A stretch of DNA of 64,000 nucleotides from Rothia sp. (in: high G+C Gram-positive bacteria) (GTDB lineage Bacteria > Actinomycetota > Actinomycetes > Actinomycetales > Micrococcaceae), in the NCBI GenBank assembly GCA_030524105.1, contig JAUNHE010000008.1, positions 1-64,000 on the forward strand, in the 5' to 3' direction. Shown one piece after another: positions 1 to 64,000 of this stretch. The notes under the pieces were generated by a model. The model was not told the DNA's origin, did no database searches, and saw only the letters and a list, made by a program, of their open reading frames with translations. Position 1 is the first letter of the stretch. Each line of letters begins with the position of its first letter. Made by a program: the position numbers and the translations under genes.

Positions 1-17
1 CAACGCAAAGGAATGCG

Positions 18-131
18 ATGAAGGTCAAGCCGAGCGTTAAGCCGATCTGCGATAAATGCAAAGTGATCCGCCGTAATGGCAAGGTCATGGTGATCTGCGA
101 AAACCCGCGCCATAAGCAGCGTCAGGGCTAA
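18..131 (+). CDS. rpmJ: 50S ribosomal protein L36 (bL36)
   Basis: Complete 37-residue protein, the standard size for bL36, which binds 23S rRNA in the large subunit. It starts [14 protein letters not shown] and ends RHKQRQG. The zinc ligands of the metal-binding form are all present: Cys11, Cys14, Cys27 and His32. An AAAGGA ribosome binding site lies just upstream of the ATG. It is the first gene of an rpmJ-rpsM-rpsK-rpoA-rplQ cluster; infA, the usual upstream neighbour, would lie outside the window. Confidence 0.96.
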
Positions 132-297
132 TTTTAATTCTGACTTGCTTAGCCTCTAGAAGGCAATAGAAAAATAGGCACCGCTTCTTGAGTAAAACTT
201 AAGAATACCTCCGGACCCAGAGGCCGGGGACTGAGCCGCTTCAAGGTTCAGGCAGTGATGCTACAGACCTCTGACACCTATAAGGAGAAGAGCCAGT

Positions 298-666
298 ATG
301 GCACGTCTGGCAGGAGTCGATCTTCCCCGCGAAAAGCGCGTGGAAGTAGCTCTTACATACATTTATGGCGTGGGGAGAACCCGTGCAAACGAAGCCCTTA
401 AGGCTACGGATGTTAATCCGGATACTCGTGTTAAGGACCTCAGCGACCAGCAGCTGGTTGCGCTTCGTGACTTCATCGAAGGTAACTACAAGGTTGAAGG
501 TGATCTTCGCCGTGAGGTTGCAGCCGATATTCGCCGCAAGGTTGAAATTGGCAGTTACCAGGGTCTGCGTCACCGTCGTGGCCTGCCAGTTCACGGTCAG
601 CGCACCAAAACAAACGCCCGTACCCGTAAGGGTCCTAAGCGTACTGTCGCTGGTAAGAAGAAGTAA
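298..666 (+). CDS. rpsM: 30S ribosomal protein S13 (uS13)
   Basis: Codes for 122 residues, the usual length for uS13, a small-subunit head protein that contacts the P-site tRNA and the intersubunit bridge. The N-terminus [16 protein letters not shown], the helix-two-turn-helix core and the basic C-terminal tail ([19 protein letters not shown]) are typical. An AAGGAG site lies 10 bases before the ATG. The 166-base gap after rpmJ holds no ORF and no clear promoter or terminator that I can see. Confidence 0.98.
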
Positions 667-744
667 GCCAAATACATGGGGTTTGCCTGCACACGCTGAT
701 GGGCGGACCTCAACCCTAGAAACTTTGTAGGAGAGAAATAATTC

Positions 745-1149
745 ATGCCTCCCAGGACTCGTGCTGCGGCTCGTAAGACCAGCCGTCGCAAGGTAAATAA
801 AAATATTGTTGCCGGTCAGGCACACATTAAGTCAACCTTTAACAACACTATCGTTTCCATTACCGATCCAGCTGGTGCCGTCATTTCCTGGTCCTCAGCC
901 GGGGAAATGGGTTTTAAAGGTTCCCGTAAGTCAACTCCCTATGCAGCTCAGATGGCAGCTGAAACTGCCGCTAAGCGGGCACAGGAGCACGGCGTTCGTA
1001 AAGTAGACGTTTTTGTTAAGGGCCCCGGCCCCGGTCGTGAGACTGCAATTCGTTCGCTCCAGGCTACCGGCCTGGAGGTTGGCTCCATTCAGGATGTTAC
1101 CCCCGTTGCCCATAATGGTTGCCGTCCTCCTAAGCGTCGCCACGTCTAA
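745..1149 (+). CDS. rpsK: 30S ribosomal protein S11 (uS11)
   Basis: Encodes 134 residues of uS11, which sits on the 30S platform near the E site. The conserved core ([36 protein letters not shown]) and the C-terminus [11 protein letters not shown] are intact. A GGAGAG ribosome binding site precedes the ATG. It lies 78 bases after rpsM in the same operon. Many actinobacteria have rpsD next; here rpoA follows directly. Confidence 0.98.
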
Positions 1150-1179
1150 AAAATAAGCCCTCTCGGAAACTTTCCGGGC

Positions 1180-1208
1180 GACTGCCCTGGCTAATAACAG
1201 GGCTAGTC
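1180..1208 (+). promoter_or_regulatory. Hairpin in the rpsK-rpoA spacer
   Basis: An inverted repeat with GCCCTG at 1184-1189 and CAGGGC at 1198-1203, extended by GACT/AGTC with one bulged base. A smaller stem (CGGA/TCCG) lies just upstream. There is no T-tract, so a full terminator is unlikely. It may be a processing site or attenuator between ribosomal protein genes and rpoA. Function is inferred only from position. Confidence 0.4.
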
Positions 1209-1297
1209 AACGGACAGACTGCCTTGTCTGCTTCCTTATCCCTGTTTTCCAGTTACCTGTGAGATCATATAGCGGATGCTCATCGAAAGGAAACATC

Positions 1298-2293
1298 GTG
1301 CTCATTGCACAGCGCCCCACCTTAAGTGAAGAAATCGTAGCGGAGAATCGTTCACGCTTCACTATTGAACCTTTAGAACCAGGTTTTGGTTATACCCTCG
1401 GTAACTCGCTTCGTCGTACCCTGCTCTCTTCTATACCCGGTGCAGCTGTTACCAGTATTCGCATCGACGGTGTGCTGCATGAATTCAGCACAGTTGAGGG
1501 TGTGACTGAAGACGTTACCGAGATCATCTTAAACATCAAAAAGCTCTCGATATCTTCTGAAAACGATGAACCCGTTGTCGCCTACTTACGCAAGCAGGGA
1601 GAAGGGGAACTGACCGCAGCAGATATTGAGGTTCCGGCCGGTGTTGAGATCCATAACCCAGGTTTACACATTGCCAGCCTGAACGCGCGGGCTAACTTTG
1701 ATGCTGAGCTGACCATTGAGCGTGGCCGTGGCTATGTCTCTGCAGCTCAGAATAAGACTGGTGACGGAGAGATTGGCCGGATCCCGGTCGATTCTATCTA
1801 CTCGCCGGTTCTTAAAGTTACCTTCCGTGTGAGTGCAACGCGTGTGGAGCAGCGCACGGACTTTGATTCTCTCACCCTCGATGTTGAAACAAAGGAAGCC
1901 ATTGCCCCCCGCGATGCAGTTGCCTCGGCCGGCACTACTTTGGTTGAACTCTTTGGCCTGGCTCGTGAACTTAACACCGCAGCCGAGGGTATTGAAGTTG
2001 GACCTTCCCCTGCAGATGAATCTATGGCTGCAGATCTGGCCCTGCCCATTGAAGACCTAGAGATGTCTGTTCGGTCCTATAACTGCCTCAAGCGAGAGGG
2101 CATCCACACCGTAGGTGAGTTGGTTGCGCGTAGCGAAGCTGATTTGATGGACATTCGCAACTTTGGTGCCAAGTCTATTGATGAGGTTAAGGCTAAGCTG
2201 ACCGAGCTTGGCCTGGCGCTTAAGGACTCGCCTCCCGGCTTTGAACTGGTCTCACGGATGTATGACGATGACGATAGCTACGGTGCTGTCTAA
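1298..2293 (+). CDS. rpoA: RNA polymerase alpha subunit
   Basis: The protein begins [12 protein letters not shown], the usual actinobacterial alpha N-terminus, from a GTG at 1298 preceded by GAAAGGA. A longer frame from 1259 adds 13 residues that do not match the family, so I reject it. The 331 residues hold the assembly domain (about 1-230, including [16 protein letters not shown]-like sequence near residue 30) and the C-terminal domain (about 250-310, [14 protein letters not shown]), which contacts UP elements and activators. It lies 148 bases after rpsK and 115 bases before rplQ. Confidence 0.97.
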
Positions 2294-2408
2294 GCTTTAG
2301 CTCTGGCTGTCATCTTTGTAAGATCCGACCTAACGACAAACTTTAGCTTCCCTGGGTTGCCCTTACCAAGGTCTGCTGCGGGAACTTCAAATTCATGGAG
2401 AAATAATT

Positions 2409-3119
2409 ATGCCTAGTCCCACAAAGGGTCCCCGCCTTGGCGGCAGCCCGACTCACGAACGGTTGATGCTTAACAACCTCTCTCAGCAGTTGTTTGAGCA
2501 CAAGCGTATTACCACTACCGTTACTAAGGCTAAGCGGCTGCGTCCGGTTGCTGAGCGCATGATTACCTTTGCTAAAAAAGGTGATTTAGCTGCTCGCCGC
2601 CGTGTTTTGCGCTCACTTAATGACAAATCCGTTGTGCATGAACTTTTTACAGTTATTGCGCCGGCCATGGCTGAGCGTCCCGGCGGTTATACCCGCATTA
2701 CCAAGATCGGCAACCGTAAGGGTGACAATGCACCCATGGCTGTTATTGAACTGGTGATGGAACCGGTTGCTTCAGCTGCTACTGTGCAGGAAGCTACCCA
2801 GGTTGCTCAGCAGGCTGCTGACAAGCAGTCTGAGGAGCAGGCTCCCGCCGAAGCCCCCGCAGTAGAAGAAACTGCCCAGGCCCCGGCAAGCTCCCAGGAG
2901 GATCAGCTTCCGGCAGGTGCCCACGCACCGCTAGAATCTGGCCAGGCTCCGGAAGGCTTTGACGTTAAGGGCAATGCGGACTCGATGAAGTACCACGTTC
3001 CCGGTTCCCGCTGGTATGCCAATACTCAGGCGGAAATTTGGTTTGATTCTGCTGAGTCTGCTAAGGCCGCCGGCTATAGCCCAGCCGGGGGAGAAGCTGC
3101 CCAGCAGGTTTCTGAGTAA
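2409..3119 (+). CDS. rplQ: 50S ribosomal protein L17 (bL17) with long C-terminal extension
   Basis: Residues 1 to about 117 are a normal bL17 ([20 protein letters not shown] to IELVMEP), which lines the exit tunnel surface of the 50S subunit. The protein continues to 236 residues, about twice the usual length. Residues 120-180 are an Ala/Glu/Gln-rich linker. The last 55 or so form a compact-looking segment with [12 protein letters not shown] and [16 protein letters not shown], which resembles a small actinobacterial domain also seen fused to other proteins. The ATG follows GGAG. A strong terminator lies downstream, so this ends the operon. Confidence 0.96.
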
Positions 3120-3142
3120 GATTTACCGCTTGTGGTGAGCAT

Positions 3143-3180
3143 GGCTGCCGTCTACCCGGGGTGGACGGCAGCCTGTTTTT
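3143..3180 (+). terminator. Intrinsic terminator after rplQ
   Basis: A perfect 10-bp stem (GGCTGCCGTC at 3143-3152 and GACGGCAGCC at 3164-3173) is followed by TGTTTTT. This is a textbook rho-independent terminator and separates the ribosomal operon from truA. Confidence 0.93.
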
Positions 3181-3206
3181 AAAGAACTAATTGGAGGAAT
3201 AGAGCG

Positions 3207-4148
3207 GTGGAAGCAGCCCAACTGGTTGCTGGTCAAGCAGATCTCCTACGGCTGAGGCTAGATTTTGCCTACGATGGTTTACCCTTTGCTGGCTGGGCCA
3301 GACAGCCCGGCCTGCTGACAGTTCAAGGGGTCTTAGAGCAGGCTTTAGAGCTGGTGGTCCGCCAGCCTGTCAGGCTGACGGTTGCCGGCAGAACCGATGC
3401 CGGTGTGCATGCCCTGCACCAGGTTGCCCACTGCGATCTAAGCGGTGAAGCCTGGCAGAGACTGGCTAGCTTTAAGGGGGGTGCCCAGGATCCGGCAGCT
3501 GTTCTGGCCCGTAAGCTGCGGGGGGCCCTGAGCCGGTCACTGGCAGATGCCGAAAAGAGTCTGGGCCTGCCGGCGCGGTTTTCCGGGAGCCTGCAAAAAG
3601 CTATTACGGTTCAGCAGGTTCAGCAGACGTCAGCTACTTTTGATGCCAGGTTTTCTGCCCTGGAAAGAAGCTATCGTTATCTGATTGAGGATGATTTTTT
3701 TGATCGGGGGGCAAACCCGCTTTACCGGCATCTTTGCTGGCAGATTGATGACAGGCTGGACCTGGACCTGATGAATACGGCAGCTGAAGAACTCTTGGGT
3801 GTAAGGGATTTTTTGTCCTTTTGTAAGCCAAGACTGGGAGCAACAACAATCCGGGAGCTGCGCCAGCTGCTGTGTGTTCGTGACGGGGAGGGCCGAATTC
3901 AGGTACTGCTGAGGGCCGACGCCTTCTGCCACCACATGGTGCGGTCCTTGCTGGCCGCTCTGGTTATGGTGGGCCAGGGTAAGAAGTCCTTAGCTTGGTT
4001 AGTTTCACGGGTGCAAGAGCCTGTCCGGGATTCGCAGGTTCGGCTAGCTCCTGCCCGGGGCCTGGCTTTAGTTAAAGTGGAGTACCCGGACCCCAGTCTC
4101 TTTGCCGTCCAGGCTGAGCAGGCCCGGGCCCTACGCACCCTTCCTTAG
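3207..4148 (+). CDS. truA: tRNA pseudouridine(38-40) synthase TruA
   Basis: Isomerises uridines 38-40 in the tRNA anticodon arm. The catalytic aspartate is in GRTDAGVHALHQ (Asp64). Other family signatures are RLDFAYDGLPFAGWARQPG near the N-terminus, FDARFSALERSYRY in the middle and HHMVRSLLAALV near residue 235. The GTG start at 3207 is preceded by GGAGGA. At 313 residues it is longer than E. coli TruA, mainly through a loop around residues 95-145, which actinobacterial homologues commonly have. It follows the rplQ terminator, so it needs its own promoter or read-through. Confidence 0.95.
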   Translation: MEAAQLVAGQADLLRLRLDFAYDGLPFAGWARQPGLLTVQGVLEQALELVVRQPVRLTVAGRTDAGVHALHQVAHCDLSGEAWQRLASFKGGAQDPAAVLARKLRGALSRSLADAEKSLGLPARFSGSLQKAITVQQVQQTSATFDARFSALERSYRYLIEDDFFDRGANPLYRHLCWQIDDRLDLDLMNTAAEELLGVRDFLSFCKPRLGATTIRELRQLLCVRDGEGRIQVLLRADAFCHHMVRSLLAALVMVGQGKKSLAWLVSRVQEPVRDSQVRLAPARGLALVKVEYPDPSLFAVQAEQARALRTLP

Positions 4149-4432
4149 GCTGCCCTAGAGGGTCTTTTAAGTGGTCCTTAAAACGGGAATTTTTCCTAAA
4201 CTGCCTGGATTCTTTTGCAGAGCTAGGGTATAGTTTCATATGTTGTGCGTGTTCTGCCCTGATTCACGTGCGCCCTGGCATGGCTCAGTTGCAGAGCGAA
4301 CATGGCAGTTGCGTCCGGGGTGTTAAGAACGAGCGGTTGTATTTGGTCCTCACCCAAGTCCTGCTATCGCACGTTGAAAGAGGCGCGATACCCAACTAGC
4401 GCCGTATGAACATACGAGACAAAGGCCATATT
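4149..4432 (+). promoter_or_regulatory. Promoter and leader region of rplM-rpsI
   Basis: A 284-base non-coding stretch. A possible -10 element TATAGT lies at 4229-4234, within GGGTATAGTTT; no convincing -35 is visible. The leader carries small stems (TATCGC 4365-4370 with GCGATA 4385-4390; CGTAT with ATACG around 4403-4416) just before the start of rplM. Autogenous control by L13 would fit, but this is inference from location. A tRNA-like D-arm (GCTC/GAGC near 4285) was examined and rejected as a tRNA. Confidence 0.45.
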
Positions 4433-4876
4433 TTGCGCACTTACACTCCTAAACCCGGCGAAGTTGAGCGCCAGTGGCACGTTATTGATGCCACGGACGT
4501 TGTCCTGGGTCGTCTTGCCAGCCAGACCGCAACACTGCTGCGCGGAAAGCACAAGCCCACTTTTGCCCCTCACGTAGATACCGGTGACTCGGTCATCATC
4601 ATCAATGCTGAAAAGGTTGCCCTCACCGGCGCCAAACTTGAGCAGAAGCGTGCTTACCGCCACTCGGGTTACCCCGGTGGTTTGAAGTCCGTTAACTATG
4701 CAGAGCTTCTGGAAAAAAACCCTACTCGTGCTATTGAGAAGGCCGTTAAGGGTATGCTTCCTAAAAATAAGCTAGCTGCTCAGCAAATCAAAAACTTAAA
4801 GGTTTATGTAGGTCCGGAGCATCCGCACGCTGCCCAGCAACCTAAGACCTTCGAATTTAACCAGATTGCCCAGTAA
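4433..4876 (+). CDS. rplM: 50S ribosomal protein L13 (uL13)
   Basis: The actinobacterial family starts (M)RTYTPKPG. Here that corresponds to a TTG codon at 4433 with AAAGG 9 bases upstream, giving 147 residues, the normal length. An ATG at 4406 would add nine residues but has no ribosome binding site, so TTG is preferred. The core [29 protein letters not shown] and [10 protein letters not shown] is intact. L13 is an early assembly protein of the 50S subunit. It forms an operon with rpsI 33 bases downstream. Confidence 0.95.
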
Positions 4877-4909
4877 TTCGGGCCAACGAAAGTACATTGA
4901 GGAGAAATC

Positions 4910-5407
4910 GTGGCTCAGAATGAAGAGCAGATTGCAGTAGAAGAAGAGCTAACCAGCTACACTTCTGAATCTTCAGCTCCAGTGGCAGAAGAAGTTAAGG
5001 CGGCACGTCCGGCTCTTACCGTTGCAGGTGCAGCGGTTGGCCGCCGTAAAGAAGCCGTTGCCCGTGTTCGTGTGATTCCAGGTACCGGGCAGTGGACCGT
5101 TAACGGTCGAGACCTGGCTAGCTATTTTCCCAATAAGCTTCACCAGCAGGAGGTCAACGAGCCCTTTAAGATTCTTGATCTTGAAGGGTCCTACGATGTC
5201 ATTGCCCGTATTCACGGAGGTGGTGCTTCTGGCCAGGCCGGTGCCCTGCGTTTGGGAATCTCCCGGGCTCTGAACGAAATTGATCTGGAGAATAACCGGC
5301 CTACCCTAAAGAAGGCTGGTTTCCTTACTCGCGATGCGCGTGTTACCGAACGTAAGAAGGCCGGTCTTAAGAAGGCCCGTAAGGCTTCACAGTTCTCCAA
5401 GCGTTAA
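4910..5407 (+). CDS. rpsI: 30S ribosomal protein S9 (uS9)
   Basis: Encodes 165 residues: about 40 acidic N-terminal residues, common in actinobacterial S9, followed by the uS9 fold ([19 protein letters not shown]) and a basic C-terminus ending FSKR. In the ribosome that tail reaches the P-site tRNA. The GTG start follows GGAGA. It is the second gene of the rplM-rpsI pair and is followed by a terminator. Confidence 0.97.
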
Positions 5408-5497
5408 AGCTGCTAGGGAACCTTATCCAAAGCTAGGGTGCTGGGCTACTTCTGACAAGACCAGGATCTTTTGGATAAAGCTAAAATTTTTCTTGTA

Positions 5498-5540
5498 CAA
5501 GGCAGGAAGTCCTCAGGGGCTTCCTGCCTTGTTCTTGTTC
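5498..5540 (+). terminator. Terminator after rpsI
   Basis: A 12-bp perfect stem (CAAGGCAGGAAG 5498-5509 with CTTCCTGCCTTG 5520-5531) is followed by a short T-rich run TTCTTGTTC. The stem is strong and the U-tract moderate. It ends the rplM-rpsI transcript. Confidence 0.85.
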
Positions 5541-5646
5541 CAAAAATAGGAAGCCAGGCTTAGTAAGCTAGTAGTAGGATGGAAGAAAGCTATTGTGAAT
5601 AGAATAAGTGTAGAACCACGTGAAACCCACTATTGAAAGGTTAGCT

Positions 5647-6714
5647 ATGGCAGCTTCACCCCGGCAGACCGTCCATAAGGACCAGGCAGGGCCAGCCTCT
5701 GATTGGTCAGCAGCTGACGTGCAAAAACAGGAAGATAAGCAGCAGGAACGGGGCCATTCCGATGCAATTCGCTCTGCCCTCAAAAAGGAGGCCAGGCGGG
5801 TTTCGGTGGTCGAGGACTATGCGGCGGAGCTGGACGAGATAGCCTCGCTGCAAAAAAAACTAGGTGTCTCGCGGGAGAAATCAGAAGCCTGGAAGAAGGG
5901 CTATCCCTACGATAAAAAGCTTGGCCGCAAGGAGTACGAGCGGGAAAAACGGGCTCTGCAGATTGAGCTACTTAAGCTTCAGCTCTGGATTAAGGAAACC
6001 GGCCAAAAGGTTTTGATCATTTTTGAAGGTAGGGATGCTGCCGGTAAGGGCGGTGCCATTAAACGTTTCACTGAGCATATGAACCCCCGGGGTTCTCGGG
6101 TGGTTGCCCTGGAAAAACCTACTGAGATTGAACAGACCCAGTGGTATTTTCAGCGTTACATTAAACATCTTCCTGCCGGCGGAGAAATCGTGATGATGGA
6201 CCGGTCGTGGTATAACCGGGCCGGCGTCGAACGGGTTATGGGTTACTGCACGTCACAACAGTATTACGAATTTATGCGGGAGGCCCCAGATCTAGAACGT
6301 ATGCTGGTCAATTCCGGTATTAAGCTGATCAAGTTTTGGTTCTCCGTCACCCGGGCAGAGCAGCTGGCCCGCTTTAATTCCAGGAAAACAGACCCGGTAC
6401 GCCAGTGGAAACTTTCTCCAACGGACCTGGCCTCTTTGGATAAGTGGGATGACTATACTGAGGCCAAAGAAGCCATGTTCTTTTACACCGATACCGGGGA
6501 TGCCCCCTGGACGGTTGTTAAATCTAATGATAAGAAACGGGCCAGGCTAGAGGCCATGCGTTATGTGCTTTCTCAGTTTGACTACCCCAACAAAGACAGC
6601 AGCGTTGTCGGCAAGGTTGACCCCTTGATTGTTGGAGCTGGCTCCGATGTTTTTGACGACGAAGATCCAGAGAATCCTGAGGGTTTTCCGGTTCTTAAAG
6701 ACGATTCAAAGTAG
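5647..6714 (+). CDS. ppk2: Polyphosphate kinase 2 family protein
   Basis: Transfers phosphate between polyphosphate and nucleoside phosphates. It has the PPK2 Walker A ([16 protein letters not shown]) and lid/Walker B region ([17 protein letters not shown]), plus the [19 protein letters not shown] segment typical of the family. The ATG at 5647 has GAAAGG six bases upstream and is preferred over an upstream in-frame GTG at 5620. The 355-residue product carries an extra 90-residue polar N-terminus before the core. Whether it makes GTP/ATP from ADP/GDP or acts on AMP cannot be decided from these motifs. It sits alone between rpsI and glmM, with glmM 23 bases downstream and probably cotranscribed. 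Confidence 0.92.
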
Positions 6715-6737
6715 CTAAGAGCGTAGAATGTCCAGTG

Positions 6738-8096
6738 ATGTCTAAGAGATTATTTGGAACTGACGGTGTTCGAGGTCTTGCTAATGAGCTCATTACTCCC
6801 AGTATGGCACTGGAGTTAGCTCAGGCTGCTTCCATCGTTTTGGGGTTCAATACGGTTAAAGAAGGTGCTCGCCCGGTTGCTGTGATTGCTCAGGATTCAC
6901 GCATCAGCGGGGAGTTTATTGGTTCAGCCATGATGGCAGGTTTTGCTGCTTCGGGTGTGGACGTTTGGGATGCCGGTATGCTGCCTACCCCCGCGGCAGC
7001 CTATCTTGTTGCCGCTACTGAAGCTGATTTTGGCGTCATGATTTCTGCTTCTCACAATCCTGCTCAAGATAACGGGATTAAGTTTCTTGCTCGGGGAGGT
7101 AAAAAACTTGACGATGCTATTGAAGATCAGATTGAGCAGCTGTGGAGATCTCGCCAGTTTCGCTACCCGACCGGCGGGCAGGTCGGGCGGATTCGGCCGC
7201 TGGCAGACGGCGAAGACCGCTACATTACTCACCTGCTCTCTACTATGCCCGAGCACCGGCGCCTTAATGGCTTAAAGGTGGTCTTGGATTGTGCTAACGG
7301 TGCTGCTTCGGGAGTTTCGCCGGATGCCTTCCGAACTCTAGGTGCTGAGGTTATTGTTTTGGCTGCCGAGCCTGATGGAGTCAATATCAATGATGGGGTA
7401 GGTTCCACCCACCCCGAGAAGCTGCAGCAGGCTGTGGTCCGTCACGGGGCTGATTTAGGCATTGCCCATGACGGGGACGCTGATCGCTGTATGGCTGTGG
7501 ACGAGCAGGGCCAACTGGTTGATGGCGATAAGATTATGTCCATTATTGCGGTGGCCATGCACCGGGCCGGTCGGCTTAAAGACGCTACCCTGGTGGCCAC
7601 GGTCATGAGTTCTTTGGGCTTGGAACTTTACCTCAGAGAACAGGGCATTAAGCTGGAACGCACGTCGGTGGGAGACCGCTATGTTCTTGAGGCAATGAAT
7701 GCCGGGGGTTTTAATCTTGGCGGCGAGCAGTCCGGGCACGTCATTATGAGTGATCATGCAACAACTGGGGATGGCGTCCTGACAGGTTTGCATTTGGCTG
7801 CTGAGGTGGCACACACGGGCCTGCCGCTTTCTGAACTGGCGGGCAGGATGCAGCCTACCCCGCAGAAGCTCATTAACGTTTCCGGGGTTAATCGAGATGG
7901 GGTTGGGGCTTCTGCTCCTTTGCAGGCTGCCATTGCTGCGGCTGAGGCTGACCTGGGTGAAACGGGCAGGGTACTGCTACGACCTTCAGGCACCGAGCCC
8001 CTGGTCCGGGTGATGGTGGAAGCTGCTGATCAGGCTACGGCCGATACTATTGCCCAGAGCCTGGCCGACACGGTTGCCCGGGAGCTGGCTCTATAA
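6738..8096 (+). CDS. glmM: Phosphoglucosamine mutase GlmM
   Basis: Converts glucosamine-6-phosphate to glucosamine-1-phosphate for UDP-GlcNAc and peptidoglycan. The phosphoserine loop is [12 protein letters not shown] with catalytic Ser105, the Mg site is DGDADRC, the sugar loop is GGEQSGH and the phosphate loop is [11 protein letters not shown]. The 452 residues match the family. A GTG three codons' worth upstream (6735) directly abuts the ATG; the ATG gives the standard [13 protein letters not shown] start. GlmS, which makes its substrate, is encoded at 13.4 kb. A terminator follows. Confidence 0.97.
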
Positions 8097-8113
8097 ATAA
8101 ACCAGGAGCTCTA

Positions 8114-8149
8114 GGGGAGGCGCACTAGCTGCCTCCCCATTTTTGTTTT
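8114..8149 (+). terminator. Terminator after glmM
   Basis: Perfect 8-bp GC-rich stem GGGGAGGC (8114-8121) with GCCTCCCC (8131-8138), followed by ATTTTTGTTTT. Confidence 0.93.
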
Positions 8150-8182
8150 AAGATCTTTTGTCCTGTCATTATAGGTAAAAGG

Positions 8183-8211
8183 CCAGGTTAACCTGGAGAA
8201 CCCGGTAGAAT
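8183..8211 (+). promoter_or_regulatory. Palindromic operator and -10 upstream of mtlA
   Basis: A perfect 14-base palindrome CCAGGTTAACCTGG at 8183-8196 lies just upstream of a -10-like TAGAAT (8206-8211). The palindrome occupies the -35 position, which suits a repressor operator or an activator site for the mannitol operon. No regulator gene is adjacent, so the binding protein is unknown. Confidence 0.5.
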
Positions 8212-8260
8212 TTGCTGAAAATGCTTACTGAGCTAGGCCAGGGGCTAGTTTTTATTATGG

Positions 8261-8277
8261 CTTCACTCCGGGTGAAG
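8261..8277 (+). promoter_or_regulatory. Small hairpin before the mtlA ribosome binding site
   Basis: CTTCAC (8261-8266) pairs with GTGAAG (8272-8277) around a five-base loop, 14 bases before the GAGGGG ribosome binding site of mtlA. It may affect message stability or translation; the role is not established. Confidence 0.35.
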
Positions 8278-8300
8278 AATGAGCTACTACGAGGGGTTTA

Positions 8301-10265
8301 ATGTCTCAAGCTACAACTAACACGGTGTCTTTGCGGGTTCGGGTGCAGAAATTTGGTACCTTCCTATCCTCAATGATCATGCCCAACATTGGGGCTTTTA
8401 TTGCCTGGGGCTTATTAACAGCCCTCTTTTTGTGGTCTGAGGACCCCGAGGGAGGCCGGGGTCCTTTTGCTAATGAGCAGATTAATACTCTGGTTGGTCC
8501 TATGGTGATCTACTTGCTGCCCATTCTTATTGCCTATACCGGTGGCAAGCTCATATACGAGCACCGCGGTGGTGTTGTTGGCGCAGCAGCTACGATGGGT
8601 GTCATCCTGGGGACCTCCTCACCGGTTTTCATAGGCCCCGATGGGAGCAGTTCTCCCATGTTCCTGGGCGCCATGATCATGGGACCGGCGGCTGCCTGGT
8701 GTATGAAAAAACTCGATGGGCTGTGGGCCGGTAGGATTAAGCCCGGCTTTGAGATGCTGGTTGATAATTTTTCGGCCGGTATCTTTGCAGCCTTAGCCGC
8801 TATTGCTTCTATGTTCTTGTTAACACCGGTGATGAACGCTATTTCTGCTATTGCCGGTAGTATCGTTGACTGGCTGGTGGCTCATAGCCTGCTGCCGCTT
8901 ACGTCTTTGCTGATTGAACCAGCTAAGGTGCTTTTTCTTAATAACGCTATTAACCACGGCGTGATTACTCCCTTAGCCACGGAGCAGGCCATGGCAACGG
9001 GCAAGTCTATGCTCTTTCTCTTAGAGGCTAACCCAGGTCCTGGGCTGGGTATTCTTCTTGCTTACATCTTTTTTGGTCGCGGTTCTGCTAAATCTACGGC
9101 TCCGGGTGCTGCTTTAATCCATTTTTTTGGCGGTATTCATGAAATTTATTTCCCCTACATTTTGATGAAGCCACAGCTCTTGGTTGCCGCTATTGCCGGC
9201 GGTGCTTCCGGTGTGGCTATGTTGCAGATCTTTGATGCGGGCTTACGTTCCCCGGCCGCTCCCGGTTCAATTATTGCTGTCTTGGCTTCTACGGCTTCGG
9301 ATTCTTATGTGGGAGTTTGTGCTTCTGTCTTGGCGGCAACCCTGGTTTCGTTTATCTTGGCGGCCCTTATTCTGCGCTTTTCTCCGCAAGGCGATGATGA
9401 CCTGGCTGCTGCGGCCCAGAAGATGCAGGATATGAAGGGAAAGAAATCTTCGGTTGCTGCCGCTTTTGCGTCAGGCCAGGAGCAGCGGCAGATCAAAGCA
9501 ATTGTTTTTGCTTGTGATGCTGGTATGGGTTCGTCTGCTATGGGGGCTTCGGTCTTACGGCAAAAAATTAAGGAGGCCGGTTTTGGCCAGCAGGTTAGTG
9601 TGGTCAACTCCGCCATTAATAACTTAAAAGATGATTTTGATTTGCTGGTCTGCCATCAAGATTTAGCGGATCGGGCTGCTGCCCCTACTCCGAGCGCTAT
9701 CCACGTGGCGGTGGATAATTTTATGAATTCACCCCGCTATGACGAGATTGTTGAGATGATCCGGCAGCAGCATGCCGCTAAGGATGAGGCTAAGGAGCAG
9801 GATCAGGCTGAGGCGGATTCTGTCTCTGAGTCTGCAGCTAGTCTGCTGGCCTTAGATTCCATTGTGCTTGACCGGGAACCCATGAGCCGGGATCAGGCAA
9901 TAGAAGAGGCTGGGCAGCTGCTGCTAGCGAGGGGTTCTGTGACCTCAGCCTATGTGCGGTCCATGCACGAGCGTGAGGAATCCGTTTCTACCTTTATGGG
10001 TAATGGGTTAGCAATTCCGCACGGTACCAATGCTGCTAAGGAAGAAATTACCAGTTCGGCTATCAGCTTTATCCGCTTTAAGGAGCCGATTGATTGGAAC
10101 GGTAAGCAGGTGATTTACACTATCGGCATTGCTGGCGCTGGAGGAGACCATCTAAAGCTGCTAGAGAAGATTGCCAAAATTTTTAGCAGTAAAGATTTGG
10201 TGGCTCAGCTGGATGCTGCCACCAGTGCCCAAGAAATTATTACTATTTTTGATAAGGTCGCGTGA
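8301..10265 (+). CDS. mtlA: PTS mannitol transporter EIICBA (fused)
   Basis: Imports and phosphorylates mannitol to mannitol-1-phosphate. Residues 1 to about 345 are the membrane EIIC domain (GGIHEIYFPYILMKP and NAINHGVITPLATEQA are typical). Residues about 400-490 form EIIB with phosphorylated Cys405 in FACDAGMGSSAMGAS. Residues about 510-654 form EIIA with His574 in AIPHGTNAAKEE. The 654-residue CBA fusion matches the enterobacterial layout; many Gram-positive systems keep EIIA as a separate protein. It overlaps the end of the next gene's frame closely, and mtlD starts two bases after its stop, so the two are cotranscribed. Confidence 0.96.
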   Translation: MSQATTNTVSLRVRVQKFGTFLSSMIMPNIGAFIAWGLLTALFLWSEDPEGGRGPFANEQINTLVGPMVIYLLPILIAYTGGKLIYEHRGGVVGAAATMGVILGTSSPVFIGPDGSSSPMFLGAMIMGPAAAWCMKKLDGLWAGRIKPGFEMLVDNFSAGIFAALAAIASMFLLTPVMNAISAIAGSIVDWLVAHSLLPLTSLLIEPAKVLFLNNAINHGVITPLATEQAMATGKSMLFLLEANPGPGLGILLAYIFFGRGSAKSTAPGAALIHFFGGIHEIYFPYILMKPQLLVAAIAGGASGVAMLQIFDAGLRSPAAPGSIIAVLASTASDSYVGVCASVLAATLVSFILAALILRFSPQGDDDLAAAAQKMQDMKGKKSSVAAAFASGQEQRQIKAIVFACDAGMGSSAMGASVLRQKIKEAGFGQQVSVVNSAINNLKDDFDLLVCHQDLADRAAAPTPSAIHVAVDNFMNSPRYDEIVEMIRQQHAAKDEAKEQDQAEADSVSESAASLLALDSIVLDREPMSRDQAIEEAGQLLLARGSVTSAYVRSMHEREESVSTFMGNGLAIPHGTNAAKEEITSSAISFIRFKEPIDWNGKQVIYTIGIAGAGGDHLKLLEKIAKIFSSKDLVAQLDAATSAQEIITIFDKVA

Positions 10266-10267
10266 TC

Positions 10268-11419
10268 ATGAAAGCTGTACATTGTGGAGCTGGCAATATT
10301 GGACGAGGTTTTGTGGGCTTCTTGCTGGACGAGGCCGGTTATGAATTAGTTTTTTCCGATGTTAACGCCGAGCTGATTGCTGCTATTAATGCGGCAGATT
10401 CTTATACCGTGCACGAGGTGGGCCAGCAGCCGCGTGACCTTAAAATTACCGGGTTTTCTGGCATTAACTCCGCCCAGGATCCGCAGGCCCTTAGGGAGGC
10501 TATCGCCCAGGCCGATGTTTTGACTACTGCTGTAGGCCCCACTATTCTTCCCTTGATTGCCGCAGATATTGCAGCTGGTTTGAGGCTGCGTGCCCAGGGG
10601 GAGCCCCGTCCGCCTCTTGCGGTGATGGCCTGTGAGAATGCGATTGCAGCAACGGATATTTTGGCTAAGGCTGTGCGGGAGCATTATGAGCAGGCCGATG
10701 AGCAAGCAATTTTTGCTAATACCGCTGTCGATAGGATTGTTCCGGACCAGGCACCCGGCCAGGGCTTGGACGTGACCGTTGAGACTTATTATGAATGGGT
10801 TATTGAGGCTGGTCCTTTTGCCGGTAAACCCCTAGATATTCCGGGGGTCACTTGGGTAGACGATCTGGAGCCTTACATTAGTCGTAAGTTGTTTACGGTT
10901 AACACTGGCCATGCTGCTACGGCCTACTTTGGCTATGCTCAGGGTAAGAGCAAGATTTCGGATGCCTTGGCTGACGAGGGCATTGCTGGCCAGGTTGCTG
11001 CTGCCTTGGCAGAGACCAAGAATCTGGTGGTGCATAAGTTTGGTTTTGAGCCCCAGGTCCAGCAGGCCTATGTGGATAAAATTATGCGTCGTTTTGCCAA
11101 TCCCTCCTTGCCAGATACTGCTGAACGGGTGGGGCGGGCTCCGCTACGTAAGCTAGGCCGACACGAAAGATTTGTGGGACCGGCTGCTGAGCTGGCAGAA
11201 CTGGGCTTGGAAGTTGACGGTCTGCTGGCTGCTGTGGGGGCCTTGCTGAAGTTTGATGCGGCGGATGACGCTGAGGCTGTCCAATTACAGCAGCGTTTGG
11301 ATCAGCTAGAAGCCGGTGCTGTAACTGCTAGCCAGCTGGTGAGCGAGCTGACCGGGGTGGCTGCTGATCACGTTTTGCATGAGCGTTTGGTTGAGGTTTT
11401 TTCTGCTGCACGGGCCTAG
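10268..11419 (+). CDS. mtlD: Mannitol-1-phosphate 5-dehydrogenase
   Basis: Oxidises mannitol-1-phosphate to fructose-6-phosphate with NAD. The N-terminal dinucleotide fold is MKAVHCGAGNIGRGFVG, and the polyol dehydrogenase signature around KLFTVNTGHAATAYFGY carries the expected lysine and histidine-rich region. The 383-residue length is normal. The ATG at 10268 is preferred to an upstream GTG that overlaps the mtlA stop codon. It is the second gene of the mannitol operon, followed by a two-way terminator. Confidence 0.97.
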   Translation: MKAVHCGAGNIGRGFVGFLLDEAGYELVFSDVNAELIAAINAADSYTVHEVGQQPRDLKITGFSGINSAQDPQALREAIAQADVLTTAVGPTILPLIAADIAAGLRLRAQGEPRPPLAVMACENAIAATDILAKAVREHYEQADEQAIFANTAVDRIVPDQAPGQGLDVTVETYYEWVIEAGPFAGKPLDIPGVTWVDDLEPYISRKLFTVNTGHAATAYFGYAQGKSKISDALADEGIAGQVAAALAETKNLVVHKFGFEPQVQQAYVDKIMRRFANPSLPDTAERVGRAPLRKLGRHERFVGPAAELAELGLEVDGLLAAVGALLKFDAADDAEAVQLQQRLDQLEAGAVTASQLVSELTGVAADHVLHERLVEVFSAARA

Positions 11420-11428
11420 TTTTAAATG

Positions 11429-11472
11429 AAAAGCCCCGGTGACCAAGTATTCTTGGCCACCGGGGCTTTTTC
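11429..11472. terminator. Bidirectional terminator between mtlD and mscL
   Basis: A 13-bp stem AAAAGCCCCGGTG (11429-11441) and CACCGGGGCTTTT (11458-11470), extended inside by CCAA/TTGG. A-tract on the left and T-tract on the right make it work in both directions for these convergent genes. Confidence 0.95.
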
Positions 11473-11521
11473 CTGAGATGCGTTATATCCTACTGAACGG
11501 TTGTTTTGTGCAGCTAAGCTT

Positions 11522-11908
11522 TTATCGAGCTGCTAGTGAGTCACGAATTTCTTTGAGGAGCTGTACCTGAGGATCAGCTTCTGCTGCTTCTGCAATTTCT
11601 TCCTCTGGGCTGAGCTTCTGCTGACGCCGTTCATTAAATTTATTGATAGGCATGACGATACAGAAGTAGAGCGCTGCAGCGATGAGGAGGAAGTTGACGA
11701 CAGCCGTCAGGAAGACGCCAATCTTAACCGGTCCAAAAACCAGCCAGTTATCGAAGTTGGGTTCACCGGCAATAAGGCCGATAGCGGGCATAATAACGGA
11801 CTCCACCAGGGCGCTGATGACGGCGGTGAAGGCGGTTCCAATGATCAGACCTACTGCCAGGTCGATGACGTTGCCACGAGTAATAAATTCTTTAAATCCA
11901 CTAAGCAT
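11522..11908 (-). CDS. mscL: Large-conductance mechanosensitive channel MscL
   Basis: Pressure-release channel of the cytoplasmic membrane. The start MLSGFKEFITRGNVIDLAVG is the family consensus and gives 128 residues. TM1 (about 15-45) and TM2 (about 65-90) flank the periplasmic loop, and the cytoplasmic helix ends QVQLLKEIRDSLAAR. A frame extension to a GTG at 11989 would add 27 atypical residues, so I use the inner ATG; its ribosome binding site (GGA) is weak. Confidence 0.93.
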   Translation of the reverse strand: MLSGFKEFITRGNVIDLAVGLIIGTAFTAVISALVESVIMPAIGLIAGEPNFDNWLVFGPVKIGVFLTAVVNFLLIAAALYFCIVMPINKFNERRQQKLSPEEEIAEAAEADPQVQLLKEIRDSLAAR

Positions 11909-12269
11909 GGTTCCAAGAATAGCCTTGCCTAGACAGATTGGAAACTTTACACGAGCCAAAAGAGACAGAAAATAAGTGTGTTTACTCACATATTGGCGTC
12001 ATATCGCGTAATCTTAGGGTTTTGCCTAGATAAACGGTTATTTTAACCCTATATATACTCTAGTTGTGTTGATCACATTGTACTGGACTGGACCCGTTTT
12101 TATCCCAGCGTTTCTGTAGTTTTAGAAGAGCTGTCTTTAAGAAATACTCAGGTTTTTTTCGGTTCGTATGCAGTTAAAATTTTGGTTATAACCCGTTAAT
12201 GCATAGCTTTTACCTAGCTGTAGGAGGAAGGTTAGCTTATTTTTAAGGTCTTAGCAATGGAGGCTTGGC
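11909..12269. other. Non-coding AT-rich spacer between mscL and coaA
   Basis: This 361-base stretch is AT-rich with no convincing ORF. It should hold the minus-strand promoter of mscL and the end of the coaA transcript. A 10-base palindrome GGTTATAACC lies near 12183. I see no clear terminator for coaA and no RNA gene. Confidence 0.5.
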
Positions 12270-13226
12270 TTAATTTTTACGCAGCAGGACCCGGCTGATT
12301 TTATGGTCGCTGTCTTTGGAGAGAATAAGCTTGGCCCGGCCTCGGGTGGGCCGCACATTCTGGATAAGATTAGGCTCATTAATACCCTTCCAGATGGAAC
12401 GGGCTAGATCACGTGCAGCCTGGTCGGAAAGGTCGGCAAAACGATTAAAGTAGGACTGCGGATTCTGAAAAGCGGAGTTACGTAAGGATAAAAACCTCTC
12501 GATATACCAGCCTTCAATGTCGCTGGTTCTGGCGTCCACATAGATGGAGAAATCAAAAAAATCGCTCAGAGACAGGGCGGCCTGATTGTCTTCGCCAACC
12601 TTGGCCGGGGCTAGCACGTTAAGGCCCTCTACGATCAAGACATCCGGTGCTGTAACTTCAATATGCTCTCCAGGGATTATGTCGTAGTAAAGATGGGAGT
12701 ATTTGGGGGAGGTGACCAGAGGGGTGCCGGATTTTACTTCTGAGACAAAACGTAGGAGGGCGCGGCGGTCATAAGACTCGGGAAAGCCTTTTCGGTTGAG
12801 GATGCCCCGCCTTTCTAGCTCTGCGTTGGGGTAGAGAAAGCCGTCGGTGGTAACGAGCTGGACCTGAGGGGTGCTGGGCCAGCGGCTGAGCAGGGCCTGT
12901 AGGATCCTGGCTGTTGTTGACTTACCTGCAGCCACCGAGCCGGCAACCCCAATAATAAAAGGAACTCTGCGCTTGGAAACCCCCAAAAAATCGTTGGTCA
13001 TATGGTTCAACGAGCTGGTGGCATTGACATAAAGATTAAGCAGGCGCGATAACGGTAGGTAAACTTGGCGCACTTCATCGACGTCGAGAGTGTCGCCTAA
13101 ACCGCGCAGATCTGCGATTTCTTCTTCATTGAGGGGTACCTCAATGGTGCTGGCTAGCCGGGACCAGGTGGCTCGATCTAGCTCAAAGAAGGGCGAATAG
13201 TGGGACAGCAGGGCCGAGGTGCTCAT
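12270..13226 (-). CDS. coaA: Type I pantothenate kinase
   Basis: Phosphorylates pantothenate, the first step of coenzyme A synthesis. The P-loop GVAGSVAAGKSTTARIL spans residues 93-109. LVTTDGFLYPN, RKGFPESYDRRALLRF and PDVLIVEGLNVL are CoaA family blocks. The 318 residues match the bacterial type I enzyme. It is transcribed away from glmS; the 151-base spacer must hold both promoters. Confidence 0.97.
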   Translation of the reverse strand: MSTSALLSHYSPFFELDRATWSRLASTIEVPLNEEEIADLRGLGDTLDVDEVRQVYLPLSRLLNLYVNATSSLNHMTNDFLGVSKRRVPFIIGVAGSVAAGKSTTARILQALLSRWPSTPQVQLVTTDGFLYPNAELERRGILNRKGFPESYDRRALLRFVSEVKSGTPLVTSPKYSHLYYDIIPGEHIEVTAPDVLIVEGLNVLAPAKVGEDNQAALSLSDFFDFSIYVDARTSDIEGWYIERFLSLRNSAFQNPQSYFNRFADLSDQAARDLARSIWKGINEPNLIQNVRPTRGRAKLILSKDSDHKISRVLLRKN

Positions 13227-13377
13227 TTGACCTATTTTAGGCAGGAAAGTTGGTCAAGACTAATTGTCAGAGTGGATGTAACAGGGCGCCAAAAATTTAT
13301 AGGTATAAATGGTGACAAAAACCGTGTTGAATAGCTAGGTGAAGTCAACTTTTGCGAGGTCAGGTATCATTGAGACT

Positions 13378-15264
13378 ATGTGTGGAATTGTTGGATATGT
13401 TGGTCTGGAATCCACTCCAGACGGTAAAAAATTTGATCATACTGCCTACGACGTAGTCTTAGAAGGCCTGCGTCGCCAAGAATACCGCGGCTATGACTCC
13501 GCCGGTGTTGCAGTTATTGGCCAGGGTGGACAGGTCGACTTCCGCAAAAAGGCAGGTAAACTTGTCAACCTAGCTGAGGACGTAGCGGCCAGTCCGCTGC
13601 CGGCAGCAAAAATTGGTATTGGCCACACTCGCTGGGCAACCCACGGCGGCCCAACCGACGCAAATGCCCACCCCCACGTGGTCAACTCCGGTAGCCTGGC
13701 TGTCGTTCACAACGGAATTATTGAGAACTTTGCTGAACTGCGCAATGAACTTGCCGGTGAAGGCGTTAGCTATCTCTCCGAAACAGATACTGAGGTTGCT
13801 GCCCATTTGATTGGTTCCATCTACCAGAAAATGGAAAAGAAAGATCTTACTGAGGCCGTTCGCCTGGCGTCCAACCGCCTGGAGGGGGCCTTTACTATTC
13901 TGGCAATTCATTCAGATCATCCGGATCGTGTGGTGGCAACTCGCCGTAATTCCCCGCTCGTTATTGGTTTGGGAGAAAACGAGAACTTTCTAGGTTCAGA
14001 CGTTTCCGGCTTTATTGACTACACTAAAGAAGCCGTGGAAATGGGCCAGGACCAGATTGTTACTATCACCGCCACGGACTACAAGATCATAGACTTTGCC
14101 GGCAACCCCGCTCAAGGTAAACCCTTTACCATTGAATGGGATGCCGCAGCTGCCGAAAAGGGTGGCTACGACTCCTTCATGGAGAAAGAAATCCATGAGC
14201 AGCCCGCCGCTGTTAGAGACACCCTCTTGGGTCGTTTTGACGAAAACGGCAACCTGACTCTGGACGAGCTTAAAATTGACGACTCTATTCTGCGCACGAT
14301 CGACAAAATTATTGTGGTTGCCTGCGGTACCGCTGCCTATGCCGGCCAGGTAGCCCGGTATGCTATTGAGCACTGGTGCCGTATTCCTACTGAAGTAGAA
14401 CTAGCCCACGAGTTCCGTTACCGGGATCCTATTGTCAACGAGAAGACCCTGGTTGTCTCGCTGTCCCAATCCGGTGAAACGATGGATACTCTGATGGCTG
14501 TTCGCCACGCTCAGGAGCAAGGGGCAAAGGTGGTTTCTATCTGCAACACAACCGGCTCCACCCTGCCCCGTGAATCAGATGCCGCCCTCTACACCCACGC
14601 GGGGCCAGAAATTGCCGTTGCCTCCACCAAGGCCTTCCTCTCCCAGATCGCTGCTGCCTATCTGCTAGGGCTTTACCTGGCCCAGCTACGTGGCAACATG
14701 TATAAGGATGAAATCCAGGCGGTGCTGCGGGAGTTGCAGGCCATGCCCGACAAAATCCAGGCCATCTTGGACCGTGGGGAGCAGATCCGAGAGCTGGGCC
14801 TGGCCATGAAGGATTCCGATTCCGTGCTTTTCCTTGGCCGCCATGTTGGCTATCCGGTAGCGCTGGAAGGCGCCCTTAAACTCAAGGAGATTGCCTACCT
14901 GCATGCCGAAGGTTTTGCCGCCGGTGAGCTTAAGCACGGTCCAATCGCTTTGGTAGAAGAAGGCCAGCCCGTTTTTGTGGTGGTACCTTCTCCGCGCGGG
15001 CGTGATTCTCTACATGCCAAGGTAGTCTCCAATATCCAGGAGATCCGGGCCCGGGGTGCTATTACCCTGGTTATTGCCGAAGAAGATGATGAAGCGGTAG
15101 TACCCTACTCCGACCACATTATCCGCTACCCCCAGTGTCCCTCGCTTTTGCAGCCCTTGCTGGCTACAGTTCCCCTGCAGATCTTTGCCTGCGCTCTGGC
15201 CGGTGCCAAGGGCTTAGACATTGATCAGCCACGTAACCTAGCTAAATCCGTTACGGTCGAATAA
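13378..15264 (+). CDS. glmS: Glutamine-fructose-6-phosphate aminotransferase (isomerizing)
   Basis: Makes glucosamine-6-phosphate from fructose-6-phosphate and glutamine. The nucleophile must be Cys directly after Met, which fixes the start at 13378 (MCGIVGYVG) rather than the longer frame from 13339. The N-terminal glutaminase domain covers about residues 1-235 (RRQEYRGYDSAGVAV, GHTRWATHG). Two SIS domains follow (ACGTAAYAGQ, SQSGETMDTL, FLGRHVGYPVALEGALKLKE), ending NLAKSVTVE. The 628 residues are normal. No glmS ribozyme is visible upstream. Third codon positions here favour C, unlike the mtl genes. Confidence 0.97.
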   Translation: MCGIVGYVGLESTPDGKKFDHTAYDVVLEGLRRQEYRGYDSAGVAVIGQGGQVDFRKKAGKLVNLAEDVAASPLPAAKIGIGHTRWATHGGPTDANAHPHVVNSGSLAVVHNGIIENFAELRNELAGEGVSYLSETDTEVAAHLIGSIYQKMEKKDLTEAVRLASNRLEGAFTILAIHSDHPDRVVATRRNSPLVIGLGENENFLGSDVSGFIDYTKEAVEMGQDQIVTITATDYKIIDFAGNPAQGKPFTIEWDAAAAEKGGYDSFMEKEIHEQPAAVRDTLLGRFDENGNLTLDELKIDDSILRTIDKIIVVACGTAAYAGQVARYAIEHWCRIPTEVELAHEFRYRDPIVNEKTLVVSLSQSGETMDTLMAVRHAQEQGAKVVSICNTTGSTLPRESDAALYTHAGPEIAVASTKAFLSQIAAAYLLGLYLAQLRGNMYKDEIQAVLRELQAMPDKIQAILDRGEQIRELGLAMKDSDSVLFLGRHVGYPVALEGALKLKEIAYLHAEGFAAGELKHGPIALVEEGQPVFVVVPSPRGRDSLHAKVVSNIQEIRARGAITLVIAEEDDEAVVPYSDHIIRYPQCPSLLQPLLATVPLQIFACALAGAKGLDIDQPRNLAKSVTVE

Positions 15265-15283
15265 GCCATAACTGGATAAAACG

Positions 15284-15321
15284 AGGGGGCGGAGCAGACA
15301 GGGTGAGCTGCTCCGCCCCCT
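15284..15321 (+). terminator. Strong hairpin between glmS and acpS
   Basis: A perfect 14-bp GC-rich stem, AGGGGGCGGAGCAG (15284-15297) and CTGCTCCGCCCCCT (15308-15321). There is no T-tract, so it may be a weak or factor-assisted terminator or an RNA-stability hairpin rather than an intrinsic terminator. Confidence 0.6.
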
Positions 15322-15362
15322 CTGTACAGCAGGGCCATAAGCGCAGAAAGGGAGGGAAAACT

Positions 15363-15764
15363 ATGATCGTTTCTATAGGGGTGGACCTGGTGAATATCGG
15401 GCGATTCGCCGGTATTGTAAAGGCTAATCCAGCCCTGGTCCGGCGGATTTTTACCCCAGAAGAGCAGGGGCTGGCCCTGCCCTCTTTGGCTGCCCGCTTT
15501 GCTGCCAAGGAAGCCGTTGCCAAGGCCCTTGGCGCTCCAGCCGGCTTAGTCTGGAAAGATTGCAGTATTAGCCGCGATCAGCAAGGGGCACCCCACATCC
15601 AGACCTACGGGACTGTGGCTCGCCGGGCGGCAGAACTTAAGATTAATCGCTGGCACTTAAGCATCAGCCACGATGAGCCCATGGCCATTGCCCAGGTTAT
15701 CGCTGAGCATCTTAACCAGGAAGAGCTAGCCCTGCTGGACAGCCAGCCCTCCAGTAAACAGTAG
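15363..15764 (+). CDS. acpS: Holo-[acyl-carrier-protein] synthase
   Basis: Transfers 4'-phosphopantetheine from CoA to acyl carrier protein. Motifs are IGVDLVNIGRF with the metal-binding aspartate and FAAKEAVAKALG. The start at 15363 follows an AAGGGAGGG site; a longer frame from 15303 is atypical. The 133 residues agree with the family. It precedes nnr by 14 bases and is probably cotranscribed with it. Confidence 0.94.
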   Translation: MIVSIGVDLVNIGRFAGIVKANPALVRRIFTPEEQGLALPSLAARFAAKEAVAKALGAPAGLVWKDCSISRDQQGAPHIQTYGTVARRAAELKINRWHLSISHDEPMAIAQVIAEHLNQEELALLDSQPSSKQ

Positions 15765-15778
15765 CTAAAGACCGAAAG

Positions 15779-17377
15779 ATGATTGTGGATAGAGCCTACC
15801 GAGCAGCAGATATACGAAAGCTGGAAGAACCCTACCTCAGTACAACAGACCTGCCCGGAAGCTTAATGCGCAAGGCAGCCTTCGGCCTCTGCCATCAGGT
15901 AAAAAGGGCTATACCCCGGGTGTATGGTGCAAAAATTCTTTTGCTCGTTGGCCCCGGCAATAACGGGGCAGATACCCTGCTGGCTGGGGCTCAGCTGGCC
16001 CGCCAAGGAGCCAGCCTTGAAGCGCTGCTCCTTGCTACAAGAGTCCAGCAGCAGGCCCTCAAAGAATACCGAAGTGCCGCCGGGAGGGTCGTGGATAAGC
16101 TACCCCAGGACCTGGCCAGCTACAGCGCCCTGATTGACGGTATTTTGGGCAGCGGAGCCAGGGGCGGTTTGACCGGCCTGGCAGCCCAGACCGTCACCGA
16201 GCTTAACCTTTTGAGGCAGCGGGGCCCTTTTCCGCTGGTTGTTGCCTGCGATCTTCCTTCGGGTATTGACGCTAACAGCGGCCAGATTTACCCACCAGTT
16301 TTAGCGGCAGATTTGTGTGCTACCTTTATTGCAGCAAAGGTTCCCCACCTTAGCCCGGCAGAACACCTCTGCGGCAAACTAGCTTTAATTCCGCTGGGTA
16401 TAGAAGCCGATTTAAGCAAGTATCAGCCGGAGCTGGAACGCCAGTCGGATAGTCAGCTGGCTGCTTTGTTAAACCGACCCCACTGGCAGGATCATAAGTA
16501 CAGCAGGGGTGTGGTGGGTCTGCTGGCCGGTAGCAAGAGCTACCCTGGAGCAGCCATGCTGGCAGCCAGTGCAGCGGTCCACACTGGTTGCGGTATGCTA
16601 ACTTTTTTTGGTCCTGAGGAACTTAACTTTCAGCTACAGATCAGGCTGCCGGAGGTGGTTTGTCGGACAGAGCGGCCAGAAGAGGCCAAAGTTGACGCCT
16701 GGGCCCTGGGCCCGGGTGCGGTGGGTCAGCAGCGTCAGGAAGAGTTAAGTCGTCTTTTAGCGACGGGCCGCCAGCCAGCCGTTGTTGATGCGGCAGCTAT
16801 TGAACCTGCCGGTCGCCAGGTTGCCTTAGGTGGGCCGCTGGGACCGCACCGTATCCTTACCCCACACGCCGGCGAATTGGCCCGCATGCTTGAATGGATC
16901 AGGACTATGTCTGCCCAAAGATGGGCTGAACACTGCCCTAACCGGCCAGTGAGCCGGCAGCAGATAGAACAGGACCCCATCACCTGGGTCAGGAGGGCAG
17001 CCAGGCTGACCGGTGCCACCCTGCTGCTTAAGGGCCCAACCAGCCTCATTGCTAGTAGCCAGGGTAAGGTTTACAGTGTGCGCGGTCAAACAGCCTGGTT
17101 GGCGACTGCCGGTAGCGGTGACACGTTAACCGGTATCTTAGCTAGCCTCTTAGCCCATCATCAGGCAAGAGTAGCGCAGTCACGCAGTGGGGCAGAGCTA
17201 GACTCCGAAGACTACGCCGGGCTGGCTTGTCTGGCAGCCCGCCTTCAGCAGCTAGCGGCCCTCAAAGCCCAAGCTAGTTATTCGGAGGGTAAGGGGCAGG
17301 GGCCAGTTACGCCGTCTTTACTGCTAGAAAATATACCCGCGGCCATCTTTGAGCTGGGGCAGCAGCACAGCTACTAG
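15779..17377 (+). CDS. nnr: Bifunctional NAD(P)H-hydrate repair enzyme Nnr
   Basis: Repairs damaged NAD(P)H hydrates. The N-terminal half (about 1-220) is the epimerase with GPGNNGADTLLAGAQLA and CDLPSGIDANSG. The C-terminal half (about 230-530) is the ADP/ATP-dependent dehydratase with GLLAGSKSYPGAAMLA, LTPHAGELARM and AGSGDTLTGILASLLA. In the epimerase loop the second glycine of the common GNNGGD is replaced by alanine (GNNGAD). The 532 residues are normal for the fusion. Its end overlaps the convergent sugar transferase gene by four bases. Confidence 0.94.
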   Translation: MIVDRAYRAADIRKLEEPYLSTTDLPGSLMRKAAFGLCHQVKRAIPRVYGAKILLLVGPGNNGADTLLAGAQLARQGASLEALLLATRVQQQALKEYRSAAGRVVDKLPQDLASYSALIDGILGSGARGGLTGLAAQTVTELNLLRQRGPFPLVVACDLPSGIDANSGQIYPPVLAADLCATFIAAKVPHLSPAEHLCGKLALIPLGIEADLSKYQPELERQSDSQLAALLNRPHWQDHKYSRGVVGLLAGSKSYPGAAMLAASAAVHTGCGMLTFFGPEELNFQLQIRLPEVVCRTERPEEAKVDAWALGPGAVGQQRQEELSRLLATGRQPAVVDAAAIEPAGRQVALGGPLGPHRILTPHAGELARMLEWIRTMSAQRWAEHCPNRPVSRQQIEQDPITWVRRAARLTGATLLLKGPTSLIASSQGKVYSVRGQTAWLATAGSGDTLTGILASLLAHHQARVAQSRSGAELDSEDYAGLACLAARLQQLAALKAQASYSEGKGQGPVTPSLLLENIPAAIFELGQQHSY

Positions 17378-18849
17378 TAGGCACCTTCTTTGGCAAAAAC
17401 GGCCCGTGCTGTGCGGAAGAGAATAACAAAGTCTCCTATCACAGACCAGTTTTCTACATAGTAGAGATCCAGGCGGATGGATTCTTCCCAGGAGAGATCG
17501 GATCGGCCGGATACCTGCCAGAGCCCGGTGATTCCCGGTTTGACCAGCAGACGGCGGTAGGCGTCTTCCTCGTACTGGGCTACTTCTGTAGCCAGCGGGG
17601 GCCGGGGCCCCACCAGAGACATATCGCCAACGAGCACGTTCCAGAGCTGAGGTAATTCATCAATAGAGAACTTGCGGATAAACTTGCCAATTTTGGTGAT
17701 GCGGGGGTCATCTGCCATCTTGAAAAGAATACCGTTGCCCTCATTTTGATCCATAAGATCCTTTTTAAGTTCCTCAGCATTGGGGACCATGGACCGGAAC
17801 TTGACCATGTGGAAGGAATTGCCCCGGTAGCCAACCCGCTCCTGAAAGAAGAAGATAGGCCCGCCATCGGATTTTACAATCAAACCGACAACCAGCAGGA
17901 GAGGGGAGAGGAAAACGAGACCTAACCCGGAAGCAAGAATGTCAATGGTGCGTTTGAGGAAAGCGGAGAAACCTTCCATACGCGGGGTAGAGACGTGAAT
18001 GAGAGGCACCCCGTTAAGCGGCTGTGTCCGAATACGGGGGCCGGCGATATCGGTCATAGCCGGGGCCATAATAAGCTTAATGTGGGCAGCAGCTAGGTCC
18101 CAGCCCAGAGCCCGCAGCCGTTTAGGGGTTAGACGGTGGCCAGAAGAAACCGCTACGGCATGAATATTATTCTGCCGGCAGACTTCAACAATTTTTTGCG
18201 AATCGGTGCTATAGCCCAGCGTAGGGACGTCATAACCGCTGATGCTGGTTCCCTCTGGAAAGCCAGGAAAGTAAAAGGCCACCGGGCTGAGCCCCGAAAG
18301 CTGGGCGTCGTGGAGGGTGTTGTAGAGGTGGGCCCCCGATTCGGTATCGGAGATAACCATGACCCGGGTCAAAGCTCGGCCGCGTTTGCGCCAATGTACC
18401 AGGATTTGCCGCAAGATCCAGCGTTCAAGGAGAAGTAGGAAGAGGCCTAAGGGAAAGGCCACTAAAACGTAGGTACGGGCAAAATCGATTTTTGTTAAAT
18501 AAGAAAAGATGGCAATAGCGCAGAAAAAATAGGTGGTTGACTTAATAACAAGTCGGTATTCATCGTTACCCTGGCCTAGGTAGCGAATATTGCGTGAACT
18601 TGAAATTTCTAGTGAAATAAACCAAAGAATGGCAATAATTAGTCCACTGATAATGTAGTTCCAGCCAGGTTCCGAACCGCGGAAGACCTCGGAGTCTTGA
18701 AAGCCAAAACTTCCGATGTGGGCCACGGTCATGGTACTGGCTATAGCAAGAAAATCGCCGATATTCAGCGCGGCAACAATTTTAGGCTGCCACGTTCGGG
18801 TGTTTCGCGATTCAGCCCAACGTTTCTCAATGATTGCTGCATTTTCCAC
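17374..18849 (-). CDS. Exopolysaccharide sugar transferase (polyprenyl-phosphate sugar-1-phosphate transferase)
   Basis: Starts exopolysaccharide repeat synthesis by moving a sugar-1-phosphate onto undecaprenyl phosphate. The N-terminal 150 residues hold about four membrane helices. A CoA-binding-like domain spans about 150-270. The C-terminal catalytic region has a further helix and the signatures FFFQERVGYRGNSFHMVKFR, KFSIDELPQLWNVLVGDMS, GPRPP and PGITGLWQVSGRSDLSWEE. The 491 residues match the WbaP/CpsE-like group; the sugar is unknown. The GTG start follows AGGGG. No glycosyltransferase cluster adjoins it, although mshA lies upstream. Confidence 0.9.
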   Translation of the reverse strand: MENAAIIEKRWAESRNTRTWQPKIVAALNIGDFLAIASTMTVAHIGSFGFQDSEVFRGSEPGWNYIISGLIIAILWFISLEISSSRNIRYLGQGNDEYRLVIKSTTYFFCAIAIFSYLTKIDFARTYVLVAFPLGLFLLLLERWILRQILVHWRKRGRALTRVMVISDTESGAHLYNTLHDAQLSGLSPVAFYFPGFPEGTSISGYDVPTLGYSTDSQKIVEVCRQNNIHAVAVSSGHRLTPKRLRALGWDLAAAHIKLIMAPAMTDIAGPRIRTQPLNGVPLIHVSTPRMEGFSAFLKRTIDILASGLGLVFLSPLLLVVGLIVKSDGGPIFFFQERVGYRGNSFHMVKFRSMVPNAEELKKDLMDQNEGNGILFKMADDPRITKIGKFIRKFSIDELPQLWNVLVGDMSLVGPRPPLATEVAQYEEDAYRRLLVKPGITGLWQVSGRSDLSWEESIRLDLYYVENWSVIGDFVILFRTARAVFAKEGAY

Positions 18850-19170
18850 AGTTGGAGACCCCTCAATTAGTGCTGTTTTTATAGGTGCAAGTGCGGGAAC
18901 ACGTAATCTCTTGTGCTGGCACCAGCCCTAGTTTGGCCGGTAGTGATACATCGAGACTGGCATAGCTTTACCCCATAAAGCAAGTGTTCACAGGATTAAC
19001 TATTCTAGAACCACCGGCTAGGTTTAGCTGTGTTGTGAGAGGCAAAAACAGCAAAAAATGAAGGAAATTACAGGGAATACTTCGGGAAATTTGATGCAGC
19101 GGAAACCAGTAGAGCCAGATAAATTCCTAGAGGTCTCTTGTTAAAAAACTGAACATAAGAGGGGAAAAAC
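18850..19170. other. Non-coding spacer upstream of the sugar transferase
   Basis: This 321-base spacer separates two minus-strand genes and should hold the sugar-transferase promoter. A short inverted repeat GCTGG-CA-CCAGC lies near 18913. I see no ORF, no terminator for the upstream pair and no RNA gene. Confidence 0.5.
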
Positions 19171-19953
19171 TTAAAGTAGGCCGGCTTGAGTCAGGATGAA
19201 CTCCAGCAGAGGCTGGTACAAATGTGGGGTCACGTTGTCGTCCATGGGAACGGCTACAAGAAGCTGACCCTGTTCGGCGGCTACAAAGAGACCCGGATCA
19301 TTACAATCGGCAATACCCACAGTGGCTAAACCAGCGCTGGCTGCATAACCGGCAAAGCCGTGGTCGGCAATCACCAAGTCTGGCTGCAGGCCTTTCTGCT
19401 CCAGCTGAGCCAGCACCAGCTCCATAGCTCCAGGAAGATGAGTATGCTGCAAGCTACCGTACTGCTCACACATGACCACCCCCATAATTTGCCGAATATC
19501 ACCGTCCAAAAAGGGCTGGCCTTCCTGAATCGTTAGCAGCTGGGCGCCGGCTTGCTGGGCAGCCTGAGCTAGCTGGGCATAGATAGGAAAAAGTCCTGCC
19601 GGATGACCGGTCGCAAAAAGAAGGCTTTTACCTTGGGCAACAGCCTGCCCAAAAATTCTGGCATAGTCCTTAAGGGCTGCAATACACAGCTGGGCGCTAA
19701 TAGTGTCTACCCCGGCAACAAAATCTGGATCAGGGCTGCTACCAACCCTGCGGGCCATGAGCTCAAGAACATCCTCAAAGCTCCACGGTCGAGTCCAGCG
19801 CACCCCAAACTCCAGATGGTCCAGGCCGGCAACAAAACCCCGCATATGTTTTAGATTAACCTCTCGAGGGGTGGCTACCTGCCCGGTAATTTTAACCCGA
19901 TCCAAGTACTGGGCAAACTCCTGGTCTGACATCGTAAAAGGGCTCAACTGCAT
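19171..19953 (-). CDS. Phosphatase-like protein coupled to mshA
   Basis: A 260-residue soluble protein that looks like a conserved actinobacterial family annotated as phosphatase. Visible features are FATGHPAGLFPIYAQLAQAA near residue 115, DLVIADHGFAGYAASAG near 195 and GIADCNDPGLFVAAEQG near 215, a Rossmann-like alternation with conserved Gly-His-Pro. Its start overlaps the end of mshA by 10 bases, implying coupled translation. By context it could remove phosphate from the MshA product. The family assignment is from memory and the role is inference. Confidence 0.6.
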   Translation of the reverse strand: MQLSPFTMSDQEFAQYLDRVKITGQVATPREVNLKHMRGFVAGLDHLEFGVRWTRPWSFEDVLELMARRVGSSPDPDFVAGVDTISAQLCIAALKDYARIFGQAVAQGKSLLFATGHPAGLFPIYAQLAQAAQQAGAQLLTIQEGQPFLDGDIRQIMGVVMCEQYGSLQHTHLPGAMELVLAQLEQKGLQPDLVIADHGFAGYAASAGLATVGIADCNDPGLFVAAEQGQLLVAVPMDDNVTPHLYQPLLEFILTQAGLL

Positions 19954-21206
19954 CTTTGGCTTGCTGCCTTTCCTTCTCCAAGAACAGGGTCACTAAGATT
20001 ATAGTAAAGCTTGATAAGAGCATCAGCCGTATCCGACCAACGCATCTGCAGTGCCCTGGCCCTAGCTTGCTGGCCCAGCTTAAGCCGAAGCTGCGGGTGA
20101 CGAATCAGGTGCTCAATGGCCTGTGCCCAGGCCTGCCCCGTACGAGGCTGGACCAGCAAGCCGGAGTAGTTATCCTGGACCGCACTGCGTAGCCCATCAA
20201 CATCGGAGGCCAGTACAGCAGTGCCACAGGCCTGGGCCTCCAAAGCCACCAGTCCAAAAGTTTCTGAAGACGAAGGGCAGGCCACTATATCGGCCTGGCG
20301 AAACTGGCTGGCTAAATCCCAGGCGCTTAAGGGCGCTAGAAACCGTACCTGCTCCTGTAAACCGGCTTGCTGGACCTGCTTAAGGAGCCTGTCTCCATAG
20401 CCGGCCGTGTCTTGGCCAATAATCAGCAGTTCCACCTGTAGATCCCTAGCTAACAAGCTCAAAGCCTCCACTAGCAGGTGGGCCCCTTTAAGGGGTTGTA
20501 ACCTGCCGGCAAAGACCAGGCGCCCCGCTCGATCAGAACCGGCGTGAAGCGGTGGCTGGCTGGGAAGGGGTCTAAAAATACCGGTATCAACTCCCGGCGC
20601 AATAACAGCTAGCTGCTCTGGGGCGGCACCATAAAACTTTTGCATCTGCTCTGCCTCAAGCTCCGTATTGACCACCAGGGCAGCGGCTTGAGCGGCCAAC
20701 TTTTTTTCTCCCAGGTAACGCTCCTGCGGTTCCAGCTTTTCACCAAACCCAGCACGAGCGTCCTTGGCAGCGGCCGTTGTGTGCATGGTCTGTACCAGCG
20801 GTGCCTGCCAGCCAGCCTCCAAAGCAGCCAAGCCAGAAAGCCAGTAATGGGCATGGATCAGATCCGGCTTGCTACGGGCAGCCTTTCGCATGGCAGCAGC
20901 AAAATCAGTAACCAGGCCCGGCAGATCTTCCTTGCTGGCTCCTACAGCCTGAGGTAAAGAAATATAATGGATCACCGCCCGCTCCGAAATCTGCTGAACC
21001 TGCCGTCCCAGCGGCTCAGTCAGTAGAGTAAAAACCTCTACCGAAAGCTGCCGGTAACGGCGCAGCATCTCCCGCAGCGAACGATCAATATAAACATTCA
21101 TTCCCCCAGCATCCCCGCTACCCGGCTGAGCCAGGGGAGAAGTATGCATGGAAATAAGATGCAGGTGCAGCCCTTGTGACTCAAAGGGCAGGGCAATATC
21201 GTTCAC
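19944..21206 (-). CDS. mshA: Glycosyltransferase family 4, D-inositol-3-phosphate glycosyltransferase (MshA)
   Basis: First step of mycothiol synthesis: adds GlcNAc to inositol-3-phosphate. Evidence is the N-terminal SMHTSPLAQPGSGDAGGMNV, the HAHYWLSG loop, QTMHTTAAAKDARAG and the GT4 C-terminal nucleotide site FAGRLQPLKGAHLLVEAL and CPSSSETFGLVALEAQACGT. The 420 residues match MshA. The GTG start lacks a strong ribosome binding site. Mycothiol is an actinobacterial thiol, which supports the taxonomic reading. The phosphatase-like gene follows with overlap. Confidence 0.9.
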   Translation of the reverse strand: MNDIALPFESQGLHLHLISMHTSPLAQPGSGDAGGMNVYIDRSLREMLRRYRQLSVEVFTLLTEPLGRQVQQISERAVIHYISLPQAVGASKEDLPGLVTDFAAAMRKAARSKPDLIHAHYWLSGLAALEAGWQAPLVQTMHTTAAAKDARAGFGEKLEPQERYLGEKKLAAQAAALVVNTELEAEQMQKFYGAAPEQLAVIAPGVDTGIFRPLPSQPPLHAGSDRAGRLVFAGRLQPLKGAHLLVEALSLLARDLQVELLIIGQDTAGYGDRLLKQVQQAGLQEQVRFLAPLSAWDLASQFRQADIVACPSSSETFGLVALEAQACGTAVLASDVDGLRSAVQDNYSGLLVQPRTGQAWAQAIEHLIRHPQLRLKLGQQARARALQMRWSDTADALIKLYYNLSDPVLGEGKAASQRCS

Positions 21207-21380
21207 AGCACCACTCTAGCAATGAGCTTGAGGTAAAAGTACTGCATTGCTAGGCTTCCTCTGGGTCTAGATTGTGCTTAACGGGAGCATAAGAGCCCAG
21301 GAGTTTTGAAACTCCCGGGACAGCTATCTAATGAGATACTAAAAAGGCCAGCGCTGAGCCAAGCACAAGGGAGGCCAACT

Positions 21381-22586
21381 ATGCAGCGTCCACCTGCACC
21401 AATACCGCAGATAGCTCCGGGTGCACCCGAGAAGTTAGCCATCATTGATCTGCAGGCCATACGATCAAACGTCCGTCGCATCCGCCAGCTCATCGGCCAG
21501 CGTACCTTGATAGCGGTCGTCAAAGCCAACGCCTACGGCCACGGAGCCGTTCAGGTTAGCCGGGCAGCCTTAGAAGCCGGCGCGGACATGCTGGGACTAG
21601 CCCATGTCTCTGAGGCCCTGGAGCTGCGCCAAGCCGGTATCACAGCCAGCATGCTGGCCTGGGCCCACACCATCAACACCGATTTTGAGGCTGCTTTGGT
21701 CCAGGATATTCAGCTGGGCTGTTCTGGGTGGGATCTAGAAGCCATTGCTGGGGCAGCACAGGCCAGCGGGCGTACCGCAGCCATCCACCTCAAAATTGAT
21801 ACCGGCCTAGGCCGTAACGGTAGCACTGCACAAGAGTGGCCAGCCTTGGTGCAAAGAGCAGCTAGCTACCAGGACCGGGGCCTGGTAGAAGTGGTGGGCA
21901 TCTTCTCCCACCTGGCTGTGGCAGATCAGCCTGAACGACAAGAAACAGACCAGCAACTGGACCAGTTTGCCAAGGCCGTCGGTATGGCCCGAGAGCTGGG
22001 CCTTAGCCCTCAGCACCTTCACATTGCTAACACACCCGCTACCCTGACAGCAGCAAGCAAAAAAGATCCGGCTGCCCTTCTAGGCAATGGGGTGCGGGTG
22101 GGTCTAGGCCTCTACGGGCTCTCCCCCCTGGCTGATGTGACACCGCAAGAGTTGGGGCTTAAACCGGCCATGACCCTGCAAACTTTTGTTAACCACGTCA
22201 AAGAGGTGCCCGCCGGCCAAGGAGTTTCCTACGGGCTTAACTACAGAACAGACAGGCCAACAACCCTAGCCCTGATCCCGGTAGGCTACGCCGACGGCAT
22301 ACCCCGCCTAGCAGGCGGGGGACCGGTACGCATCTACCCGCGAGCAGATCAAGCCCGCACCTACCAAGAAGTAGGCCGGATCGCTATGGACCAAATGGTC
22401 GTTGACCTAGGTGCCCCCGGACTAGCAGACCCAGCCCTCGGTTACCTGGGCGCCCCAGCCGTTCTTTTTGGCCAGGACGACAACCCACCGGTGCAGGCTT
22501 GGGCTCAGGCCTGCGGCACCATCAACTACGAAATTGTTACCGGCATTTCCAATCGTGTCCAGCGGGTATACACCAACCACAGCTGA
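21381..22586 (+). CDS. alr: Alanine racemase
   Basis: PLP enzyme that interconverts L- and D-alanine for peptidoglycan. The PLP lysine is in AVVKANAYGHG; the second catalytic tyrosine is in VSYGLNYRTDRPT; GVRVGLGLYGLSP and AMDQMVVDLG are further family blocks. The ATG at 21381 has AAGGGAGG six bases upstream and is preferred over an extension from 21306. The 401 residues are slightly long because of a proline-rich N-terminus. It leads alr-tsaE-tsaB-rimI-tsaD, with tsaE 10 bases downstream. Confidence 0.96.
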   Translation: MQRPPAPIPQIAPGAPEKLAIIDLQAIRSNVRRIRQLIGQRTLIAVVKANAYGHGAVQVSRAALEAGADMLGLAHVSEALELRQAGITASMLAWAHTINTDFEAALVQDIQLGCSGWDLEAIAGAAQASGRTAAIHLKIDTGLGRNGSTAQEWPALVQRAASYQDRGLVEVVGIFSHLAVADQPERQETDQQLDQFAKAVGMARELGLSPQHLHIANTPATLTAASKKDPAALLGNGVRVGLGLYGLSPLADVTPQELGLKPAMTLQTFVNHVKEVPAGQGVSYGLNYRTDRPTTLALIPVGYADGIPRLAGGGPVRIYPRADQARTYQEVGRIAMDQMVVDLGAPGLADPALGYLGAPAVLFGQDDNPPVQAWAQACGTINYEIVTGISNRVQRVYTNHS

Positions 22587-22596
22587 GAAGGAGACC

Positions 22597-23169
22597 ATGA
22601 CCTATAGCGCTACCTTTGACCTAAGATCGGCAGAGGACACCCACCGGCTGGCCCTAGCCCTGGCAGACCAACTTCAGGCAGGAGACCTCCTGGTCCTCAC
22701 CGGCCAGCTTGGAGCCGGTAAGACCACCCTGACCCAAAGCCTAGGGCAAGGACTAGGAGTAAGGCCGGGCATTATCTCGCCCACTTTTGTGCTAAGCCGC
22801 ATCCACCCCAACCTAGCCCAGGGCCCCAGGCCAGCCGGCCCAGACCTGGTTCATGTGGATGCCTACCGCCTCAGCAGCGCCCAAGAAATAGACGACCTGG
22901 ACCTGGAATACACCCTAGAAAGAGCAGTAACCGTTGTTGAATGGGGCAAGGGCAAGGTGGAGCACCTGACTGAATCCAGGCTGGAGCTAGAACTTATCCG
23001 AAGCCAAGCGGGCAGCCATCCAGCAGAAAACCAGCCAGAATCCGAACCGCGCCAGCTGCACCTCTACGCTTACGGCCCCCGCTGGAATGCAGCAGCCTGG
23101 CAGCAACTCCTGCAGCAGGTAAGCGCAGCCCTGGCTCAAGCAGACCCGGGACAAAAACCAGTAGACTAA
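22597..23169 (+). CDS. tsaE: tRNA t6A biosynthesis ATPase TsaE
   Basis: P-loop ATPase that supports TsaB-TsaD in making N6-threonylcarbamoyladenosine at tRNA position 37. It has the Walker A GQLGAGKTTLTQSLGQGLGV, ISPTFVLSRIH and the Walker B-like HVDAYRLSS. A clear AAGGAG site selects the ATG at 22597; the longer frame from 22468 overlaps alr and is rejected. The 190 residues include a C-terminal tail of about 40 residues. Confidence 0.95.
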   Translation: MTYSATFDLRSAEDTHRLALALADQLQAGDLLVLTGQLGAGKTTLTQSLGQGLGVRPGIISPTFVLSRIHPNLAQGPRPAGPDLVHVDAYRLSSAQEIDDLDLEYTLERAVTVVEWGKGKVEHLTESRLELELIRSQAGSHPAENQPESEPRQLHLYAYGPRWNAAAWQQLLQQVSAALAQADPGQKPVD

Positions 23170-23174
23170 AGATT

Positions 23175-23849
23175 GTGCTAGTACTTGCCTTAGACTCAGC
23201 CGCCGGCGCATCCGTTGCCCTAGGCAGCATCGACCCGGCCACAGCAGCTGCTACCATCCTGGCCGACCGCATCAGTAAAGACAGCAGATCCCATGCTGAA
23301 ACCATGGCGGGTTTGGTCCAGGACTGCCTCAAACAAGCAGCTGTGGAGCCCCACCAGCTCTGCTCAATTATTACCGGCACCGGCCCGGGACCCTTTACTG
23401 GGCTTCGCATCGGCATCATGACAGCCCGCACCCTTGCCTTTGCCTGGCAGAAACCCCTCTACGGGCTCATGAGCCTCTACTCCTTGGCAGAAGAGGTCCA
23501 CCAGCAGGCTCGAGACCAAGACCAGCAGCGTTTTCTGGTAGCCAGCGACGCCCGTCGTCGTGAAGTGTACTGGGCAGAATTTTCCCTAGAAGAGACCGGC
23601 TACCGCCTCATCAGGGGCCCACTGGTTGGCCCAGCCCGGGACTTACCCAAGTTACCTGCCTACGGCCAAGGCGCCGGCCTATACCCAGCGGACTTAAACC
23701 CCGTGGCAGGATACCAGCAGGTCCAGCCACAAGCTGCCAGCCTGCTTAAGGCCGCCGCCGCCCTCAGCATAGAGAACCTTAGCCAGCAGACTAGCCCGCT
23801 TTACCTGCGTGAATCTGATGCTCAAGTTCCTCAGCAGGTGAAACACTAA
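23175..23849 (+). CDS. tsaB: tRNA t6A biosynthesis protein TsaB
   Basis: Non-catalytic ASKHA-fold partner of TsaD. It has the N-terminal LVLALDSAAGASVALG and the family motif GTGPGPFTGLRIGIMTA. The 224 residues are normal. The start is a GTG at 23175, five bases after tsaE, with no separate ribosome binding site, which suggests translational coupling. rimI begins two bases after its stop. Confidence 0.95.
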   Translation: MLVLALDSAAGASVALGSIDPATAAATILADRISKDSRSHAETMAGLVQDCLKQAAVEPHQLCSIITGTGPGPFTGLRIGIMTARTLAFAWQKPLYGLMSLYSLAEEVHQQARDQDQQRFLVASDARRREVYWAEFSLEETGYRLIRGPLVGPARDLPKLPAYGQGAGLYPADLNPVAGYQQVQPQAASLLKAAAALSIENLSQQTSPLYLRESDAQVPQQVKH

Positions 23850-23851
23850 GC

Positions 23852-24340
23852 ATGCAGCGCCACCGTCAGCCCCAGCCCCAGTTTGCGGTCAGAATGCGGG
23901 CTATGACCACCCAGGACATTCCCCAAGTACACAAGCTGGAGCAAGAAATTTTTCCTCAGGATGCCTGGCCGCTGCCTATCTTTCTGGCAGAAATTAAAGA
24001 GCCAGGGCGCACCTACCTGGTTCTAGAGCAGCAGGGCAGCATCATCGGCTACGCCGGAAGCATGACCCTAGCTGAGACAGCAGATATTCAAACCATAGCC
24101 ATCCACAAACAGCACCGCAGATACGGTTACGGTACCGCCCTCCTTAACCGGCTGGAAGAAGAGGCGGGCCAGGCCGGGGCAGAGCGTGTCCTCCTTGAGG
24201 TCAGAGCCGATAACCCTGGCGCCCAAAAACTTTATCTTCGCCAGGGGTACCGTAAAATACACCAAAGGCGGGGCTACTACGGCGGCGGGGTAGACGCCAT
24301 TATCATGCAAAAAAACCTAGAAAGCTCGCAGGCATCATGA
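23852..24340 (+). CDS. rimI: Ribosomal-protein-alanine N-acetyltransferase RimI
   Basis: GNAT-family acetyltransferase, the expected neighbour between tsaB and tsaD, which acetylates the N-terminal alanine of ribosomal protein S18 in other bacteria. The acetyl-CoA loop is [19 protein letters not shown], with IQTIAIHKQ and [19 protein letters not shown] before and after. The N-terminus carries about 15 extra polar residues. Its stop overlaps the tsaD start (ATGA). Confidence 0.93.
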
Positions 24341-25428
24341 CAAAAAATCCTCTGGTCCTTGGAATAGAATCCTCCTGCGACGAAACCGGTATCGGAATCG
24401 TGCGCGGTCAGCAGCTACTGGCCAACACCGTTTCTTCCTCCATGGCAGAACACGTCCGCTTTGGGGGAGTTATTCCAGAGATTGCTTCCAGGGCCCACCT
24501 TGAGGCCATGCTGCCGGCCCTAGAAAGGGCCCTAGAGACCGCCCAGGTGGGCCTGGATGAGCTTGACGCCATTGCCGTCACCGCCGGCCCCGGCCTATCA
24601 GGAGCACTCATGGTGGGGGTTGCGGCCGCTAAGGCCCTAGCCCTGGCCACCGGCAAGCCTCTTTACGCTGTCAACCACCTACTAGCCCACGTGGGGGCTG
24701 GCCTGCTGACAGAGGACACTGGGGCAGGCAAAACAGGCCAGAGCCTCCCGGAAGAAGGGCTGGGTGCCCTCCTGGTCTCTGGCGGACATACCGAAATTCT
24801 GGCCGTCAAAAAACTCAGCAGCGACGTCACCCTGCTGGGGGCAACTCTTGATGATGCAGCTGGAGAGGCCTACGACAAAGTGGCTCGGCTGCTGGGCTTA
24901 GCTTACCCGGGAGGGCCGGCACTGGATGAGGCCGCCCAGGGGGCAGACCCTAGAGCGTTCAGTTTTCCTCGTGGACTAAGCGCTCGCAAGTTCATGGGGA
25001 CCGCCCAAGAGCCCGGACCGCACCGCTATGATTTTAGCTTTTCGGGCCTCAAAACTGCTGTAGCGCGTACGGTAGAGGACTATCAGCGCCAGGGTAAGGA
25101 GTTGCCGGTCGCTGATATCGCTGCTTCTTTTCAGGAGGCAGTAGTAGATGTTCTTGTGGGTAAGACGCTGCTGGCCTGTGCAGAGCAGGGTATTTCGACC
25201 CTGCTCCTGGGGGGCGGAGTTGCTGCTAATTCTGGCCTGCGCCAGCGCCTGCAGGAGGGCTGTGAGCAAGCTGCGGTTACCTGGATTATGCCGCCCTTGA
25301 GCCTGTGTACCGATAACGGTGCCATGGTTGCTGCCTTGGGGGCCCGGCTTGTTGCCGACGGGCGGGCACCTTCTGGCCTGGATTTTCCGGTAGATTCTTC
25401 CCTGCCGGTAGAGACGGTCTGCCTTTAA
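24337..25428 (+). CDS. tsaD: tRNA t6A threonylcarbamoyltransferase TsaD
   Basis: Transfers the threonylcarbamoyl group onto A37 of ANN-decoding tRNAs. It starts [17 protein letters not shown] and has [38 protein letters not shown] (metal-binding histidines), [19 protein letters not shown] and [12 protein letters not shown]. The 363 residues are normal. It overlaps rimI by four bases. Codon choice switches sharply inside the gene near 24980: by my count C:T at third positions is about 76:35 before and 31:45 after, yet the protein is intact. Confidence 0.97.
24979..24987 (+). repeat. GCGCTCGC motif at the skew switch in tsaD
   Basis: Octamer GCGCTCGC at 24980-24987, preceded by A. To its left the + strand is C/A-rich, to its right T/G-rich. 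The same octamer marks two similar switches at 53176 and 61238. Function unknown; see findings. Confidence 0.5.
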
Positions 25429-25446
25429 CTAACCGTTAACCGCGGA

Positions 25447-26595
25447 TTAGCCGGTCCAGGGCTGGCGGGCTTGCTCTACCAGGTAGTCAACAACTGCGGT
25501 GAGGTCTCCTTGATGTTCTTGGGCAAGCTGGCGCTGCTTCCGGTAGCTGCCACCCGCTGCGAGGAGGTTCTGGACCTGGGCTAGTTCTTTGCTGCAGTGC
25601 AGGTCCCGGGCTATAGGTTCTAGCCTGGTCACTAGCCTGCTGATGTCTGTGCTGACCGCTACCTGCCGGTTGTCCTTGTTTTGAATGATGGTTGCTTCCA
25701 GCCCGTAGCGGGCTGCCCGCCACTTATTTTCTTGAATATGCCAGGGTTTAAGGGGCTCGATACTGGCACCAGCTTCTACTTGTCTGCTCAAATCCTCTAC
25801 CAGACATTGGGTGAAGGCGGCTATGGCTGCTAGTTCCGCCAAGGAGGGCAGGCCGTCGCAGACCCGCATTTCGACGGTGCCGTAGCGGCTGACCGGCCGG
25901 ATGTCCCAGCGGTTCTCGCTGGGGTCGTCAATGACCCCGGTTGCTAGCATGTCCTCCAGGTAGCTGGAATAGTCCTGCCAGGTTTCAAAATTAAAGGGTA
26001 GTCCGGCGGTAGGTAGCTGCTGAAACATGAGGGCTCGATGGCTGGCATAGCCGGTGTCCTCTCCCTGCCAGAAGGGGGAGGAAGCTGAGAGGGCTAGCAG
26101 GTGGGGATAGTAGTTAGTCAGGCCGTTTAGGATGGGTAGGGCCTTGCTGCGGGAGTTAACACCGACGTGTACGTGCACCCCGTAGATAACCATTTGCCGC
26201 CCCCAGTATTGGGTGCGTTCGACTACCCGCCGGTAGCGTGTCTTGTTGGCTACTGGCTGCTGAGACCAGCGAGAGAAGGGGTGGGTTCCGGCGGAAAAGA
26301 AACCGATGCCCAGAGGATCGGTGATGGTTTGCAGAGTATCCCGTAACTGTGCTAGCTCTGCCAGCGCCTCTGCAACGGTATGGCAGACTCCGGTTACCAG
26401 CTCTAGTGTGTTGTCGAGGAATTCTCCGGTAATATGAGCACCTCTGCCCTGCTGGACTAGGTCTGGATTTTTTTCTTTAATTTTTTGGAGTACTTCCTGG
26501 GCTCGGGAGGTTAGCTCGCCGCTGCTTTTGTCGACGAGGGCTAGTTCCCATTCCACGCCTAGGGTGGACTGTTCCGATGTTGCGAAAGGGATCAA
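25447..26595 (-). CDS. GCS2-type carboxylate-amine ligase (glutamate-cysteine ligase family 2)
   Basis: Belongs to the YbdK/GCS2 group of ATP-dependent glutamate-cysteine ligase-like enzymes. It has STLGVEWELALVD with the metal-binding glutamates, GAHITGEFLDNTLELVTG, GVHVHVGV with paired histidines, and RPVSRYGTVEMRVCDG. A TTG at 26595 has GGAG five bases upstream and gives 382 residues, the family length; the frame extends to 26658 without a ribosome binding site. Real substrates of this group are mostly unknown. It converges on tsaD with 18 bases between stops. Confidence 0.85.
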   Translation of the reverse strand: MIPFATSEQSTLGVEWELALVDKSSGELTSRAQEVLQKIKEKNPDLVQQGRGAHITGEFLDNTLELVTGVCHTVAEALAELAQLRDTLQTITDPLGIGFFSAGTHPFSRWSQQPVANKTRYRRVVERTQYWGRQMVIYGVHVHVGVNSRSKALPILNGLTNYYPHLLALSASSPFWQGEDTGYASHRALMFQQLPTAGLPFNFETWQDYSSYLEDMLATGVIDDPSENRWDIRPVSRYGTVEMRVCDGLPSLAELAAIAAFTQCLVEDLSRQVEAGASIEPLKPWHIQENKWRAARYGLEATIIQNKDNRQVAVSTDISRLVTRLEPIARDLHCSKELAQVQNLLAAGGSYRKQRQLAQEHQGDLTAVVDYLVEQARQPWTG

Positions 26596-26683
26596 AATTG
26601 CTCCACATGTCCGGCCAGTTTTGTACAATACTAGGCACAGATTGGCCAATATACCCAAACTAACCGAGTAAAAATAAGCTGGC

Positions 26684-27982
26684 CTACGTCATCTTTGATG
26701 GGTGAGGTATGGGCTGGGCCTGGATCGCGATTCTTTGTGATTGCTTTCCTTGGCCGATCCTGGTGAGGATGAGGGTAGCTTCTTGGCCTTTGCTTCCTTT
26801 GCCGGTGCCGGCAAGGAGCTTTTTTCTGAGATCTTCGGGCCGGATATCGAGGCCACGCTTTTTGATGGTGAGGCTGGAAATATTTTCTTCTCTCACCCAG
26901 CGTTTGAGTAGTTTTAGGTTGACGGGCATGGTTGCTAAGACCCGGTAGGCTTGGGCGGCTGGGTGTGGCCTGTAGTGCTGGGAGCTGAGGTAGGCGATAT
27001 TTCTATCGATCAGGTGGGCCCCTAACTCTCTGGCAAGGTCAGCCACCAGGTGGGAGCGAATCACGGCCCCGTCTGGTTCGTAGAGGTAGGTTTCTAGGTC
27101 GGCAATCTTTGCCGGCCTGCTTTGGCTGCTGCTACTGGTTATTTCGGTGCAGAGTTGGCCTTGCGGATCTATTGTGCTGGCAGCTCTGCTGATGCCCTTA
27201 CGGGCCAGCCCGTTAAACCAGAGGATAAGTTCGAGCACGGTTCCGGACTGGCTGATCCACTGGGCTTCTGCTGCTTGGGGAATTAGCTCGTGTGCGGTTG
27301 CCGGGCCTAGCTTAACGGCTAGGGGTAGACCTGTTTGGGCTAGGTCAAGGATGTAGGAGAAGGGGGGAGCGAATTCTTGGGGGTCAAAGATCCTTTCTGC
27401 CCGAGGGCCTTGCCCGGTTTTTCGACGGGCGGGATCTAACCAGATTCCGGCCCGATGCTGCTGGCAGTAGCGGGCAAGAAAATCTGGACTCAGCTGGGTG
27501 AGATCACCGCAGAAAACCCGGGCTGTGGGGTAGTCAGCGAGGTTATGGGCGGCAAAGCTGGCTGTTTCTTTGTCTAGTTCTACTGCCCGGACCCCTAAGT
27601 TGGCTGCGGCAAAGGCTAGGGAATCTGTCCCAATGCCGCAGCCTAGATCAAGAATATTGCTGAGGCCACTCTGGGCTAGGCGCTGGGCACGGTAGCTGGC
27701 AAGTGTGGGCCGGCTAGCCTGCTCATAGCCGGCCTCAGTTAAGAGCAGCTTCTGTGCTTGCTGGCCAAATTTTTGCTGAGCCTTGGTACGTAGTCTGGCT
27801 TGGGTGAGCAGGTAACTAACGTCTTGGCTGCTACGGCCTAGGCTGCGCAGCTTGCTGGCTGCCGCTAGGGCCCGGTCTGGGTGGTAGGGCAGACAAAGCT
27901 CTAGATGGGCTTGGTCCTGCCGGCTCATGCGGGACGGTTCTGCGGGGCTTAACCCTGGGCAGTCGCGTAATGAAAGGTTCAC
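26684..27982 (-). CDS. SAM-dependent methyltransferase with THUMP-like C-terminal domain
   Basis: A 432-residue protein with a class I methyltransferase core (ILDLGCGIGTDSLAFA near residue 112, GIWLDPARRKTG near 180) and a C-terminal THUMP-like region (LKLLKRWVREENISSLTIKK, RGLDIRPEDLRKKL). This two-domain family is common in actinobacteria; an RNA substrate is likely but unproven. The start is a GTG at 27982. It is followed by the GCS2 ligase on the same strand after about 90 bases. Confidence 0.85.
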   Translation of the reverse strand: MNLSLRDCPGLSPAEPSRMSRQDQAHLELCLPYHPDRALAAASKLRSLGRSSQDVSYLLTQARLRTKAQQKFGQQAQKLLLTEAGYEQASRPTLASYRAQRLAQSGLSNILDLGCGIGTDSLAFAAANLGVRAVELDKETASFAAHNLADYPTARVFCGDLTQLSPDFLARYCQQHRAGIWLDPARRKTGQGPRAERIFDPQEFAPPFSYILDLAQTGLPLAVKLGPATAHELIPQAAEAQWISQSGTVLELILWFNGLARKGISRAASTIDPQGQLCTEITSSSSQSRPAKIADLETYLYEPDGAVIRSHLVADLARELGAHLIDRNIAYLSSQHYRPHPAAQAYRVLATMPVNLKLLKRWVREENISSLTIKKRGLDIRPEDLRKKLLAGTGKGSKGQEATLILTRIGQGKQSQRIAIQAQPIPHPSKMT

Positions 27983-28027
27983 GCTACCATCCTAGCGGTG
28001 CGCTGAAGGCGAAACAGTCATGTTATC

Positions 28028-28055
28028 TTGACCTGCCCTTAGGTACGGTTCTAAA
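28028..28055 (+). promoter_or_regulatory. Promoter of groESL
   Basis: A -35 TTGACC at 28028-28033 and a -10-like TCTAAA at 28050-28055 are separated by 16 bases. The CIRCE operator begins eight bases downstream, the usual arrangement for a vegetative promoter repressed by HrcA. Confidence 0.7.
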
Positions 28056-28062
28056 GTTTGTT

Positions 28063-28089
28063 TTAGCACTTGGCTATCTACAGTGCTAA
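28063..28089 (+). promoter_or_regulatory. CIRCE element (HrcA operator)
   Basis: TTAGCACTT at 28063-28071, nine-base spacer, CAGTGCTAA at 28081-28089. This matches the CIRCE consensus (TTAGCACTC-N9-GAGTGCTAA) except for the innermost base of each arm. It predicts heat-shock control of groESL by an HrcA repressor encoded elsewhere. Confidence 0.93.
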
Positions 28090-28180
28090 TTTGGGAGGTG
28101 CTGACACCGCGACGACAGCCCTTGACCAAGCTGTACTGGCCAACCGATTAAGCAAGTAAACCCTTTGGGAGAAAAATAAG

Positions 28181-28474
28181 ATGTCATCTATCAAGCCGCT
28201 TGAAGACCGCGTGGTTGTTCAGATCCTTGAAGCAGAGCAGACCACTGCATCAGGTTTGGTTATTCCCGATACCGCTAAAGAAAAGCCCCAGGAAGCAACC
28301 GTTATTGCTGTTGGTCCTGGCCGTACCGACGATAGCGGTAACCGTATTCCTGTTGATGTTGCTGTTGGCGACACCGTGATCTTCTCCAAGTACGGTGGAA
28401 CCGAGGTAACCTATGCCGGCCAGGATTACCTGATTCTTTCGGCACGTGACGTGCTAGCTATTGTTTCCAAGTAG
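28181..28474 (+). CDS. groES: Co-chaperonin GroES
   Basis: 97-residue lid of the GroEL chamber. It begins [19 protein letters not shown], carries the mobile loop [19 protein letters not shown] and the KYGGTEV turn. A GGGAG site precedes the ATG. First gene of the CIRCE-controlled groESL operon; groEL follows after 31 bases. Confidence 0.98.
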
Positions 28475-28487
28475 GGCCACATTTTAA

Positions 28488-30098
<1,611 letters not shown>

Positions 30099-30121
30099 CT
30101 AGTCGATCTGTGGCTTTACAG

Positions 30122-30172
30122 GAAAAAGCTCTTGGCGTGGATTTAATATTCATGCTGAGAGCTTTTCTTTGT
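30122..30172 (+). terminator. Terminator after groEL
   Basis: AAAAGCTCT (30124-30132) pairs with AGAGCTTTT (30158-30166) across a 25-base loop and is followed by CTTTGTT. The long loop makes it moderate rather than strong. Confidence 0.65.
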
Positions 30173-30280
30173 TATTCTGATTAGCGTTTGTTTTGGTAGC
30201 GGCCGCTGGGGAGATGGCCCTGCCCATTGTTAACAGCACTGAAGAAAGTCCAGTACACAAAGTCTTTGGCGACAAGGGAC

Positions 30281-32407
30281 ATGAGCAATTCAACAGATAC
30301 GCAGACTCAAACCACACCCTGGAAGGATCCCGGTGGTGAGGCGCAGAAGCCTGTCATTATTAATAATCAGGCCGAACGTAAGTTTCGTCCGGAAATTCAA
30401 GGTCTACGGGCTCTGGCTGTGCTACTGGTTGCTGCCTACCATTTTTGGTTTGGCAAGGTGTCCGGTGGTGTAGATGTCTTCTTACTTATCTCTGCCTTTC
30501 TTATGGCTGGCTCCTTTACCCGCCGGATCGAAAAAGGGCAGTTTCGCTGGCTTAAATCTGTTGTTGACTATTGGGTTCATGTTTTTAAGAGGATCCTACC
30601 CTTAGCTGCAGTCACGGTTTTGGGCATCTTAGTCGGTTCCTATCTGCTGCTGCCGCAGGACCGGTGGACCACTCTGATTTCTGAGGCCAGATCCGTTATT
30701 TTTTATTACGAGAACTGGTGGTCTATCGGCAATCTGGTGGACTACTACGCTGCGGATACGTCAGTAGCTTCCCCCTTCCGGCATTTTTGGTCTCTATCTG
30801 TTCAGGGGCAAATCTATCTGCTGTGGCCACTGATTTTTTTGCTTGCCGCCTTCCTTATTAAATATTTAGCTCTCAAAACTAGAGTCACGCTGCTGCTTAT
30901 TTTTGGCCTGATCTTTGGGGCTTCACTTGCTTATTCCATCTATGCTACGGCTGCCGATCAGCAGACCGCCTACTTTAATACTTTTTGCCGGCTCTGGGAA
31001 TTTGCTTTAGGTTCTTTGGTGGCTATTAGCCTACCCTGGCTTAACCTGAACCGTTACCTGCGGGCCCTTATGGGCTGGGCAGGTATTGTCATGATCATCT
31101 CCTGCGGCTTTATCTTTGACGTCGAGGGGCTCTTTCCCGGCTACCATGCCCTCTGGCCCACCCTGGCTGCTTCCATGATTATTGCTGCTGGGGACACCCA
31201 AACCCGGTTTGGGCCAGAGAAACTTTTGACCATTAAACCCTTGATCCAGCTGGGTAATTTCTCCTACGCCCTCTATCTGGTGCACTGGCCTCTACTGGTT
31301 TTTTACCTGCACCGCAACAATACGGAGAAGGCCGGCCTGGTATCCGGTATTGGTTTGCTGGCAATTTCTATGGTCATTGCCTATTTTGTCACCCGCTGGG
31401 TTGAGGCCCCCCTGCGGTCTTGGAATGCCCTGGACCGAAACAATTGGCGGGGCCTAGGAGTGATTTTCCTGTGCATGCTGCTAGTGCTGGGACCGGCCTA
31501 CGGCTGGAAAACTAAGATTGATCGAGACATTGCCTTGGCTCAGGCTCAGGCTCCTTATAACAATCCGGGGGCCCGTTCCTTGGCTGCTGGATTTGTTTAT
31601 CGGGGTGCGGAAAATCCAGAGAAGCTGCCAGCCGGGCCCATGCGTACTAATGACTGGGCCGACATGGGGCCCCTATGCTCAACTACCAATCCTGACTGGT
31701 CCTTAAACCAGATGCAGGCCGAGACCTGCCACCACTTGGTCCAGGCTGAGAATCCCAGTAAAAAGGTGATGGCCGTAGGCAACAGCCATATGCACATGTG
31801 GTTTCCGGCCTTATCTGCCCTGGCTAAACAGGAAAACTGGGATCTGGTTGTCATGGCTAAAGGAGCTTGTTTTTTTGGTGGCAACGGCGACAACGACGGG
31901 GTGGACGATGCCTCCTGCGATGAGTATGCCCAGTCTATGGATGATTTGATTAAGGACTTGGATCCGGATCTGGTCTTTGTGACGGGAACGCTCTCAGCCT
32001 ACGGTGGCTCAGATGCCACCCTGGCTGGTATGGATACCCGTATTCGTGAGCTTACCGATGAGGGCAGGATTGTACTCGGTATCCGGGACACTCCCCGTAT
32101 GGAAGAAAGCCATGCCAAGTGTGAGGAGCGAACCGGCTCTGAGGCAGACTGTACCTTCCCGTCCGGTGAAGATGTCTATGAGGATCCCCAGCAGGACTAC
32201 CTCAAGTATCCGGGCTTTGGGGCCATCAATATGTCAGATCTAGTCTGTCCAGAGAACGTGTGTCCGGCCAGTATCGGTAATGTCTATACTTATTTTGATA
32301 ATCATCACATCACCGCCACCTACGCTGAGACAACTTCTGACTTCTTTATTGAACGAGCACTTCAAGCCCTAGATCAGGCGGAAAGGAGTAAGACAGAAAA
32401 GGAATAA
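30281..32407 (+). CDS. Acyltransferase 3 - SGNH membrane protein, copy 1
   Basis: OafA/YrhL-type protein, predicted to move acyl groups across the membrane and place them on envelope polymers. The N-terminal half is acyltransferase-3 with FRPEIQGLRALAVLLVAAYH, GGVDVFLLISAF and about ten membrane helices. The C-terminal half is an extracytoplasmic SGNH domain (AVGNSHMHMWFPAL, final Asp-x-x-His in DNHH). Block I reads GNSH, where the usual motif is GDSH. The ATG at 30281 gives 708 residues, but its ribosome binding site is cramped; TTG 30227 is possible. First of three tandem copies. Confidence 0.88.
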   Translation: MSNSTDTQTQTTPWKDPGGEAQKPVIINNQAERKFRPEIQGLRALAVLLVAAYHFWFGKVSGGVDVFLLISAFLMAGSFTRRIEKGQFRWLKSVVDYWVHVFKRILPLAAVTVLGILVGSYLLLPQDRWTTLISEARSVIFYYENWWSIGNLVDYYAADTSVASPFRHFWSLSVQGQIYLLWPLIFLLAAFLIKYLALKTRVTLLLIFGLIFGASLAYSIYATAADQQTAYFNTFCRLWEFALGSLVAISLPWLNLNRYLRALMGWAGIVMIISCGFIFDVEGLFPGYHALWPTLAASMIIAAGDTQTRFGPEKLLTIKPLIQLGNFSYALYLVHWPLLVFYLHRNNTEKAGLVSGIGLLAISMVIAYFVTRWVEAPLRSWNALDRNNWRGLGVIFLCMLLVLGPAYGWKTKIDRDIALAQAQAPYNNPGARSLAAGFVYRGAENPEKLPAGPMRTNDWADMGPLCSTTNPDWSLNQMQAETCHHLVQAENPSKKVMAVGNSHMHMWFPALSALAKQENWDLVVMAKGACFFGGNGDNDGVDDASCDEYAQSMDDLIKDLDPDLVFVTGTLSAYGGSDATLAGMDTRIRELTDEGRIVLGIRDTPRMEESHAKCEERTGSEADCTFPSGEDVYEDPQQDYLKYPGFGAINMSDLVCPENVCPASIGNVYTYFDNHHITATYAETTSDFFIERALQALDQAERSKTEKE

Positions 32408-32441
32408 TATGTCTGATATGTAGGATAAAAAGATGACAAAA

Positions 32442-32481
32442 CCCCCAGGGGCAGCCCAATTTTCCCGGGCTGACTTGGGGG
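32442..32481 (+). terminator. Hairpin between acyltransferase copies 1 and 2
   Basis: CCCCCA (32442-32447) and CAGCCC (32452-32457) pair with GGGCTG (32467-32472) and TGGGGG (32476-32481), with an internal bulge. The following bases are AATTGTCTTG, so the T-tract is weak. Possible terminator. Confidence 0.5.
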
Positions 32482-32545
32482 AATTGTCTTGTATAGACCA
32501 TCTACTCTTTGCTAGGCTTATGCCGCCCTACTGTAGAGGATGTCT

Positions 32546-34684
32546 ATGCAAACCACCGTGCCGCCCACATCGGCTGTTCTTGACCACAAGGTATTAGAGA
32601 CCCGAGGCTTTCGTCCAGAGATACAGGGTTTGCGTGCGTTGGCACTTTTTCTGGTAGTCAGCTACCACATTTGGTTTGGCAGGGTTTCTGGTGGCGTAGA
32701 CGTTTTTCTTTTTATCTCCGCTTTTTTGCTCTCCCTCTCTAGCATAAGAAAAATCAACGAGGGCAGGCCCCTGGCCCCCGTAAAGTACTGGCTGCACGTT
32801 TTTCAGCGGCTTTTGCCGGCTGCCGTCACCGTCACCGCTGCAACGGTTGCCGCCTCCTTTATGTTTTTAGCTCCCTCGCGGTTAGCAAGCATTGTTGACG
32901 ATGCCCTAGCCACCCTCTTTTATTTTTTGAACTGGCGGCTGGCCTATAACGCAGTGGACTACTACGCCCAGGACGCTGCGGTTAAAACACCCTTGCAGCA
33001 CTTTTGGTCACTTTCTATGCAGGGGCAAATTTTTATTCTTTGGCCCCTGCTCTTTGTTCTGCTAGCCCTGCTGGTAAAAAGACTAAAACTCCGCCTTGTT
33101 CCGACTGCGCTTTTAGTTTTTGGCCTTATTTTTGCTGCCTCACTGATTTTTTCTATTCAGGAAACAGCCCATAACCAGGGTTTTGCCTATTTTGATACCC
33201 GCGCTCGCCTGTGGGAATTTGCTGGCGGAACCCTCCTTGCTTTGCTGACCTTTAAATGGCGTCCTCCTCGCTGGGCCCGTATCCCTATGGGTTGGCTGGG
33301 AATAATTGGTTTAGTCAGCTGTGGTTTTGTTCTACCGGTAGAGCAGGCATTTCCGGGGTATTTGGCCTTGTGGCCATTGGTCTCTGGGGCCTTGGTTATT
33401 CTTGCCGGTCAAACCGGCTCCCCCCTGGGGGCGGACCGCTTTCTGGCCTCGGGCCCCATGCTTAAACTGGGAGAGGTGTCCTATGCTCTTTACCTCGTTC
33501 ACTGGCCGATTTTTATTATCTACTCCACAAGAACCCAGCAGGATCACCCCGGCCTGGTAGCCGGTACCGGTTTAATAAGCATTTCCCTTGTCTTAGCCTG
33601 GATCATTCATGCTGGGGTAGAGCAGCCGCTTCGCCAAGCAAAAACCTGGCCCTTGCGCTCAGCTGGCAGGAGGGGCCAGCAAAAGGTGGCCTTCTTAAAT
33701 CGTAAGAGCCTTGATTACCTGAGGCCCATGAGCATTATTGTTTCTTGCCTGCTCCTGCTCGCTCTGCCGCTAGCTGCCAGTAAGGCTTGGCTGCAAGAGC
33801 GAGATAGCCAGCTAGCTGCTTTGGCTAGTAGCGCCGGTAGTGACGATTTTCCGGGTGCTTATGCCCTGGGCCAGCGGGAGCGTCACTACAGTTATCCGCC
33901 GATTCCTGCCTCGGACTTGATGAGCCAGTTTAGCGGGCTGGACAAGGGCAATTGCACGGGGGATTTAGCGGTACGTCACCATCAGCTAGCAGCTATGTGC
34001 GGTGCCGAGCGCAACGGGGCACCGGGGGCACCCCTGCTGATGGTTATTGGCGATTCTCACGCCGGTCAGTCGGTTGCTATTTATCGGCAATTAGCTGAGC
34101 GTAGCGGAGCCAACATCATGGATCTGCATTTGGGGGGCTGCACCTTTCCCTTAGAGGCAGAACCCGGCCCGAGCCAGGAATGCCTCACCTACAATGCCTT
34201 GATTGTGGATGAAATCCTGGCCCAACGACCGGCCAGTGTGGCTTTGATGATCACGCAGACTGATCCGGTGACTAATGAAGAGACGGTTCTGACCGGCCTT
34301 GGAGAACAGATTGAACGGATCACTCAGGCGGGTATCAAGGTTATTGGCTTACGGGATAACCCGCGCTGGAAGCAAAATATTTATGACTGTGCCCAGAGCT
34401 CACCGGAGAACCTGCAAAGCTGCTCCCAGCCGCTGTCTCAGAAGTTAAGCCCCCGTAATCCTGCAGCAGAAATGTTGACAAACAACCCCGGCCTGTATGG
34501 GCTTGACTTCACCCAACAGCTATGTCCTGATGATTTGTGTGTACCTGTCATCGGAAATATCTATGTTTATATGGATGATAATCATCTCTCAAAGGCGTAT
34601 GCTACAACATTGATTGAAGAAGCCCAGCGACAGCTTAAAGAGCAGGGTTGGAGTCTTCTGGAAGGACCAGAACCCAGTACATAA
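32546..34684 (+). CDS. Acyltransferase 3 - SGNH membrane protein, copy 2
   Basis: Same architecture as its neighbours: acyltransferase-3 domain (FRPEIQGLRALALFLVVSYH, GGVDVFLFISAFLL, about ten helices), a cytoplasmic loop with basic residues, and a SGNH domain with the canonical block I IGDSHAGQSVAIY and a terminal DDNHLSKAYA. The ATG at 32546 is five bases after AGAGGA and gives 712 residues; the ATG at 32540 overlaps that site. It is the most diverged of the three copies and has the standard GDSH motif, so its acceptor may differ. Confidence 0.88.
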   Translation: MQTTVPPTSAVLDHKVLETRGFRPEIQGLRALALFLVVSYHIWFGRVSGGVDVFLFISAFLLSLSSIRKINEGRPLAPVKYWLHVFQRLLPAAVTVTAATVAASFMFLAPSRLASIVDDALATLFYFLNWRLAYNAVDYYAQDAAVKTPLQHFWSLSMQGQIFILWPLLFVLLALLVKRLKLRLVPTALLVFGLIFAASLIFSIQETAHNQGFAYFDTRARLWEFAGGTLLALLTFKWRPPRWARIPMGWLGIIGLVSCGFVLPVEQAFPGYLALWPLVSGALVILAGQTGSPLGADRFLASGPMLKLGEVSYALYLVHWPIFIIYSTRTQQDHPGLVAGTGLISISLVLAWIIHAGVEQPLRQAKTWPLRSAGRRGQQKVAFLNRKSLDYLRPMSIIVSCLLLLALPLAASKAWLQERDSQLAALASSAGSDDFPGAYALGQRERHYSYPPIPASDLMSQFSGLDKGNCTGDLAVRHHQLAAMCGAERNGAPGAPLLMVIGDSHAGQSVAIYRQLAERSGANIMDLHLGGCTFPLEAEPGPSQECLTYNALIVDEILAQRPASVALMITQTDPVTNEETVLTGLGEQIERITQAGIKVIGLRDNPRWKQNIYDCAQSSPENLQSCSQPLSQKLSPRNPAAEMLTNNPGLYGLDFTQQLCPDDLCVPVIGNIYVYMDDNHLSKAYATTLIEEAQRQLKEQGWSLLEGPEPST

Positions 34685-34730
34685 GTGAACCTAGCCAGAC
34701 TGATGTGTGTGATAGCAGCCAACTCGTGCC

Positions 34731-36827
34731 ATGAATATGTTAAAGACTCGGGCTACTAAGCCTACAAAGCAGCTTACGCCTTGGCAGCAGCTGCCCCAAA
34801 AGCAAAAGTTTCGGCCAGAAATTCAGGGGCTACGGGCCCTGGCTGTCCTCCTGGTGGCCAGCTACCATTTCTGGTTTGGCAGGGTTTCTGGCGGCGTGGA
34901 TGTTTTCCTGCTTATCTCAGCCTTTTTGCTGACCGGCTCTTTTTACCGGAAAATTGATTCGGCTAGCTTTACCGGTTTTACAACGGTGCTGCGCTATTGG
35001 ATTCATGTTTTTAAAAGGATTCTACCGCTGGCATCAATTACGGTGGCTGCCACCCTGGTTGCTACTTTTTTCTTCCTGCCCCAGGAGCGCTGGTTAACCA
35101 TAGCCGACGAAGCCAAGTCGGTCTTGCTCTATCGGGAAAACTGGTGGTCTATCAAAAATCTGGTGGATTACTATGCGGTAGATTCTTCGGCGGCCTCGCC
35201 CCTGCGGCATTTTTGGTCTCTTTCGGTTCAGGGACAAATATATATCCTCTGGCCCTTAATTTTTCTGCTGGCCTGGTTGCTCATTAAGTTTTTAAAGCTG
35301 CCGGCTCGAGCAACCCTGCTTACTCTTTTTAGCCTGATTTTTGCAGGCTCCCTGTCCTATTCTGTCTACCTCACGCAGCTCAATCAGCAGATAGCCTACT
35401 ACAACACTTGGGCCAGATTATGGGAATTTGCCCTGGGTAGCTTGGCAGCCTTACTACTGGACCAGCTGAAGCTTGGGCCCCTTCTTCGGTCATTACTGGG
35501 TTGGCTAGGAATTATTCTTATTGTTTCCTGTGGGTTTGTTCTGGATGTGCAAGGCAAGTTTCCCGGCTACCATGCTCTTTGGCCGGCACTTGCCGCCTGC
35601 ATGGTTATTCTTGCTGGCCAGACGGGTAGCCCCTATGGTCCAGAGAAACTTCTGACCATAAAACCCCTGCTTAAGCTGGGGAATATCTCCTATGCCCTTT
35701 ACCTGGTGCACTGGCCTCTGCTGGTTTTTTATCTGCACCGGGTAAAACAAGAGAAGGCTGGTTTTGTAGCGGGTTTGCTGCTGCTGGCCGCTTCCATTGT
35801 CCTGGCCTGGATACTGACTCGCTGCCTAGAAAAACCTCTTTTGCAGTGGAAGTGGGGGCAGCAAAGTTCTATTCGAGCCTTGGGGATTGTTTCTGGCTGT
35901 ATGCTTTTGGGGCTGGTACCTGCCTATGGCTGGAGCGCCGATATCAACCAGTCCAACCAAAGGGCTATGCAGAATCAGCAGAACCAAAATATTGGTGCGG
36001 CTATTTTGGAAACCGGCTTGGATAATATTACGGGCGACGAGCAAATCCCTAGGATTCCGGTGCGTACTTCTGGCAGCGATTGGGCAGATCAGGGCCCTGA
36101 ATGTGCCAGTAGTAACCCGCAGTGGTCTTTGGATGAAAAACAGCAGAAATACTGTTTTCATACCGTAGAGAACGAGCAACCTAGCCGTACCGTGCTAGCT
36201 GTTGGTAATAGTCATATGCATATGTGGGCACCAGCCCTGCGGGCGGCTGCCCAGCAGGAGGGCTGGGACCTGGTCATGATGACCATGGGGGGCTGCTTCT
36301 ACGGGCTGGAAGATATCCGTGAGGATCAGCTCTATGAGCACTGCCTAGCCGGAGCCCAGTCTATGCAGAAACTGATCGACCAGCTTAACCCGGATTTAGT
36401 TATTGTTACTGGAACGCTTTCCCAAGCTCAAGAACCCGACGTCCTTTTGACCGGTATGCAGAACCGGATCCGAGAACTAACTTCTCAGGGTAAAACGGTG
36501 ATAGGTATCCGGGATACACCGCGATTGGCGGTCACCCACAAGGAATGTATGGATCAGAAGGGCAAGACTGAAGCAGACTGCGTCATGGAGCCCGGTCAGG
36601 ACGTCTACCGGGATCCGCAGCAGCAGCTTGAGCAGCAATATTCCGGTTTTGCTGCCCTTAATATGTCCGATCTTGTCTGCCCGCAGAACAGTTGCCCAGT
36701 TTCTATTGGCAATGTTTACACCTACCAGGATTATGACCACCTCACCTCAACCTACGCCGAAACAACCAAGGGTTTCTTTGTCCCCAGGCTTTTAGCTGCT
36801 ATTTCACGTGCTGAAGTTAACCGTTAG
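34731..36827 (+). CDS. Acyltransferase 3 - SGNH membrane protein, copy 3
   Basis: 698 residues. FRPEIQGLRALAVLLVASYH and GGVDVFLLISAFLL open the membrane domain; the SGNH domain has AVGNSHMHMWAPALRAA and a terminal DYDHLTSTYA. It resembles copy 1 far more than copy 2, sharing the GNSH block and the segments RELTSQGKTVIGIRDTPR and NMSDLVCP. No clear ribosome binding site precedes the ATG. It starts 47 bases after copy 2. Likely role: O-acetylation of a wall polymer or exopolysaccharide. Confidence 0.88.
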   Translation: MNMLKTRATKPTKQLTPWQQLPQKQKFRPEIQGLRALAVLLVASYHFWFGRVSGGVDVFLLISAFLLTGSFYRKIDSASFTGFTTVLRYWIHVFKRILPLASITVAATLVATFFFLPQERWLTIADEAKSVLLYRENWWSIKNLVDYYAVDSSAASPLRHFWSLSVQGQIYILWPLIFLLAWLLIKFLKLPARATLLTLFSLIFAGSLSYSVYLTQLNQQIAYYNTWARLWEFALGSLAALLLDQLKLGPLLRSLLGWLGIILIVSCGFVLDVQGKFPGYHALWPALAACMVILAGQTGSPYGPEKLLTIKPLLKLGNISYALYLVHWPLLVFYLHRVKQEKAGFVAGLLLLAASIVLAWILTRCLEKPLLQWKWGQQSSIRALGIVSGCMLLGLVPAYGWSADINQSNQRAMQNQQNQNIGAAILETGLDNITGDEQIPRIPVRTSGSDWADQGPECASSNPQWSLDEKQQKYCFHTVENEQPSRTVLAVGNSHMHMWAPALRAAAQQEGWDLVMMTMGGCFYGLEDIREDQLYEHCLAGAQSMQKLIDQLNPDLVIVTGTLSQAQEPDVLLTGMQNRIRELTSQGKTVIGIRDTPRLAVTHKECMDQKGKTEADCVMEPGQDVYRDPQQQLEQQYSGFAALNMSDLVCPQNSCPVSIGNVYTYQDYDHLTSTYAETTKGFFVPRLLAAISRAEVNR

Positions 36828-36860
36828 CAGGACACAGGGCAATAGTCTGCCGCTCTATAG

Positions 36861-38462
<1,602 letters not shown>

Positions 38463-38539
38463 TTGTTTGTTAGCCTTGCCGGGCTAGCCTTCTTGGGCTT
38501 AACCGGACCGCTTGGCTGCATCCTGGAAAGGATTTATCT

Positions 38540-39670
38540 GTGTCCGAGATCGAAATTGGTCTTTCTAAGCGTGCCCGCCGCACCTATTCCTTAGACGATA
38601 TTGCCCTGCTTCCCTCCCGGCGAACCCGGGACCGTTCCGATGTAGATACCAGCTGGCGTATTGATGCTTTTACCTTTGAGACCCCGCTGATAGCAGCACC
38701 TATGGATTCTGTTATGAGCCCCGCTACCGCTATAGCCTTGGGTAAGCTGGGCGGTCTGGGTGTCTTAAACTTGGAGGGCCTGTGGACTCGTTACGAGGAC
38801 CCGCAGCCTTATTTGGACGAGATCATTGGCTTAGATTTAGAAGACAGCGCCGGGGCTACCCGCCGCATGCAGCAGATTTACGCTGAACCTATTAAGGCTG
38901 AGCTGATCACCAAGAGACTGGCTGAAATTAGGAGTTCTGGTGTCATTGTGGCCGGTTCTTTGACCCCGCAAAATACACAGGAATTTTATGAGACGGTAGT
39001 TCAGGCCGGGGCAGATCTTTTTGTTATTCGTGGTGCCACTGTCTCTGCTGAACACGTTGCCAGCCGGCACGAACCGCTGGATCTTAAACGCTTTATTTAC
39101 GAGCTGGATGTACCGGTGATCGTGGGCGGGGTTGCTGCTTTTACCCCGGCCCTGCACCTGATGCGTACCGGCGCGGCCGGAGTCCTGGTTGGGTTTGGCG
39201 GGGGGTCTTCGAGCACTAACCGGCGGGGTCTGGGTATTCAGGCTGCGATGGCTACGGCTCTTGCTGATGTTGCGGCGGCTCGTTCTCGTTACCTGGATGA
39301 GTCTGGGGGACGTTATGTGCAGGTGATCGCTGACGGTGAGTTGGGCCGATCCGGTGACCTGGTTAAGGCTCTTGCCTTGGGTGCTGATGCCTTGATGATT
39401 GGGGCTCCGCTGGCCCGAGCCCAAGAAGCCCCCGGGCAGGGACTTTACTGGGGTAATGAAGCTCATTCTGCTAGTTTTCCTCGGGGCGGACGGACCCGGC
39501 TGGGGACGGTGGGTTCTTTGGAGGAAGTTCTCTACGGTCCTTCACACCATGTGGACGGCAGGTCCAATATTGTTGGTGCTATTCGACGCTCTATGGCCAC
39601 GTGCGGTTTTACAGATTTAAAGTCCTTCCAGCGGAGCGAGATTGTTCTTTCGGGATACCACAGCAGTTAA
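38540..39670 (+). CDS. guaB3: GuaB3 family IMP dehydrogenase-related protein
   Basis: 376-residue actinobacterial paralogue of guaB without CBS domains. The barrel start is YSLDDIALLPSRRTRD and the phosphate site is IADGELGRSGDLVKALALGA. The loop that holds the catalytic cysteine in GuaB here reads VGFGGGSSSTNRRG and has no cysteine, so classical IMP dehydrogenase chemistry is unlikely. A cyanobacterial GuaB3 has been reported as a GMP reductase, from memory. The start is a GTG after GGAAAGG. It lies 77 bases after guaB. Confidence 0.9.
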   Translation: MSEIEIGLSKRARRTYSLDDIALLPSRRTRDRSDVDTSWRIDAFTFETPLIAAPMDSVMSPATAIALGKLGGLGVLNLEGLWTRYEDPQPYLDEIIGLDLEDSAGATRRMQQIYAEPIKAELITKRLAEIRSSGVIVAGSLTPQNTQEFYETVVQAGADLFVIRGATVSAEHVASRHEPLDLKRFIYELDVPVIVGGVAAFTPALHLMRTGAAGVLVGFGGGSSSTNRRGLGIQAAMATALADVAAARSRYLDESGGRYVQVIADGELGRSGDLVKALALGADALMIGAPLARAQEAPGQGLYWGNEAHSASFPRGGRTRLGTVGSLEEVLYGPSHHVDGRSNIVGAIRRSMATCGFTDLKSFQRSEIVLSGYHSS

Positions 39671-39696
39671 GAGTTTAAGGAAGGGAACTGCTACCT

Positions 39697-40632
39697 GTGT
39701 TAAAACTGGCTTTTAAGCCTTCCTGGTTGGCTTTTCTAGCCCTGATGCTGGTGCTTGCTTCTGCTTTTGTTGGCTTAAGTAAGTGGCAGCTTGAGGCAGC
39801 AAAAGCTGGTCAGCTGCATATGGATCCGGCTAAGGAGGTGGTTCGTCCTTACGGGCAGGTTTTGGCTGAACATGAACCGTTGCTGGTCAGTGAGGCCGAT
39901 ACTATGGTGGAGCTGACTGGCCATTACCGTGCCGCTTCCTCCTACTTAGTGGCCAATAAGTTCAAGGATGGCCAGTCTGGCTACTGGGTTGTGTCTCTGT
40001 TTATTCCGGATGATGCCCCTCAGGTTAGCGACGAGCGGGGCTCTGGCCCCAGGGCTGTAGCGGTTGCCAGGGGGTGGACAAGTGAGGCTGAGCTTCCTGA
40101 AGAGCCTCAGGGCAGTATCGTTCTGGCCGGCCGAGTTATTGCCAACGATCCTCCTTATTTTTCTTACCAGCTGGATCGGGCTGCTGCCGGTGGACAGCAA
40201 GCTCTTGTAGGCAGCCTTCTTACTGCACAGCTGACTAATCTTTGGGACACCGCTCTCTTTGCTGCCCCCGTCGTGGTTGACCAGGAACATCCGCTGGCCC
40301 AGGGCCTTGAGCTCACCGCTGAGGGCAGGCTGGCGGGAGGGGCGGCACTGATGGGGGATTCTTCGGCTTTGCAGCCTATTGGCACTGAGCAGGTGGTGGA
40401 TGAAGAGCTTGATTGGTTAAATATTTTTTATGCCCTGGAGTGGCTTGTTTTTGCCGCTTTTGCTCTTTACCTGTGGTGGCGCATGCTTAAGGATGCTTAC
40501 CAGAAGAAAGAAGATCCAGCCCAGTATTTTGAGTACGAGGGGCAGTACTGGCTCGATGAGGCCAGCGGCAGGTACTACTATTGGGATCCACAAGACAAAA
40601 AATACTATTTCTTTGATGAGATTTTGCCCTAG
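39697..40632 (+). CDS. SURF1 family cytochrome oxidase assembly protein
   Basis: Helps assemble aa3-type cytochrome c oxidase in the membrane. TM1 (about 8-28, WLAFLALMLVLASAFVGLS) is followed by KWQLEAAKAGQ; an extracytoplasmic domain has GHYRAASSYLVANK and VAVARGWTSEAE; TM2 (about 247-267) follows WLNIFYALEWLVFA. An unusual aromatic tail (SGRYYYWDPQDKKYYFFDE) ends the 311-residue protein. The start is a GTG at 39697. It lies between guaB3 and a DUF3817 gene. Confidence 0.88.
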   Translation: MLKLAFKPSWLAFLALMLVLASAFVGLSKWQLEAAKAGQLHMDPAKEVVRPYGQVLAEHEPLLVSEADTMVELTGHYRAASSYLVANKFKDGQSGYWVVSLFIPDDAPQVSDERGSGPRAVAVARGWTSEAELPEEPQGSIVLAGRVIANDPPYFSYQLDRAAAGGQQALVGSLLTAQLTNLWDTALFAAPVVVDQEHPLAQGLELTAEGRLAGGAALMGDSSALQPIGTEQVVDEELDWLNIFYALEWLVFAAFALYLWWRMLKDAYQKKEDPAQYFEYEGQYWLDEASGRYYYWDPQDKKYYFFDEILP

Positions 40633-40671
40633 AGCGCAGGCAGATGTTGGCGGCGGGCAGAGAGGAAAAAG

Positions 40672-41232
40672 ATGACTTCTGAATCAGGGGCTTCTCAGGG
40701 GCATAAGCCCGTGGAGCGTACCGACGGTAAAAAGGTCACCCTTGCTCAGGGCGGTCAGACCGATGGCCGCGGCGGGTTTGTGGTCCGTAAGAAGTTTGGT
40801 GGTACGGAGGCTCAGATTCGTGGAGCCTTGACCTTTTATAAGTGGTGTGCCTGGATCTCGGGCAGTTTCTTGCTCCTGCTGGTGGCCGAGATGATTACCC
40901 GCTATGTTTTGGGTTATGACCTGCTGGCCGGCGCCCTAGACGCCCAGTCTGGGCAAAGAGTTGCGCTGGGTTGGCTTGATAGGCAGCTGGGAAACCTCAG
41001 TGGCGGCGTTAATATATCTACCTGGGTTTTGATTGTTCACGGCTGGTTTTATGTGGTTTACCTCCTGTCTTGTTTCCGCCTGTGGCTTTTGATGCGTTGG
41101 GCGCTGCCGCAGCTGGTTGTTATGGCCTTGGGTGGGGTTGTTCCTTTCCTATCTTTTGTGGTGGAGAAAAGAATCCATGCCGAGGTTTTGGATTTGCTGG
41201 CTGCCAACCCCCAGGCCACTAAGCGTTACTAG
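40672..41232 (+). CDS. DUF3817 family membrane protein
   Basis: 186 residues. A polar N-terminus of about 45 residues precedes three to four membrane helices: YKWCAWISGSFLLLLVAEM, STWVLIVHGWFYVVYLLSCF, and PQLVVMALGGVVPFLSFVVE with the family ending VEKRIHAE. DUF3817 genes often sit beside SURF1 or guaA in actinobacteria, as here; function is unknown. GAGAGG precedes the ATG. Confidence 0.85.
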   Translation: MTSESGASQGHKPVERTDGKKVTLAQGGQTDGRGGFVVRKKFGGTEAQIRGALTFYKWCAWISGSFLLLLVAEMITRYVLGYDLLAGALDAQSGQRVALGWLDRQLGNLSGGVNISTWVLIVHGWFYVVYLLSCFRLWLLMRWALPQLVVMALGGVVPFLSFVVEKRIHAEVLDLLAANPQATKRY

Positions 41233-41336
41233 CTGGGCTGGGTAGGTTTAGGGGCCGGCAATGTGTTTTACAATAGTGGCAGGTTAAGCTTTGGCCCTGT
41301 GGGTTTAGAGTTAAAGAAATAGAACAAAGGTGAGAT

Positions 41337-42929
41337 GTGACTAGTTCTCTTCAGGGAGCCTCTTGGGATCAGGGCCCGGTCTTGGTGGTTGATTTTGGGG
41401 CCCAGTATGCGCAGTTGATTGCCCGGCGGGTTCGGGAAGCCGGTGTTTATTCGGAGATTGTCTCCCATAGGCTGACTGCTCAGCAGTTACTGGCTAAGAA
41501 GCCTGCCGCCATTATTCTTTCGGGTGGCCCTGCCTCTGTCTATGCGCCCCAGGCCCCCCAGGCTGACCCCGATCTCTTCACGGCGCAAGTGCCTATCTTT
41601 GGAATCTGCTATGGTTTTCAGCTCATGGCCCAGGCCTTAGGCGGTACGGTTGCTCATACCGGTGCCCGGGAGTACGGGGCCACGACTGCTCGCTTAGTTT
41701 CGGACGATCCTTCTTTTTTGGCGGCTACCGACTCGTCGCAGCAGGTATGGATGTCTCACGGGGATGCTGTTAGCCTAGCTCCTGAGGGTTTTAGGGTGCT
41801 GGCCTCAACCCCGGGAGCTCCCGTTGCTGCTATGGTTGATCCCGCCCGGAAACTAGCCGGAGTGCAGTGGCATCCTGAGGTTAAGCATTCTGACTATGGC
41901 CAGGTTGCCTTAGAAAACTTTTTGTTTAATATTGCTGGCTTAGAGCCGTCCTGGTCTACCGGTAACATTATTGAGGATCAGGTTGCTAAGATCCGCCGGC
42001 AGGTTGGTTCTGCCCGGGTAATTTGTGCTCTGTCGGGTGGAGTGGATTCCTCTGTTGCTGCTGCCCTTGTCCACCGGGCAGTGGGAGACCAACTGACCTG
42101 CTTCTTTATTGATCATGGGCTTTTGCGTGCTGGCGAGCGGGAGCAGGTGGAGCAGGATTATGCGGCCTCTATGGGAATTCGGGTGGTGACGGTTGATCAG
42201 TCCCAGCGTTTTCTTGCCGCTTTAGCCGGTATTTCAGACCCCGAGACCAAACGAAAGGTGATTGGCCGGGAATTTATTCGTTCTTTTGAGCAGGCACAGC
42301 GGGCCTTACTGGATGAAGCCAGCGACTCCGGCGAGGATATTAAGTTTTTGGTCCAGGGAACCCTCTACCCGGATGTCGTGGAATCCGGTGGTGGTGAGGG
42401 AGCTGCCAATATTAAGTCTCACCACAATGTTGGTGGCCTACCCGAGGACATGAACTTTGAGCTGGTAGAACCCCTACGTTCTCTCTTTAAGGATGAGGTG
42501 CGTGCTATTGGCCGGCAGCTGGGGGTTCCCGAGCGTATTGTAGCCCGGCAGCCTTTCCCCGGGCCGGGTTTGGGGATCCGTATTATTGGTGAGGTGACTG
42601 CCCAACGCTTGGAGCTCTTACGGGCTGCCGATGCTATTGCCCGCCAGGAGCTGACTGCGGCCGGTTTGGATGAGCAGATCTGGCAGTGTCCGGTCGTTTT
42701 GCTGGCAGATGTGCGCTCAGTAGGTGTTCAAGGCGATGGCCGAACCTACGGGCATCCCATAGTTTTACGGCCGGTTTCCTCTGAGGATGCTATGACTGCT
42801 GACTGGTCTCGGCTGCCTTACGATGTGCTGGCTAAAATTTCTAACCGCATCACCAATGAGGTTGCCCAGGTTAACCGGGTGGTTTTGGATATTACTTCTA
42901 AACCCCCGGCCACCATTGAATGGGAGTAG
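41337..42929 (+). CDS. guaA: GMP synthase (glutamine-hydrolysing)
   Basis: Converts XMP to GMP with ATP and glutamine. The class I glutaminase domain (residues 1-195) has Cys91 in [16 protein letters not shown] and the His/Glu pair in QWHPEVKHS. The ATP pyrophosphatase domain has the PP-loop [14 protein letters not shown], and the dimerisation domain ends [14 protein letters not shown] start at 41337 after AAAGG. A -10-like TACAAT at 41269-41274 suggests its own promoter. It completes the GMP pathway with guaB upstream. Confidence 0.97.
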
Positions 42930-42957
42930 CCAAGACCAGTGCAGCTCTAGCTAATTC

Positions 42958-43380
42958 TTAGTTTTCTGCCCCAAAGTTAAACATCCAGGCGATCCCGTAA
43001 CGGTCGGTAAAGGAACCAAAGTGGTCTCCCCAGGGAGCCGGGGCTAGGGGGTGGATCTCACTTGCCCCCTGGGAAAGCTTGTCAAACCAGCCCTGGGCCA
43101 GCTCTAGCTGGTCCAGGCTGCCGATGATGGATGCTTCCATATTGGTGCTGGCTCTCTGGGCTGTGCCAGAGAGGGCAGCGCCGTCAGAGACCCGTATCGT
43201 TAGGTGGTCACTACGGAGTTCCCCGTGCATGACCAGGTCTTTGTACTGGTCCTCTACCGGGGCCTGAAAATCGTTAAAGGTTTTTATGCTTATTTCTCCG
43301 CCAAAAACGTCCCGATAAAATTCCAGTGCCTGCCGGCCTTGGCCGGTAAAGGTGAAGTAGGGGTTAAAGTTCAGGCTCAT
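42958..43380 (-). CDS. VOC family (PhnB/glyoxalase-like) protein
   Basis: 140 residues with the PhnB-like vicinal oxygen chelate pattern: LNFNPYFTFTGQGRQALEFY, LVMHGELRSDH, GASEIHPLAPAPWGDHFGSF and DRYGIAWMFNF. Such proteins are often annotated as 3-demethylubiquinone methyltransferase-like or glyoxalase-like, but substrate is unknown. GAGGAG precedes the ATG. It converges with guaA and lies downstream of the alpha-glucosidase genes on the same strand. Confidence 0.87.
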   Translation of the reverse strand: MSLNFNPYFTFTGQGRQALEFYRDVFGGEISIKTFNDFQAPVEDQYKDLVMHGELRSDHLTIRVSDGAALSGTAQRASTNMEASIIGSLDQLELAQGWFDKLSQGASEIHPLAPAPWGDHFGSFTDRYGIAWMFNFGAEN

Positions 43381-43503
43381 ATTTTCTCCTCAATCATAGG
43401 TGGGGGATGGATGCAGTCTCTACTGCTAGCCTTAGCCAGAGGCCCATCCGTTAGCTTAGCCTACCGGGCTAGACTAGCTGGCGTGTCTTAGCCAGCTGGC
43501 CTT

Positions 43504-45222
43504 TTAGTTTTTGAGGTAGATCTTAGCTTCGTAGGGGCGTAGGGTCTGACCCAGGTCATCTGGGTAATTGGACAGGAGCAGCTGGCTTTCTGCCGTGAGT
43601 AGCCGGTAGTTACGCTGCTCTTGCTGCCTAGTAAAGTTACAGATGACCAGGAGCTCTTGGCCGCTATCGGACCGACGCTCGTAGGCGTACACTTGGGCAT
43701 CCTCAGGGTCTAGGGGGATAAAGTCACCGTAGACAAGGAGGTCGGTTAGTTCCTGCCTGCGTAACTGGATCAGCCGCTGGTAGTGGTAGAAGAGGGAGTT
43801 AGGGTCCGCTAAAGCGGCTTCGGCGTTGATTTCTTGATAGTTGGGGTTAAGCCCGATCCAGGGTTCTACATCAGAAAAACCTGCGTAGGCTTGGGCAGAC
43901 CACTGCATGGGGGTGCGGGCATTATCCCGGCCTTTTCTGTAGATCAGCTCCATAGCGGCTTGTTCAGAGAGCTGGCCTCTTTGGGTGACCATATCCCGGT
44001 AGAAGTTGATGGAGTCTAGGTCCCGGTAGTCGTCAATAGACCTAAAGCGGACGTTGGTCATGCCCAGTTCTTCTCCCTGGTAGATGTAGGGGGTGCCTTG
44101 CATGCAGTGGAGCAGGCTGGCAAGCATCTTGCCAGAAAGTATGCGGTAGTCAGGTGAGTCGTCTCCAAAGCGGGAGATAATTCTGGGCTGGTCGTGGTTG
44201 TTCCAGTAGAGGGAGCCCCAGGCTTTTCCTGCCAGTTCTAGCTGCCAGGTGTTCAGAACTTTTTTAAGCTGACGAAGGTCAAGGGGCTGGTAGGACCATT
44301 TGCCCATGCCGCTGCCGGGGTCGGCATCCAGGCCCATGTGCTCAAAATGGAAAATCATATTGAGTTCGTCCTGGGTGAAGCCGCCAAACTGTAGCGCTTC
44401 AGCCGGTGGGGTTGCACTCATTTCACCAACGGTCATGACGTCTCTGCCGGCCAAGGTGTTCCGGTGTAGCTCCTGCATCCATTCGTGCACCCGCTTGCCA
44501 TTCTTAATGACAAAGACGGTAGAAGAACCGTGCTTGTCAAAGTCGATATCTGGGTCAGGGGGTAGGCCGGCCGGTTTTGAAATAATATTGATGGCATCAA
44601 GCCGGAAGCCGTCTACACCCTTATCAAGCCACCAGTTGATCATGGAGTAGATATCCTGGCGGACGGCTTCATTTTCCCAGTTAAGATCCGGTTGTTTTCT
44701 GGAGAAAATGTGCAGGTACCACTGGTCTGTTTCCTGATCGTACTCCCAGGCTGGCCCACCAAACTCTGAACCCCAATTGTTGGGTGGTAGGGGGTTACCC
44801 TGCTGGTCGTAACCGGCAGAATCGCGCCAATAGTAGTAGTTACGGTAGGGGTTATCTTTGCTAGAGCGGGATTGGATAAACCAGTCGTGCTCATCGGAAG
44901 TATGGTTGACCACGATATCTAGCAGGATCTTAATCTTGTGCCGATGGGCGATGGTCAGCAGCTGGTCGAAGTCGGCCATAGTGCCAAATTCATCCATGAT
45001 GTTTTGGTAGTCACTAATGTCATAGCCCATATCGTCGTTGGGGGAGCTGAACATAGGTGAGAGCCAGATGACGTTAATACCTAGGTCAGCCAGGTAGGGG
45101 ATGCGGGAGCTGATGCCGGCTAAGTCTCCAATGCCGTCCCCGTTAGAATCTTGAAAGGACCGTGGCCAGACCTGGTAGACCACGGCTTCTTTCCACCATT
45201 TTTTGCCGGAATTGTTGGCCAT
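43504..45222 (-). CDS. GH13 alpha-glucosidase, copy A
   Basis: Intracellular alpha-glucosidase of the oligo-1,6-glucosidase/trehalose-6-P hydrolase branch. The (beta/alpha)8 core has DIVVNHTSDEH, QPDLNWEN, the nucleophile Asp209 in GFRLDAIN, acid/base Glu267 in TVGEMS and Asp344 in YWNNHDQPR. The residue after the nucleophile is Ala210, a feature linked to alpha-1,4 preference in this subfamily. Substrate could also be a phosphorylated sugar from the PTS nearby. 572 residues; AAAGGAG precedes the ATG. It is the last gene of an EEP-GH13-GH13 operon. Confidence 0.9.
   Translation of the reverse strand: MANNSGKKWWKEAVVYQVWPRSFQDSNGDGIGDLAGISSRIPYLADLGINVIWLSPMFSSPNDDMGYDISDYQNIMDEFGTMADFDQLLTIAHRHKIKILLDIVVNHTSDEHDWFIQSRSSKDNPYRNYYYWRDSAGYDQQGNPLPPNNWGSEFGGPAWEYDQETDQWYLHIFSRKQPDLNWENEAVRQDIYSMINWWLDKGVDGFRLDAINIISKPAGLPPDPDIDFDKHGSSTVFVIKNGKRVHEWMQELHRNTLAGRDVMTVGEMSATPPAEALQFGGFTQDELNMIFHFEHMGLDADPGSGMGKWSYQPLDLRQLKKVLNTWQLELAGKAWGSLYWNNHDQPRIISRFGDDSPDYRILSGKMLASLLHCMQGTPYIYQGEELGMTNVRFRSIDDYRDLDSINFYRDMVTQRGQLSEQAAMELIYRKGRDNARTPMQWSAQAYAGFSDVEPWIGLNPNYQEINAEAALADPNSLFYHYQRLIQLRRQELTDLLVYGDFIPLDPEDAQVYAYERRSDSGQELLVICNFTRQQEQRNYRLLTAESQLLLSNYPDDLGQTLRPYEAKIYLKN
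43820..44109. repeat. Near-identical 290-bp tract shared by the two GH13 genes (copy A)
   Basis: These 290 bases match 45602-45891 with only two differences (43870 and 44104 here, 45652 and 45886 there), both synonymous in the GH13 reading frames. The flanking gene sequences diverge clearly. The tract codes for about residues 372-468. Confidence 0.92.
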
Positions 45223-45264
45223 GTACTTCTCCTTAAAGGTGAGTATTTGTGGGTTTTATGCTGA

Positions 45265-46998
45265 TTACCCTAGCTGGTATAGGTAAAGTTTTGCCTCGTA
45301 GGGGCGGAGTTTCTGGCCGGCATCATCGGGGTAGTTAGAGAGCAGGAGCTCTCCGGTAGGCCTGTCCTTAAAAAAGCTGCGTTCCTGCGGCTGGTCACTG
45401 AAATTGCAGATAACCAGCAGCTCCTGCTGGCCCCGACCTGTTTCTCCTGTGCGCAGATAGGCAAAAACTTGCTGGTCTTGAGGGTCCTCTGGGTCATCCA
45501 AAAGTTCAAAACCACCGGTAATAAGCAGGGGGTAGTCCCGGCGTAATTGGATCAGCTGCCGGTAAAAATGGAAGATAGAGTCTGGGTCTGCCAGGGCCTG
45601 CTCGGCGTTGATTTCTTGATAGTTGGGGTTAAGCCCGATCCAGGGTTCTACGTCAGAAAAACCTGCGTAGGCTTGGGCAGACCACTGCATGGGGGTGCGG
45701 GCATTATCCCGGCCTTTTCTGTAGATCAGCTCCATAGCGGCTTGTTCAGAGAGCTGGCCTCTTTGGGTGACCATATCCCGGTAGAAGTTGATGGAGTCTA
45801 GGTCCCGGTAGTCGTCAATAGACCTAAAGCGGACGTTGGTCATGCCCAGTTCTTCTCCCTGGTAGATGTAGGGGGTGCCTTGCATACAGTGCAGGGCCAA
45901 GGCCAGCATTTTTGCCGATTTTTTACGCCAGCGGGCAGTGTCATTTCCAAAGCGGGAGACTGCCCGTGGCTGGTCGTGGTTATTCCAGTAGAGGCTGTTC
46001 CAGGCCTTGCCGTTAAGGTCCAGCTGCCAGCGGGCCAGGACCTTTTTGATGTCTCTTAGGTCGGCCTTGCGGTCACTCCATTTACCGTAGCCGTCTGGGT
46101 TGGAGTCTAACTCCATGTGCTCAAAATGGAAGATCATGTTCAGTTCCTGCCGCTCAAAACCGCTGTAGGCCAGCCCGTCGGCAGTTGTGGTCCAGGGAGT
46201 TTCACCCACCGTAATGACATCGTAGTGGCTCAGAACTTCCCGGTTCATTTCCTGCAAAAACTCATGGATGCGGGGGCCGTTGGCAAGCAGGGCCAGGGAG
46301 TTTTCCTGGCTGCCGGCTTTAACGGCTGGGTCATCGCGGTAGGGCTCTGCCTTGGAGAGCAGATTAATGACGTCCATCCGGAAACCGGCTACGCCCCGGT
46401 CTAACCAGAAACGCATGATCTCATAGACTTCCTGGCGGACTTGGGGGTTCTCCCAGTTGAGGTCTGGCTGCTTGGGTGAGAAAAGGTGGAGGTAGAACTG
46501 CTGGGTTTTTTGGTCCCATTGCCAGGTAGAGGGGGAAAAGGCGGAAATCCAGTTGGTGGGGGCTAAGGGCTTACCCTGCCGGTCGTAACCGGCGGGATCC
46601 TTCCATATGTAGTAGTCGCGGTAGGGGTTGTCTTTGCTGGAGCGGGCTTGGACAAACCAGTCGTGCTCATCGGAGGTATGGTTGACCACCAAATCCATGA
46701 TGATTCCTATGCCCAGCTGCCGGGCCCGGTCGATAAGGCGGTCAAAGTCTGCCAGTGTGCCAAATTCTGGCATGATTTTTTGGTAGTGGCTAATATCGTA
46801 GCCATTGTCGTCATTGGGTGACTGATAGATCGGACAGAGCCAGATCAGTTCTACCCCTAGGCTGGCCAGGTAGGGCAGCCGGGCTATAATTCCTGGCAGA
46901 TCGCCGATTCCGTCGCCATTGGAATCTTGAAAGGAACGCGGATAGATCTGATAGATCACGGGTTGCATAAATTTTTTTTGCTTAAACCGGGGGCTCAT
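45265..46998 (-). CDS. GH13 alpha-glucosidase, copy B
   Basis: Paralogue of copy A, 577 residues. DLVVNHTSDEH, QPDLNWENPQ, nucleophile Asp209 in GFRMDVIN, acid/base glutamate in TVGETPW and YWNNHDQPR are all present. Val210 after the nucleophile is the residue linked to alpha-1,6 activity in oligo-1,6-glucosidases, so copies A and B may split isomaltose- and maltose-type substrates. GAAAGG precedes the ATG. Its start overlaps the stop of the EEP gene by four bases and it ends 42 bases before copy A. Confidence 0.9.
   Translation of the reverse strand: MSPRFKQKKFMQPVIYQIYPRSFQDSNGDGIGDLPGIIARLPYLASLGVELIWLCPIYQSPNDDNGYDISHYQKIMPEFGTLADFDRLIDRARQLGIGIIMDLVVNHTSDEHDWFVQARSSKDNPYRDYYIWKDPAGYDRQGKPLAPTNWISAFSPSTWQWDQKTQQFYLHLFSPKQPDLNWENPQVRQEVYEIMRFWLDRGVAGFRMDVINLLSKAEPYRDDPAVKAGSQENSLALLANGPRIHEFLQEMNREVLSHYDVITVGETPWTTTADGLAYSGFERQELNMIFHFEHMELDSNPDGYGKWSDRKADLRDIKKVLARWQLDLNGKAWNSLYWNNHDQPRAVSRFGNDTARWRKKSAKMLALALHCMQGTPYIYQGEELGMTNVRFRSIDDYRDLDSINFYRDMVTQRGQLSEQAAMELIYRKGRDNARTPMQWSAQAYAGFSDVEPWIGLNPNYQEINAEQALADPDSIFHFYRQLIQLRRDYPLLITGGFELLDDPEDPQDQQVFAYLRTGETGRGQQELLVICNFSDQPQERSFFKDRPTGELLLSNYPDDAGQKLRPYEAKLYLYQLG
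45602..45891. repeat. Near-identical 290-bp tract shared by the two GH13 genes (copy B)
   Basis: Partner of 43820-44109 at a constant offset of 1782 bases, with two synonymous differences. The boundaries are sharp: identity stops at the GCGTTGATTTC end and at the codon after the shared CAGTG. Confidence 0.92.
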
Positions 46999-47918
46999 AG
47001 CTGGCCTTTCTGATCGGTCCCTGAAGGGCAGTTGTGGGCTAGGCAGGGTGTTTTTGTGTAGGCAGAGGAAAGCTGACTGGCCTCTATCTCAACCAGGACG
47101 CCGGCGTGATCAGAGATGGCAGGCTCGTGCTGGCCGTCAAAAACAACCCGGTAGTTGCTAAAGGTAACTGGCCCAGAAGCCAGCACGTAGTCGATACGTT
47201 TGGCCAGGCTGTTTTCTTCCCAGCCAGAGATGGCTTGCTGGACGGTGTGTTCGCCTTGACGTTTGCTGGCATGCCAGAAGGCGTCATGCCAGCCTAGCTC
47301 TAGCATCTGCTGCCAGCCGGGCGAGTCGGGGCCGGCGGCAACGTTAAAATCTCCCAAGAGCAGTAGGGGCCCCCGGTCTGCTAGCTGACGGACCCGCTGG
47401 TTGAGGCGGTTAAAGTCCTCTGCAAAAAAGTAGCGGTTCTGCTTGTGCCACCAGTTCATGTGCACGTTGACCAACCAGAGTGGCCCGCTAGCAAGTTTAA
47501 TCTGGCAGGCTAAGGCACAGCGGCGAAAAACGTCCCGGTAACCGTATTCTTGGCTGCTGACCTGAAAATGCTGGCCTGCTTGAATGGGCTGTTTACTCAG
47601 GATGCTGCTACCTTCGTCGTAGATATTCCAGCCCAGGTGGGCGCCGGCCCAGGTCCACTGATAGTGGGCACCTGCCTGCCTGAGCAGTGCGGTAAGTAGC
47701 AGGGCAAAGTTATTGTCTCTCAAGGGCCGGTCTTCAAGCGCAAAAAAACCCTCGGGTGCTGGAACTGTAGGGCTGATAAGGTTCTGATTAACCTCCTGCA
47801 GGGCAATCAGGTCTATATCCTGGTCCAGAATAAAGTCTGCCAGTAACTTGATTTTGTGCACTTGATGAATCTCAACCCAGCTGTGTGTGTTGAGGGTCAG
47901 CACTTTTATAGTATTCAT
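46995..47918 (-). CDS. Endonuclease/exonuclease/phosphatase (EEP) family hydrolase
   Basis: 307 residues with the EEP active-site set: IKVLTLNTHSW at the N-terminus, LIALQEVNQN with the metal-binding glutamate, LVNVHMNWWH, LLLGDFNVAAGPDSPG, RIDYVLASG and ISDHAGVLVEIE. No signal peptide, so it is cytoplasmic. Members cleave phosphoester bonds in DNA, lipids or sugar phosphates; the substrate is unknown. It leads the EEP-GH13-GH13 operon, overlapping copy B by four bases, and its ATG lacks a good ribosome binding site. Confidence 0.85.
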   Translation of the reverse strand: MNTIKVLTLNTHSWVEIHQVHKIKLLADFILDQDIDLIALQEVNQNLISPTVPAPEGFFALEDRPLRDNNFALLLTALLRQAGAHYQWTWAGAHLGWNIYDEGSSILSKQPIQAGQHFQVSSQEYGYRDVFRRCALACQIKLASGPLWLVNVHMNWWHKQNRYFFAEDFNRLNQRVRQLADRGPLLLLGDFNVAAGPDSPGWQQMLELGWHDAFWHASKRQGEHTVQQAISGWEENSLAKRIDYVLASGPVTFSNYRVVFDGQHEPAISDHAGVLVEIEASQLSSAYTKTPCLAHNCPSGTDQKGQL

Positions 47919-47955
47919 GTAGTTGGTTTCATCCAGAAAAGACGGGGCTTCCGCA

Positions 47956-48016
47956 CGGCTTATTGATTCTGCCCGCTCAACCCATTAACCGGGCAGGTGG
48001 GTTGTGGAATAAGCCG
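47956..48016 (-). ncRNA. Pseudoknot-capable structured element upstream of the EEP-GH13 operon
   Basis: Three perfect complementary sets nest in 61 bases: outer CGGCTTATT (47956-47964) with AATAAGCCG (48008-48016), inner CTGCCCG (47969-47975) with CGGGCAG (47990-47996), and the inner loop CAACCCA (47978-47984) with TGGGTTG (47998-48004) in the right-hand joiner. That is an H-type pseudoknot inside a closing stem. It lies 38 bases before the EEP start, in its likely 5' leader; the strand is inferred from that. It matches no riboswitch class I can recall. Confidence 0.45.
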
Positions 48017-48331
48017 AGGTGTAGGCCACTCTGGTCTTATCCTAGCGAGCCAGCCTCCCTTTGCCCAGAAGAATGAAAGCGGTCGCAAACTGAAATTTTT
48101 TCCAAAATCTGACACCTATTAACGGATAATAAAATTCTTGTCAGCTTGGAAAAATCTAAAAAATGGGACTACTTTTAGCAGCAGAGATTCTCTATAGTGA
48201 GGTTTATTCAAAGGTCTTGAGCTGAGCTACCGGAACCACAGCAGGGCCCTACTTTTGAAGAGACCTCAGCGTCTGCTCAAAGAGGCACCGTTTTTCAGGG
48301 GTGTCTTGGATTTTGGTGAAAGGTTCCCTCA
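48017..48331 (+). promoter_or_regulatory. Control region of the PTS EIICB gene
   Basis: The rest of the divergent 413-base spacer. An imperfect inverted repeat (TTTTTCCAA...TGACA at 48096-48114 and TGTCAG..TTGGAAAAA at 48139-48155) brackets AT-rich DNA. A -10-like TATAGT lies at 48193-48198 with no good -35, suggesting an activator-dependent promoter. The RpiR regulator encoded downstream is the obvious candidate to bind here; this is inference. A ribosome binding site GAAAGG precedes the EIICB start. Confidence 0.5.
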
Positions 48332-49961
48332 ATGATGGAGAAAATCCAGCGATTTGGTTCGGCTATGCTGGCCCCTGTTCTTATCTTTGCCTTTGCTGGG
48401 CTTGCCGTTGGCATATCTATTATTGCCCAGAACGAGCAGCTTATGGGCTCCCTGGCCGCTGAGGGTAGCGGCTGGTCTCAGTTTTGGTCCGTCTGGGAAG
48501 CCGGGGCTTGGACGGTTTTTAATCAGATGGAGCTCCTTTTTGTGCTGGGCCTACCCATCGCCTTAGCTAAACAGGCCCAGGCTCGAGCCGTCTTAGAAGC
48601 TGGTATGATCTACCTAACCTTCCAGTATTTTGTGGCAAAAATACTGGAGATCTGGGGCAGCAATTTTGGCATTAACTATGCAGCGGATTTAGAGGATACA
48701 ACCGTTGCCACCGGCCTGAAGGTTGTTGCCGGTATTAAAACCCTTGATACCGGTATCTTTGGGGCTATTATCATCTCAGCTCTTGTGGTCTGGCTGCATA
48801 ATCGTTACTTCGAGAAAAAACTTCCCGACTTTCTGGGCATCTTTCAGGGCACCCAGTTTGTCTACGGTTTAGGCTTTTTCTTGATGATGCCGGTGGCCCT
48901 CCTCTTCTGTTTGGTCTGGCCCAGCATTCAGCAGGCTATTGGTTCCATGCAGGGCTTTTTTATTTCATCGGGTGTTTTTGGCGTCTGGGTATATACCTTC
49001 TTAGAAAGAATTCTGATTCCTACCGGCCTGCATCATTTTATTTACACTCCCTTTATTTTTGGCCCCGCCGTGGCCCCCGAGGGTATCCAGAAGTTTTGGG
49101 TGGCTCACCTGGAGGACTTTGCTGCCTCCGGTGATTCCCTGCGCACTCTTTTTCCCGGTGGTGGGTTTGCGCTACACGGTAATTCAAAAGTCTTTGCCCC
49201 CATCGGTATTGCAGCTGCCTTTTACAGCACTGCCCGGCCTGAAAAACGTAAAGAAACTCTGGCCCTGCTCATACCCGTTTGTTTGACCGCTATTTTGATT
49301 GGTATTACCGAGCCCCTGGAGTTTACCTTCCTCTTCTTGGCGCCACCACTTTTTGCCGTGCACGCCTTCTTAGCGGCCAGCATGGCTGCCATCATGTACC
49401 AGTTTGGGCTCTCGGGTAATATGGGCGGAGGCCTCATCGACTTCCTCTTTCAGAACTGGATTCCGCTCTGGTCCAACCACTCAGGAGCCTACTTAATGCA
49501 AATTTTTTGTTGGTTTCTGCTTTACCGGCATTTATTTTCTACTCTTCCGTTTCCTTATTCTTAAGCTGGATTTTAAAACCCCCGGCCGTGAAGATGAGGG
49601 TAAGGAAACAAAGCTTTATTCTAAGGCTGAGTACCGGCAGGCTAAAAAAGAGCAAAAAACAGGAGCCAGTACGGGGGCAGAGGCTGCAGACTCTCTTGCC
49701 GTTTCGGACCCCTACCAGCAGCGGGCCACAGATTTTCTAGCCCTGCTGGGCGGGCCAGCAAATATTAGTAGCGTTAACAACTGCGCCACCCGGCTGAGGG
49801 TCTCGGTTAATGATGAGAGTCTGGTTGCCGCTGAGGCCGATTTTAAGGCTGCCGGTGCCTTGGGGCTGGTCAATAAGGGCCGGGCTCTTCAGGTTATTGT
49901 TGGTATGGATGTTCCTCAGGTAAGGGATCGCTTTGAAGCCCTCCAGACTCAGCAGGAATAG
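48332..49961 (+). pseudogene. PTS EIICB, maltose/glucose (GlvC/MalX) type, frameshifted
   Basis: Sugar permease of the glucose superfamily in EIIC-EIIB order. EIIC runs from 48332 with about ten helices, RILIPTGLHHFIYTPFIFG and GITEPLEFTFLFLAPPLF. At a run of six T (49503-49508) the frame is lost and stops at 49562-49564. Reading with one T fewer restores VGFCFTGIYFLLFRFLI and KTPGRED, the normal EIIC end, then EIIB with the phosphorylated cysteine in SVNNCATRLRVSV, ending at 49961 (about 542 residues). Mutation, phase variation, slippage or a sequencing error could explain it. No EIIA is encoded nearby. Confidence 0.9.
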
Positions 49962-50037
49962 ACGCGCGGGTTTGCTCAGAACGTGATCCCTTGGCATATA
50001 GTATTCCCAGAGACACCCATACCGGGCGGGATACACC

Positions 50038-50835
50038 ATGAACCTAGAGAAGCTGATCAACACCTACCAGCACCGTTTTAGCCAAACTGAGCAGGATATT
50101 CTTGCCTTTATGCTTGAAAATCAGGAGTTTTTGGCAGAAACAACCATCAATCAGCTGGCACATAAAACCTATACGTCAACCTCAAGCATTATCCGCTTAA
50201 CCAAAAAATTGGGTTTCTCTGGATTCGCCGAATTAAAATACTTGGTCAAGACCACCCTGAGCCAGCGGGAACCGACCAACCCCAATTTTATTGCTTCCGG
50301 ACTGAGCGATATTAAGCAGACCCTGGACTTTCTCCAGGGCTACGACTTCAGCCCGCTGCTCCAAAAAATACACTCAGCCCGGACACTCTACTGCTACGGC
50401 ACCGGCTACGCCCAACACAATGCCAGTCAAGAATTTGCTAAGTCCCTGCTGGCCTGCGGAAAATTTACCCACCTTATTCCGGCCAGTAGAGAACTTGCGG
50501 CCAGTAGCTCGGTAATGACCGCTACCGACCTTCTGATTCTGGTCTCGCTGTCAGGTAATACAGCGGATGTAGAAGAGAGCATTAAGAAACTATCCCTGCG
50601 TAAAATCCCGATGCTGGCCATTACTGCCCAGTCGGTCAACTATATGGCCAGCACTGCCAGTTACGTCCTGCACTATCAGGCAACCCCCACCCGGCTGGCT
50701 GGTACAGATCACCCCTACCACTCCTTTGTAGCCCTCAACGTCCTCCTGGATTACCTGGTGCGCCGCTACATTGAATTCTTAGAAGAGAGGCCAGCCCATG
50801 AAGGCAGTACAGAACTTCCTGACCGACAGCAGTAA
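50038..50835 (+). CDS. MurR/RpiR family transcriptional regulator
   Basis: 265 residues with an N-terminal RpiR-type helix-turn-helix (about 1-77, TINQLAHKTYTSTSSIIRLT) and a C-terminal SIS domain that binds phosphosugars (CYGTGYAQHNASQEFAKSL, LILVSLSGNTADVEESIKK). It lies 76 bases after the EIICB gene and likely senses the phosphorylated product to control the alpha-glucoside locus. Codon use is C-rich compared with the preceding gene. Its 3' end overlaps the next ORF by 38 bases. Confidence 0.9.
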   Translation: MNLEKLINTYQHRFSQTEQDILAFMLENQEFLAETTINQLAHKTYTSTSSIIRLTKKLGFSGFAELKYLVKTTLSQREPTNPNFIASGLSDIKQTLDFLQGYDFSPLLQKIHSARTLYCYGTGYAQHNASQEFAKSLLACGKFTHLIPASRELAASSSVMTATDLLILVSLSGNTADVEESIKKLSLRKIPMLAITAQSVNYMASTASYVLHYQATPTRLAGTDHPYHSFVALNVLLDYLVRRYIEFLEERPAHEGSTELPDRQQ

Positions 50836-51250
50836 ACTTTCTGCCAGCCTGTTTTACTATTGGCTTATTGCACCCCTGGTTTTCTTAACCTGCGTTTTTT
50901 TGTTAACAAACAGCGGCTCAAACAGCTTCAGGGATATGCTGCAAGAGCCTACGGTCACTCTCTCCTTCATGGCGGCCTGCATGAGTTTAATCCTGGCCGG
51001 CCTCCTCAAACTGGCTCAACGAACGGGTCCGCACAGTCTGAAGACCTTTTGTTTAGTTGCCAGCCTGCAACAACTTTTGGTGGGTAACCTCATCGGGCTG
51101 GTCCTGTCCTTCTGCTTATTTTGGTCCCTGTGCGGACAAGCCTGGCCTCGCCAGAAAAACCCGCTTCTGCTACTAGGAATGGTATTCATTACCTGCTTAA
51201 GCCTGCTCATTAGTTTGCTGAGTATCAACTATTACCTACACCTATCCTGA
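50798..51250 (+). CDS. Small hypothetical membrane protein
   Basis: 150 residues, unrecognised. Four hydrophobic segments (about 20-40, 55-75, 85-110 and 122-145) suggest a polytopic membrane protein; cysteines occur in segments but no motif stands out. The ATG overlaps the end of the RpiR gene and is preceded by GAGAGG, so translation may be coupled. A role linked to the RpiR regulon is only guilt by association. Confidence 0.65.
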   Translation: MKAVQNFLTDSSKLSASLFYYWLIAPLVFLTCVFLLTNSGSNSFRDMLQEPTVTLSFMAACMSLILAGLLKLAQRTGPHSLKTFCLVASLQQLLVGNLIGLVLSFCLFWSLCGQAWPRQKNPLLLLGMVFITCLSLLISLLSINYYLHLS

Positions 51251-51397
51251 CAAGGCCAGCAGCTTAACCATGCCTTGTTGTGAATACTTTCTTTCCACGT
51301 CAAACAGGCTAGAAAGAAGGAGAACCGGGTTATATTCCGTATGATGTAATACGAAGTAAGCTAAATACAGTCAGCATCTGCGAAAGAGCATGGATTC

Positions 51398-54300
51398 GTG
51401 AAAAACCACTTAGCCGGTACCAGCCTCCCATGGGATCCCCAGCAAAAACCGGGTGGAACCAGCCCAGCAGGGGAGAGCGACCAGCAGCAGAGCCCCCAAG
51501 ATGACCCCGAAAAAATCCAGGCAGGCCTGCGCTACTGGCAGCAGGAACTAAGAAACTACACTGGTCCAGAAACACTGCTCTATTTTGAGCCCCAGAACTG
51601 GATCCACATCGACCTCAGCCAGGCCAACCCTTCTGGACTAGCCCAACTCTTAATGGGCCGGCGTACCCGTCTTTCTACCATTCTCAACAATAAAACAAGC
51701 TTTGAAGCTGCCAGCCAGGCAGCCGGCGCCCTGACCCAAAAAATCCGAGAGCTCCAAAGCCAGCACTGCATCGAGGCCGGCTACCTAGCAGCCGGCCTCG
51801 CCCACTGGACAAGCTACAAAACCCCGGACCAAAGCCAGGTACAGCGGCTAGCCCCCATCCTCCTTAACCCGGTGACAATCACCGCCCACCCCGCCGGAAA
51901 GGACTTTGACCTCAGGCTCCACGGAACAGCAAGCCTTAACCCCGGCCTGGTCCGCCAGCTCTACCGTGACTACGGGCTTGACCTCAGCAGCATCAAAGTG
52001 GGACAACTAGCCAATTCCATGGCCAAACTTAACCCCGAACCGGTCATTGACGCAGTGAGAGCTGCTACCAGCAGCATCGCCGACATCAGCATCCACAGTA
52101 CCTACCTGACCTCTACCTTTGCTGACCTAGCCACAGACAAGATTAACCTGCTCCAGAGCCAGCAAACCAGCCCCCTACTCAAGCAGCTAGCCCTGCTACC
52201 TAGCAAAACTGCCAGGCCAAAACCGGCCCCGCTCACCCAGGAGGCCCTACCCCTAGATGAGCGCCCACTAGAGACAGAAATCCTTCTCTACCAAGCAGAC
52301 TCTGCCGCCCAAGAAATTATAGACCTGGCCAGCCAAGGCAAGAGCTTCACTATCACAGCTGCCCCGGGCACTCAGGGGCTTAAGACTGCCTGCAATATAG
52401 CCGCAACCTTAATCAGCCAAGGAAAATCGGTACTGGTTCTCGGCGAAAAAGAAGCAAGCATTCAAGAATTTACCCGGCTGCTAGCCCATAAAAACCTGGC
52501 CCACCTGGTCTACAATCTCCTGGACAAGAGTAAGAATCAGGACCAGCGCCAGCAACTCATCCAAGCTATCGTCAACTATGAGCAAACCAAGGAACCTAAC
52601 CTACAGGCTAGCCAAGAAGAGCTAGGGCAGGTGCGCAGCAAACTAGCCCACCACACCGCAAGCCTGACCGGTCAGCAAGAACCCTGGGGCTGCTCTATCT
52701 ACGACGCCCTCCAAAAGCTAGCAGCCTTAACAAGGCAGGAGCCCGCCCCCACAACCGCAGTCCGCCTTAACAAACAAACCCTCGCCAGCCTAGCCGACCG
52801 TAGCCAAGCCCTAGAAAAACTAAACCGACTAGCCCAGCTAGCAGCCTTCCAACCTGCCACCGAATACTCGGCCTGGCGTAAGGCAAAACTCAACGATAAG
52901 AGTGAAACAGAGGCAGCCTTCCAGCTGGTACAAAACCTGACCACCCTCCTGGGCTCGCTGAGAAACCTCATGAACAGTATGAGCGCTAAAATTGGGATGC
53001 GCTCCGGGCACACCCTCAGAGAATGGAGCCAGCAACTAGACCTGCTTGAACGTATGCAAGAGACCCTCACCTACTTTAGGGTTGAGGTCTACGACAGGCC
53101 CGTTACCGACCTCATCGCCGCTACAGCCACCGGCAGCTGGCGTCGAGAACACGGGGTAGAAATGAGCAGCATGCAGCGCTCGCGGCTACGTAAGGCTGCC
53201 CGCGAGTATATTTTGCCCGGGGTGCATCTGATAGATCTCTACCAGAATTTGCTGATTGTTCAGGCTGAACGGGAGGAATGGATCAGCTGGTCTGACCAAC
53301 CGCAGGAACCGGTCATACCCGCTAATTTAAAGCAGCTCCGGCAGGACTTAGGTGAGCTGGAACAGGAATTTTCTGGCCTAGCCTATGCCCTTGAAGACAG
53401 CCCCGAAGGTAACGATTTTCTGAACACCGATATTGATCAGCTTATTGGCCGGCTACGGCGTTTAACCGTTGATAAGGACCTGCTTGCTAGCCTGCCCGAG
53501 CGCAATAAGCTTATTCAGCAGTTGGAGTCCTGGGGCTTGGCTGATCTGCTGGCTGATTTACGCCAACGGCAGGTTAAGGCAGAGCAGGTGGCCGATGAGC
53601 TAGAGCTAGCCTGGTGGCAGAGTGCCTTAGAACTGATGCTTTCCTCCCACGGGCAGCAGATTCTTGACGGGAATACCCTGCGGGACTTAGAAGAGACTTT
53701 TCGTCAGCTGGATGCCGCTCACCAGGAGGCTAGCCCGGCCAGACTGCAGGCTCTTCTGGCTAAGAATTGGAAGGAGCGCATCCTTGCAGATAAGGGGCAG
53801 GCCAGTTTCTTAAAAGATCAGCTCCGGGCAGCAGACTTTGACTTTGAAGAGGTTCTGCGGCAGGCTCCAAAACTGGTGACGGCCCTGCTGCCACTCTGGC
53901 TGGCCAGCCCCTTTTCTCTCTCACTACCCCTGGCAGCCCAGCTATCCTTTGACCTTTTGCTGATTTTAGATTCCGCTAGCACCCCCTTAGCGGCCAGCCT
54001 GCCAGCTATCTCCCGGGCTCAACAAGTCATCAGCATGGGCGATCCCCACAGCGATTTTTCCCAGCCTTTTGAGGTTGCAACCGCTAATAAACCGGCTGCT
54101 AGTGCAGATACTGCTAGCTTAAGCAGTACGCATGCAGTCCTGGAGCAGCTTCTTGCGGGCCGGCACTTATCCCTTGTCTTAGATAGGGCCGTAGACCCAC
54201 TTGTTCTTGACTACCTTAACTCCACTTTTTATGGGGGTGGCTTGCGGACCTACCCCTGGGCGGAAGAAGCTAACCGGGCAGAGCTGGCTTTGTCCTTTGA

Positions 54301-55288
54301 GCCCCTTGCTGCTAGCTCAGAAGAGGCGGGGGCCGGTAGTGGCAAAGCTAGCCTGGCTCGTGAGGTTGATCGGGTTGTTGAGGCAGTTTTTGAGCAAGCC
54401 CGCTTACATCCGCATCAGTCTTTGGCGGTCATTACCGCTGAAAGTGACCATGCGCAGCGAATTTCTTGGCAGATTCAGCAGCAGCTGGAGTACTACCCGC
54501 ATTTGCAGTCCTTCTTTAAGGCGGAAGCGGCTGAGCCTTTTCGGGTGAGAGATCTTGGCTCCTGCCAGGAGATCGAACGTGATGTCGTGATTTTTTCCCT
54601 GGGCGTTAGGGCTGCCGATATGGCCGCTGCCAGCCGCCCCTGGGGGCTGCTTTCTAGCAGCAAGGGAAGGGCCTACTTTGTGCAGGCTGTCAGCAGAGCC
54701 CGGCACTTAACTCGGCTGATTAGCGCTGCCCTGCCCCCTGATCTGGATGAGACCGGCCTTAGTTCTGGGGCTTTAGATCTTTACCGGCTTCTTCGCCAGC
54801 TTGAGCAGCGCCAGCATCAAAAACCGCAGGAGCAGCAGGCCCTTAACCAGGCTGTTATTAGCGCGGCTTTTGATGGTGAAGACTGGCTCTTAGCCGATGT
54901 TTTGCAGCGCTTAGAAGATAGGGGCGGACGGTTCTGGCCGCAGGCTGGCCCAGGCCTGGCCTTTACGGCCTTGTCTGAGCGGGAGGCTTTACTGGCCGGA
55001 TCTATTCCTAGTAGCAGGGTACGGAGGATGGGTGAGTCCGGCCAGGGGCAGGTCAGCTTTCCTCTGGCTGCTTGGACCGATGGGTCAGCCTCCTACGCTC
55101 GGGCTAGTGTGCGCGAGCGCAGCCGGTTTGTGCCAGATATTTTACGGCGGACGGGCTGGAACTATATGACCCTTTGGTCGGTTGAGGTTTTTTCTAATCC
55201 AGAAGCGGTAACTGATCGTTTGGCGCTGTACCTGGGTTTGGCGGCCAAGGAAAAAGGTAAAAAGCGGACCAAAAGAAACAGCGGGTAG
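51398..55288 (+). CDS. Giant SF1-helicase-like protein with degenerate motifs
   Basis: 1296 residues, similar in layout to large actinobacterial AAA/SF1 helicase-like proteins. An N-terminal domain (about 35-290) precedes a P-loop-like TAAPGTQGLKT (residues 320-329) that lacks a clean GKT. Residues 400-840 are largely helical. The motif II equivalent is ILDSAST (Asp858, no DE pair), and motif III is GDPHSD instead of GDxxQ. A motif V/VI-like segment (SSKGRAYFVQAVSRARH) and a C-terminal endonuclease-like region (about 1210-1285, RRTGWNYMTLWSVEVFSNPE) follow. ATP hydrolysis looks doubtful. Third-position C:T switches from about 39:12 to 30:39 near 53180. Confidence 0.8.
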   Translation: MKNHLAGTSLPWDPQQKPGGTSPAGESDQQQSPQDDPEKIQAGLRYWQQELRNYTGPETLLYFEPQNWIHIDLSQANPSGLAQLLMGRRTRLSTILNNKTSFEAASQAAGALTQKIRELQSQHCIEAGYLAAGLAHWTSYKTPDQSQVQRLAPILLNPVTITAHPAGKDFDLRLHGTASLNPGLVRQLYRDYGLDLSSIKVGQLANSMAKLNPEPVIDAVRAATSSIADISIHSTYLTSTFADLATDKINLLQSQQTSPLLKQLALLPSKTARPKPAPLTQEALPLDERPLETEILLYQADSAAQEIIDLASQGKSFTITAAPGTQGLKTACNIAATLISQGKSVLVLGEKEASIQEFTRLLAHKNLAHLVYNLLDKSKNQDQRQQLIQAIVNYEQTKEPNLQASQEELGQVRSKLAHHTASLTGQQEPWGCSIYDALQKLAALTRQEPAPTTAVRLNKQTLASLADRSQALEKLNRLAQLAAFQPATEYSAWRKAKLNDKSETEAAFQLVQNLTTLLGSLRNLMNSMSAKIGMRSGHTLREWSQQLDLLERMQETLTYFRVEVYDRPVTDLIAATATGSWRREHGVEMSSMQRSRLRKAAREYILPGVHLIDLYQNLLIVQAEREEWISWSDQPQEPVIPANLKQLRQDLGELEQEFSGLAYALEDSPEGNDFLNTDIDQLIGRLRRLTVDKDLLASLPERNKLIQQLESWGLADLLADLRQRQVKAEQVADELELAWWQSALELMLSSHGQQILDGNTLRDLEETFRQLDAAHQEASPARLQALLAKNWKERILADKGQASFLKDQLRAADFDFEEVLRQAPKLVTALLPLWLASPFSLSLPLAAQLSFDLLLILDSASTPLAASLPAISRAQQVISMGDPHSDFSQPFEVATANKPAASADTASLSSTHAVLEQLLAGRHLSLVLDRAVDPLVLDYLNSTFYGGGLRTYPWAEEANRAELALSFEPLAASSEEAGAGSGKASLAREVDRVVEAVFEQARLHPHQSLAVITAESDHAQRISWQIQQQLEYYPHLQSFFKAEAAEPFRVRDLGSCQEIERDVVIFSLGVRAADMAAASRPWGLLSSSKGRAYFVQAVSRARHLTRLISAALPPDLDETGLSSGALDLYRLLRQLEQRQHQKPQEQQALNQAVISAAFDGEDWLLADVLQRLEDRGGRFWPQAGPGLAFTALSEREALLAGSIPSSRVRRMGESGQGQVSFPLAAWTDGSASYARASVRERSRFVPDILRRTGWNYMTLWSVEVFSNPEAVTDRLALYLGLAAKEKGKKRTKRNSG
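53175..53183 (+). repeat. GCGCTCGC motif at the skew switch in the helicase-like gene
   Basis: GCGCTCGC at 53176-53183, preceded by A, as in tsaD. The + strand changes from C/A-rich to T/G-rich at this point without disturbing the reading frame. Confidence 0.5.
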
Positions 55289-55304
55289 TTGGGGAGGAGC
55301 ACTA

Positions 55305-55520
55305 GTGGATCAGTCTAGGAGCGGGCAGGCAGGCGGAGAGTATTCTGCGTTGCCGCGCCAGCGGCGGGGGCATCGGCGGGTCAGCTCAGCCGGGGTCAGC
55401 GGTGAGGTGCCGGGGAGCTTGGCGGGCCAGAGCCGGCAGAGTGGGCAAGATGCTGCTGAGCGGCAGGACTGGGAGCGCTGGCTTAAAGAGCAGCGTCCGC
55501 CGCATCATGAGCAGATCTAG
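55305..55520 (+). CDS. Small conserved-looking protein downstream of the helicase-like gene
   Basis: 71 residues from a GTG at 55305 with GGGGAGG upstream. The sequence is low-complexity Gly/Ser/Arg/Gln until a definite C-terminal segment DWERWLKEQRPPHHEQI. Similar RPPH endings occur in small actinobacterial proteins that follow large helicase-like genes, as far as I recall. It starts 16 bases after the helicase-like stop, so it is probably cotranscribed. Function unknown. Confidence 0.6.
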   Translation: MDQSRSGQAGGEYSALPRQRRGHRRVSSAGVSGEVPGSLAGQSRQSGQDAAERQDWERWLKEQRPPHHEQI

Positions 55521-55608
55521 TCTGGAATAGGGGGACCTGCCGACAAAATATGAGACAGGTTTTGTCCCCAATAAAGTGGACTTAATGCCGTCTGATTGCC
55601 GGTAGTGG

Positions 55609-55821
55609 CTAGCTGCTTTTGCTGGAATCAGCCTTTGGGCTGGCGCTACTGTCCGTTTTGTAAAAACCTGATCCTTTAAAAACGACTCCTACATTCCCAT
55701 ATTTTTTGCGCAGCTGTTCCTGGCCACATTGGGGGCAAATTTTAAGGGCTGCTTCTGCAAAGGTTTGCTGTTTTTCAAAAAGATGACCACAATTTTTGCA
55801 TTGATAAACGTAGACTGGCAC
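55609..55821 (-). CDS. FmdB family zinc-ribbon protein
   Basis: 70 residues with start PVYVYQCKNCGHLFEKQQ and a second pair CPQCG, a CxxC-x(n)-CxxC zinc ribbon of the FmdB regulator family, followed by a Ser/Lys-rich tail. The GTG at 55821 places the start where FmdB proteins begin (MPxYxYxC); the open frame extends to 55986 but overlaps the next gene and is unlike the family. No strong ribosome binding site. It follows the cyclo-ligase gene on the same strand. Confidence 0.8.
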   Translation of the reverse strand: MPVYVYQCKNCGHLFEKQQTFAEAALKICPQCGQEQLRKKYGNVGVVFKGSGFYKTDSSASPKADSSKSS

Positions 55822-55898
55822 GGGAATCTTCACTTTCTTTTTAGCTGGGTATGCTGTCCCCTTAAAGCTGGGCAGGGTCCAGTATATTTCCTGGCAAG

Positions 55899-56567
55899 CT
55901 ACTGATGAGCTTGCGGGCCTTTTGAATTGTAGCTGCTCGTTTGGATACCTTCTTCCGTTAGAAGGGTGTGAATCTGAACATCCCAAGAATCGTGGGGCAC
56001 TTCATCCAGTATTTCTGCTGCAAAGACAAGACCAAAATTTTTGCGTGCTGTAAGGGGTAGGGATTTCTCTTTGCTAAGATCGACTGCTGCTAACAGGCGG
56101 TCATAATAGCCGCCGCCCTGGCCCAGTCGCCAGCCTTGCCGGTCAAAGGCTAGGGCTGGAATAAGGCGTAGGTCTGCTTCAAAAAAAGCTGTGTGATCAT
56201 AGCGGGTGGCAACCGGTTCTTGAAGGCCAAAGGAGTTAGTGACACATTCCATGTCTGGCTCCCAGAAACTCCAGGATAAGCTGTGATTTTTTTCAACAAT
56301 AGGAACCAGGATTTGCTGGCCGGCGCGCTGCAGTTTTTCTAAGGCCAAGGTGATGGGTGGTTCTGTACCGCTGGGTAAGTAGGCAGCTATGGTCAGGTTT
56401 TTTTGACTCTGCCAGGAAATGATTTGTGTCAGCTGCTGCAGGAATTTAAGGGCATTTTCATTTTTGTGTGCGCTCCGTTTTATTCTTTCTTTGCGCAGGT
56501 TAGCTCGGACTTGTGCTTTATGCTCTGCCGTGGAGGCTGACCTGTGCTGCTGGGAGGGCTGCTGCAT
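55899..56567 (-). CDS. 5-formyltetrahydrofolate cyclo-ligase
   Basis: Converts 5-formyl-THF to 5,10-methenyl-THF with ATP. The family motif is RLGQGGGYYDRLLAAV, with AAYLPSGTEPP and VPIVEKNHSLSWSFW before it and DVQIHTLLTEEG near the end. 222 residues, slightly long at the N-terminus. AGGAAGAGA precedes the ATG. The gene diverges from galU, a common actinobacterial arrangement. Confidence 0.92.
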   Translation of the reverse strand: MQQPSQQHRSASTAEHKAQVRANLRKERIKRSAHKNENALKFLQQLTQIISWQSQKNLTIAAYLPSGTEPPITLALEKLQRAGQQILVPIVEKNHSLSWSFWEPDMECVTNSFGLQEPVATRYDHTAFFEADLRLIPALAFDRQGWRLGQGGGYYDRLLAAVDLSKEKSLPLTARKNFGLVFAAEILDEVPHDSWDVQIHTLLTEEGIQTSSYNSKGPQAHQ

Positions 56568-56658
56568 TCTCTTCCTAACTTGTCCCCATTAAGGTGGGCA
56601 TATTTTTTCTATTTTCTAATCCCTGTGATCACTATCTGCTTCGGGTAAGGTTGAGTCC

Positions 56659-57561
56659 ATGAATGACCAGAATCCAAAGTCTATAACTAAGGCAGTTATT
56701 CCTGCAGCAGGTCTAGGGACTCGTTTTCTACCTGCCACAAAGGCTACTCCCAAAGAAATGCTACCCGTTGTTGATCGCCCCGCCATCCAGTATGTGGTAG
56801 AAGAGGCGGTACGGGCTGGCTTAGAGGATGTACTCATGATTACCGGGCGTAATAAGCGTGCCCTGGAAGATCATTTTGACCGGGTTCCAACCCTAGAGAA
56901 CCAGCTTGAAGAACAGGGTAAAGAGGCCCTTCTGCAAACTGTTGTGGACTCTAACCAGCTGGGTGAGATTCATTTTGTGCGGCAGGGAGATCCTAAAGGT
57001 TTGGGCCATGCTGTGCTGCGTGGCAAGGTGCATGTTGGCCAGGAACCTTTTGCCGTACTTCTGGGGGACGACCTCATTGATGAAAAAGAAGACCTGCTCT
57101 CAGAAATGGTTGCTGTGCAGCAGCAGACGGGGGGCTCTGTCATCGCTCTGATGGAGGTTCCTCATGAGCAGATCTCTGCCTACGGTTGCGCCGCTATTGA
57201 AGTGGTTGAAGGCAAAGACTATTTTAAGGTGACTGAGCTGGTAGAAAAGCCTGCTGCCGACGAAGCTCCATCTAACTATGCCGTGATCGGCCGCTATGTG
57301 CTTGCTCCTAAGGTTTTTGAGGTTTTGGAGAACACTGCTCCTGGCCGGGGGGACGAAATCCAGCTAACCGATGCTCTGCAAACCCTGGCTAAGGGGACAG
57401 AAGAGGGCGACGGCGTCTATGGTGTGGTCTTTAAGGGGCGACGTTTTGATACTGGGGATAAACTCAGCTACTTGAAGGCTAATCTTATTTTGGCTGCGGA
57501 GCGTGAGGACCTTGGCCCAGAGCTGCGCCAGTGGCTTAAGGAATTTGTGGCCGAAGGCTAG
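56659..57561 (+). CDS. galU: UTP-glucose-1-phosphate uridylyltransferase
   Basis: Makes UDP-glucose. The nucleotide-binding start AVIPAAGLGTRFLPATKATP and PKEMLPVVDRPAIQYVVEEA are hallmark; FAVLLGDDLID, VEKPAADEAPSNYAVIGRYV and KGRRFDTGDKLSYLKAN complete the pattern. 300 residues, normal length. It supplies sugar nucleotides for the polysaccharide genes in the window. A terminator follows. Confidence 0.96.
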   Translation: MNDQNPKSITKAVIPAAGLGTRFLPATKATPKEMLPVVDRPAIQYVVEEAVRAGLEDVLMITGRNKRALEDHFDRVPTLENQLEEQGKEALLQTVVDSNQLGEIHFVRQGDPKGLGHAVLRGKVHVGQEPFAVLLGDDLIDEKEDLLSEMVAVQQQTGGSVIALMEVPHEQISAYGCAAIEVVEGKDYFKVTELVEKPAADEAPSNYAVIGRYVLAPKVFEVLENTAPGRGDEIQLTDALQTLAKGTEEGDGVYGVVFKGRRFDTGDKLSYLKANLILAAEREDLGPELRQWLKEFVAEG

Positions 57562-57576
57562 AGAACTCTAGTGGGG

Positions 57577-57617
57577 TGGGAGCAGTGCTAAGGAACTGCT
57601 CCCATTCTTTGTGTTTT
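57577..57617 (+). terminator. Terminator after galU
   Basis: A 10-bp perfect stem TGGGAGCAGT (57577-57586) with ACTGCTCCCA (57595-57604), then TTCTTTGTGTTTTT. Confidence 0.9.
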
Positions 57618-57738
57618 TGGACATATTGTAGAAAAGACGTCACTGTAATTACAATATATTCGGCGAATCGTATACCTTCTTAGATACACTTTACTTTTAC
57701 TGGAATGTCAAGGACAAATAACGGATATTGAGGTGCTG

Positions 57739-58767
57739 ATGGGATTGACTTGGCTGGGCGCAACAAGTGTTTTATTGTTGATTGCCGTTGCTGTGTTCAT
57801 CGCTCTTCTGCGTTACTATCGTCATTCCGCTCAGGCCCATATTCATGCAGAAAGATCGGCAGAAGATATTGTGACCGATGAGGTGGATTCGGCAGAAGCC
57901 CAGTCCTTAGCCTTAGCAGAGGGGCAGGGCCAAGCTGCTGCCTACGCCGGCTCTAAGACCTTCTCGGCTCCTGCCAGTTCTAGTAGCCCACCGGAGTTCC
58001 GCCTTAAATGGGGCAGAATAAGTATTTTTTTGCCCGGGCTTTTAGCCCTGCTGGCGGGTATTATCTTGGTTCCCTGTGCCTTATTAACCGATCTGCCTTG
58101 GCTTTGGCCTGGCCTGGCCTGGGCGCTGGCTCTGCTGGCCTTTGCCAGCTTGCGTGCCTTAGCCCTTAAGGATGCCAAGGCCAGGGGGAGGAACTACCGG
58201 GCAGATCCACGTCATCAGCCTGCACCGGAGCAGGGCATTGTGTTAACAAAGGCTCAAAAGGGAGCAGACCAAGAGGCTGAGCAGGGCGCAGACTCCCAGA
58301 AGGACCCGAACGAGGGGGCCGGTTGGGCAACTTTAGGCCAGGCCGGGCAAAAACCCGGGGCAGATGAGGCTGATCAGCTGCTAGAGCTGGCCGAAAGTCC
58401 CGCACAAAGACCGGTAAAAACTCCTGGCCAGCAGCCGGTTAACTATGCGGCTAAGTCTTTACGTTATGCCCGTACTCAGCCCCGGCCAGATAGGTCTTCC
58501 CTGGAAGGAACCGCCGGCGCTGCCCAGATGCAGCTCCACGCTGACCTCGAACCGCGTTTTGAGTCCCAGCAAAAATCCTGGCAGCCTACCCAGGTTCCCC
58601 AGCCCACGTATCTTGAGGTGGAACAGGCCCAGCGTAGTCTGCCGGATCCGGTTGAGATTCCTGCCTATGAAAAATCTGCTTCCAGCTCTCTTAAAGAGGC
58701 GCAGCAGATGGCTGATCTTGCCTCGGGCATGAGCCTTGACGAAATTCTTAAACGGCGTCGGGCCTAA
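57739..58767 (+). CDS. SepX/GlpR-like divisome membrane protein
   Basis: 342 residues. One N-terminal helix (about 7-27), then a polar linker, a pair of helices (about 95-140), a long Gln/Ala-rich disordered part and a C-terminal motif (MSLDEILKRRRA). This topology, with the gene just after galU, matches the actinobacterial SepX/GlpR protein, the membrane receptor that links the gephyrin-like Glp to FtsZ division. The usual glp and rimJ neighbours are missing between it and galU. The ATG at 57739 has GAGG five bases upstream. Identification rests on layout, not on a strong motif. Confidence 0.65.
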   Translation: MGLTWLGATSVLLLIAVAVFIALLRYYRHSAQAHIHAERSAEDIVTDEVDSAEAQSLALAEGQGQAAAYAGSKTFSAPASSSSPPEFRLKWGRISIFLPGLLALLAGIILVPCALLTDLPWLWPGLAWALALLAFASLRALALKDAKARGRNYRADPRHQPAPEQGIVLTKAQKGADQEAEQGADSQKDPNEGAGWATLGQAGQKPGADEADQLLELAESPAQRPVKTPGQQPVNYAAKSLRYARTQPRPDRSSLEGTAGAAQMQLHADLEPRFESQQKSWQPTQVPQPTYLEVEQAQRSLPDPVEIPAYEKSASSSLKEAQQMADLASGMSLDEILKRRRA

Positions 58768-58823
58768 TAGCTTGCAGCTGCTCCTTGAGGAGGAAGGCAG
58801 CCTTTGATGAGCCAGCCTTAAGC

Positions 58824-58861
58824 GAAAGGTGGGGGTTCTGTAACCAGAACCCCCACCTTTC
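58824..58861. terminator. 17-bp perfect hairpin after the sepX/glpR-like gene
   Basis: GAAAGGTGGGGGTTCTG (58824-58840) pairs perfectly with CAGAACCCCCACCTTTC (58845-58861) around a TAAC loop. No U-tract follows, so the stem may act as a strong pause or factor-dependent terminator. Confidence 0.7.
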
Positions 58862-59127
58862 ATCACACACAGGAAGAAAAGTCTTCGACACCAGCTGGAC
58901 GCTTGCTTCCCACAAGCTCACGACCATTCGGTAATAAAAATATAACCTAATTCTGCCGGCTTTGGCTAGTCCTGACCAAAAAAAATATTTATATTACCTA
59001 AAATCAAAGGAAGGTAAGCCTAAGAAAATCTCTTCCTGGGCTCTTTGCGGCAGTAACCTTGCCAGCTCCAGGGAAAAGCCGGCAGGCTCTGCTCAGCGGC
59101 CAGCAGCAGGATAAACTAATAGACGTG
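58862..59127 (+). promoter_or_regulatory. Spacer before the DedA-like gene, with possible DtxR-type half-sites
   Basis: No ORF is evident in most of this spacer (58768-59127 counting the hairpin). AAGGTAAGCCTAA at 59011-59023 matches the left two thirds of the DtxR/IdeR box consensus, and two related CCTAA motifs lie at 58942-58950 and 58993-59001. These could be iron-regulator sites or chance AT-rich matches. The + strand turns C/A-rich after this spacer. Confidence 0.35.
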
Positions 59128-59595
59128 ATGGAATGGATCGAAAGCCTGCATTGGGCCTGGGCTATACTCTTTTTTTGGTGTGTTGGAGCGGTCCGAACCA
59201 GCCTGGTCTACCTGCTGGGTTGGTTAGCCTCGGCAGGCGGCAGCCGGATCAGCAAAATCCATCTGGCCATGCAAACACCCCTTTACGGCAGGGCGCGTGC
59301 TTTTATCAATCGCTGGGGAACCCTGGCAGTGCCTCTCTGTTTTTTGACGGTAGGTTTTCAAACAGCCGTTATCATCACGACCGGATTCACCCGGATGCCC
59401 CTAGCGCGTTGGATACCGGCCATGCTGCTAGGGACCTTTATCTGGGCCGTCATCTATGCAACGGTGGGGATGGCCCTTATTTGGATCTGGCTTAAGAACC
59501 CCCTGCTCCTGGCCCTGGTGCTGCTTGTTCTGCTCCTGCTGATCTTGCTTTTACGGCTGCATAAACCGGCTCAAGATCCGGCCAAGACAAATTAG
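59128..59595 (+). CDS. DedA/VTT-like small membrane protein
   Basis: 155 residues from the ATG at 59128 (the frame also extends to a TTG at 59059 without a ribosome binding site). It opens with a helix MEWIESLHWAWAILFFW, then AFINRWGTLAVPLCFLTVGF and GTFIWAVIYATVGMAL, which resemble the VTT region of DedA-type proteins, and ends in a very hydrophobic Leu-rich helix and a short polar tail. Family placement is tentative, and the start is uncertain. The LysR-like gene follows after 15 bases. Confidence 0.6.
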   Translation: MEWIESLHWAWAILFFWCVGAVRTSLVYLLGWLASAGGSRISKIHLAMQTPLYGRARAFINRWGTLAVPLCFLTVGFQTAVIITTGFTRMPLARWIPAMLLGTFIWAVIYATVGMALIWIWLKNPLLLALVLLVLLLLILLLRLHKPAQDPAKTN

Positions 59596-59610
59596 GTAGA
59601 ATACAAGGCC

Positions 59611-60513
59611 ATGACTAGTGTGCCCAGCCAGCCAAACCCTCAACCGCAGCAGATCCTACCGGATAAGCTATTTCTTGGAGCCTGCCCAGAAAAGCTGGCA
59701 CTTCCTCTACCTGCCCTGGGTAGGCAGCTTAGGATCGGTTATGTTCCCGGCATTATGCCCGATAAATGGTTTGGCCGCTGGAATGAACGCTACCGCAGTA
59801 GCTGCCCTCTAGAAGCCTTTGCCTTAGCAGAAGGGCAGGCTAGCTTAGCCTTGAGCCAGCAGGTAAATGATCAAGCCCTGGTACATATGGTCCTGCTGCG
59901 ACCACAAAGCCAAGGACAAGATCACAATAGGACAGAAAACCTGCATCTGGTGACCCTCTACCGGGAGCAGCAGGTGGTGGTGCTACCCCAGGACCATACC
60001 CTTACCCTTTACCAGCAGGTTCCCCTGGAGGAACTAGCCGATCAAGACCTGCTTCGGGCTCCCGACTCCCCACCAGACTTAGCTGGCAGGCTGCTAGGAG
60101 GCCAGCAGGAGAAGGACTACCTGCTGGACACCGCGCAGACCCTGGAGCTGGTTGCAGCCGGATTGGGTTTGGCGGTGCTGCCCCTCTCTCTTGCCCGCGT
60201 ATACCATCGCAAGGATCTAACCTACCGTCCTGTAGAAGGTTTAGCGACCAGCCCGGTTGCCCTGGCCTGGCCCCGCCACTGCTACTCTCCTCAAGAGGAA
60301 GCTATTCTCCAAGATTTTGTGGGAATATGCCGGGGCAGAACAGCCGGGTCCCAACGCAGTAGCCAGGACCGGCTGGAAGCACAAAAACCTGTCCCGGCAA
60401 AAAAGAGCGCCCAAAGGCCAAGCCGGTCTGGCAAGAGGGCCACCCCCTCCCGTCAGAAAAAAGTAAGACGGCAGAGGAGTAGCCGGGCTACTCAGGGAAA
60501 ATCGGGTAGGTAA
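59611..60513 (+). CDS. LysR substrate-binding-domain protein lacking HTH
   Basis: 300 residues. The region about 38-250 follows the LysR effector-binding fold (LRIGYVPGIMPDKW, LVTLYREQQVVVLPQDH, LELVAAGLGLAVLPLSLARV), but no helix-turn-helix precedes it. The last 60 residues are Lys/Arg/Ser-rich and disordered-looking (KKVRRQRSSRATQGKSGR). Actinobacteria carry a family of such HTH-less proteins; the ligand and role are unknown, and the basic tail could bind nucleic acid. AAGG precedes the ATG. Confidence 0.75.
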   Translation: MTSVPSQPNPQPQQILPDKLFLGACPEKLALPLPALGRQLRIGYVPGIMPDKWFGRWNERYRSSCPLEAFALAEGQASLALSQQVNDQALVHMVLLRPQSQGQDHNRTENLHLVTLYREQQVVVLPQDHTLTLYQQVPLEELADQDLLRAPDSPPDLAGRLLGGQQEKDYLLDTAQTLELVAAGLGLAVLPLSLARVYHRKDLTYRPVEGLATSPVALAWPRHCYSPQEEAILQDFVGICRGRTAGSQRSSQDRLEAQKPVPAKKSAQRPSRSGKRATPSRQKKVRRQRSSRATQGKSGR

Positions 60514-60533
60514 AAACAAGCGGTTTGACTAAA

Positions 60534-61565
60534 CTAACCCTTGCCTGCCGGTCCCGCTGGGGGCTGCTGGGGTGCTATAACCGGAAAAGACTGTGTCTTG
60601 GGGTTATAAGTGCGTACCAGGGACTGATTAGCCAGCGGAATCCTGGCCCCAGCCTGATCCAAAGCCTTTTTGAGAGCTACCCGCAGTACTCTGGCGATAC
60701 TCCACTGCTCACTCGGCGCGGTTTTAACAGAAATACGCAGCGTCAGGGATTCCCCGGTCACAGATTCCACTCCCAAAACTTCCGGCGGCCCGTAGACATG
60801 ATTCTTAATGGTGGGATCGGCCAGAGCCTGCCGGGCTGCCCTGAGGAGCAAGTCGCTGATCTCTTCGACGTCAGAATCGTAGGGAATGGGAAGATCAATA
60901 TTGGTGCGTGACCAGCCTTGAGAGGAATTGCCCACCCGCAAAATTTCTCCATTACGCACATGCCAGAGGGTTCCGTTTGCATCGCGTACCTGCGTAATAC
61001 GTAGACCGACCGATTCCACGGTGCCAGAGGCTTCGCCCAGGTCCACAAAGTCACCGATACCTAGCTGATCTTCGGCAACAATAAAAATACCGGAAAGAAA
61101 ATCCTTGACCAGAGACTGGGCCCCAAAAGAAAGAGCAACACCGGCAATACCGGCGGAGGCAATAACGGGGGCAATGTTAAAACCAAGCTCGGCAATAATC
61201 ATTAAAATAGCCACCGTGCATACCACAATAGAGGCAAGCGAGCGCAGGACAGAACCAACCGTTCGGGCTCGTTGTGCCTGCCTAGAGTTAGAGACGGCGG
61301 TGTCGGCAGCGTAGGTGCTGCTGCCGTCGGTGTAGGTGTTTTTAACAATTCTGGCTGAGGTTCCGCGGGCAACGGAGTGTGTGATTTTGCGGATGAGCAC
61401 GCTGAGCAAGAATCTGATCAGGAGGGCGCCAATAATGATCAGGACAATGCGTAGGGGGTGGTTAAGCCAGAACTGAATGTCAAAGATAGTCTTTAAGGTT
61501 TCGCTCAGGCTAGAAGCAGAAAGCATAAAAAGACCTGTGCCGCTGTAACTCAAAAACAATTCCAT
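60534..61565 (-). CDS. mscS: MscS family mechanosensitive ion channel
   Basis: 343 residues with N-terminal helices (about 30-60 and 105-130), the pore-lining TM3 segment GIAGVALSFGAQSLVKDFLSG and the MscS beta domain (QLGIGDFVDLGEASGTVESV, GLRITQVRDANGTLWHVRNG). The C-terminal domain ends with a Pro/Ala tail. It gates under osmotic downshock; with mscL it provides two tension-gated channels in this window. On its coding strand, third-position C:T changes from about 51:25 to 26:39 at the octamer near 61240. Confidence 0.93.
   Translation of the reverse strand: MELFLSYSGTGLFMLSASSLSETLKTIFDIQFWLNHPLRIVLIIIGALLIRFLLSVLIRKITHSVARGTSARIVKNTYTDGSSTYAADTAVSNSRQAQRARTVGSVLRSLASIVVCTVAILMIIAELGFNIAPVIASAGIAGVALSFGAQSLVKDFLSGIFIVAEDQLGIGDFVDLGEASGTVESVGLRITQVRDANGTLWHVRNGEILRVGNSSQGWSRTNIDLPIPYDSDVEEISDLLLRAARQALADPTIKNHVYGPPEVLGVESVTGESLTLRISVKTAPSEQWSIARVLRVALKKALDQAGARIPLANQSLVRTYNPKTQSFPVIAPQQPPAGPAGKG
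61238..61246 (-). repeat. GCGCTCGC motif at the skew switch in mscS
   Basis: GCGCTCGC on the minus strand at 61245-61238, preceded there by T, within the mscS codons for LRSLAS. The coding strand is C-rich before it and T-rich after it, the same kind of switch as in tsaD and the helicase-like gene. Confidence 0.5.
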
Positions 61566-61621
61566 ACCTAAGAGCTTAGTGCCTTTCCTGTCGGCCCGGG
61601 CTCAGCGGTTAGGATAGGTGT

Positions 61622-62122
61622 ATGATCAGGACCATGCAAACCCGCCCAGCAGCTTATGTCTTGCTGATTGAACAGGGGGCGGTGCTTCTCAGTCACTTTA
61701 CCAGCAGGTCTGCCCAGGGCCAGCAGGTTTCGGGCTGGATTCTGCCCGGTGGGGGCATAGAACCCGGTGAGCAGCCTGCCCAAGCAGCGGTGCGGGAGGT
61801 GCGGGAGGAAACCGGTTTTGAGGTGGAGCTGGAGGGTATCCTTGGGGTGCAGGCAGCCTACTATAGGGACGGTGCTGCCGGCCTCTTTTGCGCACTGCGT
61901 ACTATCTACCGCGGGCATATTCTTGGTGGGCACTTGTGCTGCGAACAGGATGGCAGTACGGATGAGGTGCGTTGGGTTCCTCTGGCGGATTTGGCTGCCT
62001 ACCGTGCTGCACCAGTGGATCAGGACGGTCTTTCTTTTCTGGATGCTGTTGCTGGGATGCTGGGAGAGTCTAGTGTGGCTGCCTGGGCTCAAACTGCTAC
62101 CGGTAGGGGGCGGCAGTCTTGA
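61622..62122 (+). CDS. NUDIX hydrolase
   Basis: 166 residues with a complete Nudix box, GGGIEPGEQPAQAAVREV followed by REETGFE, in the expected G-x5-E-x7-REVxEE arrangement. The N-terminus RPAAYVLLIEQGAVLL and W-ILPGG fit ADP-ribose or nucleotide-sugar type NUDIX proteins, but the substrate is unknown. ATG 61622 or 61634 could be the start. Its stop codon overlaps the start of the next gene. Confidence 0.88.
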   Translation: MIRTMQTRPAAYVLLIEQGAVLLSHFTSRSAQGQQVSGWILPGGGIEPGEQPAQAAVREVREETGFEVELEGILGVQAAYYRDGAAGLFCALRTIYRGHILGGHLCCEQDGSTDEVRWVPLADLAAYRAAPVDQDGLSFLDAVAGMLGESSVAAWAQTATGRGRQS

Positions 62123-63303
62123 AGCTGGCAGGGATAAAAACACGTTTAGGTGCCGGGTTAGCCTGTTTGACGCTGCTTGTTAGCGGCTGTAGCCAGAACC
62201 AGCAGCCTGCTCTTGATCCTTCGGCGGCTAGCTACGGTACTATCCGAATTTCTACCGGGATATCTGAGGAAACCGCGATGATAGCCCATATTTATGCCCA
62301 GGCTTTGGAGCAGGTTGGTTACACTGTGGCACTCGAAGATACTGGCCAGGATAGGGCCGGTTACTTGGAGGCTATGCAGGCTGCTCCGGCTTCTGGGTCC
62401 ACGTCTCAGTCCGGAAATAACCCCGATACTCTAGACCTGGTTCCGGACTACTCCGGAAACCTTTTGCTTTATCTGACGCAGGATGGCGCCTACAGTCCCT
62501 CCTATATTGAGCAGCAGCGTCAGGCTATGGCTAGTGCTTCCGCTTCGGCCTCGGCAGCCTACACCTATGGTTGGGGCGATAATAAAGAAGCGGCCGGGGA
62601 AGAAGCTGCTAGTGAGGCTAGTGGGCAGGCCGGCGGGTCGGCCTCTAGTTCTAGTGATCGGGCCACTGAAAGCAGTTTAGCGACTGCTAGCCCAACACCT
62701 ACCGGTTTTAATCCCAATATTCTGAGTGCAGCGGATATTACTAACGCTATAGATCGGATTTTGCCAGAGAATCTTACTCTCTTGGAGGCGGCAGAAGCCC
62801 AAAATCGTGATTCTCTTGTTGTCACTCAGGCCAGTGCTACTGAGTATAATTTGCGTTCCATCAGTGATCTGGCTGAGCATTGTCAGGAGCTGACTTTTGC
62901 CGGCCCTACCTCCTATAAGGAACGTTCCTACGGTTTAGCGGCTCTGGCACAGCAGTACGGTTGCCAGCCCAAAAAGTTTGTAGAAGAAAATGATCAGGCA
63001 GCCTTGTCTGATCAGCTAGCTAAGAATGCGGTACAGGTGGCAGATCTTTTTTCTGCCAGTGCAGAAATAGACGACAATGCCTACGTTGTTCTGGAGGACC
63101 CGGAGTCCGTTTTTATACCCCAGCAAATTGTTCCGGTACTGCAAAAAGAGGATCTTCCTTCCTCAGCTCAGAATGCTATTAATAGTGTTTCTTCCCGGTT
63201 AAAAACCTCTGATCTCGAAATGTTTAATAGGCTCACCAGTGGGGAAGACGCAATCAGTCAAGAGGATGTGGCAACATTCTGGTTAGAACAGACAAGGGAG
63301 TAA
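62119..63303 (+). CDS. Osmoprotectant/glycine-betaine-type ABC substrate-binding lipoprotein
   Basis: 394 residues starting at a TTG that overlaps the NUDIX stop. The signal peptide ends in a lipobox LLVSGC (Cys about 24), so it should be a membrane-anchored lipoprotein. The OpuAC-like fold shows in IRISTGISEETAMIAHIYAQ, TLDLVPDYSGNLLLYL, ENLTLLEAAEAQNRDSLVV and YVVLEDPE. An Ala/Ser-rich insert of about 60 residues (roughly 137-195) splits the first lobe. No permease or ATPase gene is in the window, so it is an orphan here. Confidence 0.8.
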   Translation: MKLAGIKTRLGAGLACLTLLVSGCSQNQQPALDPSAASYGTIRISTGISEETAMIAHIYAQALEQVGYTVALEDTGQDRAGYLEAMQAAPASGSTSQSGNNPDTLDLVPDYSGNLLLYLTQDGAYSPSYIEQQRQAMASASASASAAYTYGWGDNKEAAGEEAASEASGQAGGSASSSSDRATESSLATASPTPTGFNPNILSAADITNAIDRILPENLTLLEAAEAQNRDSLVVTQASATEYNLRSISDLAEHCQELTFAGPTSYKERSYGLAALAQQYGCQPKKFVEENDQAALSDQLAKNAVQVADLFSASAEIDDNAYVVLEDPESVFIPQQIVPVLQKEDLPSSAQNAINSVSSRLKTSDLEMFNRLTSGEDAISQEDVATFWLEQTRE

Positions 63304-63313
63304 TCTAAACCTC

Positions 63314-64000
63314 ATGGCAGTGTTTAAACAATCAGCAAAGCTTAGCAACGTACTCTACGATATCCGGGGTCCTGTTCTTGACGAAGCTGAACGAATGGAA
63401 GCTTTGGGGCACCGTATCCTTAAGCTCAATATTGGTAATCCGGCTCCTTTTGGTTTTGAAGCGCCCGATGCCATCATGATGGATATTATTCAGCATCTAC
63501 CGGAGACTCAGGGGTACTCCGATTCACGGGGTCTCTATTCAGCCCGTACCGCTATTGTTCAGTACTACCAGAACAAGGGCATCATGCATGTGGAGCCTAA
63601 TGATGTTTATCTGGGCAATGGTGTTTCAGAGCTGATCCCGATGACGCTACAGGCCCTGTGCGATCCTGCGGATGAAATTCTGATTCCAAGCCCAGATTAT
63701 CCGCTGTGGACAGCCTCGACTGCTCTAGCGGGGGGCAGTCCCGTCCATTATCGCTGCGATGAAGAAAGGGGCTGGCAGCCAGATTTAGAGGATATTCGGG
63801 CTAAGGTTAATAAAAATACCAAGGGTATTGTGGTGATCAACCCCAATAATCCTACCGGTGCGGTTTATTCCCAAGAGACGCTGCAGGGACTTGCTGATAT
63901 TGCCCGGGAAAATAATCTGATTGTCTTCACCGATGAAATCTACGAAAAAATAACCTACGATCAGGCCAGCATGGTTCATATGGCGAGTTTAACCAAGGAG
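63314..64000 (+). CDS. AlaA-type PLP-dependent aminotransferase (5' part)
   Basis: The first 229 codons run to the window edge with no stop, so the gene is cut off. The sequence closely follows E. coli AlaA: KLSNVLYDIRGPVLDEAERM, LKLNIGNPAPFGFEAPD, NGVSELIPMTLQALCDPADE, VINPNNPTGAVYS and FTDEIYEKITYD. It is expected to convert pyruvate and glutamate to alanine and 2-oxoglutarate. The PLP lysine would fall just past the window end. The ATG is 10 bases after the lipoprotein gene's stop. Confidence 0.93.
   Translation, partial: MAVFKQSAKLSNVLYDIRGPVLDEAERMEALGHRILKLNIGNPAPFGFEAPDAIMMDIIQHLPETQGYSDSRGLYSARTAIVQYYQNKGIMHVEPNDVYLGNGVSELIPMTLQALCDPADEILIPSPDYPLWTASTALAGGSPVHYRCDEERGWQPDLEDIRAKVNKNTKGIVVINPNNPTGAVYSQETLQGLADIARENNLIVFTDEIYEKITYDQASMVHMASLTKE

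Follow-up and report, generated by a model that had tools for sequence, protein, structure and literature searches.

Strand-composition steps at copies of the octamer GCGCTCGC in a Rothia genome and their possible origin in a Chi-like repair signal

Among the closest described systems are the Chi signals of RecBCD and AddAB, namely GCTGGTGG in E. coli and, putatively, GCGGTGGT in Caulobacter (passages of PMC5443536). The octamer GCGCTCGC analysed here in Rothia resembles these signals in being short, exact, non-palindromic, over-represented and mostly on the leading strand, and its effect is likewise polar and strongest 5' of the word, which for GCGCTCGC is known from composition alone. It differs in being another word, in residing in a genome that harbors an AdnAB-like gene pair at 141891-148684 of contig C6 and in which RecC was looked for and not found, and in coinciding with a composition switch, which E. 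coli Chi did not do in the 450 kb tested. KOPS and other architecture-imparting polar octamers share with GCGCTCGC the length of eight and the leading-strand bias; this bias, however, is partial for GCGCTCGC, a word containing GGGGGAG making the stricter candidate for near-absolute polarity, and KOPS are not known to have a composition step. Mammalian work has described the 'factory-roof' skew of multi-origin chromosomes, in which skew jumps upward at defined points and declines diffusely between them, much like the pattern observed here, but our steps are set by one exact 8-mer, and the spectrum 5' of it is unlike the chromosome's own replication skew. In a search of the open-access literature, with subscription literature mostly outside it, GCGCTCGC appeared only in a reovirus paper that by its entry is unrelated, and among the papers listed on Rothia GC skew, AdnAB and Chi, Chi and skew, or bacterial factory-roof skew, none described such an effect in its title or the beginning of its abstract.

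Octamer copies in the 64-kb window

The window, i.e., the whole analysed stretch of 64 kb, contains five copies of GCGCTCGC, all at the places given by the original prediction. These copies, the genes concerned and the adjoining tracts are as follows.

24980..24987, plus strand: GCGCTCGC at the switch within tsaD (best within-gene split 25056)
53176..53183, plus strand: GCGCTCGC at the switch within the DUF4011 helicase-like gene (best split 53176)
61238..61245, minus strand: GCGCTCGC at the switch within mscS (best split 61263)
33201..33208, plus strand: GCGCTCGC without a switch (delta +0.02)
55113..55120, minus strand: GCGCTCGC without a switch (delta -0.02)
24337..25428, plus strand: tsaD (Pfam TsaD, E 1.9e-85)
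51398..55288, plus strand: DUF4011 helicase-like gene (Pfam DUF4011)
60534..61565, minus strand: mscS (Pfam mechanosensitive channel domains)
19291..24831, no strand: tract 5' of the 24980 octamer, A/C-rich on the plus strand (third-position G+T 0.374 between 0.519 and 0.620)
50712..53170, no strand: tract 5' of the 53176 octamer, A/C-rich on the plus strand (third-position G+T 0.308 between 0.507 and 0.581)
59238..61237, no strand: tract 3' of the 61238 octamer (edges approximate, from the octamer-strand G+T profile)

Sharp intragenic switches had been claimed for three of the copies, and they are indeed present: third-position G+T on the plus strand rises from 0.43 to 0.69 in tsaD (LLR 11.3, 72 bp from the octamer), from 0.31 to 0.61 in the helicase-like gene (LLR 59.1, 3 bp) and from 0.40 to 0.66 in mscS (LLR 9.8, 21 bp). 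On the coding strand, the C:T counts for whole gene parts change from 76:40 to 35:45 in tsaD and from 259:74 to 173:205 in the helicase-like gene, and in mscS they are 50:25 on the octamer's 5' side and 61:78 on its 3' side; the hand counts made earlier were local ones and go in the same direction. The copies at 33201 and 55113 lie away from any switch, again as predicted. The further claim that the octamer is read in a different frame in each protein stands in part: the phases are 1, 2 and 2, so one of them occurs twice. The helicase-like gene also matched NCBIfam antiphage_ProA with an E of 2.3e-82, but its 277 bits are well below the cut-off of 1500. The 61238 octamer is a lagging-strand copy, and it is the 3' side that departs from its surroundings there, octamer-strand G+T being 0.58, 0.60 and 0.50 in the first 2 kb and about 0.4 beyond. 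For tsaD alone, caution is advised, as a rise of 0.10 to 0.13 is also seen in 5 out of 19 orthologous loci that lack the octamer at this position, compared to 0.22 here. Taken alone, the copy number in the window is unremarkable (five vs 2.02 expected), because at least five copies occurred in 6 out of 100 shuffles.

Composition steps at copies across the genome

Strand composition changes abruptly at GCGCTCGC, and the direction of the change nearly always follows the orientation of the octamer. The genome carries 103 copies, of which 76 were examined and 72 scored, with genes called by a simple codon-score caller. The first set covered 859 kb and 46 copies, 45 of them scored and one with too few third positions; the second comprised all 27 copies on contigs C9 and C10 plus three on C11, in stretches chosen around octamers, with 27 out of 30 scored and three having too few third positions. 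In the 859 kb, third-position G+T rose by more than 0.1 at 28 out of 45 copies, so the copies do not lie mostly away from change points; the other 17 showed no step above 0.1, with a fall at one. Scanning 28,282 8-mers of the own genome placed GCGCTCGC first for the step (z 11.4), and words with falling steps were present as well (z down to -5.0).

Since the motif was spotted after the switches and the window copies are not far above chance, the association could be suspected of being a coincidence or an artefact of codon usage or gene orientation. Yet the 40 copies outside the window (mean delta +0.144; 25 above 0.1, one below -0.1) and the 27 second-set copies (mean delta +0.149; 18 above 0.1, two below -0.1) agree, and none of 2,000 shifted controls reached the mean of either set, which excludes the chance sharing of the octamer that had been left open at first. 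The leading rank of GCGCTCGC among all 8-mers, the location of switches within genes and a position-3 effect that is equal in both gene orientations likewise make an artefact barely conceivable. The proposal that the octamer marks the start or stop of a strand-asymmetric process is strongly supported in the genome part examined, comprising 72 scored copies.

Within genes, sharp rises were found in 22 out of 605, 15 of them at most 300 bp from an octamer copy, and sharp falls in three out of 605, none of them near a copy. As candidate decayed octamers, one-mismatch words lay within 300 bp of two of the seven rising switches without a copy, which says little against a background of 26%. These counts bear on the idea that the tracts were recombined in from a lineage of opposite strand composition and are bounded by the octamer. 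Chi-like sites can bound imported DNA, and the tracts are a few kb long with definable ends; imports would, however, produce falls as often as rises, and the sign of the step is identical for leading- and lagging-oriented copies. Because of the imbalance of 22 rising to three falling switches we reject this mosaic, also offered by the original prediction, as very improbable. In 1-kb bins of the 859 kb, the octamer accounts for 11.5% of the variance of strand composition and the replication strand for 5.5%, hence in the examined part of the chromosome local strand composition is explained more by the octamer than by the replication strand, the leading strand being defined here by majority gene direction, which is weak for C3 (30 out of 65 genes on the plus strand).

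Nature of the tract and its possible origin

In the few kb 5' of the octamer, A and C are enriched and G and T depleted on the octamer strand, while G+C content is unchanged across this tract, and the effect extends to the first and second codon positions and to intergenic DNA. Both sides of the octamer shift, with the larger change 5' (-0.112 on the 5' and +0.050 on the 3' side of 38 leading-oriented copies). A longer or degenerate motif was ruled out, as no flanking positions are conserved and one-mismatch variants are weak, the best being GCGCCCGC (z 2.4, n 14) and TCGCTCGC (z 2.5, n 2). By Markov observed/expected ratio the exact word is the first of 9,734 genic 8-mers (44 vs 22.5), and 37 of the 44 genic copies (84%) are on the leading strand.

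We put at about one half (probability roughly 0.5) the chance that GCGCTCGC is a Chi-like repair signal, with AdnAB as its putative reader and with errors arising when the resected strand is rebuilt. Of the three mechanisms in the original prediction, the Chi-like recombination stop agrees best with an 8-mer that is exact, asymmetric and over-represented, lies mostly on the leading strand and has its main effect on the 5' side. A DNA end would be processed from the octamer's 3' side until the AdnAB helicase-nuclease reads the word and halts degradation of the octamer strand, leaving a 3' tail of this strand 5' of the site, and the complementary strand 5' of the site would be resected and afterwards rebuilt. 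If the errors made in rebuilding were mostly G.T wobbles, with T placed opposite G and G opposite T, and were poorly corrected, T and G would accumulate on the rebuilt strand, and A and C on the octamer strand; extension of the 3' end at the octamer may cause the weaker gain of G and T on the 3' side, and copies without a switch may be young or little used. These mutation types are deduced from composition, as the relatives compared are distant (best tsaD identity 76%), the best named ones being mainly Micrococcaceae. Somewhat short of even odds, in our estimate, is the broader claim that GCGCTCGC is the first recombination signal for the AdnAB class and that its use writes a strand-specific record of wobble errors 5' of it.

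Alternatively, replication might start locally, with forks leaving the octamer or a nearby D-loop both ways and laying down ordinary leading and lagging composition on each side, as at an origin. As at an origin, the rises are sharp and the falls mostly diffuse, composition shifts on both sides of the octamer, and wrong-direction D-loop replication is known in E. coli without RecG (passages of PMC4752480). However, the 5' side carries no mirror image of the ordinary skew: G-C is -0.131 and T-A -0.142 there, whereas the leading strand has +0.060 and +0.022, a departure in size as well as in the proportion of G/C to T/A. Moreover, a RecG_wedge match is present here and in each of the eight searched congeners, and gene orientation 5' of the octamer does not follow leftward forks (12,727 third positions in octamer-oriented vs 8,202 in opposite genes). 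We therefore consider a local start unlikely, and the replication-restart point of the original prediction is disfavored with it.

The leading-strand polarity would also suit a KOPS-like guide of chromosome segregation with an indirect link to composition. This polarity is partial in the own genome and in seven congeners (112 out of 155 copies, 72%), whereas words containing GGGGGAG are nearly absolute, such as CGGGGGAG with 93:2 in congeners, and KOPS are expected to have no mutational effect, making such a role highly doubtful.

GCGCTCGC and its orientation provide an exact candidate signal for testing in the AdnAB class, and the word represents a sequence-specified source of strand-asymmetric mutation that, within the 859 kb analysed, carries more weight than the replication strand does. 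Where origins, inversions or imports are deduced from skew, octamer switches would be misread. Under the Chi-like reading, repair signals together with the history of their use could be readable from genome sequence alone.

Congeners, other taxa and E. coli

In eight pooled congeners, GCGCTCGC again ranked first for the rising step, here among 7,809 8-mers (182 scored copies, z 6.4), and the step is weaker than in the own genome. Over-representation in congeners is milder, too (179 vs 139; rank 9 of 29,258 by z and 60 of 2,866 by ratio), and in the pooled scan the falling steps of three words roughly equalled or exceeded the octamer's rise in strength (z down to -6.8). At the place homologous to 53176, two congeners have the octamer and no switch, and three without the octamer show a rise. 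In one congener, 8 plus and 16 minus copies in 100 kb rule out strict polarity of the octamer. Loss of NucS or of RecG as the cause of the strong own-genome effect was ruled out by matches to the NucS family and to RecG_wedge in the own genome and the eight congeners examined.

The stronger effect here than in the sampled congeners would fit a cellular or mobile endonuclease that cuts or nicks at or beside the octamer, with break repair leaving the asymmetry, and so would the position of the step, on average some tens of bases 5' of the octamer (at most 100 bp away for most strong copies). The octamer is, however, over-represented rather than avoided as a host restriction site would be, its association with steps is seen across the genus, and the type I restriction family PF13588, the single restriction family searched, was not found; such a self-cut site appears improbable, slightly more so than a local replication start.

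Beyond the genus the step fades. Other Micrococcaceae gave a weak signal (27 loci, 133 scored copies, z 2.2, rank 265 of 7,500), and 53 loci of other actinobacteria with 364 scored copies showed no step (z 0.1). Neither did E. coli Chi, the intended positive control (450 kb, 117 sites, 105 scored, z 0.4), and some words in the E. coli scan had falling steps (z down to -8.3). Step size showed no significant correlation with the distance to the next co-oriented copy on the 3' side, both in the own genome (rho 0.10, p 0.56, n 37) and in congeners (rho 0.14, p 0.08, n 163). Across 14 species, a dependence of step amplitude on octamer density found no support (rho -0.13), and amplitude was larger the lower the G+C content (rho -0.67, p 0.009).

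Composition steps at octamer copies of the Rothia genome

The window spans the initial 64 kb of the 167-kb contig C6 (genome size 2.19 Mb, 11 contigs), and all five octamer copies named in the original prediction were found there:

24980, + strand: in tsaD, 72 bp from the best within-gene split
33201, + strand: no switch
53176, + strand: in the DUF4011 helicase-like gene (51398-55288, + strand), 3 bp from the best split
55113, - strand: no switch
61238, - strand: in mscS, 21 bp from the best split

As had been proposed, the + strand turns from A/C-rich to G/T-rich at third codon positions inside tsaD, the helicase-like gene and mscS, while the two copies described as switchless indeed showed no switch, and the earlier counts and coordinates were correct in essentials. 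Residues 632-1182 of the helicase-like protein resemble the model of the anti-phage protein ProA, with 277 bits far below the cut-off of 1500.

Because the motif had been spotted only after the switches, tests were extended beyond the window. In a genomic sample of 859 kb that contains the window, the step was scored as the change in third-position G+T over 1 kb on each side of a copy, read along the octamer strand. Out of 46 copies 45 were scorable, giving a mean step of +0.144, with 28 above +0.1, one below -0.1 and 17 without a step exceeding 0.1. Leaving out the window copies, the remaining 40 gave the same mean (+0.144), which was reached by none of 2,000 random shifts. Scanning all 8-mers with at least eight scored occurrences ranked the octamer first of 28,282 for rising step (z 11.4), the top unrelated word reaching z 4.8 and the lowest word z -5.0; one-mismatch variants were weak, with top values of 2.5 (TCGCTCGC, n=2) and 2.4 (GCGCCCGC, n=14). 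A second sample of stretches chosen around further copies on contigs C9, C10 and C11 yielded a mean step of +0.149 for 27 scorable copies out of 30 (18 above +0.1, two below -0.1), again reached by 0 of 2,000 shifts.

Taking the best internal split per gene at LLR >8, we detected 22 rising and three falling switches in 605 genes of this genome; the octamer lay within 300 bp of 15 rising and none of the falling ones. For the same 605 genes, a shuffle control (one per gene) listed no rising and one falling switch. The octamer-chosen stretches of the second sample (229 genes) held 13 rising switches, 11 of them near a copy, and one falling switch. Together, these data establish, for the part of the genome examined, a sequence-specified and orientation-dependent start of a strand-asymmetric composition change, to which we assign a probability of about 0.95. 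Seven of the 22 rising switches had no octamer within 300 bp and could reflect lost copies or a second signal:

C3:3542, rising switch, GCGCTCAC 40 bp off in the expected orientation
C6:160322, rising switch
C5:34138, rising switch
C3:77045, rising switch
C2:186208, rising switch
C1:186816, rising switch
C1:173618, rising switch

From C1:155700 to C1:161699 two octamers face apart, with the DNA between common to both. Here + strand G+T falls from 0.77 to 0.16 at ~159.1 kb, between same-direction genes, and no other switch in the segmentation was as strong (LLR 293).

Abundance, strand bias and phylogenetic range

Among genic 8-mers of this genome the octamer ranked first of 9,734 by Markov observed/expected ratio (44 vs 22.5) and first of 32,113 by z. 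Its genic copies lay on the leading strand in 37 of 44 cases, a fraction ranking 6 of 14,385; four words containing GGGGGAG and one other rank higher. Such GGGGGAG words, a candidate KOPS, are almost entirely leading-strand, with 93:2 for CGGGGGAG and 61:1 for TGGGGGAG in seven congeners, and 35:3 for TGGGGGAG in the genic DNA of this genome. Over-representation of the octamer is milder in congeners (179 vs 139 expected; rank 9 of 29,258 by z and 60 of 2,866 by ratio), where its polarity is clear (112 of 155 leading-strand, rank 4 of 4,213).

In eight congeners (1.14 Mb) the octamer was also first for rising step, out of 7,809 8-mers (182 scored copies, z 6.4), as it was in congener G010 by itself (z 4.5). 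The mean step was +0.049, with 53 copies above 0.1 and 12 below -0.1, and 0 of 2,000 shifts reached this mean; in 763 congener genes the octamer was near 24 of 61 rising and one of 31 falling switches. Of 13 congeners, 11 had a positive mean step, in some about zero; in G005 and in G034 it was slightly negative. The effect was weak in other Micrococcaceae and absent from the other actinobacteria sampled, and E. coli Chi showed no step (117 sites in 450 kb, 105 scored). No significant correlation of step size with site spacing was seen, and none with octamer density across species.

In G003 and G013 the octamer is present at the place homologous to 53176 with no switch there, and orthologues in three other congeners without it (G001, G009, G010) rise by 0.09 to 0.17. 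For tsaD, a rise of 0.10 to 0.13 at the corresponding point, with no octamer present, was seen in five of 19 other loci; the best tsaD identity among the relatives compared was 76%. These orthologue results count against the octamer reading, as do E. coli Chi, the spacing and density comparisons, the 17 of 45 copies with no step above 0.1, the seven rising switches lacking a nearby octamer and the weak or absent effect outside the genus. The counterparts of the gene at window 51398-55288 in five congeners (L166-L170) have a strongly C-rich coding strand (third-position G+T ~0.3 to 0.4) and a locus GC skew of ~0.12 to 0.135 in size; other congeners differ. Words with strong falling steps included ACCAGGCT (z -6.8, the strongest falling in the congener scan) and GCGTCTTA (z -8.3, E. 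coli), perhaps tRNA or intergenic repeat sequence.

Shape of the change and candidate mechanisms

On the 5' side of the 28 copies with a step above 0.1 (about -3 kb to -0.3 kb), rounded composition was A ~0.28, C ~0.36, G ~0.21 and T ~0.15, and on the 3' side near the site A ~0.18, C ~0.23, G ~0.34 and T ~0.25, fading by ~5 kb; the distant background was A ~0.21, C ~0.27, G ~0.28 and T ~0.24. G+C content stays almost constant near the site, and the 5' tract varies among copies from ~2 to 6 kb. The effect looks mutational rather than a matter of codon choice, because it extends, if weaker, to intergenic DNA and to the first two codon positions, and at position 3 is equal for genes of both orientations. 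Leading-oriented copies (n=38) deviate by -0.112 on the 5' and +0.050 on the 3' side; lagging-oriented ones (n=7) have the same sign (-0.071, +0.026) with large errors. In 800 1-kb bins, octamer proximity accounted for 11.5% of strand-composition variance, compared with 5.5% for the replication strand and 1.7% for the gene strand.

The import boundary suggested by the original prediction was rejected. The main rival, a model in which replication forks leave D-loops both ways (PMC4752480), would also give a two-sided pattern. Gene-balanced skews on the 3' side of switch copies (G-C +0.094, T-A +0.048) are similar to those of the leading strand far from octamers (+0.060 and +0.022; C6, C1 and C2 pooled). 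An ordinary opposite-running fork would give the mirror image of the latter on the 5' side, where we found -0.131 and -0.142 in switch copies (all scored copies -0.091 and -0.097), a skew unlike that of the leading strand in being stronger and having equal G/C and T/A parts. Mainly because this spectrum is no mirror of ordinary skew, repair acting 5' of the octamer is preferred over a local origin.

The best explanation, to which we give roughly even odds, is a Chi-like function through AdnAB. The enzyme, approaching from the 3' side, would read the octamer; 5' of the site, the octamer strand would become a 3' tail for strand exchange, and the complement of this tail would be resected and then rebuilt, tail formation with such resection and rebuilding being the RecBCD/AddAB scheme. 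Wobble errors made while the complement is rebuilt (T opposite G, G opposite T) would produce G-to-A and T-to-C changes on the octamer strand, which would fit the observed composition with net G+C unchanged. Deamination of the exposed tail would turn C into T on that strand, which runs contrary to the observed composition.

Putative DNA-end-processing genes

Searches of this genome and of eight congeners found no RecC (PF04257). C6 carries an adjacent pair of long genes:

C6:141891-145163, PDDEXK_1 nuclease match
C6:145130-148684, PDDEXK_1 nuclease match

The pair also matches UvrD/Rep, RecB and AddA helicase models, all below cut-offs, and for the second gene the best relatives of known structure are UvrD/Rep helicases of 1,095 residues (e.g., 6ppu_B), entries which we take to be mycobacterial AdnAB. 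Based on these nuclease and helicase matches and solved relatives, the pair is read as a putative AdnAB. The AdnB-like gene (octamer at C6:146893) and the gene with the RecG_wedge match (octamer at C1:49886) each contain a copy with a step, probably by coincidence. In the regions C1:140567-148726 and C1:153827-157888, an array of 93 repeats containing GTGCTCCCCGCG is found close to genes that, judged by their opening residues, resemble a type I-E CRISPR-Cas set.
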